From the NCBI GenBank assembly GCA_002189035.1, contig CM007992.1:992001-1056000 (forward strand): DNA of 64,000 nucleotides, given 5' to 3'. Made by a program: the position numbers and the translations under genes. Under the pieces are notes generated by a model that worked only from the letters and a program-made list of their open reading frames with translations, was not told where the DNA came from and searched no databases. Shown here piece after piece: positions 1-64,000 of the stretch. Within the stretch, counting starts at the first letter, position 1, and every line of letters begins with the position of its first letter. The DNA comes from Utricularia gibba (taxonomy: Eukaryota; Streptophyta; Magnoliopsida; Lamiales; Lentibulariaceae).

Positions 1-1153
1 AAATTTTTATGTACTTTGACTATTTTATTGTTATTTCTAAATGTGTGATTATTGATTCCAATAAAAATTGCCCACATTTTGAAATCAGTATTATTTTTAA
101 TTATTTATATTTGGGATGATAAAAAAAAATTCCAATGTGCTAAAGCTTTAGGATCTTTTTGGTACAATTTCAATTTCAATAAAAGTATTTTTAAAGTGAT
201 TCTTAGATAAAATATGATCACTTTTGTTCTGCGTAAAATGAAACAATGAAATGTTTCAATTTTTTGAGAAACTAAGAGATACTTGCTCCAATAAAAACAG
301 AATTAATTCTTAAATATAATGAATCATATTTTTTAGAGTTATTTTTTGAAGTTTCACCAAACATACATTTATCTTATCTGGTGATAAGAAGCCTAATGTC
401 ACGCATGTAGAAAAAGATGTGGGGGGTTTGGGGGCCGGGGTTGGCGGACGTCACTCTTTATTGCAACCCAGATGATGTTCTTGTTCAATTCTCACGCGTT
501 TGCCGCTGTCCACTCGCAGACTGTTGTTTTGTCTGTCTTGTGTTTGTCTGCATGATCTCACTTGTTCTGATGTTTTGTTGGTAAAAGAAAAACGAACAAA
601 CTGTATGTAATAGGGGGGCTTTTTTTTAATGGAGATAGATTCGAGATTCGAGATAAGCTTCAACCGGCTTTAAGGCAACAATTGTCTTCTTTGGAGGGGG
701 TGATAATTGATCTGGGGAATTAGAAAGTTGTAAGAAAGAAAGGATGGGAAAACACCAGATGTCGCCATTCCCAAGATGAGAAAAGAAGATAAACCCTGAG
801 TTGTTCACACCACTTCGCACAAACAAATAAAAAGAAGTTAATGCTCTGAGAGTGAACCTGCCTTTAATTCTTCCTTTCTTTCCCTGACTTGAGACGACTC
901 CAAATCCCGATCTCTACAGCTTGTGTATTTAGTATTTTTCTGAAAAAAGCGCCATAAAACTCGGGAGACCCTCGCGTGGGATGCATTCAAAAACAGAAAA
1001 AAGATTGCTTCTTCCTGTGAACAAACAGTGGATTTTGTTTCAGAGAGGTTTTCTGGGAAAAACCGAAGGGCAAAAGGAGGAGACAAACTGAACACAAAAC
1101 CCACAAAGGAAAAAGAGGGTTTCTTTTTTCACAGCTGAGAAGCTAAGAAGAAG
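1..1153. other. Upstream region of the KNOX1 gene
   Basis: No gene is recognised here. The first 420 bases are AT-rich. GC content rises after that, and the final 300 bases are purine-rich and look like promoter plus 5' leader of the homeobox gene that starts at 1154. The small reading frames on the minus strand have no family character. Confidence 0.5.
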
Positions 1154-2751
1154 ATGGAAGGTGGTGGCTCCAGCAGTGGTGGCTCTTGTTTGATGGGTTT
1201 TGGAGGAGAAAACAGTAGTCTGTTTTGGCCTCTCACCGGTTACCTTCCGCCGGCTATGATGACTAACAATAGTAGCGACCACGGGGGTGGCGCCTACGTC
1301 TTCACCGGCGGAGACCACCGTTATTTCATGGAAACTCCGGGCGGTGAACAGCTATCTTCCATCAAAGCCAAAATCATGGCTCACCCTCTCTACACCCGTC
1401 TCTTAGCTGCCTATGTTAACTGTCAGAAGGTGATCTTTTTTCTCCCCTCTTAAACATATCTGCAGAGTTTGTCTAGGAACAAGAAAAAAAAAAAAAAAGA
1501 AAGTTTGCATCACATCTTCGAACCTGTCTCAGATTGGAGCTCCGGCAGAGGCGGTGGCGCGTCTGGAGCAAGCGTGTGCATCCGCGGCGGCGATGGTTCC
1601 ACAGGGAAGCAGCAACTGGGTTGCTCAGGATCCTGCCCTTGATCAATTCATGGAAGCTTACTGTGAGATGCTAACCAAATACGAGCAAGAGCTCTCCAAA
1701 CCCTTCAAAGAAGCAATGGTTTTCCTCTCCAAAATCGAGGGACAACTGAAAGCTCTCACCTTGATACCCTCCTATTCAGGTACTAGTGAAGAAAAAATGT
1801 CCATGTTTTATATTGATTCAGATCTCGATTTGGTGTAATTGAGCTCCCATGTGCATGTTTCCAAGAAAGTTATCTGTTTTTACTTTAAAGAAAAAGCTTT
1901 GGGGGTTTTCTAAGTGTTCTGTTGCTCTACCTGCATCCTTTCCCCTTCCCCATCTCTGCAGTGTGCTTCTTCTTTACATTCCTTCAAGTGTGCCGCTATT
2001 TTTGAGACAAGTCTTGTGTCCACTGTACTCATTAATGTATGCATATTTGCCTCCATTTCCTTGTTCCTTGCTTTTGACTGCTAGCAGCAGGAAGTGATTT
2101 CTCTGGATGGTGTGTCTCCTGAGGTGCATTTTAGAATCATTCTCACCTTACTTTGCGCTGATGCTGATTTGGCTGACAGTTTGTGGTGAGGCACTGGAAC
2201 GAAACGGATCATCTGAGGAGGAGTTTGAGCTCGATGTGGGCAACAATGGCGGCTTCATCGACCCTCAAGCTGAAGACCAGGAGCTCAAGGGGCAGCTGCT
2301 TCGGAAGTACGGCGGGTACTTAGGCAGCCTGAAGCAGGAATTCATGAAGAAGCGGAAGAAAGGGAAGCTCCCCAAAGATGCCCGGCAGAAGCTCCTCGAC
2401 TGGTGGAGCCGTCACTACAAGTGGCCCTACCCATCGGTAAGGTTCTCCGGCAGCCCTCAATGGTGGTTGGCTATGGAGAGGAAGGTGACGAGTTTCGGTT
2501 GGTTTGTTGCAGGAAGCCCAGAAGGTGGCGCTGGCGGAGGCGACGGGACTGGACCAGAAGCAGATCAACAACTGGTTCATTAACCAGAGGAAACGGCACT
2601 GGAAGCCGTCGGAGGACATGCAGTTCGTGGTGATGGATGCGGCGGCGCACCATCATCCCATTTCTACATGGACAATGTGGGTGCCATGGGGAATCCCTAC
2701 GCCATGGATATCTCAGCCTCCATGAACCATCACCACCACCATCTGCCGTGA
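1154..2751 (+). CDS. STM: Class I KNOX homeobox transcription factor, SHOOT MERISTEMLESS-like
   Basis: Homeodomain transcription factor of the TALE class; family members act in the nucleus to keep shoot meristem cells undetermined. Four exons fit splice consensus and phase: 1154-1429, 1533-1779, 2180-2436 and 2513 onward. The protein has KNOX1 (about residues 70-115, across the exon 1/2 junction), KNOX2 (about 115-165), ELK (209-230, beginning [12 protein letters not shown]) and a homeodomain (about 231-294) with the TALE signature and [13 protein letters not shown]. The tail [12 protein letters not shown] is typical of STM rather than KNAT1 or KNAT2/6, so the symbol is an inference. The literal frame stops at 2725 after an unrelated tail. 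One more base at the CCC run 2657-2659 would give a family-like end containing [18 protein letters not shown] and stop at 2751, for about 339 residues. Confidence 0.9.
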
Positions 2752-4389
2752 CAACACCCTCGCCGCCTGCCTGCTATGCCTGCTACCATGTTCATGTCAT
2801 ATGCTGCTATTCAAGCCTAAGTTGCGATTGCCCCTAAAAAACTTCTGCATTCTGAAATTTCAAAGGGAAAACACCCATCAAGTTGCATGTGGCATGTCCA
2901 ATCTCACTTCAGTGGGTCATGTTTTGGGTGGATGGTTTTTGACCATAATCAAACACATTTAGAAAAACTATGAATGTATCACAATTTAATCATGATCTGT
3001 TAAACAAATATAGATATCGGAAATAACAATAAAAATTAAATATAATTATACATACGAATTCATTTAATGCAGGGAACAAGGAAACCGTACCCTTCTTTTA
3101 GCCGCATGACACGGACATCGCTGGAAGGGCTGTGTTCAGAGGGCTACTGTAGCAAGTTTGGGAACACTTCTTTCTTATCCTTTAGAAATGACCCTGGTGG
3201 TGGTAAGGAGCATCAGCAACCACAGATGGTTCACCAAAAGCTGAACCGTAGCCTGCTTTGACGAGAGCTCTTGAACCAGACTGGAGATCCGGTATACAGA
3301 AAGTCCGCAACATACTACTGTTGAGAATAGCCATGAGACAAGGAGACCAACTGCAGATCTCGGTCCTTATATCCTCGGGTAGACCAACTGCAGTCGCAGA
3401 TCTTGGTTTTCTGATTGCGTATCCGATGCACGATTTCAATCAATTGAAGGCAAGTAGATGAAGATCAAAAGCCTAGATCTTTTGATGATAGAAACTAACT
3501 ATTTCACAACTCACTTCGGTAGCTATTGACGAGCTCTTTTCTACGTCGTCTAGGTTGGCCATTTCCTCCGCTCCTCCAATATACTAACAGTTCTCTACGG
3601 AAAAAAAAAGGAAAACTGAAAATCTCAATTACAGAAACGAATTCACGACCGGAATCCCTACCTCCTCCGCAATCGGAAGGCGTTGCATCCACGTGATCTG
3701 CGTTTCCCGATCCATGAGACGGCGTTGCAGCAAGTTCCCCTATTTGCACTTCGCCTTCACCTACAACCCACGGAACTGAAGAGTGCGAAGCACTCAACAC
3801 CGCCTAAACGACGGGGCCCAAACGATAGGAAGAAATTCCGGCTCAGCAACAATTAATAATAAAATCAATAAATTGGTTTATTTATGACCTCATATACTAA
3901 TAAATACATCACATATTAAATATATTTGTGAAATTTATTTACAAATAAATAATTTAAATATACTATTAACTAAATAAGAGAATTTTTAAAAATGATACGA
4001 ATTAAATGATTTTTTTAAATTGAATTGGAGGTGCACGTGACAAACTCATTGAATTGACAGGCAATTCGCGTGAACGATGACCCCCGCCGGATTCGTAATA
4101 AATAACTGCTATCGGGACAGTCCCAACTCCCGACACGAGGACGGAGGGAGGAGGACTCATTTAAGCACATTTTTTTTAATCGAGAAACGATCGTCTTCTC
4201 AGCGGAAACGGCGGTTCATTTTATTACAGTAGAGAAGCTCCAAAACACCATAAAAACCTTAGAAGAACTTCCCTTCGGCAGTTAAACACCCTAGAACAGA
4301 ACCCTGCGTAAAAACATCAGCAACAGAGACGGAGACACACACCGGGGAACACGGAGGTTACGTCGGGGGTCGGAGTTAAAACGAACTTT
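2752..4389. other. Intergenic; unresolved GC-richer island at 3060-3830
   Basis: The first 300 bases are probably the 3' UTR of the KNOX gene. From about 3060 to 3830 the base composition is more gene-like, with open minus-strand stretches at 3182-3439 and 3504-3800. The latter opens with GTG, has no usable ATG and runs into a donor-like GTAGGG. I recognise no protein family; it may be a non-coding transcript, a decayed gene or promoter. From 3840 to 4390 the sequence is AT-rich and then the 3' flank of the phytocyanin gene. Confidence 0.35.
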
Positions 4390-5164
4390 TTAGGCGCCGA
4401 TGACGCAGCCTATCAACAACCCGACCATCATCAGCCCTTTTGCGCCTTTGACCAAGGGGGCGCCGGACGGCCGCGACGGCGGCGGGAGGTGCGGTTCTTC
4501 TGGCGGAGGAAAACTTGGCTTCACCGGAGGATCGTACGGTTCACTGGGCGGTTCGTATCTCTCGGGGGGTATGCTTCCGGAGCAGGCCAGTAAGGCTCCG
4601 GTGGGGCATGATCCGGCTTCACCGGGTCAAATGGACCGAACGGATCGGGTGGGGCCAGATCCGGCCTCACGGGGTCGAATCCAGGGCTCGGGTTCTGGGG
4701 CTCCGGCCAAAACGGGTCGAGGTCCGACTCAACGGGAACCGGCAACTTCAACCCGTTCCTACAGTTCTCCAGATTTCCGCTCACGAAGTAACGCACGCCT
4801 TCCTCCTCCAACGCCACGTGATCGGTGTACATCCTTATGGGGTTCCTCAAATCACACGCCTCGAACTCCTCCGGCCCGCGCACCTCCAAAATCGCCTCCA
4901 CCGCGCCGGAGTTCTTAAACCCTAAACCCAAAATCCACAAAATCACTCAAACAAAACACAGTATGACAAACAGAGAAAACAAAATAAAAAAATCCACTTA
5001 CAGAGCTTATCCCCGACTTTAAAAACCCGGCCAGCCAACCAAGAAGAAACGTTCATCTCAGGAACCCACCCATCACCCCCACCCACAAAGTGATGGGTCT
5101 GCGCAGAAACTCCAGCGACGGCGACCACCGCGAGAATCAAAAAAGCCCAGAAACCCGCCGCCAT
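4390..5164 (-). CDS. Phytocyanin, early nodulin-like, GPI-anchored type
   Basis: Secreted cupredoxin-fold protein of the plant cell surface. Exon 1 (5002-5164) encodes an N-terminal signal peptide (MAAGFWAFLILAVVAVAG) and the start of the domain (THHFVGGGDGW). Exon 2 begins at 4921 after an acceptor, and the junction codon gives GDKLWFKNSG. The domain runs to about residue 125 and is followed by a Pro/Asp-rich linker. The usual copper-ligand histidines are replaced (GAVEAILEV and ENCRNGLKL), so it probably does not bind copper, like many early nodulin-like proteins. The literal frame ends at 4521. One extra base in the six-C run (minus strand; 4564-4569) would open a proline-rich stretch and a hydrophobic tail ending LMMVGLLIGCVIGA, a typical GPI signal, with stop at 4390 and about 231 residues. 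The antisense frame 4400-4918 is a shadow. Confidence 0.85.
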
Positions 5165-6241
5165 AACAACCTTCGCTTGTCTCCAACACCGCCCCTGAAA
5201 AGGCTACGAACTGGGACCGAGTAAAGATGTGGGAAAAGTGGCGGGCATTAAATAAGCGGAGGGAGATGGCGTGAAGAGTAGTTGGGGGCGGAGTGGAGGT
5301 TGCAGAAACCCGAAACATTTGGAGGGTAGTCGATAACATGTGTAGGTGTACGTGGCCGTGTTCCGAGAGAAGGTTTCTGGTTAAAGGAGGACACGTGCGT
5401 CGCATTTTCACCTACCGAAAATATTTCGAATTTCACCCCAATCACCGTCTTCTGGAGAGGTACCGCGAAGTCTTTCAAGCTCCACCTTTCAAAATCAAGC
5501 CCGCCTTTTCAAAAAGCCATGTCTCAGGATTAATAATTAATTTTTGGTTTAGGTGTTAATTAAATTTTATTATAAGTCCTCACCAAAGTAAGTTTGATAT
5601 TACCAACTTAAACTAATCTCATATCATAGGAAAATAAAGGAATAAATATAGTAGAATGATTTAAGTGAATCTTACAAGAGATTTTTTTTCGACATAGTAT
5701 CTTTGATAGTAATTCTAAAGTTAAGCATATTTGATTCAATGTAATTTCATGATAAGTGATCATATAGTAATCTAATGATCAAATTTGATTAAATGTAAAA
5801 TCGCGAGAATTCAAAATTTGAAACGGATAATATTATATAAGAAAAATGTGAGTTGTAGTAGTTATTAAATTTTACATGATATGTATGATGAGAAAATTGT
5901 ATTACAAAATCAATAGTTTTAATATTCTGTTAAAATTAATCATCAAAATTTTATATATATGCATTATTAGTCTCCAAGTTTGATATATTGATATAATTAA
6001 TTTTTAATATTTTATATTTTAGGCAATTTTGTATTATTCATTGTTTGAATACTGAACACAATTTATCATCAATTATTCAAAAAGTTAGTACAATTAATTG
6101 TGGATTAATTTTATAAAATTTTTGAATAATTAAGAAACTAATAATGTCAATTATTTTAAATAATAAAGATTATTTATTTTAAATTAATGAAATTTTAAAA
6201 TATTCTGCTCTGGAATATTCTGTGATCAAACACAAGATATT
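5165..6241. other. Intergenic; phytocyanin upstream region and AT-rich spacer
   Basis: Bases 5165 to about 5530 are of mixed composition and lie upstream of the phytocyanin ATG, so they probably hold its promoter. From 5530 to 6200 the DNA is extremely AT-rich with no coding signal. I see no recognisable transposon ends. Confidence 0.5.
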
Positions 6242-7333
6242 TCAAGCCCAGATGGCCATGAGGGACATTGCTCCTGCACCCAAGAACACTCCCAGATAGC
6301 ACTTGAGTTGAAGCCTGATGCTTCCTTGCAGCTTCCTCCCCATGAAATCCGACGCCAAGAGATCCACCAGCGCCATGTAAATCAGCAGCCCTGCGGAGGA
6401 GGCGTTGAGCAGCTTCCTCCCCATGAAATCGACAACGGCAAAGAAGAACGCCATTGTCGCCCTCCTCACCAGGTTGTACTGGGCCTGTAGTCAATTCGGC
6501 GGTGAGCTAATTGAATGGCTGTTAGGGAGGGAATGATCGGTGGTTACTTGCAGGATGCATCCGCCGAGACCCATCCCTTCGAACATTTGGTGTGGAGGCA
6601 TAGAGCGGCGATCAGGCCTTTGATTGAGCAGGTGTTTGAAGATGCGCCTAGGGATAAGCCGATTACTACCGAGTGAACAACGATCCCGAGCTCCAACACC
6701 TGCAAATCTCCAGTCGGTAGTGAGTTTAATGTGGGGATTTGATTTCATGAATCTTCTGGTAAAAATGGTTGTTTGTGTAGCTACTACCATAGCAATGATT
6801 CTGTGACGGAGAACGTCCGACCCATCGGCCTCCACCATCATGGCATGTTGGTGAGGATGATGTCGATGCGCCTCGGGCGCCATTGCTGTATGATTCTGAT
6901 TGTATAAGCTTGTCGCCAGAGAATCAACCATCAGCGTGATGATGGCGGAAAATCATCGCCAAGAATCGGTAAAGGGAAACAGATGCCACGGCTTCTTCGG
7001 CAAATGTGGAGAAGACAGCATTCCGAAAGAATCAGGCAAAACATGCATGAACCCAGTAGCCAAAATGATCCCGGAGGAGAATGCTTTCGCTATGGTGAAT
7101 AACGAGCGGTCGGGGTCCAACGCAGGAACGGCGCGAGTGACTAACGGTAAGCTCACGCCGATGATGCTCGACAGAAGGATTACTGCGACGGCGATCAGTT
7201 TCAAGGGTAGAGCTTGTTTTTCGCTGGTGCAATGGGTCAGATCCGCGGCGCCTTCTTCGTCGACGACGGAGAAAACTCCGACGAATAAGTGGGAGAGGAT
7301 GAGGAAGAGGGTTAGTGCACGACAAGGAGACAT
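6242..7333 (-). pseudogene. ZIP-family zinc/iron transporter, frame-disrupted with internal deletion
   Basis: Three exons are visible: 6788-7333, 6548-6699 and 6242-6484. Intact relatives move divalent metals across membranes with eight helices. Seen here: a signal sequence, LKLIAVAVILLSS, the helix FTIAKAFSSGIILATGFMHV, TLMVDSLATSLY, a short His-rich loop (HRHHPHQH), then [20 protein letters not shown] and [14 protein letters not shown]. Lesions: an in-frame stop at 6953-6955 caused by a paired -1/+1 change within about 20 bases, a 2-base insertion near 6589-6592, and in exon 3 the loss of the conserved helix usually beginning TPFGIALG. The lost helix is replaced by a second copy of DFMGRKL encoded by an exact 22-base direct repeat (6328-6349 and 6409-6430). 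The ATG at 7333 was chosen because the longer open frame starts with TTG. It could still be transcribed; assembly error is an alternative for the small indels. Confidence 0.7.
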
Positions 7334-7617
7334 GTTCGGGATCGGCAAAATGCAGTCTTCTGGGAGCGATACTTATTCAGATCAAAGTGGCGAGCGTACG
7401 GATGAAGCATGGAAGTGCACGCGCCCCTTGAGTCAAGCGTACGCATTTGATGACGTGGCTTAGTGATTGCCATCCACGTGGATATGAGGGCCCATCCGGA
7501 TATTAGAATATATTAAATACCCGCCTTACGTTCTACATTAAAAAATATAATAGTAATTAGATAAATAATAATGATTTTCTGATTGAGCTAAACCCTATCG
7601 AAGATCATTCGTCGGAA
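7334..7617. promoter_or_regulatory. Shared divergent promoter region, ZIP and BAG genes
   Basis: Only 284 bases separate the minus-strand ZIP start from the plus-strand BAG start, so both promoters and leaders must lie here. The middle is AT-rich (around 7500-7570). I cannot assign individual elements. Confidence 0.5.
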
Positions 7618-8480
7618 ATGAAACCGTCGCTGTGGCCCGGAATTCAATTCTCCGCCGCGTCCGCTGCGAGAGTTATCTGTTCCTTGCGAACTGAACTCTC
7701 GTCGCCTGAGGCTCGCTCTGATAGCCTTCGAGTTGGGCTTCAGGAAAAAATCCTTACGAATCCTTACGGCCGCGAATACTCCGCGGCTGTGAAGATTCAG
7801 TCTGCCTATCGGTCGCACTTGACGCGAGAGCTTGTTAGGAAGATCGCCGCCGTTAATTCTGAAGCCAATTACTGGCAGGGACTCCTCCAAACTCAGGCAA
7901 GAAACCATTATTGTATTCTGCGTCTGTTCACCTTGTATGATTTCATTGCTCCAGCTTTCGTTCAATCAAAGTGTGATGCATTGTGCAATTAATATTTATT
8001 TTGGATGTTTTTGATCCCTATCCCGCACTTTCATAGACTCCCAAGAAAGTATTCTGTTGCTATTTATTGATGCACATGTAGCCTTTAGTCCTTTTTGTGC
8101 AACTCCTCAGGATTCTTAGTTTGAAACCTTAAAGATTTCTGTTCGAATCCTGGATGATACTCTAGGTGCCTGCATGCGTAGGCGTATTAAAGAAATTACA
8201 TGGTTTCATGGATCAGGAAACAGTGGATGCCGTGCGTGGTAGTGATAAGGAGCGATTGAGGATCAATGAGGGACTAATGAGGTTATTGCTGAGGCTCGAC
8301 TCTGTACCTGGGCTGGATCCCAATGTAAGAGAGCTCAGGAGGCATGTCATTAGGAGGATTGTGGGATTGCAGGAGATATTAGATGCAGTTTCAGATAGTA
8401 GGGTTCATGGGTATCTAAGATACTGGGAGGAAATGTGTGCAGAGATTGAGAGCCAGGATTGCAAGAGGTGGGGGACATGA
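7618..8480 (+). CDS. BAG-family co-chaperone with IQ motif, BAG5-like
   Basis: BAG-domain proteins bind Hsp70 and regulate its nucleotide cycle; the plant BAG5-7 group also binds calmodulin through an IQ motif. Exon 1 (7618-7896) encodes a short N-terminus and the IQ region YSAAVKIQSAYRSHLTREL (about residues 54-75). Exon 2 (8217-8480) encodes the BAG domain (ETVDAVRGSDKERLRIN through HVIRRIVGLQEILDAV). The joined product is 180 residues, a little shorter than Arabidopsis BAG5. The join needs a GC-AG intron: CAG/GCAAGA at 7897 and ATCAG/GAAAC at 8217. It keeps phase exactly and gives the conserved LQTQ-ETVDAV. Arabidopsis BAG5 is mitochondrial; targeting here is not shown. A decayed copy of exon 2 lies at 12205-12400. 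Confidence 0.85.
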
Positions 8481-8712
8481 AATGGAACGGTTTTGTGCTG
8501 AGTTTCCTCAGCGATGAATATATACATGTTACACATATACTACGCTTTGAGGTTTTGAAGCCAGGAGAAGGAAAAACAAATGAAAAAAAGAGGGTCCGGT
8601 AGTTACACTTGGATCAATGGGATAGAACATAGTTTTTATTCATGAAAACTGAAGAACACCACTGTTATTCCAAGGCAAGGAAAGGGGAAGTGAACAACAT
8701 CATTCACAGCTC

Positions 8713-10025
8713 TTAATATGTGGAGGTGAAGTTGTGGTTGGAGCATGTAGTTCCATGGCCAAGCAACGAGTGGCTGAAGCCTAGTCTTGATCGAGCAATG
8801 TCAAACTCCAACAGGGTATCCTCAATCAGAAGCGCTCCGATGACGATTGAAGCCATATCGTTATCAGTTGCTTCGGTGAATCCCAGACAAGCCACATTTT
8901 CATTCACCTGTACCAGCGAATTCAACCCTGTTATTGTCCAAGTTGGCCGATTTGCACCATTCAGTTCGAGGTTGATGTGCGGAACCAATCTGGATGCCTT
9001 TCTTATCTGGAAGCACACGTCGAATGGAGCGACAGCAGGAACCACCCGTCTGATGTTCCTGGACCGCGCCTCTTTGATGAAAGCAGAGGTCAGTGCTCTG
9101 TAAATCGAGGGATGTAACAGACTGAAACGATGCACTGTGCTGATTCTCGTCCCCCATTCCCGTCTCCTTGGAACGCAAGTAGAGTTGTGTTGATTGGGAT
9201 CTGATGGTCCCCGACGGTAATGGACCTTAAACCGATGAAGTATTGGGGAGATCTCCGCCCTAAGGTGTTTATTTCTCTACTCCTGGGGTTGACGTAGAGA
9301 GGAGTATAAGTCAGCAAGGTGGGCACTGTTAATCCAGGAATGACGTTGAAGGGGACGTTTCCGAACACTATGAGTCCTGGGTGCGCCGCAGACGACGGTA
9401 GACAGACTGCGAACCTCCTGGGAAAGTTGAATGCGGCCGCGAGCTGCAGGGGAAAACCGACTGGGGAACGGCCTAATCCGATTAGGCCGGTGGTACCAGC
9501 AGCAAGTTCAGATTGAATGCCCGTCGGACCACAAACGAAGGTGAAGTTGTGTACTACAGCCAGAGGTCCCGGATGGGATCCTTGGATGGATGCAAGGGAA
9601 ATGACGTCCTGCGCAACCTCACCGTCAGAGGTTAACACAGGGAACGGATTGGACGCAAAGGCGCTACAAGTGTTGTTATTGCATCCGGGTCCTTGAGGTG
9701 TATTGCAGGTTCGCCAACAACCGTAGTCCACCGGGCCGGCTATCCGGCAAGTGGGGGAGCCGCAGGAAGCTGCTCTGTAGGAGGAGGAGACGTAGTTGCT
9801 TGCACAGTTGACCCACGTGGTATCGGCCCCAAGATTAACTGCGAGGGTGAGTGATACAAATGGGGTTCTTTGTCGTATACGGGTGAGGTATTGGTTTGTG
9901 GATGCATCTTTGTTGACCAGGAGCGCCACCGCCCGCGGCCGGAAGGATCTCTGGGCGGCTGCCGAGCCAAGGAGCAGCAGCAAACCAGAAATGATGAAAC
10001 AGAGAAGCTTCTCTGGAGTCCCCAT
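8713..10025 (-). CDS. Xylanase-inhibitor / EDGP-like (basic 7S globulin family) protein, copy A
   Basis: Intronless secreted pepsin-fold protein of the TAXI/EDGP group, which inhibits microbial xylanases or xyloglucan endoglucanases in the cell wall. A signal peptide is visible (MGTPEKLLCFIISGLLLLLG), then LAVNLGADTTWVNC where an active protease has D-T-G. The second catalytic motif is replaced by GGTRIST, so it is a non-catalytic homologue. A Cys-rich loop (NNNTCSAF), GTTGLIGLGRS and the C-terminal NVACLGF are also present. The literal frame breaks at the five-C run 9151-9155. One more base joins both parts into 437 residues, the normal family length. A second copy lies at 12682-13996. A TATA-like sequence lies about 92 bases upstream of the ATG. 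Confidence 0.85.
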
Positions 10026-10049
10026 CTCTCTCTCTCTCTACAAGACGAT

Positions 10050-10085
10050 GAGCTGAGCTGAGCTGATCTGATCTGATCTGATCTA
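10050..10085. repeat. Pentanucleotide microsatellite in the copy A leader
   Basis: About seven tandem copies of a GAGCT/GATCT-type pentamer stand just upstream of the copy A start codon, beside a CT run (10026-10039). Copy B has only a short degenerate version, so the array expanded after the duplication or contracted in B. Confidence 0.8.
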
Positions 10086-10114
10086 TTCTGCTCCGATCCT
10101 ATCCAGTCTTGCTG

Positions 10115-10123
10115 CTTATAAAG
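10115..10123 (-). promoter_or_regulatory. Putative TATA box of EDGP-like copy A
   Basis: On the minus strand the sequence reads CTTTATAAG, about 92 bases upstream of the ATG. The same element is kept in copy B, 67 bases upstream of its ATG. The position fits a TATA box; no transcript data are available. Confidence 0.55.
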
Positions 10124-10129
10124 GGATCA

Positions 10130-12078
10130 AAGCAATGGGGTGTCCGACACAACAGTGAAATGTCCTGTCTTTTCAACTTCAGCCAATCGGATTTGACCAA
10201 CGGAATCATCCACCCCAAAGAAGATCCTCAGGCCCCTGGTGCTGCTCTCGAAACCGCGGGAGGGGAACCTGCATGGTTTTAGAATCCGCTGTACTTGAAC
10301 ATATTATGGGTTCGCTTGGGAACTTTCCCAGTGAACCCATAATATGGGGACGCAAGATTCAACTTGATATGGGGAGCCAAAAACTCCACTTTCTTGTGGA
10401 TAACCTTCCACGCAACTCGCGCGTTGAGATCAATTCGTCCGGTAAGTTTGAGCGAGGTGGCAGCTTCCGACCAGGTGGTAGTGGTACACACCAAGGGGTG
10501 AGAATTGGGGAATTAGAGGAGGGGGGAGAGTTTAGGGTTTAGAGTGAAGAGAATTATTTACATTTTAACGTAAGTTTAAATATTTGTTATTTTGGGGATA
10601 TGAGAAAATATAAATTAATAGAATAATGTATTTAATGTATGAATAAAATGATTTTAAAGATAATAAGAATATATTGAAATTGAAAATTTGTATGATATTC
10701 ACAATTAAATATAATGAATTCAATTATAACCATAATAGCATCTTTATCAATATTAAAAAATGATGATATGATATTTTCGGAAATTGAGTTATTGGATTTA
10801 TTTTATTAAGTTTTCTTTATGTTTGTATTAATTTTCAGAAATCATAATATTAAATAATATTAAAATAAATAATATAAATTCTATTTTAAATTGTTTTCAG
10901 AAGAAAACCACGTTTATTTATTTCCATTTCCGTAAGAAATGAGAATCAAATATAGTGATTTTCAAAAACATTTTTCCATTTTCAGAAATGTAACATCAGC
11001 ATTTTCGAAAATGAGTAAAGATATTCTAAGCATTTTATATAATTAGAAAATAGTTACTTATTATTAAAATAATTATAATTAAGAATCCTTGAATAGTGGT
11101 GTATATTTTATGATCACAAGATTATTAAAATGAAAAATCATGTCATCGATTTTATAAAGTTATATAAGTAAGCAATAGAAAAGTAAACAATGATCCGATT
11201 TTTAGTAAGGGAGAATAATTCGAAGAAGGTAGAGTTTTTTTTAGAACTATTACAACTTTATTCATACTGTTTTCTTTTTTATTATGAAATCTTTTATTAG
11301 TGTGTGAATAATATTTTTTATTTTTTACTTATTTTTATGAGCTATCTAATAATGTATTTTATTTAAACATTATGATCTACAATATTTTTTTATAAAATAT
11401 TATTCAATTTAAATATATAATTTTCATAATTTTACATTATATAATTATAAATAAAATATCTCATACTATATTAATATAATTAATCCGTTTAAATATATTT
11501 TTTCTATTATTCGTAACTCCTATGAAATAATATCACTAGTCTCCTAGTTCGTACATTCTACTTCTATTAGATATTTAATGTTTTTGCTGAATTCCCCTTT
11601 GTCACATCATTGCTATGTGTTTGGATTTGGTTTTGATACTAAATGTTAAGATATTTTTGTAGTATATTGTTTATAGATCATTTAATAATACAAAAATTCT
11701 AAAAAATACATTAAAAACCTTCTAATAGAACTCATTTTCACATGAATTTTGATATCTTTGTTCACTATATTTTCAAAATATGCACAATAAATAAAATATA
11801 CATTAATTAAATTATAAATCCTAAAAAAACAAAGGAAAAGATATGATGAATAGCACATGTTAAAAAAAAAGATTTTATAAAGTATGAATATGTGTCATAC
11901 GTTCTCATAATATTTAATATAATTACAGTATTAATAATTCTAAACTGTGATTAATTAACTGATAAGCACTGACAAACATTCTTGTTACACATGTCGTTAA
12001 TAAAAACGAGCAGATCCGATGGAGAAGACGCAGGATCCCGCGAGGAGAGCAGAGCATGAGCAATCTCTACCGCGGCGC
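10130..12078. other. Promoter-proximal duplicate block and AT-rich spacer
   Basis: Bases 10130-10460 are the upstream part of the duplication and match 14080-14440. The plus-strand open frame 10273-10542 lies in this block and is not matched as an intact frame in copy B, so I do not call a gene. From 10546 to about 12000 the DNA is very AT-rich with no coding signal. From about 11850 it resembles the RUNKEL downstream flank at 14875-15040. Confidence 0.6.
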
Positions 12079-12200
12079 CGTCCTCTGCAAATCCACTGCG
12101 ACGCGAGAGGTAGCTTCGATTATACGTTTCGAATTACAGTATCTGATGAGATCAGTCTCTGCTGCTTCAATCTTCGCGAGCTCCGAGATCTGAATTGATA
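12079..12200 (-). pseudogene. RUNKEL 3'-end fragment
   Basis: This stretch closely resembles the last coding bases of the RUNKEL-like gene (15083-15215): the block around TCTGCAAATCCACTGCGACG and the block around CTTCGCGAGCTCCGA are shared. It covers only about the last 40 codons and carries base changes. At about 12196-12200 homology stops and BAG exon 2 homology begins, so this is the left half of the duplication junction. Confidence 0.8.
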
Positions 12201-12204
12201 GGAT

Positions 12205-12400
12205 GAGAAGCAGCGGTTGAGGATCAATGAGGGCTGATGAGGAGATTATTCCTTAGGCATGACTCTGTACCTGGGCTGGATCCCAATGTACGAGAGCTCA
12301 GGGGGTGTCAGTAGGAGGATTGTGGGATTGCAGGATATATTAAGATAATAGGGTTCATGGGTGTTTAAGAGACTGGGGGTATTAAATGGAACGATTTTGT
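12205..12400 (+). pseudogene. BAG exon 2 fragment
   Basis: A decayed copy of 8245-8480. The shared blocks GGTTGAGGATCAATGAGGG, CTGTACCTGGGCTGGATCCC and AGGAGGATTGTGGGATTGCA are easily aligned. It has several small deletions and no open frame, and it lacks BAG exon 1. It is the right half of the duplication junction. Confidence 0.85.
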
Positions 12401-12681
12401 GCTGAAAATTTGGGCTTTCGGTTCTTGCAGAGTTTCCTCAGGGATCAATGATCGTAGACGGGTCCCCTCCTGTTGCAGTTGCAGTTGAACATGCACATGG
12501 TACATATTCTACGCTTTGAGGTTTTGAAGCCAGGAGAAGGAAAAACAAATGAAAAAAAGAGGGTCTGGTAGTTACACTTGGATCAATGGGATAGAACATA
12601 GTTTTTATTCATGAAAACTGAAGAACACCACTGTTATTCCAAGGCAAGGAAAGGGGAAGTGAACAACATCATTCACAGCTC

Positions 12682-13996
12682 TTAATATGTGGAGGCGAAG
12701 TTGTGGTTGGAGCATGTGGTTCCATGGTCAAGCAACGAGTGGCTAAAGCCTAGTCTGGATCGAGCATTGTCAAACTCCAACAGGGTGTCCTCAATCTGAA
12801 GCCCTCCGATGATGATTGCAGCAGGCTCAAATGTATTTACTTCTGCGAATCCCAGACAAGCCACATTTTCATTCACCTGTACCAGCGAATTCGACCCTGT
12901 TATCGTCCAAGTAGGCCGATTTGCACCTTCCAGTTCGAGGTTGATGTGCGGAACCAATCTGGATGTCTTTGTTGTGTGGAAGCACACGTCGAATGGAGCG
13001 ACAGCAGGAACCACCCGTCTGATGTTCCTGGACTCCGCCTCTCTGATGAAAGCAGAGGTCAGTGCTCTGTAAATCGAGGGATGTAGCAGACTGAAACGAT
13101 TCACTGTACTGATCTTCGTCCCCCCTCCCCATTTCTTTGGATCGTAAGCAGAGTTGTGTTGATTGGGATCGGATGGCTCCCGACGGTAATGGACCTTACT
13201 CCGATGAAGTATTCGACAGATCTCTGCACTCCGTGGCCCATCGCATTACTCACGGGGTTGATGTAGAGAGGAGTATAAGTCAGCAAGGTGGATGATGTTA
13301 ATCCAGTAATTACGTTGAAGGGGGTGCTTCCGAATACTATGAGTCCCGGTCGTTGGTGCGCCGTAGACGACGGCAGACAGACGACGAACCTCCTGGGAAA
13401 GCTGAATGTGGCTGCGAGCTGCTGGGCAGGACTGGCTGTGGAACGGCCTAATCCGATAACGCCGGTGGCGCCAGCAGCAAGTTCAGGTTGAATGTTCATC
13501 CCACCACAAACGAACAAGAAGTTGTGTACAACAACTAGAGGTCCGGGGTGGGATCCTTCGACGGAAGCAAGGGAAATGACGTCCTGCGCAACCTCACCGC
13601 TGGTGATGATGCGACTGAAGGGATTGGCCGGAAAGGCGCTACAGGTGTGGTTATTGCATCCGGGTCCTGGAGGTCCATTGCAGCTACCCCCACAACCGGA
13701 GCCCGGGGAGGCTATTTGGCAAGCGGCGGAGTTGCAGTAAGGAGCTCTGTAGGAGGAGGAGACGTAGTTGCTCTCACAGTTGACCCACAAATGCCCGCCC
13801 CCAGATTAACTGCCAGGGTGATTGGTACAAATGGGGTTCTTTGTCGGAGACGGGTGAGGTATTGGCTTGTGGCAGCATCTTTGGTGACCGGGAGAGCCAC
13901 CGCGCGCGGCCGGAAGGAGCTCTGGGCGGCTGCGGAGCCAAGGAGGAGCAGCAAACCAGAAACGATGAAGCAGACAAGCTTCTCTGGAGTCCCCAT
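12682..13996 (-). CDS. Xylanase-inhibitor / EDGP-like (basic 7S globulin family) protein, copy B
   Basis: Paralogue of the gene at 8713-10025 with the same signal peptide, inhibitor-type fold and family motifs (GATGVIGLGRS, NVACLGF). The catalytic aspartates are absent here too. The literal sequence has two frame breaks. One is at the CCCCC run 13798-13802, where one more base would give NLGGGHLWVNC. The other is at the C run 13120-13125, the same codon region as the break in copy A. Restoring both gives 438 residues. If the breaks are real, both copies are pseudogenes; if they are assembly errors, both are intact. A TATA-like element lies at about 14063-14070. Confidence 0.8.
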
Positions 13997-14062
13997 TTCT
14001 CTCTCTACAAGACGGTGAGCTGATCTGAGGTGATGTGATCCGATCCTCTCCAGTCTTGCTGC

Positions 14063-14070
14063 TTATAAAG
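14063..14070 (-). promoter_or_regulatory. Putative TATA box of EDGP-like copy B
   Basis: This is the counterpart of the copy A element, 67 bases upstream of the ATG, in a context conserved between the copies (GCTGCTTATAAAGGGA on the plus strand). Confidence 0.55.
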
Positions 14071-14079
14071 GGACCGAAG

Positions 14080-15082
14080 CAGTGGGGTGTTGGAGGGAAG
14101 AATGAATGAAATGGGTTGGTTTGCTGTTTGAAAAGGAGCAGTCTTTTCAACTGCAGCCGATCAAATCTGACCCACGGAATCATCCAACCCACAGAAGATG
14201 CTCAGTGGCCGTGGGGCTGCCCTAGAAACCCCGTGCGGGGTTTTAGAATCCATTGTATTTGAACATTTTAGGGGTGCGCTTGCTCTGGGTGCCAATATAA
14301 TACACTATTTTGAAACAAGGATCAACTTCTTAGGGGGAACCAAAAGGAACTCCACTCACACCGTGTGGATAAACTTAGAAGCAATTTGCATGTATATTGG
14401 TATCAATTCCGTCCGACACGTTTGCGGGAAGTGGGCTGTCACCTTCCCAATCCCCGACAAGGTTACATATATATATACTAAGAGAGTTGAAAAGTAATCA
14501 TACTATTATTATCGTGTGTGAAAAATAAACATTCTATCTATAAAATTTTTATCTCAATGTGTGAAAAAGAATTATGAAATGATTATTTTTCAAAAAGACT
14601 CCCAAGAATCATACTTGACAAAGACTAATAAGAACGAAAACTCTCCTAAGGTTGGTAGATTTTGAAAAATAACTCTCCTTATTTTCTTTTTTTTTATACA
14701 TTAAGATCAATTTTTTTTATACATACTCAAAGAAGTATGGTTACTTTTGTAATTTATTCCCCAAGTTACGACAAACTGGGATTGTATAATCCAAGTAGGG
14801 TTTCTCTTATTATTTCCATTGCGCAATGGAGACTCTTAGAGTTTTTTCTCCTTCACTTTCCCCAACCCAAAATGTTTAGCATATGTTAACAAAAAATGTT
14901 TTATAAAGTATGAATTCGTATATATTCTTATTATATTTAATATAATTGCAATATTAATTACTCCAAATTGTGATTATTTAAGTAAACTGATAAGCACTGG
15001 CAAAACCTTCTTGTTACACATTGCGTCATATAAAAACAAGAAGTCCGATACAGAAGAAGAAGACACAGAATCTTAGCAATCT
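14080..15082. other. Upstream block of EDGP copy B and RUNKEL 3' flank
   Basis: Bases 14080-14440 match 10130-10460 and are duplicated promoter-side sequence. Bases 14480-15040 are AT-rich. The last part is the downstream flank of the RUNKEL gene and matches 11850-12050. No gene is recognised. Confidence 0.6.
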
Positions 15083-20406
<5,324 letters not shown>

Positions 20407-21760
20407 GCTCTCAATTCCCCAAATGCCACTGAACCTCTAATCTATGTGTTCCAATCCGCGCCACTGGGAAACGAAGCCACCAAGCCAGAAAGCGAATCCC
20501 TAGTCCAGCACAAAACGCATCAAAACTTCAAACGTTGAATAAGAAAAAGAGCAAGTAAGAGGCACGCATCTCAAAAGAACAGAATTAAAACATTATCAAC
20601 TCAAAAATTAATATATCCACCCAAAGAAGTCCTTTGAAACTCTTCAGCAACTCAAAATTGCGCCGGCAACGCCGTGGGTCACAGGGAGAAGAACAGAAGC
20701 AGTTTCACAAGATCTGAAATCCAAGAGTCGTCGCTCGGTTTCACAAACAAGGGAGCTTCGGCATTCGCACTCACTGAAGTTTCGCGTCGTGGTGCAGCTC
20801 TTCGAGCGGGGAGACAAATTCAAATGCCGAGGACCAAACGATAGACTCAAAGATTCCCAACCGGTTACACGTGTTCCAGTAATTCGCTTCAAATGATCAC
20901 AGACAACCGTTTATTATATTTCCTATTTTTTTCGAAATAAAATATGTATTGAAAATTTTGTTTTTTTTTTGTGAAAATTGTTGAAAAAGGATATATTGTT
21001 GAGTTCTTTGCAATAATTAAATATAAAATCAATAAAGTAACATTTAATTAAAATTTAAATATTATCTTTAAATAAAATTTTATTTTAGGATTTTATCTTT
21101 GTAAGATCAATTCTAGTAACATGGACAATCAGGACACTGAGAAAAGTAAAGAAGCTTACTGATTATTGTCTTTTATGTACATAATAGAATAATATCAATA
21201 TAATGATTCATATTCTTCTTACAATATTATTAATTTTTTTCAATTCTTACAATTTTACATTCTAAATTTCTTGAAAAAAAAATCTTATATAATATTTAAA
21301 TGATATCTCTATTTAATCATATATTCTTTCTCATTGATAACTAATGTAAAATATATTCACAAACCTCCAAGCTTAAAACAAGGTCATTGCAAATATTCGA
21401 TCTTCTTTCAAAACGAAAGGAGAAATGCACAATCAACTCAGAAAGGAGAGCTCATGGCAGTTTTTTTTTTTTTTTTTTTCAAAACAGCAGTTGAAGGGTG
21501 ATTAGCAATGAACTAGGAAGGGAGAGCTTATGATAGCTTTTGCAGAATAGCAGTTGAAAAGCAACAGTTATTTCATGACAAACAACAAGGTGAATCCATG
21601 GCAGAGTTCAAGTAGAGAAGTGTGTTCTAAGAAGTGCATTCTTCGTCCCAACCTTGGGTTCCCTAGTGTCATATAATTGAGAACCAACGACCAGCAACAT
21701 AAGACATCGAAAAGAGACTGAAACCAAGTGCTTCGATGGCGATGGTGGTGGACCTTTGGC
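20407..21760. other. RUNKEL upstream region and AT-rich spacer
   Basis: Bases 20407 to about 20890 have mixed composition and are probably the leader and promoter of RUNKEL. Bases 20900-21380 are AT-rich. A T run lies at about 21463-21480. The last 200 bases before 21760 are probably the RhoGDI 3' UTR. Confidence 0.5.
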
Positions 21761-23401
21761 TCATGTTGGGAGCCATTCTTTCTTGATGTCAAATGTGTAG
21801 TTCAACTCCAAGTAGCATCTGTCATCATCATCAAGAAACTGCATACAGGAGCAGAAACATGGTCTCAGAGGGACGAGTTCACAAGAAGAGAAACTAATCA
21901 TTTCTAGCTGCACAAAAATCAGTATATCAAGAAGGCTATAAGTTGCACCACCATTAACACGTTTGAAACATGCAAATATATAATATCCTAATGTCGATTA
22001 CAGATGACTTCGGTGATGTGGTTACCTGGGTTTTTGCGGAATAAGATCCCCTGGCAAATATGCCAGAGGGGGTAGTCTCTTCAGGCATTTCATGTGTGTA
22101 AGGATCAGCCTGAGGACTGAAGGTTCCAATCATCTCTCTTGTGTTATCCACTGAATACAACATTCAATGATGTTGATGATCATCATTCAAAAAAGTGTAA
22201 AAACAAGGAGCAGTGAAACTAACCTCTCATGCCAGTTTTCCAAACAGTGTTCCTATACTTCAAGCCTGATACAATATTGCTGCTGACCTCGAATGTAAAC
22301 TGAAGACTATAACGGCTTCCCTCCTTCAGCACAAACCATGTACCCTTTGGATTTCCATCCCCCGGAATAGGAAGAACAATGTCAGTCCTACCAGGGGATT
22401 TGATGGCAAGGCTCAGGATCCTCACTTCAGGATCAAGTGTTTCTTCAGCACAGACATTATAAAGATTTCGGTTACTAGAAAATAAATGGAAAGCTCTGCA
22501 AAATGCATTTCAATTCAGGAAGAACAGCTGAACACATTAGCAAATGCTAAAACGCACGACGTTGTAACTTCTCAAAGAGAGGTACTTTGCGAGTTTCTAA
22601 ACTGAATACAATGCGTCTAATGCTGCCAAATGGGTTTGCTCTTTCCATCCCTCCTACAATGTAGGTTTATAACCAGCAGAATACAACTAGTACGCCACAA
22701 ACTCATACAGTAATAAATTACGCAGAGAATGGACACTTCATTTGGGTAGCTTACAGTTTACATTCCTCCTTAAAATGGCTTAAGTTATGATTCAGTTATT
22801 GTCAAGATCTCTAATCCCTACTTCCCATGTTTCGTTTCATTCTACACCTCATCCATTTCCACTAACTTTTTCAAACGGAAAACCACAAAAAGATCTATCC
22901 CAAGCAAAAATCCCAGATAAATAACATCGGTGCTCAAGTTTTATCTCCAAGCAACAATCCAACATAAAGAATGATGAAAAAGTGGATAACGAATCAGAGT
23001 TAAAAGTAAAAAAGAAAACCACCTCCAACAGAGCTCATATCCACACTCCCCAGAAGCTGTTCCTTCCACCTTCTCAAGCTTTCATCATCCTGCAATCTCA
23101 GATGGGAAAGTAAATTAACCAGGACAATAACAGGAAAGGAAACAGAAGAAATCAGAAAAAGAACCTTGTCCTTCTCAGACAATTCCTTGAGCGTGCATTG
23201 CGGACCCAACTGAATCCTAGCCTCATTGTCATCCTCATCTTCATCCTCAGTTGTGTACAGAGAACTCTCACTCATTTGCCTAGTAACCGTAGTCTCATTC
23301 GCATGATCCATTCCAGTATCCGGGTTCGCAGACACAGACCCAGGATTGCTCTGATCCAGGCCCAGATTCCCCTCCTCCCCCTTATTATCTTCAAAACCCA
23401 T
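21761..23401 (-). CDS. Rho GDP-dissociation inhibitor (RhoGDI), SCN1-like
   Basis: RhoGDI proteins extract ROP GTPases from membranes and hold them in the cytosol; Arabidopsis SCN1 restricts root-hair initiation sites this way. Five exons: 23165-23401, 23023-23089, 22224-22442, 22026-22150 and 21761-21838, giving 241 residues with consistent phase. The N-terminus is acidic (TEDEDEDDNEAR). The immunoglobulin-like domain shows LDPEVRILSLAIKSPGRTD, FTFEVSSNIVSGLKY, VWKTGMR, MIGTFSPQADPYTHEMPEE and TTPSGIFARGSYSAKT, ending LNYTFDIKKEWLP. The length equals the plant family norm and the frame is intact. Confidence 0.93.
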
Positions 23402-24750
23402 AACTCACCGAATAAACGCTCAAACAACCACAGATACCAACGACAAAAATTTAACACATTCGTTCGAATAAGTGACTCCAAACAGCCATTAAAACAGAAA
23501 TCAGCAACACATATAAGAAGATATCAGCAAACAAAGAATCACAATACGGAAAATAAGGATCAAACAGAAGCCGGAAAAGCAATGCAGGAAGAGCTAGAAA
23601 AGAACAAACAACCAGAGAAACGCAATCAAAGCAGGAAACCGAAATACAAGGATTTTTCTAGGGAAGTTGCGCTCCAGAGGATAGCAATTGAAGCCTTTCC
23701 AGTGGTGATCCGTGAATTTTCAAAGCGAAAGGAAGGCAAGTTCCCAAAATAACCGATTAACTGGCACTGTAATAAAAAAACAATTTTCCTTTTCTTTTCC
23801 GATTTCATTGTTTTTTATAGTAATTTATTAAATTAGTGCGAATAATAATAATAAATTATTATATTTATTGACAAGGCATAATAAATTTTTTAAAAAAATT
23901 GGAAATCGTGTTGAATATAATTAATTACACTGTCATGATTCACTTCAAACATAATTGATACTATTATTTAGAGTGAACATTGCAAAAACAATATTTTAAG
24001 TTTAAAAAAAATAAATTAACGTATTTATAACCTAATTTTGAAACTTAGTAATTAAAATATTTATATTAACAAACTCCATCCATTATTTAAAACATACTAT
24101 ATTGTTAGAGAATATCGAAAAAAAAGATTAAAACTCTTAAAAGTTTGATGTAAACAAAAAGGATCAATTTGAAGGTTATAAGTTTCAAAATCTTGATCAT
24201 TACTAACAAAATATTTTTTCATTAGGAACAAAAAGGATGAATTTGAAAATTATAGATTTCAAGATCTCGATAGTAATAAAATAAAATATTTTATTTTTAT
24301 TTTAAAAATAATTTTATTATTAACTTTAAACGACTTTTATCACAATAATTCAAAAGTTTATAAGCATTTTTTATTTTAAAAAATTATAAATTTTTTTAGC
24401 AAAATCAATTCTTGAAAAAAGTAAACTCAACTGCAACACTCATCCAAACACCCCTTATCCTCCAAATGATCAGCCAATGCCACACCTTTGAGTTTTGACA
24501 GCGCCTGAAATTTTTACAGGAGAAGAGGAAAAACAGACTATCAAGACACAGCTATATTTACCCTTGATGCCTGAAAGTTAACCCCATATGAACAATTTTC
24601 AACCAACAAAAAAAGGGTACTAGGCTCAAACTGAGACAGACAAATTGCACCACACACCAGTTTGAGACAGAGTCTCACCATCTGTTATGTACATAACAAG
24701 GATTCCAACTACATCTATGTGCACAAGAGTCCCCCCAAACCTGATTGCTT
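23402..24750. other. Intergenic between RhoGDI and UPL5
   Basis: Bases 23402 to about 23760 are the likely leader and promoter of RhoGDI. The plus-strand open frame crossing 23198-23752 is antisense to exon 1 and has no family character. Bases 23800-24420 are AT-rich. The rest is the likely 3' UTR of UPL5. Confidence 0.5.
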
Positions 24751-27700
24751 TCACCAAGTGCCAAAGCTGAAACCGATATGCTCCTGAGTGATGATATGAA
24801 GGCGATCGCGCAGTGTTGAAAACGAAGGGTATTCGGGGAAACACAACCGGTAAAAGCATGTATGCGAGGTTGGGAGATGGTGGTAGGGCTCAGATGACCT
24901 GTAGATGTAGAGGTGAGATGCCAGGCCACGGAAACCTTCAACAGGGAGGAATTTGATGGAGGTCCAGAAGAAGAGCAGGACCTTCTTCTGATCTGGGGTC
25001 ATGTTCTCAATAACCTGAAAGAGCAGCACGGTAATATGGATCACTTTGGACTCAAAATAAGAGCAGCCATGTGACGTTGGATTGAAAAAGCTTAGGAAAA
25101 CTTACATCCCAGAACCAGGATATCTGAGCGTCGGTTTCTTGGAACCCATGATACTCTGTATGTGCTTTCCAATCACCCACGCAGATATCCTTTTCACTAC
25201 CATATAAGATGGCATCAAAGTCTTCAGGATACAGGGCTTTGAAGAAGGATCTCGTGAGGTCCCTGGAACCCATGATATCTGTGAAACCTTCGACAAAATG
25301 TTCAACTTGCTCAGCGATAGAAGTGACAAAACGATGTTGAATGAGACAATCAACATATTGCTCCCTGTTTTCACTGTTCACAGCCATATCTTTCCCACCG
25401 TTACAGAGCTCAACAATGTTCCTACTTCCCAACTCCTCAACTTCATAAACAAACGTTAGCCCCAAGGCATCTTCGACAACATCAGGATCCATGCTCAGAA
25501 TCTGCTTGCAGCTTCTGTACATGTAAGGATCTGCATCCCTTATATCTTCTAGAGTAATTTGTTGCCCAGCCAACAGCAAAAAGAAAACACGGTCAAAAAC
25601 CATGCCAATTTGTATATTGTGCATCAAGGCTAAGGCAATCATCCTCCCAGAGAACTTGAAATAGTCAAGGTGCAAGGGATCCACCTTAGATGCTGCAATA
25701 CAATGTTTAGGGAAAAAATGACTTTCAACTCATTAGTCACAAAGTATACACAGACTGCCATGTAGCAGTGAAGTTTGAGAAAAGTGAAGTGCTTTAGTAG
25801 TATGGAATGCATATAAAATGGAAGCAGTGATAAACACTTCGTTTCAAAATTTCTCTCAAGATCCATATGTCTACCCTTGAAAATTGAGGTGTCATATCCA
25901 TAAAACAGAGATGTGCTGAATATCTGCAAGTAATATTATTCACTTATCCAGTAATTCAAAGATCTACAATTCATAGGACTATGTTTTGCTGTATAAGTTG
26001 GTCATAACCTTTTAGGTCCATCAGCACATCTCACGTGGCATCAAAAATCATCCATTTCACAACGTTTGAAGATATGTGTATGGGAAGCAACAGGAAGGAT
26101 CGAACCATTTATGTAAAGTTTTAGTAAAGGAAAAGGGAAGAAACATTCAGCGAGCAGTTCAAATGCGGTCACTTGGTATACTGGATAAGGTACATTCTGA
26201 ATGACTAATCACATATGTACATGGCTTGAGAACAACTAATAAAAAGAAAACAAGCCACTGCCTAGGATCCAGCAAGAAAAGTAAGAAGGCTATACATCAT
26301 AGTTTTCCTGAAAACTAATTAATCAATCCCCTAAGACATGCAAAAAATTTCCATATTCTAAGAACAAAAATTCCTAATGCATTTAGTGTACCTAAAAGAG
26401 CTCAATTAGAACAAATGTTTGTCAATGCTGAATTATCTATCAACTCTTCCCAAGATGTAAAATCCTAGCTAGTCCCATCATCCACTAACTAAGAAGTTCA
26501 CGGAAGGCTCATGCCATTCAACACCTTGGGCCCAAAGATGGTCAGAAAATTTTATTATAATGTAAGATAGGTTCTTTCGTGGAAAAAGAAGAAAAAAGCT
26601 GGCAAAGGAAGTTCATTAACAATACAAGAAAATGCTAAAAACGTAGAAAAAAACATGGCAGGCATGCTAATACACACAGTTTTCTCTATTTACACAAAAA
26701 ACAAGAGCATGAATTTAGGGAACACTCCAGAAATCTGTTGGATGACAACATAGGTCATGAAAATACCCAATCAATAATAACTATATACGATGATGTCACA
26801 TCACTCGTAATGTTAACTGGCAATCAGCCATAATCAACTTGTGTGCAGACTAAAATGATTTCCAAAGGCTCTAAAAAAATATTTAAAAGAAACCTTTGTC
26901 CAACATAATAAAAAAATCTAATAACTTTTTATAAATGGAGATGCAGCATCGCACCTGGATTTGGAAAGAACCTTCTATGATCACCAGGACAGGCGACAAA
27001 AAGGGCATTTTGAGGATTGAATAGTGCCTGGCAAACTACCAAAAACCACTCACGCAGAATACCAGGGCCAGTTGCTTCCTCGTTCTTGAACTCCATGAAC
27101 AACCCAGCACGCAAAGAGTCTGGATCACCACGTGCAATGTACTCAAAGGATTCTGATAGCAAGTTTTCGCGGTCAATGAGCATTTCATGCAGCTCCTCAA
27201 GCTCATCTTTTACCTCAGGAAGCAACAGCATAGTTAAATGCCTCCTTGACTCAAAGCTCGTCAATTCCTTGTGCTGCATAATCCACCTATGGTCATCAGA
27301 TCTCTTTGCATCCCTGACAACAAGATAACCGACAACATCCTTTCTACGATTCACAGTTTCCCAGAACACCTCTTTGCATTCAGGAAAAACGTCTGATATG
27401 CTAGCCAATTCTTTCATAATAGCGAGATAGTGGCAACTCACTTGTAAGGGTGAACCATCAGTCCCTCTCAATTTCAAATTTTCATCAACCTTCCCTAAAC
27501 ACACGTCTAATTTGGACAGCAGATCTTCAAAGATCCCATGCAGAGTAGCAATCGCCTCTGGGTAGAATAAAGGTCCCTTACAAGGATCATTTATCAAGGA
27601 AACCTCAATATGGCAAAGCAAATTGTTGTCTTGCACCATTGTATTCCTCATGACGGCCAGAAGTTTGGAGAAGTCGCCAACAACCTCATCTAAAGGCCAT

Positions 27701-28635
27701 TCCAGAGAGAAATTTGGCTGCAAGGATGACACCAATGCACTGGATAGATTGGCAGCAAGCTCACTAACAAATGGATATACATCGATAATCCAAAACAGCT
27801 CCCTGCCTTTTAAATCAAAAGATCCAATCATCGCAGCCAGAGTGCTTCGACACAAACAGTACAACCTATCCTCAATTCCAGTGGCCCTTTTCAGCAATCT
27901 ACAAAACTCTAAAATAATTGGGATGAAGCGATCATAAGTACCACTAGGCAAAATAATCTTACTACGCGTTATAAACTGTCTAATTGCGTCTTCGCCAACC
28001 TCCTTGTTAGGTTTATGATTATTCACATAGAGCATAACCAGAGCTTCTGGGGCAGAAGATGCACTCAAAATTTGCAAATGCTCCGACGCCTTTTTACTGT
28101 CCTTTGGGGTCATCGATAAGAATTCCAAAAGCATACTCCTGATGCTCTTGTTAGGCTGCGGAGGCAAATTCAACGGCAACGAATTATTTTTCAGAAGGTA
28201 AAAGACGGAGGAAACAACATCATTAACCAGTTGCCACGCTAGTGGATGACCAGTGCTCCTCATCCTACCAACCAAATGCAGGTTCGCATCCTTTTGCACG
28301 TCGCATCCAGCAAGAGTCTGTTCCCACTGCAACTGTTTCCCACGGTATATCAGCCTCTGTTCAGTCACCGGGATCCCAGTAATCTTACGAATTTTACAAT
28401 GAACAGACTCAACAGTGTCCCCAGGATCAGCGTGAAGCACAAGAGTGTTATGGGTAAAAGTCCTGACGAAGAATTGGAGACCAGAACCGAAGGACGATCG
28501 CGTCGTGGGCGATGGCGGAGGAGACGCGGCAAGTGGAATCTGGTCTTTGCGCATCCCGGTGGGGCTCGTGGGGATACCTCCAAAAGCTTCATCGGCATAA
28601 TCATCAAGCTTTCGCTTCGATATAGGCGACGCCAT
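24751..28635 (-). CDS. UPL5: HECT E3 ubiquitin ligase, UPL5-like
   Basis: HECT ligases take ubiquitin from E2 on a catalytic cysteine and pass it to substrates; Arabidopsis UPL5 targets the senescence regulator WRKY53. Exon 1 (26955-28635) encodes a ubiquitin-like domain (about residues 52-125: FFVRTFTHNTLVLHAD, CKIRKITGIPVTEQRLIYRG), the middle region and the start of the HECT domain (EATGPGILREWFLVVCQALF). Exon 2 is 25106-25692 and exon 3 is 24751-25014. The total is 843 residues, near the family length. The active-site cysteine lies in LPTSHTCFYRLCFPEY close to the C-terminus. Intron 1 is long (26954-25693, 1262 bases). The frame is intact. Confidence 0.93.
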
Positions 28636-30488
28636 GGGGCTTCTAGCAAGGGAAGGCTAATGATCCCATGAACCGGAACAATCACCCAGCACAACACAGA
28701 CGTTGCCCGGGTACCGAGAAATTTTCTTGATGGTTGACGACTAGCGAAGGGGAAGAAGAAAGAAACAAGTGCCTGTCTGTGTCCCTCTGCAAGAAAAATT
28801 ACATATCTTCTTTTTTATTCAATTAAATAAATACATTTTTTTATTTTTTTAATTAAAAAATACAAAATAATATAGACGGCAAGGCATTGATTCCAAAGAT
28901 CTCTAAAATCATTACCAAACTCTATGCAAAATGTGACCGTTTTTTATAAAACGATTATGTGATTTATTTATAAATTACATTTAATATGATATTAAATGGG
29001 GAAAATTATATATTATTCATAAATCAACAAAATATACCCTAAATTCAAATTACAAAAAAAAAAACGTATTTAAAAACTCTAACGTCAGTAACGACCTCTG
29101 CACCCATGATTTGAGAATGACGAAACAAGCGTTACCAGTTCTCTTTACCTAACAACTTAATTGTTCTTTTTTAATAAAATATAAATTGAATTATCTATAA
29201 TCTATTGAAAATAAGACTAGGGGTCTGCTCTGTTTTTTTAATATTTCATCTTATTATTTATAATAAAACTAGTTTTAAAAATTTATGGATAATTTGTAAT
29301 TTTAAATTATAAAATTAATTTATTAGATAATATAAAATTATATTATACATTGTAGTATATAATTTAATATGAATAATAGAAATGAATTTTTAAAATGTAT
29401 ATAAATAAAATGGTATAATTTTTTCATTAATTTTTAATATAAGTACTTAAATAGAATTTCAAGAAATTAATAATTTATAAAAAAACACTAATTTTTAATT
29501 TTCTCATATAATAGATTAAGAATGAAAATTATAAAAATTAAAAAGAATCACATCTAGTTTATAGAATAAGTCTGTTTTTAGAGTTTTAATCTTCGAAGGT
29601 AAAAATCACTTATATTTGATAATAAAATTATTTTTTCATAAATAGAAACTATTCTAAATGATTGCTAAATATCAATCCCCAAACTATTAGCAATTTTAAT
29701 TTTTTTAATTCATGAATTTGGTTTCAATATCTTTGATATATTCATATTGTTGAGTTACTATCTACTATATGTTATTTTAGCAATCAATTTTGGTTTTATG
29801 TATATTTATAATGTTTAGCTATGTTATAGCATGCTTAAATAAGATTCTTATTTGAATGCAGCATTCGATCCAACTTAATCCAATCTAAAATTCTCGACTT
29901 CTATAGATAACTTATGGAAATGAAGTTTTAGAAGAAAATTGAAATATAATTTTTAGGATTGTAATTAGATGCGTATTTGATAAGATAATTTAATTAATGA
30001 CGTTTTTTTTGCCTTATATGATTGTTGAAGCTACATAAACGCTTTATGTTAGACGTAATTTTTAATACATACATATGTGTTAAAACGTAAATAAGTCGGA
30101 TAAACATGATTTAAAAGTAGTGACATCAAAATATCATAAAATAATTTTATAATGGTTAATAGTCTAAAACAATTTAATTACGATTTTAATAATTCTACCG
30201 CGAAATTTGACCGTATCATTTCCAAAGGTGGGCTAAAGTCAAATTGAAAAGTCCAGCTTCCTTGTTTAGTAAGGAGCCCTTGACGCAGTCCAAATTTACC
30301 GATTACCGGCTTGTTCGGTTCTCGAACCTAACCCTCGTGGCTCGGGTCCTCCTCCGGGCCCGCCAGGAACATAGACCGCGGAGTCTCCGCGGATACTTTA
30401 TCCCAAATTAGATCGAACTAGGGCTTCTGATTCCGGAACGGAAGCGTCGACGTTCGAGCTGAATTCCGCTAAAGAAACGCTTTTGCAG
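28636..30488. other. Divergent intergenic region between UPL5 and OBERON
   Basis: Bases 28636 to about 28790 are the UPL5 leader. Bases 28800-30200 are very AT-rich with no coding signal. From about 30230 GC rises towards the transcription start of the OBERON gene. Confidence 0.55.
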
Positions 30489-32976
30489 GTAGAAAGTTCT
30501 ATTGCTGATCGAGGGTCTCGACACGGGGTTTATTAGAAACCGGAATACTTTTGGCTCGCTCTTTCATTTGTAGGGGTGAGTTTTCTTTAGCAACGTTTTT
30601 TCTTGAATCCTGGGAAAAAAGACTAAACCTGTACCTGCGAACTATTCTGAGGTTGCTGAAAATTTGTCTTGTTACGTAGATGCGGTGATCTTGATGTTAA
30701 GCATATGCGTTTTAAAGAATTATATGTTGGGTATTCGTAGTTTCTGAGCTTCATTTGTATTTGTTTTTGCTGAACTGGGTTAAATCTTTCAAAGGATCAA
30801 GGATGTTTTTACTTTATAGCTGATGCTGATATCACTTTCTCTGCCACTGCAATGTATTTATATGTATTCTGTGTCACGTAGAATTTTTCCAATGGATTTA
30901 AATCATCAGATGGCATCGTCAGGATCTCACTACAGCAACCATTCCCCAATGCTACCTCCACGCCAGCAGTTTCGGCCTGTAGGTGTGGGACTCCAGAATT
31001 CAGTACCGTTTGCGACACCAGATGTGGCTGAATCACCGAATCTTCATGAACGTGGTTCAAATTCAGATAGACTTCATGACTCCCGATCAGAAAGTGCCAG
31101 CTCGCGAGAGACTTGGCCTACTGCTGATGGTTTGGAAGCTAAGAAACTTGAGAAACAAAAGGAGAGGGGGAATGGTTTTGCTGAGGATTCTGTTGTGAGA
31201 CATATTTCCTGCTCGGATAACATGTCACTTCAGGATGTAGCAAGGGAAAGGGTCGAAATCATAGCAGAGAGGATGCAAAACCTGCCGGATGAGTACCTTG
31301 AAAAGTTGAAGAATGAGCTTCGAGCTGTTCTTGAAGGCTTAGGTGGCAGTAATCAAAGAGGAGAAGAGTTTCTATTCCTACAAAATCTCGTAGTGAGCAG
31401 AAGTGACTTGACTGAGAAAACATTGCAAGCTGCACACAGGGTTCAGCTAGAGATATTAGTTGCAATAAAGACAGGAATTCGGGCATTCTTGCATCCAAGC
31501 GTTAGCCTTTCCCAAGCTTCAATTGTTGACATTTTGCTGTACAAGAGATGCAGGAACATAACCTGTTGTAATCCACTTCCGGTTGAGGACTGTTCCTGTC
31601 AATTGTGTGCAAAGAGAAACGGTTTCTGCAATCTCTGTATGTGTACAATTTGTAGCAAGTTTGATTCTGAGTTCAATACATGTCGCTGGATTGGATGTGA
31701 CATCTGCTCTCACTGGACTCACATAGATTGTGCAATTCAGAATAGGCTGATTGGTATGGGTTCGTGTGTTAAGAATGGGGTCAGCTCATCAGAGTTGCTT
31801 TTCAGATGTCGTGCTTGCAATAGGACATCTGAATTATTAGGTTGGGTCAAGGATATCTTTCAGCATTGTGCCCCAAGTTGGGATAGGGATGCATTAACAA
31901 GAGAACTGGACTATGTGAGCAGAATTTTCCGTGGCAGTGAAGATTCTAAAGGCCAAAAGCTCTTTCGAAAGTGTGAGGAACTCATTGAGAAACTGAAAAG
32001 TGGTGTTGCGGAAGCTGTTCCTTTGAAGGAAATCTTAATATTCTTCCATGGTAAACGTTCTTGACTTCTCATAGTTGCACTTTTTTTTTTTCACTTTCTA
32101 GATAACGTATCCTGAATCTCAGTTGGTTGCTGGTTGTTTGCATGTATGAACTTCAAAATCTCAGGAAATACCCCCCCCCCCCCCATCTTTTATCAGTCCA
32201 CTACCACTTTAAGTTGTGGTTTCTATAGTTATAAGAATCAAGGGTGATAAAAAATGCCTACTCATCACTCACGTCTTTTTACTTTTTTTTTTTGTTTGCT
32301 TGGCAATGCTCACTACGCTGTTTTATAGTACTGATCCTTCTTGTAATCTAATATTTCCTTTATGATATGTCCTCTACACTTGGCTCTTAACACAGAACTG
32401 GAGGCAGATAACTTTATAAAGCTTGAGAATGGTGAAGCTGGAAAAATGATATCTCCACCCGAAGCATTTAACCGGATAGCCGATGTTGTTCAGGAAGCTG
32501 TGAACAAAATGGAAATCGCTGTGGAGGAGAAGATGCGGATGGTAAAAAAGGCGCGAGTAGCTGTGGAGGCATGTGAGCAAGAGCTCAGGGATAAAGCCAG
32601 AGAAGTTGCTGCCCTGAAGTTGGAGAAACAGAGAAAGAAGATACAGGTAGAAGAGCTCGACAGCATCGTGAGACTTAAGCAAGCCGAAGCTGATATGTTT
32701 GAGCTCAAGGCAAATGAAGCACGGCGAGAGGCTGAGAGGTTGCAGCGAATAGTCCTTGCAAAAAGTGAAAAGATGGAAGAAGACTACACCAGCAGGTATC
32801 TAAAGCAAAGGCTACAGGAGGCTGAAGCTGAGAAGCAATACCTATTCGAAAAACTCAAGCTTCAGGAGACTTCAAGGACATCTCAGGGAAATGGAGAAGC
32901 CAGTGATCCATATAGCAAAATCCAGGACCTGCTAAAGAACATGTATGATTCAACACTACCAAAACCAGATGCATGA
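30489..32976 (+). CDS. OBE1: OBERON PHD-finger protein (OBE1/OBE2-like)
   Basis: OBERON proteins are nuclear PHD-finger factors needed for meristem establishment in the embryo. The coding exons are 30892-32050 and 32396-32976, giving 579 residues with exact phase. The start at 30892 (MDLNHQMASSG) was chosen on the known family N-terminus. A leader intron at about 30489-30881 is inferred (donor CAG/GTAGAA, acceptor GTAG), so the coding part begins later than this entry's start. The Cys-rich PHD region spans about residues 220-315 (CCNPLPVEDCSCQLC, FCNLCMCTICSKF, GCDICSHWTHIDCA, LLFRCRACNRTSELLGW). The C-terminal third is a long coiled coil (from about residue 400) rich in K, E, R and A. The OBE1/OBE2 choice is not resolved. 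Confidence 0.93.
32169..32184. repeat. Poly-C run in the OBERON intron
   Basis: About 14 consecutive C bases lie inside the intron between the two coding exons. It is the longest G/C homopolymer in the window. No function is evident. Confidence 0.9.
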
Positions 32977-33587
32977 TCTACAGATCTTCAATCTCTGGTA
33001 TGCTTACTTAAACTGTTGTTTTCTTCCTGTAAAAGTTGTGACTTGCAAATGAACTGAGGCTGCAGCATCAGTTCTTTCTCTGTGCTCACTTTCCTCTCGT
33101 TGCTTCTGTATTTCTCATTCATGGGGCTGTAAGAAAAACCACTGTCGACCTAATGTACTCTGGTGTAGAGATGATCAGTTTATTTACTCATATGTTATGC
33201 TGCATTGCCTCATGCTGTCAGACAATAAAAAGGAAAAGTGAAGTCCAAAGAAGGGTCATGACTTTATGCTTCCTCAAGTTTTAAGGTGACGGTGATGCCC
33301 TCCAATCACCTCGCCTCATCCACAGGGAACAAGCAACAATTTCAACATTTTTTAACAAGTAATAAACAACAGACACTCAGATCACTTATCCTTTTCTAGA
33401 GTTATAACCGTTTGTTGCCATTCTTCTTTGCTTTCCCTCTTATTCCCTTTTGTTTCCATTATGGAAAAGGAAAAGGGTTTTCAAAAAATGGTAACTTGTT
33501 AAACCCCATTGATTCATATCTTCCAAAGGCCGCACTTACCGCCTTCACTTTCGGCATTCACACTTCATCGGCAGCGACAGAGGAACC
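32977..33587. other. OBERON 3' UTR and X8-gene promoter
   Basis: Moderately AT-rich. An AATAAA-like signal (ACAATAAAAAGG) lies near 33222. The second half is presumed promoter of the X8-domain gene. No coding signal is seen. Confidence 0.5.
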
Positions 33588-34682
33588 ATGGCCGCCAAGA
33601 CGCCGATCCTCTTCATCTTCTTGCTCCTCGTTCTCCAGACTTCTCGTAAGTTCTCCATAAAACAACGAAAACGGATTTCAATATGATGTAACCGATCTCT
33701 GGTATCATCATGCTTTTGATCACCATGCTGAATGCTTTTCTTCTGTGATTCGTGTGTCTGTCGAATGCCAATCTCCCTGTTTCTCATGATTTCCAATCCT
33801 TACATCCTTTCTTGGTGTTTTTTTTAATGATTACCAGTCACAAAAACACGATTTTGCTTCACGGTGTCACGCAAGAACATTCAAAAACTTCCACATACTC
33901 ATCTTAACCAGCAAGTTGTTCCAAAAGCATCGTAGTGGTTAGATCATAGTGGGCCTTTTCGGTTGAATCCTCATTCTTCTTGAATTCCTCGATGTTTTTT
34001 TTCCTTTTTTTGCATAAGAATTATTGCTGTAGTTGTGGATTGAAAAGCACTAGCCTTTGATTGTAATAGCCCCTTAGGCGTAGTAGCTTCATGATGCATG
34101 ATAGGCGCCGGCTGCTGTAACGAACAGATCAGTTGAATTGCTAGTGAGTAGGCAGGCAACTGTCCAACAATAAGGGCCTGGGAGTGTTCACTTCCTGTGC
34201 TCATGTTTGCTTTTTACTTTTTTTTATTCAAAACCAGTCACCAGACAGACACCTGCAGCTGGTTCAATGGACACACTTGCTGATATGCATGTATGTGTGT
34301 ATCTTTGTAGATGGGCAGTTCCAGGACTACTGCATTGCGGATGAGCAGATGCCGGAGAATCAGCTTGCGGCGGCGCTGAGCTGGGCGTGCGGCAACGGCG
34401 CGGACTGCCGAGCCATCCAACCGGGGCAGCCGTGCTTCTCACCGGACACGGTGAAGGATCACGCCTCGTATGCCTTCAACAGTTACTACCAGCGGATGAA
34501 GCACCAGGGAGGGAGCTGCTACTTCCTTGCCGCCGCCATCTTAACTGGCCTTGACCCGAGTAAGAGCTTAGCAACCCTTCTGCAGCCTGAACAACTCCTG
34601 CACACGAAATCCAACCATATAAAAATCGAGTCTTTGTCGAATTTCAGGTCATGGTGCGTGCAAGTTCGAGAATCTTCCATGA
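33588..34682 (+). CDS. Secreted X8-domain (CBM43) protein
   Basis: X8 domains bind beta-1,3-glucan (callose) in cell walls and plasmodesmata. Three exons: 33588-33645 (signal peptide AAKTPILFIFLLLVLQTS), 34311-34559 and 34648-34682, giving 113 residues. The domain is almost the whole mature protein: YCIADEQMPENQLAAALSWA, CGNGADCRAIQPGQPC, DHASYAFNSYYQRM, GGSCYFLAAAILTGLDPS and GACKF. The six conserved cysteines are present. There is no C-terminal hydrophobic tail, so unlike PDCB proteins it is probably not GPI-anchored. It is a stand-alone X8 protein resembling the pollen allergen Ole e 10 type. Confidence 0.88.
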
Positions 34683-35426
34683 TGAGATCGAAGCTTGCGT
34701 TTCTTCCTGGAAGAAACTGCAGCCACGTTCGAGTATCCGCCGGGTTCTTACCACAGAGCCAACAATGTCCATGTTTTTTATCAGAAGAGTTGAATAAATA
34801 TAATCCATCATAAATGCTGACCGCTGCTTGTTAGAAAAATGGTTTTTTCCGGTCGTACTGGCAGTGGCGAGGGTGACCCGGTCCGGCTATCTGCACGTCG
34901 CCGGAAGCCACGTAGGCTCCTTCCTTCAAGTCCCACGTTAGTGCCACCCCATGTCTGTCGCTTGCCCGGTCAACCCTCACAGTCATTTCGAGAAATGGCG
35001 TCATCACACACTAACGGTGATTTGGGTTCAGTTCAACCAACGCGGTGGCGCTGGTTCCATCGCTACTCCGGTGACGCCGGCCGGCGGCGATTCGATTCAA
35101 CTACGTTGGACTGTAACGGACTTTACTACGTTCGACAGAAGGCAATCAAAGGAAGAGCAAGTGCCAATGCAGTAACTTTCACAAAAATCCAAATCTGGTA
35201 CATGGGCAAAATTGATCCCAAAGCGAACAGCTTTATTGATTTTTGACATCTTTTACCTAAAAGCTGAGGAATGTAGTTCGGTGAATGGGGGAATGCATTA
35301 AATTACTCTTTCTCCATTACATCTACCCCATTACTCTCCTCTCCGCCCCGAGCTCCTATTTCCCCCCACTGTATTCTATTCATCTTTCGGTGGGTTCCCG
35401 GAATTCTCTCCTCATTTCGTGCGAAA
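34683..35426. other. X8-gene 3' UTR and GC-rich island upstream of the CASP-like gene
   Basis: Bases 34683 to about 34810 are the 3' UTR. Bases 34839-35250 form a GC-rich island with an uninterrupted ATG-started frame of 135 codons on the plus strand. Its product is basic and low in family character and I do not recognise it. It is most simply promoter of the CASP-like gene. Confidence 0.4.
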
Positions 35427-36313
35427 ATGAGGTATCTTGGTGTGGGTGTGAGCCCCGGAGATGTTCCCGTTTCCGATGGAAGCAATTTGAGGGCAACCGA
35501 TCGAAGAGTGAAGCTCGCGGAGCTCGCCTTGAGATGTGTAATCTGCGGTCTCTCTGTTCTCGCCACCGCCCTTATAACAGCTGATACAGAGGTGAAGGAA
35601 ATCTTTTCAATCAAAAAATGGGCACGCTTTACAGACCTCAAAGTCATGGTGTAAGAGAAGAGTTTCCAAACCCCATGAAGTTTTTTTTTTTTTACACCGA
35701 TTTACTCTCTGGGTTCACCTTTGTTGTGCTTAAATTTGCTCTAGTTTCTTGGTGACTGCAAATGGGATAGCTGCCGTTTATTCTCTGCTGCAATTAGTAA
35801 GGTGTCTTGTGAGCTTCATGAATGGGAGTGTGCTTTTCAGCAAACCTTTGGCTTGGGCCATTTTTTCTGGGGATCAGGTAATGAAATCCTGTATCATTTC
35901 CTCCGTTTGAGGGTATTGTTGATATGAACAATCCTTGTTAACTTCAGACATATCCTCCTAGATTTGGGAATTGTTCTCTGCATTTAGGTGGATCTTGTTC
36001 TTGCTTCTGTTAGAAAGATCAGATCATTCCATTCCATTCCTACATAACATATGTATTGGATCACTGGTGGCAGATAATGGCGTACCTGATGTTCTCCGCG
36101 GTGGCGGCGTCGGCACAAGCGGCGGTGTTTGCAGAGTTCGGGGAGCCGGAGATGCAGTGGATGAAGACATGCTTCATGTTCAAGAAGTTCTGCAACCAAA
36201 TGGGAGCCGGGGTGTCCAGCGATGTACTCGTGTGCCTTTCCATGGTGCTGCTGTCCGGGATGTCCGCCTTCAGCCTCTTCCGGCTGTACGACCACACTGG
36301 CGACAAGTGGTGA
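35427..36313 (+). CDS. CASP-like membrane protein, CASPL2B-type
   Basis: Four-helix plasma-membrane protein of the CASP/MARVEL family, whose founding members scaffold the Casparian strip. Exons 35427-35650, 35745-35877 and 36074-36313 join in phase to 198 residues, the usual size. The N-terminus ([15 protein letters not shown]) and the helix-1 segment [20 protein letters not shown] are diagnostic of subfamily 2. Later segments are [38 protein letters not shown] and [20 protein letters not shown]. The conserved Arg in helix 1 and the Asp before helix 3 are present. The frame is intact. Confidence 0.92.
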
Positions 36314-38137
36314 CGCCGGACCGACATCGTTCAAGGCCTGTAAATGGATCCCGTCTCTGCTATCTTCTTCCACGCACTCATCTTTTGTCTCTGTATTTCA
36401 AGTAGTTCAATGTATGCAGATCCTCCTCAAAACCATCCCGTTTTCAGGCAAATGGATTTCCATCACCATTAAAGAAGATGGTCATTTTTATCACACATTT
36501 AAAATATTTCATTTTATAGTATGATTTTGAAGAATAGTTTTTTTTTTTGTATAGTTTTAAAAAAATGATTACTTTCATAGTTTTATTTTGATTGTATGTG
36601 TGGCACAAGGCTATAAATGATTCTTTTTTTTTAAATGAGACATTAAATTTATATATTCACTCAAGACACACACTTTAAAATGATGTATACAAAGGTGGAA
36701 TAATTTAACTAATAATGTATTTGAATTAGTTGTTATTAAATAAATATATATGTTACATAGGTATAATTGAAAATGTGTCTGTCAGATAGATTTTATGAAT
36801 GTATCTTTCAAAATCATGAATTTAGTATAAGAAATAGATTCAATTTTATCCAAATCTATTATTAAAAATAATGAATAATTTTTATTTTAAAGTATTTTAT
36901 CATAGAATTAAAATGATTGAATTCAATTCAATTCATTATAAAAGAAGAATCACATCTAATTTCACAATTAAATCACATAATGAATTTGATCAAATATGCA
37001 TGTTTTTCAATAAACAAGGCTATCATAGAAATTAATAGGGAGTTGGGGATTAGGATGGTTGGGAAGGTGATGAGCATAAATTGATTAAATTGTGTTTCAA
37101 TAAACAAGCCTATCAAAATCAATTTCTAGGAATGATAGCCATGGTTGGATGCATGAGATTGTACCATGTAGAGGAGGGGTCCAAGGAGATGATGTTATGT
37201 AGCAATTAATTCTCTTAAGATCAATTTACTAATGATGCAGTTGAGAATCTCATGATGCTGATTCCAATAGAATGGAGTGCCACCATCAAACAACCACCTA
37301 ACCTTCTATTGGGTCCACTATAATTCTTGAAATTTTGTAAAATGTGCCACTTTTGTTTCAAAATTTATCAAGATTGTTTTTTTTTGTATTTCAAAAGAAA
37401 TGCTTTTTGTTTTTTACTACAAACATAACTTGAAACTCATTGTATATGATCATTTTAAAAAAACTCCAATGGCAGGCCTTAATAAGAAAATAATAATTAT
37501 TTAAGAATTTAGAGTTGAGGTGAAAGAATGTTTTGAAGAATTAAAATCAAAGTGTTTCAAATTTCTGTTTTTTGAACCATTTCTTATATCTTTACACTCA
37601 AAGTTTATTAAAATTTTGATGGTTTGGTTTAAACTCACCTTATGTCAAATGTGTTTAACTGAAGTTAATGCATAAACATATTGAAATGCTATATAAATAA
37701 AAATATATTATTAAAATAAAATTTATTGAAGTAAAATTTATATATTTATATTAATGCTCTCATAATATTACAAATTTTTTTATTTATAAAATAGTTATTT
37801 TTGTATAAATACATTTGAGTTAATGGGTTCGTGGTCTGGATTTGTAAATTCAAATTAAAGTTAAAAAATGGACATGTTTTGTGAATTCGAACACAAATCA
37901 TTTTCAAATAATTAAATTCAAAATCAATCTCCTCAATCCCTTCCCAACTTTAGATTCAATTCCAAATTGGCATCAGGCCCTTGCCTTGCTGGTTCAGTTA
38001 TGGGCCTGTTGGGCCTGCCGAGATATAAACCAGGATCAAAACCTGAAGAAACATGAAAATAATAATAATAATAATAATTTTTTCCCTGGAATCATCTCGG
38101 GGTGCGCTTATCTTCTGCCGCTCGTGGCCACGGGAGA
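36314..38137. other. AT-rich intergenic region
   Basis: The 3' UTR of the CASP-like gene is followed by 1.5 kb of AT-rich DNA. A GC-richer island at about 37090-37330 contains an imperfect inverted repeat (GCATGAGATT near 37150, AATCTCATGATGC near 37247). An AAT microsatellite lies at about 38057-38077. No gene is recognised. Confidence 0.5.
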
Positions 38138-38920
38138 ATGGCAACGGCGGCGGTATCCTCACTCCCGTATGTGGTATTGCGGCGTTGCATCCGCCCTACT
38201 CTTGTCTCCTCCCTCAAGACGACGCCGTTTCCGTTTCCGTTTCTCTCCTCGGCCGGAGGGCTGCCTCCGACTGTGAGCTCTACGCATCGGAAGTTTGCAT
38301 CTCTACTGGTCGTCAATGAACTGGAATCAACCACGGTGCGGAATCAGAATGCGGCGTCTCCCCCGCCGTGCCTGAGTGTAAAGGAGAAGAAAGACCTCGC
38401 CTCGTACGCCCACAGCTTGGGGAAAGACCTAAAATCGCAGCAAATTGGGAAATTAGGCGTCACCGATACCGTCATTGGGGCTCTGATCGAAACCCTAGAA
38501 AAGAATGAGCTCCTCAAGGTGATCCATGCACTCTTCTCATGTTGCTTTCCCCTTTTCTGTTACCCCAAACCACTCTTCTTCTTCTACAGCTGAAGATTCA
38601 CGATACGTGTCCCGGGGAACTGGATGATGTGGTGCAACAGTTAGAAGAAACAACTGGGTCAGTTGTAGTTGGTCGGATTGGGAGAACTGTGATCCTCTAC
38701 AGGCCCAGCCTAACGAAACTCAAAGCAGAGGAAGAGAAAAGGAGACGGGCTCAAAGGACTAGGCCACGATCCATGCAGGTTCAAGAATGATTCTTTAACT
38801 TAGACGATGTCTAACAACAAGCTTTTCTCAAGTGTGTTGGCATTTGAATTGCAGACTAGAGGAGGAGGCGCTTCAGGATTGGTGCAAGGAAGGGAGCCAA
38901 GAAAACCTGGTAGGTTTTGA
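38138..38920 (+). CDS. Small CRM-domain (CRS1/YhbY) RNA-binding protein
   Basis: Single-CRM proteins bind RNA, often for organelle intron splicing or ribosome assembly. Exons 38138-38518, 38590-38778 and 38855-38920 join in phase to 211 residues. The start at 38138 gives an N-terminus rich in S, T, A and R and poor in acids, consistent with an organelle transit peptide; an in-frame ATG also lies upstream at 38102. The CRM domain covers about residues 85-170: ASYAHSLGKDLKSQQIGKLG, ALIETLEKNELLKLKI, LEETTGSVVVGRIGRTVILY. The C-terminal tail is Lys/Arg-rich. It resembles Arabidopsis At4g39040/At2g21350-type proteins. It converges on the MATE gene with 236 bases between them. Confidence 0.88.
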
Positions 38921-39156
38921 GTTGTATTCCACTTGCATGTCTACGATTTGTGGAGGTTTATCATATGGTATTGGCCACCGAATTTTGAGGAAAACACTGT
39001 GATGAATATATGAGAATCAACAATAGTTAACTGCGTATGTACAGAACAACCAAACTCGTTGGTGTGTGAAAGTAGTGAGCTTGAACTGCATACCAGGGTG
39101 TACTGATGGGATGAAGATGGCTGTTTTTCTGCCTCTAGATTTGGAGTGTTTGTGAG

Positions 39157-41989
39157 CTAGACGGATTTCAGGTTCCCAAGTTCACGGCGGGTCACATCAT
39201 CTGAATAAAGCAACCCATCTGGTAGAGTGAGCCGGCGAAGCGCAATTGAGAACCGAGTCTGAGAAGAGAATCAGGTTACGGTAAGTTGTAGGCTCAATCA
39301 ACATTACCAAGAAAAAGAAGACTACAAAAACATTACCCATTGGAAAGCCACGAGGCTGAACCAACATCCTGCTAAGCTGTACCCTGAGTTGGTTAGAAGC
39401 TGCGATTTCAGAGGACAAGTGTTTGATTAGAATCAGAGAAGCCAAGGCATCGCTATAGTTGTTAAAGAATGGGGAATTGATAATGAAGAGCCCATACTAG
39501 AAGGAGAAGGGTGCCCATGACGAAGATCCCGCTCATTGATAAGCTAATGAACCTCAACTCTCGACCGGCCTGCGTAGAAGACATCATGCGTCGTTTTCTG
39601 TGGTATTTGAATTTTCATTTAATGGAGCAACAAGGCAGTGAACGTACCAACAATGTGCCCTCGAGGCTGTGAGTGCTTGGGGTGATGCAGAGTGCAAGGA
39701 AGAAGGGTACCAAAACTTTATGCATCTGGCCAAAGCAAATATCAACTTTCAATGAAAACATAGCAGGGTGCAACGAGTTTTTAATCGAAATGACAAGGCT
39801 GGTGGAAGAGCTAACCTCAGTAATGACCTCTCGATCAGGGGAAAACATACCAGGGAGCAACCAAGGAACTGACGTTCCAATGGATCCTAATATCAATCCA
39901 CTTAGAGCACCGATAATGACGAGTGACTTCAACAGTGTTCGAGCCTGAATTTCCATTGATTCAATTCAAGAGTAAATTTTGAGAGCTGGGCGATAACCTT
40001 TATTGAAGAAAAAGGAAAGCGCATAAAAACCTTGGCTAAATTGCGATGAACTCCAAATAGCAACTCAGGCATAAAAGATTGGGCTGTTTGTGAAAGGGGT
40101 TCGCCGAAGACCGCACACATGGTATACAATTGTAACATGACCTAAAGAAAGAGAGGAATCATTAACTTCTTGACGAGATCAACATTATTTGACATTAAAG
40201 AAATAAAAAGATTTCAAAGACAAGAATTTTGACTATGCACCTGATGAGCTGCAAGAACGTTGGTTCCCATTGACGTAGCGTAGAACACAAGTAGCGCATA
40301 GAAAGCTACCTAAAATTACAAGTGTTCATGTAACTGTGCCCTAAAGATGAGAATAGCAGTGAAAATGATGACTGAATTGCAAACCTTTGACATCATAGTC
40401 ACAAAAACTGGAGCAGCAAGCATGACAACTTGTAGAAGTTCATTGAATGATGGAATAGAAATCGCATAGCCATTATAGCCTTTTTTGTTCAGAGCATCAA
40501 TCATCATATAAGCTGCAACAACCTAAAGCTAGAATTTGTCATTGATGACATCAAATGTGGGGAGTAATAAGATACAGCACATATCATAATCCATGTTAAT
40601 AGAAACTATGTGCTCTTTTGGTTAGTTGCATTCACGCTCTTCTTATGGAAATATCAACAAATTCATAGAGATGCAAGCACACCTGAGAAACCATCGTTGC
40701 CCATGCTGCTCCAACAATACCATATCCCATGAATCTACATAATACTATGTCCCCAGTGCCATTAACAGCACTAGCAATCAACAATGCCTTTAAGGGCCCC
40801 CATGATTCTTTCATTCCCAAGCTGCATATACAGAAACCAAAAACAACCTCAGCATCCGATCGATCATCCAATAAACAAGAGGACCAGAAATCAAGTGAAA
40901 TAAAAACCTTGCACTCTGAGCAACCCATCCAATTAATACAGCCGGCCATGCCAGGCCTCGAATCTGGTAGAAAGATATAGTAATCCAATCAGCCAAAATG
41001 CAAAACATCTACAGCACATATTCCCTCCCATATATGAATGCCATTAACTAAACATGAAATGCTACATGAATACAGGTACAGGAAAATGAACCTGAACATA
41101 TGAATTTGCCGCAGTCACGATTTCTGGATGATTTGCTCCCGTGAAAGCTGCAAAACAGAACTTGAAGGTTGATTAGCTTCATATTTGCATCTCAGCAGCA
41201 ACATATAAAAAAATGGATAGCTTTTTCCTCCGTACCAGCCAACGCCCAAGGACCACATAACCTCGTAAACAGAAGCATCAAGAAACCAGACGTCATTCCG
41301 ATAAACAGCAAGATAGATATCTGATGCTGAACCTCATCTTTACCCTGAGCACTCAATCTAAGAAACATGAATCGATACTGGATCGACACTACATCAACAT
41401 TGACAACGTAATGCTACAAACCTTGGTAGCAAGCGATGTGGCAACCAGATTGGAGGTTGCAATAGACAGAAACATGAAAACATAGCTAGTGTAATCACAG
41501 AAAACTGTCCCTGGGCCTGCAAAATAGTTCAATGTTTGATCAAAATTACTTCACAGTTCAAACGGTATCAATCAGGAAAGGAGCCGAAAAAAAATCACAA
41601 CCTAAAGCTGCAAGCTCAACCGAACTGCCTTGACCGACAACCGCAGTATCGATTAAACTCATCAATGGACCACAAAGCCAAAGGCCAACTGCTGGTCCAG
41701 AAAATTTAGCAATTTCCAGCAACAGATTGTCGTTATCCGACAATTCTCCTGCTCTACTCTCATACGTATCTAACTCTTCCTCATTCGAAAATTGTTCGTC
41801 AACATAGTGAGCGTCATTCGTCCGAGAAATGCAATTAGAAACGAAAACCAGATTGCTCTTCAGCCTCACAACTGGAAGAGGCGGTTTCACTTGGACTAAA
41901 TTGGAACTCGGTTTCAATCTCCGAGTTGAAACATGTAAACAACGATGCCGAAAATGGTGAAGCTGCGGCTGCAGGCTCATTGACGCCAT
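39157..41989 (-). CDS. Chloroplast MATE-family transporter, DTX46/EDS5-like
   Basis: MATE proteins export organic molecules; EDS5 moves isochorismate or salicylate precursors out of plastids, and DTX46 is its close homologue. Fourteen exons join in phase to 534 residues: 41602-41989, 41422-41516, 41236-41344, 41092-41147, 40908-40963, 40683-40821, 40385-40522, 40241-40309, 40031-40141, 39816-39944, 39648-39725, 39498-39569, 39337-39399 and 39157-39258. The N-terminus ([17 protein letters not shown]) looks like a transit peptide. Core motifs include [57 protein letters not shown] and [19 protein letters not shown], ending [12 protein letters not shown]. The exon count matches the EDS5 family. 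No frame lesion was found. Confidence 0.92.
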
Positions 41990-42192
41990 TCTTCTCGAAG
42001 GAGGAAGGAGTCAAGAGTGCAGGCGCCAAATGCTGAGGAATGAACAAAACTGCCGTGAGGACGAAAGTGAGACCGCACCACACACAGCAATTTGTAAGGA
42101 GTAAACGATTTCGTACACACAAAACTCTTATATTTTTCTTTTTTTAATGTTAATAAGTAATTTATATTTTGCGTTAGACTTCAATTTCGTCA

Positions 42193-42197
42193 GCGGG

Positions 42198-42240
<43 letters not shown>

Positions 42241-42265
42241 GCGTGTTCGATCCACGCTCACCGCA
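42193..42265 (+). tRNA. tRNA-Phe (GAA)
   Basis: A 73-base cloverleaf beginning GCGGGGATAGCTCAG, with A box TAGCTCAGTTGG, anticodon loop ACTGAAGAT (anticodon GAA), B box GTTCGATCC and discriminator A. There is no intron and no encoded CCA. The T-rich stretch just downstream (TTCTTTTT) can act as the Pol III terminator. It sits between the divergent starts of the MATE gene and the 3' end of the kinase gene. Confidence 0.97.
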
Positions 42266-42731
42266 TTCTTTTTGTCCTTTTTTCAATTTGGAAAACTTTA
42301 AAAAAATGAACTGTTTTTATCCCCTTTTATATTCCTTTTTCGGATGCGTTTGCATTTCAAAAATTGATATGACAAAAAATACTATCTTTGCAGAAATTAT
42401 AATCAATATTTAAATGGAATCAAAGAAATTGAGAAAATAAAATATTCCCAATATAATAATTAAAAAATATTAAATTATCTCAATTCTTCCCTTCAATTTA
42501 ATTTCAAATATTTAAAATCTTCAAAATAAACAACATTTACCGACTAACAAATAACAAATGGGCTATGGAGCTGACCAAAGCTATTGGGTAGCACATGCTC
42601 AGTCACCTTCAGCTATACTAAAATCCACGTGTCATAATAATTACAGGCGCATGCTTAATTGAAAACCAGCGCTGTTCTGAGCAAACATTCAACGGGGAAG
42701 ACAACCCACCTCAACCGTCACGGCTTGTCCA
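42266..42731. other. AT-rich spacer, tRNA to kinase 3' end
   Basis: AT-rich for 300 bases, then likely 3' UTR of the kinase gene. No further gene is seen. Confidence 0.5.
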
Positions 42732-44502
42732 CTAGAAGAAGTCGAACTCCAGATATCTCTCACCTTTCTGCTCCGTCCCGGCGGCGGATGGCGGCAGCAT
42801 CGCCGCGAAGCGCTCGTAGTCCACCGGCTTCGGAACATCCGGCGGCGTGGCGCAACGTATCAGCGCCCAATTCACGCCCTCGAAGAAGGGGTGCTGTTTG
42901 ATCTCCGTCGCACCTCGTTTGTACGCGAGGCGATGCTGAGGCTCCTTCACCAGCAGTCCCCGGATCAAATCTCTTGCGGCGAAGCTGACGACGGGGGATT
43001 CCGGGAAGCGGAGTGGCTGCCCTACGACGTTGAACAGAGTGGCTCTGTTTCCTGATCCTTTGAACGGAGTCTTGCCAAACAACAGCTCGAAGAGGAAGAT
43101 TCCGAACGTCCACCAGTCGACTGCGCTTCCGTGGCCTTCGCCTTTGATGATCTCCGGAGCGAGATACTCGTGCGTTCCGACAAAGGACATCGATCTGGCA
43201 TTGCTCGGTTCAGCTACGAGCTCCGGCAATGGGGTGACTTGGTTGCCCAGCTCGACCTTGGCTTTTCTTTCCTTTTTGGGCTTTTTGGAGAAGAGGCCGG
43301 ATGAGAAGCAGGTCGTCGGAGCTATACACGACGGCTCGATGCAGTCCGGCTGAGCACAGTACGTGGAGCTTTTCCTCTGGCCTTCAGACTCAGAGGACTG
43401 AGTTTTCACCAGAGTTGGGCTCACCGCGCAACGAAGGGACAGATCAAAGTCGGAGAGCATGATATGCCCGTCATCTCGAACAAGGATGTTCTCCGGCTTG
43501 AGATCACGGTACACAATTCCGAGCATATGCAGGTACTCAAGAGAAAGCAGCACTTCAGCAATGTAGAATCTGCAAAGAATCACCGTTCACGGCTACCCGA
43601 AGAAGAAGCTAGTTTTTTTTTTTTTAAGGTGCAGTTTCTTACCTCACAGCTTGTTCAGAGAAGCATTTCCCTGGTTGTCTCTGTCTGAGACTGTGCAGGT
43701 CTCCTCCAGGACAAAACTCCATCACCAAGCACGAGAACTTGTCGGTCTCGAAATGGGCGTAGAGCGTAGGAAGAAAGGGATGATCCAGTGACTGCAGTAT
43801 CTCCCGTTCAGTCTGTGCCCGGAGGAGCTTCTTGCGGCTGGCAAGCGAAGCTTTGTCCATAACTTTCATGGCGAAGTAGCACCCGGTTCCACTCAGTTCG
43901 GCGAGATAAACACTCCCAATATCCCCACATCCTAATCGTTTCAGCAGCTTAAAGTGGTTCAATCCCAAGACACGATCACGGCTCCGGATCCCTTGGATTG
44001 CTTCCCATCTCAGGTCGTTTGCTTTGTGAGGCTTGTAGACGCTGCTGCTGAAAATGCTGCAAGCACTTTCCTCACTGATATCGCTCCCGGAGCTCCCTCG
44101 GCATGTGCTGCCGAACTCAGCCGACTCCCCTAGTTTTGCATCTTCACCAGATTTGGGAGCAGTAAGATCACTAGCCTTCGGAGACGCTGCCTTTCCCTGA
44201 TCAACAGAAATCTCAATCGAGCTTCCGCCATCCGGCGCAACCACACTTACGGTTACCGGCTCCGGCTCCGATGCATCCCCAGATGGCGTATCAGGACTTT
44301 CCGGGTCAGCATGAGGTGGCTGTGGATCTGCATTTTCCGTTAGCATTCCGGCATTCACCATCACAGGTTCCCCTGATTCTGGAGGACTGGAAGATGTCTT
44401 CAGCTCATTAGACCTCAAAATCAGATGCCCAATTGAATGGTGGGAAACAACAGTAGTATGGTGCCGTTCCAGAGGCAATCTAATGGTTGTCTTTGAAGCC
44501 AT
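42732..44502 (-). CDS. AGCVIII protein kinase, D6PK-like
   Basis: D6PK kinases phosphorylate PIN auxin carriers at the plasma membrane. Exons 43643-44502 and 42732-43569 join in phase to 565 residues. The N-terminal 180 residues are variable and Ser/Pro-rich, then [16 protein letters not shown] and [14 protein letters not shown], a block shared by the D6PK group. The kinase domain has [40 protein letters not shown] and LSDFDLSL, where DFD instead of DFG defines AGCVIII kinases. The insertion before the activation segment carries the basic patch [14 protein letters not shown] used for membrane binding. [18 protein letters not shown] and the C-terminal YLEFDFF follow. The sequence upstream of the ATG probably holds a leader intron. 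Confidence 0.92.
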
Positions 44503-46801
44503 GAATAGCAGATCGCAAATCTGGACGAGCTGGTAGCAGGAAAGACTTGTTACAATCTCATTGTGCCCTGGAGATCTTCATAATCTATGCTGCGGAAGCA
44601 GATCATGGAAATCAATCAAGAATCCCATAAAGAGCAAGCAGTGGATAAACTTGAGGAAGCTGCACGACAGATTGGAAAAGGGGAATATGAACGCAAACCA
44701 AATCAGAACACCATTAACTCAAAAGCTCAATCTCTGAGGACTGCGGGCAGCTTTCAGCAAAAAACCAGTGAAAAGGGACGGGTAATGGCAGAAATGAGAA
44801 GAATGGTGAAGCAAGCAAGGAGTTCAGCAAAGGTACTTTTTCTCCCCAGACAACAGACTAAATGATCCCAAATCCTGAAAAGGAGCAAATTGTCTGCTTA
44901 CCTGGAAAACGAAAATCATTCACAACCACCCAGCGAGAATCAATGAACACGGAGACAAAAGTAAATAGCCACTGAATCAATGACAAATGCTGCAGTTTTT
45001 ATGGTGGTGTGCTGCACTGATCCAGAAAACACAAAATTCAATGGAAAAAAAACCCAATAACCCCCCACAAACCAAAATTCAGATCTTGATCGCAATCTTA
45101 CCACAAAAAAGGAAACCCATAAACCCATAGATCCAGGATCTGAGAACTCCAAAAACATTAAAATAAAAGAAAAGAAGCCAACCTAAATGCTTCGGCACCC
45201 TAAGCGTTTCTGGGTTCGCTTCGGCAGTCAGAAAGAAGAGCATTGTGAAGAGAAAAAACTGGTCCAAACAAAACCATAATCCTTTCTGGCATAAAAGCCT
45301 GTGGCAGCAGCAACTAACAAGTGGAGGCGAGAGAATAAAGGAAGAAATTGATTAATCCACCACCAACATTAAAAAATGGGGTGGCTTCCCCATTCCCAAA
45401 TCTAGCATCCAATTTAATGAAAAATCACAACTGGGTCTGCAGCGGTCAAACTGAAAAGGCAAATGAGCCAACCAAATTTCAGCTCCCGTTCCTTTCTTCT
45501 GGATTGGTATACGGCTTAATCATTATGGAATTCCGTGTATTTATTAATCAAATAAACTTGTACCGTCACTCTGGTTTTACCTTTCACCCGTGTTTACCAC
45601 CGCCGTGATCACCACCGCTCCCGTCGCTGGGAAAAAACCCAGGTGACAGCTCCGTGTCTCATTTATGAAAACCGAACCTGCAAGTCCATAAGGACACAAC
45701 GAAAAGAAACGTCAAGATACACTTTTAGATCCCAATTTTTCCAATTTTTTCCAGTACAATTGGATTCCGCAGTTTAGTATCAATCCAGATGATCCCTTTC
45801 GTGTCTGGGGTTCACATTTAGCAGAGCTAACGGACACCATTGCCATATGACCTTCACAGTACAGTACTGTACTGCTGCTGCTGAGCGAAGGGTGGGCTCT
45901 TGTCATTCTCGTTGTTGATATGGGCCTGGCCCAAGAACGTCAACAAAATCAATATTTTAAAATTAGATTTAATACATATACTTTATTTATGGTAAATAAT
46001 TCAATCAACAAATAGTCATAAATGTTCAAGTTGTTGAGGTAATTGGTTAATAAATGAAATTGTAAGAGTAGGTAATGAATTATTAGTTATTACACTGTGC
46101 ATTGTTTAAAAAATCAGGATTTGTAAGTATAATAGTTTAGTAATGATATGATTACAGATAAAAATATATTGTATGATTTATTTTCATTGAAATTTAAAAA
46201 CATAAAATTATAAGTATTAAATATTCGAAACAATCAATATCGTATAAAAAAGAATATGAATTGTGATACGATTTAATTGTGATTGTATAGTTTTAGATTG
46301 CGAATTGTTCATAATATATATTGAATAAAATTCAAAAGAGTTACAATTTAATAGCTTTTGCTTGCTAATTAATTGTACAAACAATTTACAATATTTTTAT
46401 GGTAATCTAAACCATTGATTGGTTAGATAACAAAACTTTGGTTGTATTAAAAAATATTTTTATAAAAAATGAATTTTATCATATACGGGTAAAATGCCCC
46501 TTGTTTGTATTTTAATTTTTTTTATTGTAATTGTATTTAAATATAGGTATTTTGGTTTAATATGTTTTACATGTATAATAAAATATTTACAAAAATAATG
46601 ACAATTATTTGTTGTGAGAACATGGTGGAAGTTGAAGCCCGGCGGTGTCCATGGTGGAAGGAGTCCGTGGGTTGTCAGGGAAGGAATTTCCGTTACTGCC
46701 CTCGTGCTGCCTGCGCCTGCGCTGCCGTCGTGGACCCGATTTCGGGAAAGTCTGAGTTTGACCGGTCCTACGTTTTTTGGCTGCCGTTTCTCTTGAAAGA
46801 T
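44503..46801. other. Kinase leader/promoter, AT-rich spacer, FPS leader
   Basis: Bases 44503 to about 45650 have mixed composition and probably hold the kinase leader, a leader intron and the promoter. Bases 45930-46600 are AT-rich. From about 46610 GC rises in the presumed FPS leader. Several open frames on both strands at 46560-47216 are products of this GC-rich leader and exon 1 and are not separate genes. Confidence 0.5.
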
Positions 46802-46805
46802 ATGC

Positions 46806-49439
46806 ATGACTTCGGCTGTCAGAACAGCAAAAGCAGGCGGCACTGTGGCTGGTGTATTGAGGCGATTGTCTGTATCTCGGAGCCGGTTGTGGGCGATTTC
46901 TGGTCGGATAATTCCTGGAATCAACGCCGCCGTGGGTATGGCGAACTCGAATGTTGGAGGTGCAGATCTGAGGAGGTCGTTTATTGGGGTGTATTCGTCT
47001 CTCAAATCTGAGCTCTTGAGTGATCCTTCTTTCGAGTGGACCGATGCTTCTGTGAAATGGGTCGAGCGGGTCAGCATTATTATGTGATTTCCGATTTGTT
47101 ATGGTGTTATTGATGCTTTGCATGTTCTTTTCTAGATTGTTATGAATTCCAATGGATTTGATGATGGATATTGATTCGCTGATGCGTTTACAGAATATAC
47201 TGATTTGACACTTCATCTATCTAAGTATAATTCATAGTTGCTGTCAGGCGGAGAAAGCTACCTTCTAGTTCTACTTATGTGTAATTTTGCTTGGCAGTTG
47301 ATAATATGCACAGGAAACTGAAAGGGTTGGTAGAAAAAGTTGGAAATATTTTCAGAACTGCTCTTCTGAAGTTTGTGGTGGTCTTAGACAAGTGGATGAA
47401 TTAAGATCATGTTCCTGCTTTGTTTCTCATGATTTTTCTTATAACGATAAGGAATTAACTACAAAATGAGGAAATGGAAATCGCCATTGTTCATTGTCCC
47501 TATAACTTCCAATAGGTCTTAGCCAGTTACTGCTATTCAATTTTAGGGTGGAAAACAAACTGATGTAATATTCTCTATGTAGTCATATGTGGGGTTCCTC
47601 ATTGTGTTTTTGGTTCTAATGTGCAGATGCTGAACTACAATGTACCCGGAGGTATGGCGACCATTGCGTTCTACAACTTTGTTTTCAGCCCCTATCTGGT
47701 CTGTGATTCTGAAATGAAGTTGTACTGATGAAGCATTGTTGATCAATCATGTGTAGGAAAGTTGAATCGAGGCCTGTCAGTAGTTGAGAGCTATAGTTTA
47801 CTTAAGGAGGGAAAAGATGTATCAGAGAACGAGATTTTTCTAGGCAGTACTATTGGCTGGTGTATTGAATGGGTGGGTACAGTTTTATGTTTCTATTTTC
47901 TCTTTGTAAATTGAGCATTTTCAATTCTAGTGTCTGAGGAGCATGCATATGGGAAAAATGCAGCTCCAGGCATACTTTCTTGTGCTTGATGACATCATGG
48001 ATAACTCCCACACGCGCCGTGGCCAACCATGCTGGTTTAGAGTTCCTGAGGTTGGCTGAACTGTCAAGTTGTTTTAACCTTTCCTTTAGTTAAATCTTAA
48101 TTTTGTTGAACTTGTGATCTAGGTCGGTTTGGTTGCTGTCAATGATGGAATTCTACTTCGAAACCACATTCCAAGAATTCTCAAGAATCACTTCAGGGAA
48201 AAGCCCTATTATGTTGATTTGTTAGACTTGTTTAACGAGGTGGGATGATGGTTCAGCGATGGTGATATGGAATGCTTTACATCTTTTGAAGTTTTGAAAC
48301 TAATGCGCTTTCCATCTTCTTAGGTTGAATACCAAACTGCTTGTGGGCAGATGATTGATCTTATTTCTACCTCTGAAGGGGCAAAGGATTTGGCAAATTT
48401 TTCAGAGTCTCTGTGAGTATATAAATTCCCAAGATCCATGAATAAAAAGTTTAAGTATTCTTTTCCACTGTTTTTATAATGGACTCGTTGATATTCGGCT
48501 TGGTGTTGTGCAGCCATCGCCGAATTGTTCAATACAAGACAGCCTACTACTCTTTTTACCTTCCTGTGAGTACAGAATCAATCTCATTCAACTGTAGTTT
48601 GGTTTTCAATGTGAATTAAACTTTTCCCACCCAATTCCTCACAGGTTGCTTGTGCATTGCTAATGGCCGGTGAGAAGCTAGAGAATCATAAGAATGTGAA
48701 GGACGTGCTAATTGATATGGGAATCTACTTCCAAGTCCAGGTTAGAATGCCTTCGCTGACAGCTAGATACTATCCAGTCATATGTTTTGCCTAAACCTGC
48801 TAAATGAAAGTGTTCCACCTAGTTCAACAATCAAACCCGAGGATCACTTTGTATTCCCTACTTTTATTTTTCACTTCACATCTCATAAACATAATCAGGT
48901 ATGCCATTTCGTTGATCTTGGTGTTTTGTTTTCAGGATGATTATTTGGACTGCTATGGTGAGCCCGAGAAGATCGGGAAGGTGAGCTGAGATGTTATCAT
49001 CCCTCACTGAGTGTCATCCTCCTAGAAGTCTTCTTCGTCTCAGTTCATGGTTTCTTATCAACAGATTGGCACTGACATTGAGGATTACAAGTGCTCTTGG
49101 CTAGTGGTAAAAGCTCTGGAGCTCAGCAACGAAGAGCAGAAGAGAACAATCTACGTAAGAATCGAAAGCACACACTCAAACTTTAGGAAAAGCAAAAGAA
49201 AGATTCCAACTTGAACCCAACTGCTCATTCATTATCAGGAACACTATGGGAAGCAAAGCCCTGAAGATGTTGCAAAGATAAAGTCCCTGTACAATGAGCT
49301 GAATCTCCAAGGAGTATTTGCAGAATACGAGAGGAAGAGCTACGAGAAGCTAACTGCATCCATTGAGGCTCATCCTAGCAAGGCTGTGCAGGCAGTGCTC
49401 AAGTCCTTCCTTGCTAAGATATACAAGAGACAGAAATAA
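46806..49439 (+). CDS. FPS: Farnesyl diphosphate synthase
   Basis: Condenses dimethylallyl diphosphate with two isopentenyl diphosphates to farnesyl diphosphate, the precursor of sterols and sesquiterpenes. Eleven exons join in phase: 46806-47069, 47627-47651, 47757-47872, 47964-48050, 48123-48239, 48324-48412, 48514-48565, 48645-48740, 48936-48980, 49065-49154 and 49239-49439. The first Asp-rich motif is [13 protein letters not shown], the second [10 protein letters not shown], and the C-terminus is [10 protein letters not shown]. From the first ATG the product is 393 residues, with an Arg-rich, acid-free N-terminal extension of 44 residues that resembles a mitochondrial presequence. From the ATG at 46938 (MANSNVGG) it is 349 residues, the usual cytosolic length. 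Plant FPS1 genes are known to make both forms. An out-of-frame ATG begins four bases before the first start. Confidence 0.94.
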
Positions 49440-49617
49440 GATGAATCCAGGTAAATTTAGCTGGGAAACTTCCATTTGGACTGTGGGGCATCTCTCTTTC
49501 GTTCTTCACAGCATGTAAAACAAGCTTGTTTGCCATTTTTGTTGCTTCTGCTTCTTCAGAGCATGTCCATGATGTTGGCCATGGATCTGATGCATGGCAC
49601 CTGCTGGTTATGTTGTT

Positions 49618-51099
49618 TCACTGTTTAATAAAATCAGGTTGGTTTGTGATGGATCTGACCCATGCCCATTCGTGGTCTTTGGTGTTCACCACGTTCTTTG
49701 CACGCGCCACCTCCTCCACCGGAATGTAAGCGTATACTCCGTTGATCCGCCCACTAACAAAGCCTGTGTACCCGGCCATCGCGCCGTGGACGGCGGAGTG
49801 AGCAAGAAGTGTGCAATATAAATTATCGATGGCGTTCGCCGGAACGGCGCGTATCATATACGTCGGATCGATGTATTTCACCGTGAAAAGCTCTTTGCCG
49901 TGCTCCCTTTTCCACCATTTCTTCAATTCGGATCTCAGCCACGCGCCGACGTCGAGGAAAATGGGGTTCCCGGATTCGTCCTTCTCCTGAACATTCCCTT
50001 CCTCTGTTTTCGGAATGACATCCTGGCCGGCGCCCTCCGCCACTACCACGACGGCGTGGCCATAATCCTTCAAGCGGCTGTCGAGGAACTCGAAAAGTCC
50101 GCCGCCGCCTTCGAGGTAGAAATCGATCTCCGGGATTAAACAGCAATCGACGTCACGGCTGCTGAGGGTTGCGTGCAGAGCGATGTGGCCGGAGCTCCGG
50201 CCCATCAGTTTCACTAATCCGATTCCATTGACGGCGCTCTCGGCTTCCGTGTGGGCGGCGCTGATTGCCTGTTGGGCTATCTCCACTGCGGTTTCGAACC
50301 CGAATGATTTGTCGATTATCCCCACATCGTTGTCCACCGTCTTCGGTATCCCAGCAACGGCGATGTTTAGTTTCCGGCGAGTTATCTCGCCGCATATTTC
50401 CAGCATTCCTCTCATTGTTCCATCTCCTCCGATTATATACACCTGCAGTCCGGCACAAACAACCCATCACTCACAAACCTCAAACGAATGAAAAGAAATT
50501 CACAAACTCTAGGGATCTCAAAAGCACCTGGTTGTATCCACGGTCCAGAATCCCATCAACTATCTTGTGAAGATCAAAACCTCCTCTAGAAGTTTCTAAA
50601 ACAGTCCCACCTCTTTTGTGCCAACTATGAACCATTTTAGGATCAAGCTCCACCGCCTCGCCGGAGTAAAACCCCGGAAACCAGCCCGGATACCGAATAT
50701 CTCACGGACGCCATAGAGATCCCACAGCCCAACCACAAGCTCTCTGATGACAGTGTTCATGCCGGGGCAAAGACCGCCGCACGTGACTATCGCGGCCCTC
50801 ACGTGACTCCCCTGAAAGCACACCCGCCGCCTTGGCCCCGCGCGGCAGTACGCGTAGTGAGGCGGTGCCGGAGCACCGACGTCATGGAGAATGTGGCGGA
50901 GGACGACCTCGGAAGAGGCGACGTAGAACTCGGAGGCAGGATGGAAAAATGGATTGTTTTCGAGAGGATTTAGGTGGGTTTGGAGATCGGGGAAGTGATC
51001 GGAAAGATGAGGGAGTCGCCGGAGTATGAAGCTTCCGATGCCGAGGTCACCCTCCTGGACTGTTATCGCCATTTCTTCCTGCTTGCTATTTTTGCGCAT
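49618..51099 (-). CDS. ATP-dependent 6-phosphofructokinase, plant cytosolic (PFK3-like) type
   Basis: Phosphorylates fructose 6-phosphate in glycolysis. Exon 1 is 50528-51099 and exon 2 is 49618-50442, with an 85-base intron. Motifs are [28 protein letters not shown], the catalytic [22 protein letters not shown], and [19 protein letters not shown] near the end. The literal exon 1 frame breaks in the AAAACCCC block 50668-50675. One added base restores [15 protein letters not shown] and leads in phase into exon 2, for about 465 residues. Without it the protein would be truncated before the ATP-binding GGDGT. Two ATGs are possible (51099 and 51072); no plastid transit peptide is evident. It converges on FPS with 178 bases between the stops. 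Confidence 0.9.
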
Positions 51100-53310
51100 C
51101 CTTGGGATTTTGACCTTTGTAGGCTAATAGTTGCTACGTGGCAGTGTCAGATTGTGACACGTCGATGACACGTGGTAAGCGAGAAGGGGTGACGGGAGCC
51201 ACGCTTTTTTTAAAAAAACTTCTAGAAAAATTATTTTTGTATTAATAGGAAATTGAATTATATTAAAAATAAAATTACAGGTCACGTGAAAGGAAAAAAA
51301 TTAATAAATTACTGAAAAAATCCCTAATATTAATGACTTTGACTTGAAAAAGCATTTTATAAATACAAAATAAAATACAAATCAATAAAATTTTTTAAAG
51401 ATATCTCATGTTCCATGTGGCAAAAGATTGGATTTTTGTGATTCAAATTTAACATTTTAATGCACATTTGATAGGGTAAATTGATTAATTACTTAATTAA
51501 ATTAGTTGCTTTGAATATAAATATGAATTATACAGTTATAATTGAAAATTCATTTGATAAATGTATGTTTTAAGTAGTGTGTTTGATGTATTTATAAGTA
51601 TTTTACAAATCACATATATATTGTAGAATATATTTATTAAATATGCATTGTTTTGATGGGCACATCATTAGGTCATGTTTGATAAATAAATTTAGAAGAC
51701 TAAACTCATGGGTTTATGAATGAAGTGATCAATATGTTGGTTTTAGTAAATATGATGACTTTTCTAAATTCCAAGAAATCGGGGAAATGTCATGACCCAA
51801 ATTTTTATTATACCATATTGGTTGTTTTAAATACTTAATCTTTATAATTTTAAATTTTTTTATTTTAAAGAAAAATATTCATACAAAATTAAAATGAAAG
51901 GAACCTTCTATTTAAATGTATATTATTTTTCATTCGTAATCAATATAATATATCATCATTAGATTTATGACTTTATATCATTATATAAATTCATTTTTAT
52001 TTTAATTTTTCTGAACCCTTATAAAATGAGTGATTAATGATTTATTCCAATCCCTCTAATTTGTACTTTTTTATCATCCTTTTCTAGTGCTATTTTACGA
52101 CGATATCTATCAACTCCGTGGTTTTTCCATTCTACGATGATTTTCACGTAAAAATCTATGTATTCCTTTATTTCTGTTAATCACATTACACAACCCATAA
52201 AGGCTAAAACCTTAGCCGGATATATCATACCCAGGCGTATTCTTAATCCGAAAATCAATCTCTGACCCCATACCATATACCGATTTTCAACCACAATACC
52301 CTTAAATTTTTGAACCTTGGAATTCGAAATGCTTGAATATAATTTTTTTGGTAATATTTTCCTTAATTTGTAGTTATGACAAGGTTTACGGAGTTTTGAT
52401 TTTTAAGAAAATAGAATAACGAAGAAATAATTATCAGAAATTGAAATTAATAATAAAGCGAAGCATCTCGAGGCTGCGTCCCATGGCCTCCAAAGCCTAC
52501 ATTTTTTGTCCTAAATCCGAGCGAGGGATAGAGGTTTCTTGTTAATCGTTTACAGGAAAAAGGTCAGCACAGTCGTCTGAATCTCGCTCATTTTCAGTGT
52601 TTTCATCCGATTCGTTTCCGGTGGAGGAGTAGTTGCCTGCCGTCACGCAATTTGGGGTTTTTTATGTGGATTTCTGGTCCGTACAACTTGAAGCTTGGAG
52701 GTGAGTAAGGTTGAGCCGAATTGACGTTCGTGAAAGATTTGGAGGGTTATAGTGTAGATCTAGGTGAGGATTTTGAATTCTGCTGCCTTTTGTATTTTAA
52801 CTTTTTAGTATTTTTGATTGTTTGTGGGTCGTCGTGGAAATTGGTGAACCTTGATTTTTATGTGTTTTTGTAACCATTTTTGCCGTCTGAAAAGCTTAAA
52901 TGTTGTTATAGAGGAAGGAAATGAACACAAATCTTACACGTTTGACTATTTTTTGATTGTCCTCTTTTTAAACGGGAGTTTGTGATTTCATTTCCCTGTG
53001 TCTCTGAAATATTGCAAGATCAGACGTTTAAAAATTCTTTGGTGTGTGATACAAGTGATTTTTTAAAGTAGCCGTTTCAAGTAACACTGAACACAGGGGC
53101 ATTCCATGGTAGCACCACCTAGATTTGATTTCGTTCTCAATCACCCGATGTTTTCCGAGAGAAAGCTGTTATCTTTCTATGTATGTTCCTTCATTCTATA
53201 AGCATCGTTTAGTCACGAAAAAGTGCATTTTTCATCCAAGCATGTCGAGTCAAATTTTATTGTTTGTCTTATTATTGTGTTTCTATTTTTCTTCGATAGA
53301 TTGATGAATT
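51100..53310. other. AT-rich intergenic DNA and PHL7-like leader with intron
   Basis: Bases 51200-52440 are AT-rich with no coding signal. From about 52450 a leader for the MYB-CC gene begins. A leader intron at 52701-53299 is inferred from a GGAG/GTGAGT donor and a CGATAG acceptor just before the ATG at 53311. Confidence 0.55.
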
Positions 53311-55078
53311 ATGCATCAGCCCAACGCAGTGCCTAATCCAAGCTTGGTGAACACCAGTCCAGGTCTCCTACATCCGACAGTAGACTGTGGAACTAATGCT
53401 ATGGATCCTGCAGCTGGGTCCAATGGTGCAAACAGCAACCGTAACTCTGCATCCAAACAGCGACTACGCTGGACACATGACCTTCATGAACGATTTGTTG
53501 ATGCTGTATCACAGCTTGGTGGGCCAGACAGTGAGTTATATTCTGTAAACTGCTCTTGTGATGAAAAAAGGCTCGATTCCTTTCCACTGTGAATGTGGTA
53601 GAGAGGATAACTTGAAACAGCCTGTCTACTGGTTTTCATAACAGGAGTTAGTTTTATCAGAATTCGAGTTCTGGACACACCCGAACTGTCGGTTTCAGTT
53701 TTTTCGGTTTCAGGGGGGTGGGGTGGGTGTGGGCTGAGGTTTCCATTTGTATCTAGTAGCAGTTATAAATTTAGACATCTACGTTGCAGGCACCTTTGAT
53801 GCATGCATCTAAGAGTGTCCGCGAGAGATAGGCACTGGCATGATAGATTTATGATATTTTATTCTCCTTGCAGGAGCTACTCCTAAAGGTGTGCTTAGAA
53901 TTATGGGCGTTCAAGGGCTTACTATTTACCATGTGAAGAGTCACTTGCAGGTACTCATGCTAGAAATCCCTCATGTTTTACGTCTATGCCTGCACTAATT
54001 TCCTAGTTGTGAACAGAAGTATCGACTTGCAAAGTACCTTCCAGATTCTGCATCCGAAGGTTGGTTTCTCAACTGCCTCAGTTGATTTTCTATCAATGCA
54101 TCTGATTTTTTTCCCTTTTTTGGTCCTTCAAGGAAAAAATCCAGACAAATTAGAATCTGGGGATGTGCTTTCTGCACTTGATGGTTCATCGTAAGTGGTA
54201 TTTCTTTCTCAAACTTTTCCGATCCTCCTGTGTCTTCTTTCGCCATGGACTTTCTGTGCACCGTTTTCCATCAACAACTTGTATGATGTCCCCCATCTAA
54301 GTTCCCTGTTCCCATCCTAGCCCTGTGTATGCCATTATAATCTTTGAAGGCTAACTTGTTGTTTCTTTGGGTAGTGGAATGCAAATAACTGAGGCCCTCA
54401 AACTGCAGATGGAGGTTCAAAAGCGGCTGCATGAACAATTGGAGGTACACATCTTAACCACCATTATACGTTGTATAGAATAAACAGATCTTTGTGATAG
54501 TCATGCCATTAATTCGCACTTTTCCCATTGAAGCTGTCATTACATTATGAGTCGAAGTGTAAGGATCAAAAGTTCGTCCTTTCTTTAATCTGCACCATGT
54601 CAGATGAAGGATATCACATTCATTTTAAGATTGCTTGAACTTCTAGCTGGAAAATTTCTGTATAATGACTTCTTTATATCGCATTCTCAAGGTACAAAGG
54701 CAGCTACAGTTGCGCATTGAAGCTCAAGGAAAGTACCTAAAGAAGATAATTGAAGAACAACAACGCCTCAGTGGAGTCCTCTCCGAAGCACCAGGTTTAG
54801 GGGCGGATACAGGTCCCCTCGATCCTGAAAACATGGATCCACCAACCCCTGTGCCAACATCTGAATCCCCTCCCATGGACAACCCTCCCAAAGAGCTTGC
54901 CCCTGGTCAGAGTAGCCATTCTGTGGAAGAATCCTTCCTACAGCATGAACCTCTAACCTCTGATTCCGATACCCCAACCGCTAGGCCAGCAAAAAAGCAA
55001 CGCTCAAGCAACGATTCATCATTCAGCAAGCCGTGTATGGCTCCTACAAACAGCATACTGGAATCTAGCCTAAGCTGA
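53311..55078 (+). CDS. MYB-CC transcription factor, PHL7-like (PHR1-LIKE)
   Basis: MYB-CC factors bind P1BS-type sites; PHR1 relatives govern phosphate-starvation responses. Six exons: 53311-53530, 53874-53950, 54017-54059, 54133-54190, 54375-54444 and 54692-55078, giving 284 residues in phase. The single MYB (GARP) repeat spans about residues 47-105: KQRLRWTHDLHERFVDAVSQ, GGPDRATPKGVLRIMGVQGL, TIYHVKSHLQKYRLAKYLPD. The coiled coil follows (ITEALKLQMEVQKRLHEQLE, VQRQLQLRIEAQGKYLKKII, EEQQRLSG). The C-terminal half is Pro/Ser-rich with a small basic patch (PAKKQR). The N-terminal order (short leader, MYB, CC) and the text KYLPDSASEGKNPDKLESGD fit PHL7 best. Confidence 0.92.
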
Positions 55079-55424
55079 CCTTGGACCATTCTTCAGAATC
55101 GCCTGTTTGTGATGAGAATCAGCCAGGTGGATGCCATCAGCAGCAGGTGATACTGCATTTGTGTGTGTAGTTTGTGAACATAGGCTGCAGATGTATTATA
55201 ATTCAAGGATGTGATTGATGATGATGATGATGCTTGTCCTCTGGAGAACGGATGACCTTTAATTTAGTGGTTGCTGGCATTTTATTCTATGGCTGCGGTA
55301 AGTACCAGTTAGATCCAATTAAGGTTGTAAGGAAACTTTTTGGGAAATGTCATGTGAAGTTGTAGGTGAACTCCGGTCAACAGTAAAATTTAGGGGTATT
55401 ATAAAAGTGATTATTATCTTTTGA
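55079..55424. other. 3' UTR of the PHL7-like gene
   Basis: A transcribed-looking flank with a small GAT microsatellite (55218-55232). No other gene is visible. Confidence 0.5.
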
Positions 55425-55894
55425 GTGCGTGTTTGGTTGTTGGGTTTGGCTTAAACATAGGTTTAGTTTATTTGGGTTTAGATAATCCGATTTCATGGGT
55501 TTAAAGGATGAAATCCGTATTTGGTTGATGGGTTTAGGTTATTTGAGTTTAGGATGAATACATGTTTGGTACGTAGGTTTAAAATTGGGTTTATAATGAT
55601 TTTCATATGAAATTATCAATATAACTTTTTAGTTAATTAAAATAAATTATCATATATTTTATTTTTCTATATCATTTTATGAGTTTAATCTTGCATCGCA
55701 TAACATAAATTACAGTACTTAGTTGAAATTTTATTTTATAACAAGCATTGAGTAATAATAGACACGATGTTTATCTTCAAAACGAAAATTCACATTTACA
55801 GTAAGCACCGGATAATAATGGACGCAGCGCTCGACTTCAAAACGAAAACTCACATTCAGTATCAAAAATAAAAACCCAGAATATTAGACATGTT

Positions 55895-56030
55895 GTTATT
55901 ATTTTTATTTTTATCTTTTTCTTTGTTTTCATTTTTTTCTTCTTTATTTTCTTCTTCTTATTCTTTATCTTCTTCTTCTTCTTTTTATTCTTCTTCTTCC
56001 TTTTCTTCTTCTTCTTCTTCTTCTTCAACA
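55895..56030. repeat. TTC-rich pyrimidine microsatellite
   Basis: About 135 bases of almost pure pyrimidine on the plus strand, with TTC and TTTTTC units, inside the MITE-like element. The Lys-rich and Ser/Phe-rich open frames over it are artefacts of the repeat. Confidence 0.85.
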
Positions 56031-56310
56031 GATTTGAACAGATCTAAACAAATCTATTACAAATCTGAATAAATATGCTACAGATATGTAGGAATTTTAA
56101 CTTTAAAAAAAATTGGTAAATAGATTTGTGCATCTGGTTTCTGATAAATCTACGTTCAAATATGGTTCACGTGAGAGCAAAAATGGAAACGCCGAGATGG
56201 ATTTAGTTAAACCGACCCCCTCCCTTGGGTTTAGCTAAACCCAGCTCCATGGGTTCCCACCTTGTTTATGGTCAAAAGGTGGGTTTATTTTTACCCACCT
56301 GAAACCCACG

Positions 56311-56416
56311 AACCAAACGTGGGTTTAGATATAAACCCACGTCGCAACCCACCTAAACCTAGCAACCAAACGTGGGTTTAGACATAAACCCACGTCGCAA
56401 CCCACCTAAACCTAGC
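56311..56416. repeat. 53-bp tandem repeat with internal palindrome
   Basis: Two adjacent near-identical 53-base units (56311-56363 and 56364-56416), each beginning AACCAAACGTGGG. They differ at few positions. Each holds a 10-base inverted repeat, CGTGGGTTTA and TAAACCCACG, separated by four bases. The array abuts the right terminus of the MITE-like element. Confidence 0.85.
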
Positions 56417-56427
56417 AACCAAACGCG

Positions 56428-56993
56428 TCCTGAGTTTTTGAGAAAAAACTGATTATTGTATATATAAAATTTTGATTTTAGTGTAGAAGATAAGAAAAAT
56501 TATCATTTTCTTAAATGATTCTAAAATTCAAAGTAAAATTTGAGTTTTGATTATGTGGTAAAGTTTGATATTTTGAAAAAAAAAAGGAATGTATAAGATT
56601 AATTTGATTTTCAAAAGATGAAAATTAATTATATATGAATTAAAAAGTATTGATATTAATTTTGTTGGATTAAATATGTTGGGGGATAATACATAATAAT
56701 AATAATAATAATCAATTATACTGATATAAATATATTATTTGTATTAAATAAATAGAAGTTAAACATGTCGTTTTAGTATTTAATAATAATTTTTAGGGCT
56801 GAGGTCCCTTTTAATATTTATTTTTTTCCAAAAATAAATAAAAAACATAACACAATTTACAGGAAGAAAAGACGATAGGTACACTTCCAAGTTCCAGCAT
56901 ATGATAGATCACATTTTTTTAACTTAATTACCCAGCAGAGGCAGAGCAAGGCGCGCGCGATGAGGAGTTCATTGGCGGTTGTGTCTCTACACA
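56428..56993. other. AT-rich spacer
   Basis: AT-rich with an AAT microsatellite (about 56694-56714). The final 100 bases are the likely 3' UTR of the aspartic protease. No gene is recognised. Confidence 0.5.
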
Positions 56994-58445
56994 TTACCGG
57001 CAGCCGCCGTCGGCGAAACCAATTCTCGAGCTGGCGATGTCATAGACGATGTCGAAGGTCTGCTGTTGCTGGTTTCCGATGATGGTGACATCATCAGAAT
57101 TCGCGTTGCCTGCGAAAGACAAACAAGTGGTTCCTGTTTTCACTTCGTAGATGATGTTTCGTGGAGACAGATTCAGATCTGCGCCTCCGTCGAAGATGAT
57201 CTGGACCGGAGGAACCACTGCAGAAATCTCCTCGAATGTTCCACTGAAACAAGCGTCCAGAATCGAGATCGCGCCGGTGGAATGGAATTTCGTGGAGATG
57301 ATCTCGACGAGCGCTGCTCTAAGAGCGGAGTAAACGGTTGGTGGGAGGCGAGTTATGACGGTGCCTGAATCGATGATTGTGCGGCCATTGTACGCGTTTC
57401 CGACTGCTAGAGGCTTACCGGAAACCGTAATCGCCGATATTCGGAGTAAGTACAGCGTCGTGTCTTTCGAATCGGTTATCATTGGGGTGAATTTGTAGTC
57501 CCGGCCGGAGCCTCCGCCGATTGAGAGAAATCCTCCTACGCCGTTGTCGCTCGTTGGGAGGCAGTAGGAGAAGGCGTAATTGTATCTATTGGAGAGCTGC
57601 GAAACTAGGGATAATTCGTTCTTCGCTAGGCCGAGAAGTCCGGCCGATCGGCCGAACAAGCCCTCGTTATCCTGGCCGCAACCGAAGATGAATCCGGATT
57701 GAGATTCTCCGCCGAACCCGAGCGAATCTTGGCTCAAATACCCAATGGAGTAGCTCCGATCGCCATACGTTGCCGTGTATAGGCAGCCATTGGAGGAAGT
57801 GCAAACGCCGTTATTGAGAGTGGCTTTTTGGAGAGAAGAACATTGCCCGGAGTCACAGGACATCCGCCGGTATGTGGCGGATGCCGATGGATCGAAAACC
57901 GCTCCCGCCTGATCGTGACAGTAGATAGCACAGGGTTGGCATTGGATCCATGAGAAGGAGCTTCCTGTGTCGACAACAACCAGATGATAACTAGCCGGAG
58001 TTCCAATCCCGATCTTGGTGTAATAATTCCCAACTCCGATACTGCTACCGGGGTTCACTGGAGCCCCAACCGACTCCAATTTGGTTTCACTTCCTGTTCC
58101 TGAAGTATTAATGCTGTGGCCTCCAGAAAGCCTGAAGTTGAGGAACTTCACCCGGGCTTGATCATGGTCAAAAACAGCTTCCAATGACTCCTCCTGCGGC
58201 CTCTCTCCCCTGGGATGATACAAAGGCAGGTCCAAAGTTGTTGCTGATGATGCCCTGAAACCGGATCCATCTGAAACAGAGAGTCATGAAAAAAAAAAAG
58301 GTGAGTATCAAGATTAAGCTGTATGAAGATGAAATGACATTATGAGCATGCCAAATCTATGATTCCTGGTCGCATGAGCAGTGCATTCCAAAAGTAAAAT
58401 GGCTGCAAATGCAGTGCAGCAGACGAAGCACATGATCTTCCTCAT
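56994..58445 (-). CDS. Nepenthesin-type aspartic protease (A1B family)
   Basis: Secreted pepsin-like protease of the plant-specific nepenthesin group (At5g10770/AED1-like). The main exon runs from about 58272 to the stop at 56994. It contains the first catalytic motif VVVDTGSSFSWIQC, the nepenthesin-type Cys-rich insert (QPCAIYCHDQ, CSSLQKATLNNGVCTSSNGC), YGDRSYSIGYL, the second catalytic motif TIIDSGTVITRLPP and the end TIIGNQQQQTFDIVYD. Both catalytic aspartates are present, so it should be active. The open frame has no ATG. An upstream exon starting at 58445 (MRKIMCFVCCTAFAAILLLE, a clear signal peptide) is the likely first exon, but its donor site is uncertain. Residues after the acceptor at about 58272 (GSGFRASSATTLDLPLYHP) form the propeptide start. 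Confidence 0.85.
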
Positions 58446-59865
58446 TCTTCTGCTACAACAGCTTATTGAGTGTTAGTTGGTATTGGTACCACAACCCTGT
58501 AGGAGATTAAATTCGAGGGGAGGCGTTGGCTTTTAGCAGTTGATGAAGCTAATTGAATGATGAATACACACTTCTCGTGGTGGTTGCCATGGAGAGAGCT
58601 GGATGGGACAGCACTGAGGTGGTTACAGTGACCCCATATGTCCCCCTTTTTTTCTCCAAGCTTGAATGCAGATGCACATAGCCGCTTACGCAAGTTGTTT
58701 GTTTTTATCTGAACACTTCCACTAGCTCTTCGCAGGCTCCTTAACCCCAATGGAAGAAGGCGGATCAAGTTGCTGATGCCCAAACAAACAAAGCAGCACA
58801 CTTGGAGAAGCAGTTGTGGTTTGCTGTTATTTGGTAATCAGCATTAATGTATTCTTTCAATGAAATCTGTTCATGTGTTTCATTAGCTTTAAATTAAAAA
58901 TATAATATGATTCTTAATTTTCCAGGACATTCAACCTTCGTACACCGTACATCCGTTCCAGGAATTTGGAACATTGTTACACGGTTTGTACAAACACACC
59001 ACGCCAAAGCAAGATAATTACAATAAAAAAAAAAAAAAACACACACACACACACACATCACATCATCACCATCTCAAAGCAACTGTGTTCGGGTTTGGTT
59101 GGTTGTATTTAATATTTTAATAGGGATATTAAATGATATATACATATATAAATGAAATGAAACATATTTAATTGATGAAGTATATGAATAATTTTATTTT
59201 TTATTAATAAAATAAGTATAACATAAAAAGTGAAAAAATTGGTATATATTTGATTAGATTCACAATTATTTATACGATATTATTTGTTTCATATATTCAA
59301 TTTTTATAATTTTCAGGATTTTTTAGATAATCACTCATTTTGAAATTATCTGAACTAAATATTAAGCTTAAGCTTGGAAATCCTATCAATAAATTTCCAA
59401 TCTATTGATAAAAATATCTCATATAAAATTTGTAAAATTATTCTATTTAATTTTTTCGTTTTCTTTCATATGTAACCTAAATGAGATTCGATTAAGGTGA
59501 TTATAACACCCTTCTTTGGATGGGGGCTTAATATCCAATTCTAACTTTAATTTTTCATAAATTTTATTCTGTTTGTCAAATATTATAACGGTATTTTATT
59601 CTTTGGAATTTTTATATGCTCTACGATGGGGTTTGTAGTTATCGCCAGAGGAGCTGTTTTCTGCAATTCATCGAAAATTCCTTCATGTTTTTTTTTTCTT
59701 TAAAATTTAGGGTGAACGAAATTTTTCATTAATTAATTATGTAGCATGCATAATAATATTTGATTTTAATAATATACTTTTATCTTTGATAAATAGATGA
59801 AGTCAAGATAGCCAGGTTTAGGGCTACAATACGACTCCCTTCGGAAGTAGCCGTGGGGTTTAGGA
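58446..59865. other. Protease promoter, microsatellite and AT-rich spacer
   Basis: Bases 58446 to about 58830 have mixed composition upstream of the protease. An A run followed by a CA repeat lies at about 59026-59056. Bases 59100-59800 are AT-rich. The last 60 bases are the leader of the CCCH gene. Confidence 0.55.
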
Positions 59866-62800
59866 ATGTCGAATCAGTTATACGGTTACGCCGGTGGGGT
59901 TACGGTGGAGGAGGAGCTGGCACTAGCAGTCTCTATTCCTCTCGATCGGCGGAAAACACTGGCGAATCATCATTTCTAGGTATTTCTTCAAGGTACTTGA
60001 GTCTGGACTCTATCACGCCGTCCGCCCTTTCTTCTTCCTTGCTGTATGTTCCGGAGAGCTACTCTGTCAGAATTCCCGGCATCACGACATCCGCGCACTC
60101 GTATGACCTTCCTGAAGTTGATGTTGGCTCCACTATTGCTTCCATCGACTCGCGGTATGCTGGGTGGAAGCGCAATACATCCGAATGTAAGGACCATTTC
60201 TTTTTTTTTTTTTTTGTAGCTTCGATGTTTTCAAATCGTCTCCACCTCTCTCCATTGTATTTGTGAAAACTTGTAGTTTTTGGTCAGTGCCTGCCTATTT
60301 GTTTATTTGTGTTTTGCATCTCTACAATATAAATAGAATTATCCATCATTTGGTAAGTGCGTCGCACTTGAAATCATGCAATTAGTAGTAGTGGATGTCC
60401 CACTAGTGCAGCCATCGAGCTTGTGCAAACATTATAAGGATTATGAATTTCTTAGAGTCCGTATGCTATCCAGGTGGGTAAGCGGATTACTTAGGAGTCA
60501 AAGAATAATATATTTTTTTCTACCTTGATGGTGTTGAGCTCAGCTACCATCGAGAACTTTTGATGATTGACACTGCGTGATGAGTTATACCTTTCTCGAG
60601 TAATGTACCACTGTATATATGTGGGATACTTAATACTTGGGTGTAATTGCGAAATATGTGAATCTGTGTGCTGTATATGTTCTATACAACCTGGAAGCCA
60701 GTAAAATTCTACCTGATTTTCTATATCATGTAAGTATTTACATAGTACTCATATTTTGGATTTCTTGTTTTATTGTCTACGATATATCTAGTAGTCTATG
60801 AACCAACCCCTTTGGGTACCCAAATGAAGATTGGGCAAACTGAAGCCTGGTATTCGACAGACCTTATAGACAAGCGCCCTAGATATGAGAGTACTAGCCA
60901 GTTGCCCATTTATCCTCAGCGGCCTGGAGAGAAAGACTGTGAATTTTATATGCAAACACGAACTTGTAAATTTGGAGATAGCTGCAAGTTTCACCATCCT
61001 ATTTGGGTTCCAGAAGGAGGAGCTCCAAATTGGAAAGAGGTGATGCTTTTCAAGCTTTTCTAGTAGTATTCCTACATTAAGTTCTGAACCTTCCTTGTAT
61101 GCAGGGATCATTATTAGCATTTTTAGGTTCATTTGGTTTTATCTCGATAATATATTACACTGAAAAGTATATACTATTATTTTGCCGCTTTTTCTTATAG
61201 CTTTTATGATATATGATGAGTTGGCCATGAAAGTTACTGTACTCGTCTTTTCTGGGTATGTATATGCATATTCTTTCTTCACGTCCAAAGCAAGAAGAGA
61301 GAATGATTCAGAATGAGGCAAAACATTGTCATTGAGAAGCCTGAAAGCTGGGTTTCGGATTGAATTGATACGGGAATTCAGATTTAAATTACAACTTTGT
61401 TATGGTTTTTTCTTTGAATACTAGGAACATGGGAATGCGTATCATAGTATATATCCAATTCTATCGTTCAGATGATTTCATAATCTTACTGTCTATCCTA
61501 CCCCTCTATATTTTGTCGTGTTTCTCGATTAGGTAAAAGCGACCCTATTGTGGAAGTTTTTTCGTAGCTATTACTACCGATAAGATCTCATTCTATTGGT
61601 TTATGGTTGTATTGTTGTTGATTTTTCCCATCCTATGCTAGTGTCCAAATATCTTGACCGGTTGTTCTTTGTTGGAAATATTCTGTAAGGTATTGTATAT
61701 GTAGATTACTCTGTCTTGAAATGTATGGGCATGTTGAACTGACTGGATAAGAAATCCCTTAGTTTTGCAAGGTTTTCTCTAAAGGAAACTCGTGAATTAA
61801 TGTGCTTCTTGATGGTTGATTTGTCAAATGGTGGTCATGCTCCTCACTTTTTAACTGTACCTGGAACCGATAATCTTGTTCATCTAGCATCTTTTTCAGC
61901 TTGGCGCTTTCATAAGGTGCTCTATTTCTATTTCTGTTATTTTCCTCACATTGATTTTTTATTGTGAAGGTCCCATTTGCGCCTGTTGAATCCCTTCCCG
62001 AGAGACCTGGAGAGCCAGATTGTCCAGTAAGTTGAATCCAAATGCTTTTTGTGAACGTTTCTAGGAGCCAATATCAAAATATGTTTTATTTTCTTGATTG
62101 CAGTACTTTCTAAATACCAAAAGATGCAAGTTCGGTAGCAGGTGCAAATTCAATCATCCTAAGGATTTAGGTGTGCTGCAGGTGAGACTTTGGGATGACA
62201 ATCTCGCATCCCTAAACTATCAATGTTTCACTGGATGATGTGATCCAGTCCTGAAGGCTTATGATTTACTTTCAGGGAGGCCTTGAGGATTGTCCTTCCT
62301 CTTTCTTGCCTGAGAGACCAACTGAACCTCAATGTGCTGTAAGATTCTTTCCAAAAAGATCTCATTTCAACCTGAAATGAATGATTAAGTAGGGTGTGTG
62401 CAATCAGTTCTATATGAAGACTGGGAGTTGTAAATTTGGTGCCACTTGCAAATTTGACCATCCTAAATGCGTGCAACCACAATCGGATGGAGATGAAAGC
62501 GGCACACTCGGGCATTACAAAGTACCTGGAAATACAAAGCCAATTGATCTGTCTGTTTCCCCAGCATTGACTTATAACTCAAAGGGTTTTCCAATCCGAT
62601 TGGTAGGTGTCAATGGTTGGAAAAGTGCTATGTGAGGATTTGAACTTTTGTTCCTTGATATTTCTGATCCCTACTTTCTTGCTTCTGTTGCTCAGGGAGA
62701 AGAAGATTGCCCTTTCTACTTAAAAACTGGCAGGTTTGGTTATCCCCACTATCTTATAATAGTTGTTCCCAAATTCATGATGCACGTATACCTACTAAAG

Positions 62801-63985
62801 TAATTGCTTCCTAATATGTTTTTCTACTAAATCAGTTGCAAGTTTGGGGCTACTTGCCGCTTTAACCATCCAGACAGATATGGTATGTAGGCTGACCGTC
62901 TATACTTTTTTTATGTTCTTTTCCAGTCTGTCATTATTTTCACCAACCATCAATCTACGTGCATCAGCTCTCACACCTGGTCATCTAACTTCACCCTCAA
63001 CGAATTTTAGTATCAATGTTCCAACTGCTTCCTTGTTGTCAAATTTTGATCCCAGGCTGACACAGGCATCGACAAAGTTGGTACTTTTTTCCGTTTCTTA
63101 TCCATACGTTTGGTAGCTAGCTGATCCTCAACTCCCTTCACATGCCACTGAAGGGATTTTTTCTTTAAAGTGCTTATGGTTTCAGTTTTATTATCAATGT
63201 TTGTTTATGCTTGTCTTTTTTAATCTAATTTTTTTTTATTGTAAAAATGGTAGCACCATCTAGGGCCATTTGTTGCATTTATGCAGCGTTATTTTTATGT
63301 GACAAGATTTTTAGAATGATTTCCACTGCATATAATGCTGAGTATCTTTTTTCTTCTTAATCTTTTACAGCTTGGGTTGGTGCCTACGATTTATCCTCAG
63401 CGTCCTGGACAAACTGAATGTGATGTATGTACATTTACACCCTGGACCCCCTTCGATCCTCATTTTTCAGTAGTAAATCTGCTAAAGATAGAGTTTTGCT
63501 ATGCGTGTTCTCAGCCTTGAAACATCTGTTTCCGGCAATTTTACATATTTATGTACTTCCTTGATTTTGGAGTTCTTCACCCATGCGTTTCTTTTTGCAG
63601 TATTACATGAAAACCGGTTCATGCCGATTTGGGGGTAGCTGCAAATTTCACCACCCAATTGACCGATCTGCACGCAGTGTATCCACTACAGCACATCAAA
63701 TGGAAAACGTAAAGCTTACCCTGGCAGGACTTCCAAGACGAGAGGTAGTACTGCCTTAGCATGTGCACTATGGATGGATGCATAGCTTGCTCTACATTTT
63801 TTTGGCCTGGAAGCCAGTCTCTGTGCTCTGATCACCTTTTTATAGGATGCAATACATTGCCCGTTTTACATGAAGACGGGTACGTGCAAATACGGCGCTA
63901 CGTGCAAGTTCGATCACCCGCCCCGGGAGAGTTGGTGGCATTAGCCACATCCAAGAGCAGTGCTCGTGAAGAGATTGATGGTTGA
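59866..63985 (+). CDS. HUA1: CCCH zinc-finger RNA-binding protein, HUA1-like (six fingers)
   Basis: HUA1 is a nuclear RNA-binding protein that promotes correct AGAMOUS pre-mRNA processing in flowers. Twelve exons are inferred: 59866-60186, 60792-61039, 61970-62026, 62104-62181, 62276-62338, 62408-62602, 62696-62733, 62836-62882, 62968-63080, 63371-63424, 63601-63744 and 63846 onward. Six C-x8-C-x5-C-x3-H fingers follow one another: [40 protein letters not shown], then similar units in exons 5-6, 7-8, 10-11 and 12, the last ending [12 protein letters not shown]. The pattern of six fingers with PQRPGEKDC matches HUA1. Two frame breaks occur at G/C runs. At 59896-59899 one more G links [11 protein letters not shown] to [13 protein letters not shown]. 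At 63921-63924 one more C changes an early stop (63942) into [13 protein letters not shown], with stop at 63985. Confidence 0.9.
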
Positions 63986-64000
63986 GGTGCATGAGTCCAT

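Follow-up and report, generated by a model that had tools for sequence, protein, structure and literature searches.

PacBio consensus sequences produced with HGAP/Quiver are known to lose single bases in homopolymers, with 561 such losses counted in one genome of ~3.2 Mb (PMC4888979). In that genome, Enterococcus faecium ATCC 700221, the consensus came from PacBio reads alone, the deletions amounted to about 1 per 6 kb, and Illumina reads served to confirm them and to correct most of them (PMC4888979). Gene-fragmenting long-read errors have also been reported from other genomes (e.g. Kastor, PMC12007338), where frameshifts make whole genes appear truncated or pseudogenised. A PacBio assembly of Utricularia gibba was built with HGAP (contig N50 3.4 Mb; PMC5793159) and includes the 6.8 Mb unitig_8 (PMC8333044); in a limited literature search we found no published report of such errors for the assembly of this species.

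Here we analyse a window of 64,000 nucleotides from U. gibba, located on contig C4 (992001-1056000) of a genome sequence that comprises 100.09 Mb and 516 contigs. The window contains a series of frame breaks at short runs of G or C, which are very likely consensus errors of an assembly made from long reads only; the platform and software, which we infer, are most likely PacBio and HGAP/Quiver. As in E. faecium, single bases appear to be lost in homopolymers, and as in Kastor-type reports, whole genes look truncated, at a density, in the genes examined, of about 1 break per 4 kb of coding sequence. Unlike in E. faecium, where short reads settled the matter, the losses are deduced here from protein frames and from redundant contigs, and they show a clear bias towards G/C runs. 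The type of artefact is thus already known and involves no new biology; its practical value is that of a warning to annotators, who may call working genes truncated.

Frame breaks at G/C runs in six genes

The frame breaks of the window are the following (strand is that of the gene):

2657-2659, plus strand: KNOX1 homeobox gene, CCC, break near the C-terminus, downstream of the ELK domain
4564-4569, minus strand: phytocyanin-like gene, CCCCCC, break in the proline-rich tail, downstream of a Cu_bind_like domain
9151-9155, minus strand: EDGP copy A, GGGGG at the break
13120-13125, minus strand: EDGP copy B, GGGGGG, break homologous to that of copy A
13798-13802, minus strand: EDGP copy B, N-terminal part, GGGGG, second break
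50668-50675, minus strand: ATP-dependent phosphofructokinase (PFK), GGGGTTTT at the break
59896-59899, plus strand: HUA1-like CCCH zinc-finger gene, first exon, GGGG
63921-63924, plus strand: HUA1-like gene, past the last CCCH finger, CCCC

Read on the forward strand and in this order, the runs are CCC, GGGGGG, CCCCC, CCCCCC, CCCCC, AAAACCCC, GGGG and CCCC. All eight were found where the initial annotation had placed them, in six genes as it said, although its tally of seven sites falls short of the eight that it listed; the defects do lie at G/C runs, but the runs as written measure 3-6 bases rather than 3-7. The base missing from PFK may be either G or T.

Three-frame translation shows that the family protein resumes in the frame predicted by the loss of one base. 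The claim that one added base restores a family protein holds for six sites, where the frames of relatives agree, and is weaker for the phytocyanin tail and the HUA1 N-terminus. The halves of EDGP copy A match residues 1-269 and then 266-413 of carrot EDGP (3vla), those of copy B residues 42-269 and then 266-413, so that in each gene the halves meet within four residues, and the Pfam TAXi_C match is divided at the same break. At the second break of copy B, the upstream frame follows copy A up to NLGA and the downstream frame matches 3vla from residue 42. In PFK, both halves match 2hig, PF00365 matches lie on either side of the break, and four paralogues read unbroken over the site (GGYRGFYS/A). 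An unbroken KNOX1 paralogue at C413:3170200-3171200 runs on as MDAA...NVLGNPFAMNVSA, in agreement with the shifted frame. At the 3' site of the HUA1-like gene, the shifted frame yields HPPPGE, the finger tail known from HUA1, and reaches a stop about 20 codons on. For the phytocyanin-like gene, the sole support is that the C-terminus read in the shifted frame is hydrophobic; for the first exon of the HUA1-like gene, it is an ATG in one frame and a long open exon in the other, within a variable N-terminus. Two of the eight sites fall in poorly conserved protein regions, which counts against an artefact.

One sign of frame break, specific to G/C runs, throughout the genome

Profile searches of the whole genome with the KCS, GRAS, HSP70 and TAXi_C domains showed many genes of these families divided into overlapping matches in differing frames. 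About 70 loci were then realigned with a frameshift-aware profile method, setting aside any break that lay close to an intron or where the alignment was weak. Among the 30 clean breaks in GRAS, KCS and HSP70 genes, spread over many contigs, 26 belong to the one-missing-base class and 4 to the opposite class; the initial proposal of a same-sign defect in unrelated genes is thereby borne out well beyond the window.

For each of the 26 breaks we computed the interval of possible positions and compared it with random placement in the same genes. Runs of at least 3 G or C touch 23 of the 26 intervals (7.8 expected), runs of at least 4 touch 14 (2.4 expected) and runs of at least 5 touch 7 (0.7 expected); three breaks have no G/C run at all. 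A/T runs, on the other hand, are not enriched at the 26 intervals. The dependence on length is steep: based on GRAS and KCS coding sequence totalling 91 kb, the frequency of loss inferred for each true run length is 0.14% at 3 bases, 1.9% at 4 and ~10% at 5-6, reaching 5 out of 5 at 7, figures whose overall level is approximate because some GRAS loci were picked for looking split, while the length dependence is less affected. A Gly-Gly-Pro-Pro motif shared by GRAS paralogues illustrates the effect within one protein context: it is broken in all three paralogues with observed runs of 5-6 and in one of seven with a run of 4, and in none of the 28 with shorter runs. A single motif is disrupted only when its codons happen to spell out a long run. 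In-frame stops are almost absent, with a single case, in the copy on C414, in ~99 kb of aligned coding sequence.

In the homopolymer spectra, which cover this genome alone, runs of at least 7 G or C thin out. Within the window, 14 consecutive C occur at 32171-32184, and all other G/C runs have at most 6 bases.

Redundant contigs as a direct comparison

Some loci occur twice in the assembly, small contigs repeating parts of large ones. Across the 9.9 kb covered by four redundant contig pairs, there is a single substitution between the copies, while their indels total 44 bases. Since alleles or paralogues would mostly show substitutions, as consensus errors need not, a difference made up of indels points to consensus error. 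The indels are mostly bases absent from one side, many of them at G/C runs (GGGG/GGG, GGGGGGG/GGGGGG, CCCCCC/CCCCC); one pair additionally shows clustered losses in an A/T-rich stretch. In two pairs, C316/C412 and C414/C422, one contig carries a broken copy of a GRAS gene and the other an intact one, and the lone in-frame stop of C414 is absent from C422. A duplicated HSP70 gene, on C241 and C304, is identical over 1.7 kb, break included, and so does not help to decide. The redundant pairs involve small contigs or contig ends, which probably had lower coverage than the window.

Overall, C316, C236, C234, C241 and C422 (loci L044, L087, L088, L073 and L053) are nearly or fully identical to parts of large contigs, and the assembly thus holds redundant sequence; C234, C236 and C241 measure only 31-35 kb.

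The systematic under-calling of G/C homopolymers that had been suspected from the window alone is strongly supported at the scale of the genome: it has one sign, is specific to G/C and depends on run length, and it can be seen between redundant contigs. Consensus calling from noisy reads would drop one base from runs of G or C, the more frequently the longer the run, and the lost base would put the coding sequence out of frame, so that an intact gene may appear truncated. A genome search for the eight window sites found no redundant contig covering them, hence we infer that they share the genome-wide artefact from the family evidence together with the genome-wide pattern.

Alternative explanations

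The least improbable alternative, although itself very improbable, concerns only the EDGP genes: the break common to the tandem copies A and B would be a real mutation predating their duplication, leading to a shortened EDGP or to read-through, while the other sites would be artefacts. What suggests it is that a homologous G run is broken in both copies, and that dN/dS between A and B is 0.79 after the break; yet the ratio is 1.11 before the break and therefore does not discriminate. The 145 codons past the break, moreover, are open in both copies and align to the last residues of carrot EDGP, and long G runs are failure points of this assembly everywhere.

We consider it very improbable that the breaks in general are real one-base deletions, in pseudogenes decaying after genome duplications and through slippage at G/C tracts. 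Slippage does favour homopolymers and, like under-calling, increases with run length. Decay, however, would produce indels of both signs together with nonsense mutations, whereas we observed the 26 to 4 imbalance and one in-frame stop, itself missing from the redundant copy; A/T runs have no excess, and two GRAS genes are intact in a redundant contig. The window does contain an apparently decayed gene, a ZIP transporter on the minus strand (6195-7372), in which comparison with the paralogues on C98 reveals mixed-sign indels, a gain of two bases and the loss of a membrane segment. Judged from these sequence differences, it looks like a true pseudogene, apart from the eight sites; its pattern of mixed-sign indels is missing at those sites, and it should thus not be grouped with them.

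That the breaks are unrecognised introns, with no base missing, has a near-zero probability: many apparent KCS breaks do fall at introns (and were excluded from the counts), but in the EDGP, GRAS and HSP70 genes no residue is lost across the breaks, where the two frames overlap or directly adjoin, which leaves no space for an intron.

Consequences for gene loss in U. gibba

Under-calling at G/C runs, the reading we retain, affects what can be concluded from the assembly: taken as it stands, it would lead to about 18 calls of truncation or loss among the 65 GRAS and KCS loci that we examined. As the small genome of U. gibba is studied for gene loss, the artefact inflates the apparent loss, and claims of truncation drawn from the assembly therefore need to be checked against reads or transcripts.

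Such verification exists for the truncation of DCL3, which its authors tested by RNA-seq and 5' RACE (PMC8333044). In our genome search, Dicer_dimer exceeded the cut-off at three loci only (C244:2027168, C3:1250835 and C255:2646411), a distribution that agrees with the N-terminal truncation published for DCL3. The idea that this truncation might be the same artefact found no sign in the Dicer_dimer search.

Two dispersed repeats were also observed in the window. One, of ~300 bp at about 10730-11030, has more than 30 copies with 73-82% identity. The other, of ~950 bp at 55416-56372, is present in more than 20 copies on many contigs, with 74-90% identity, and is probably a transposable element.
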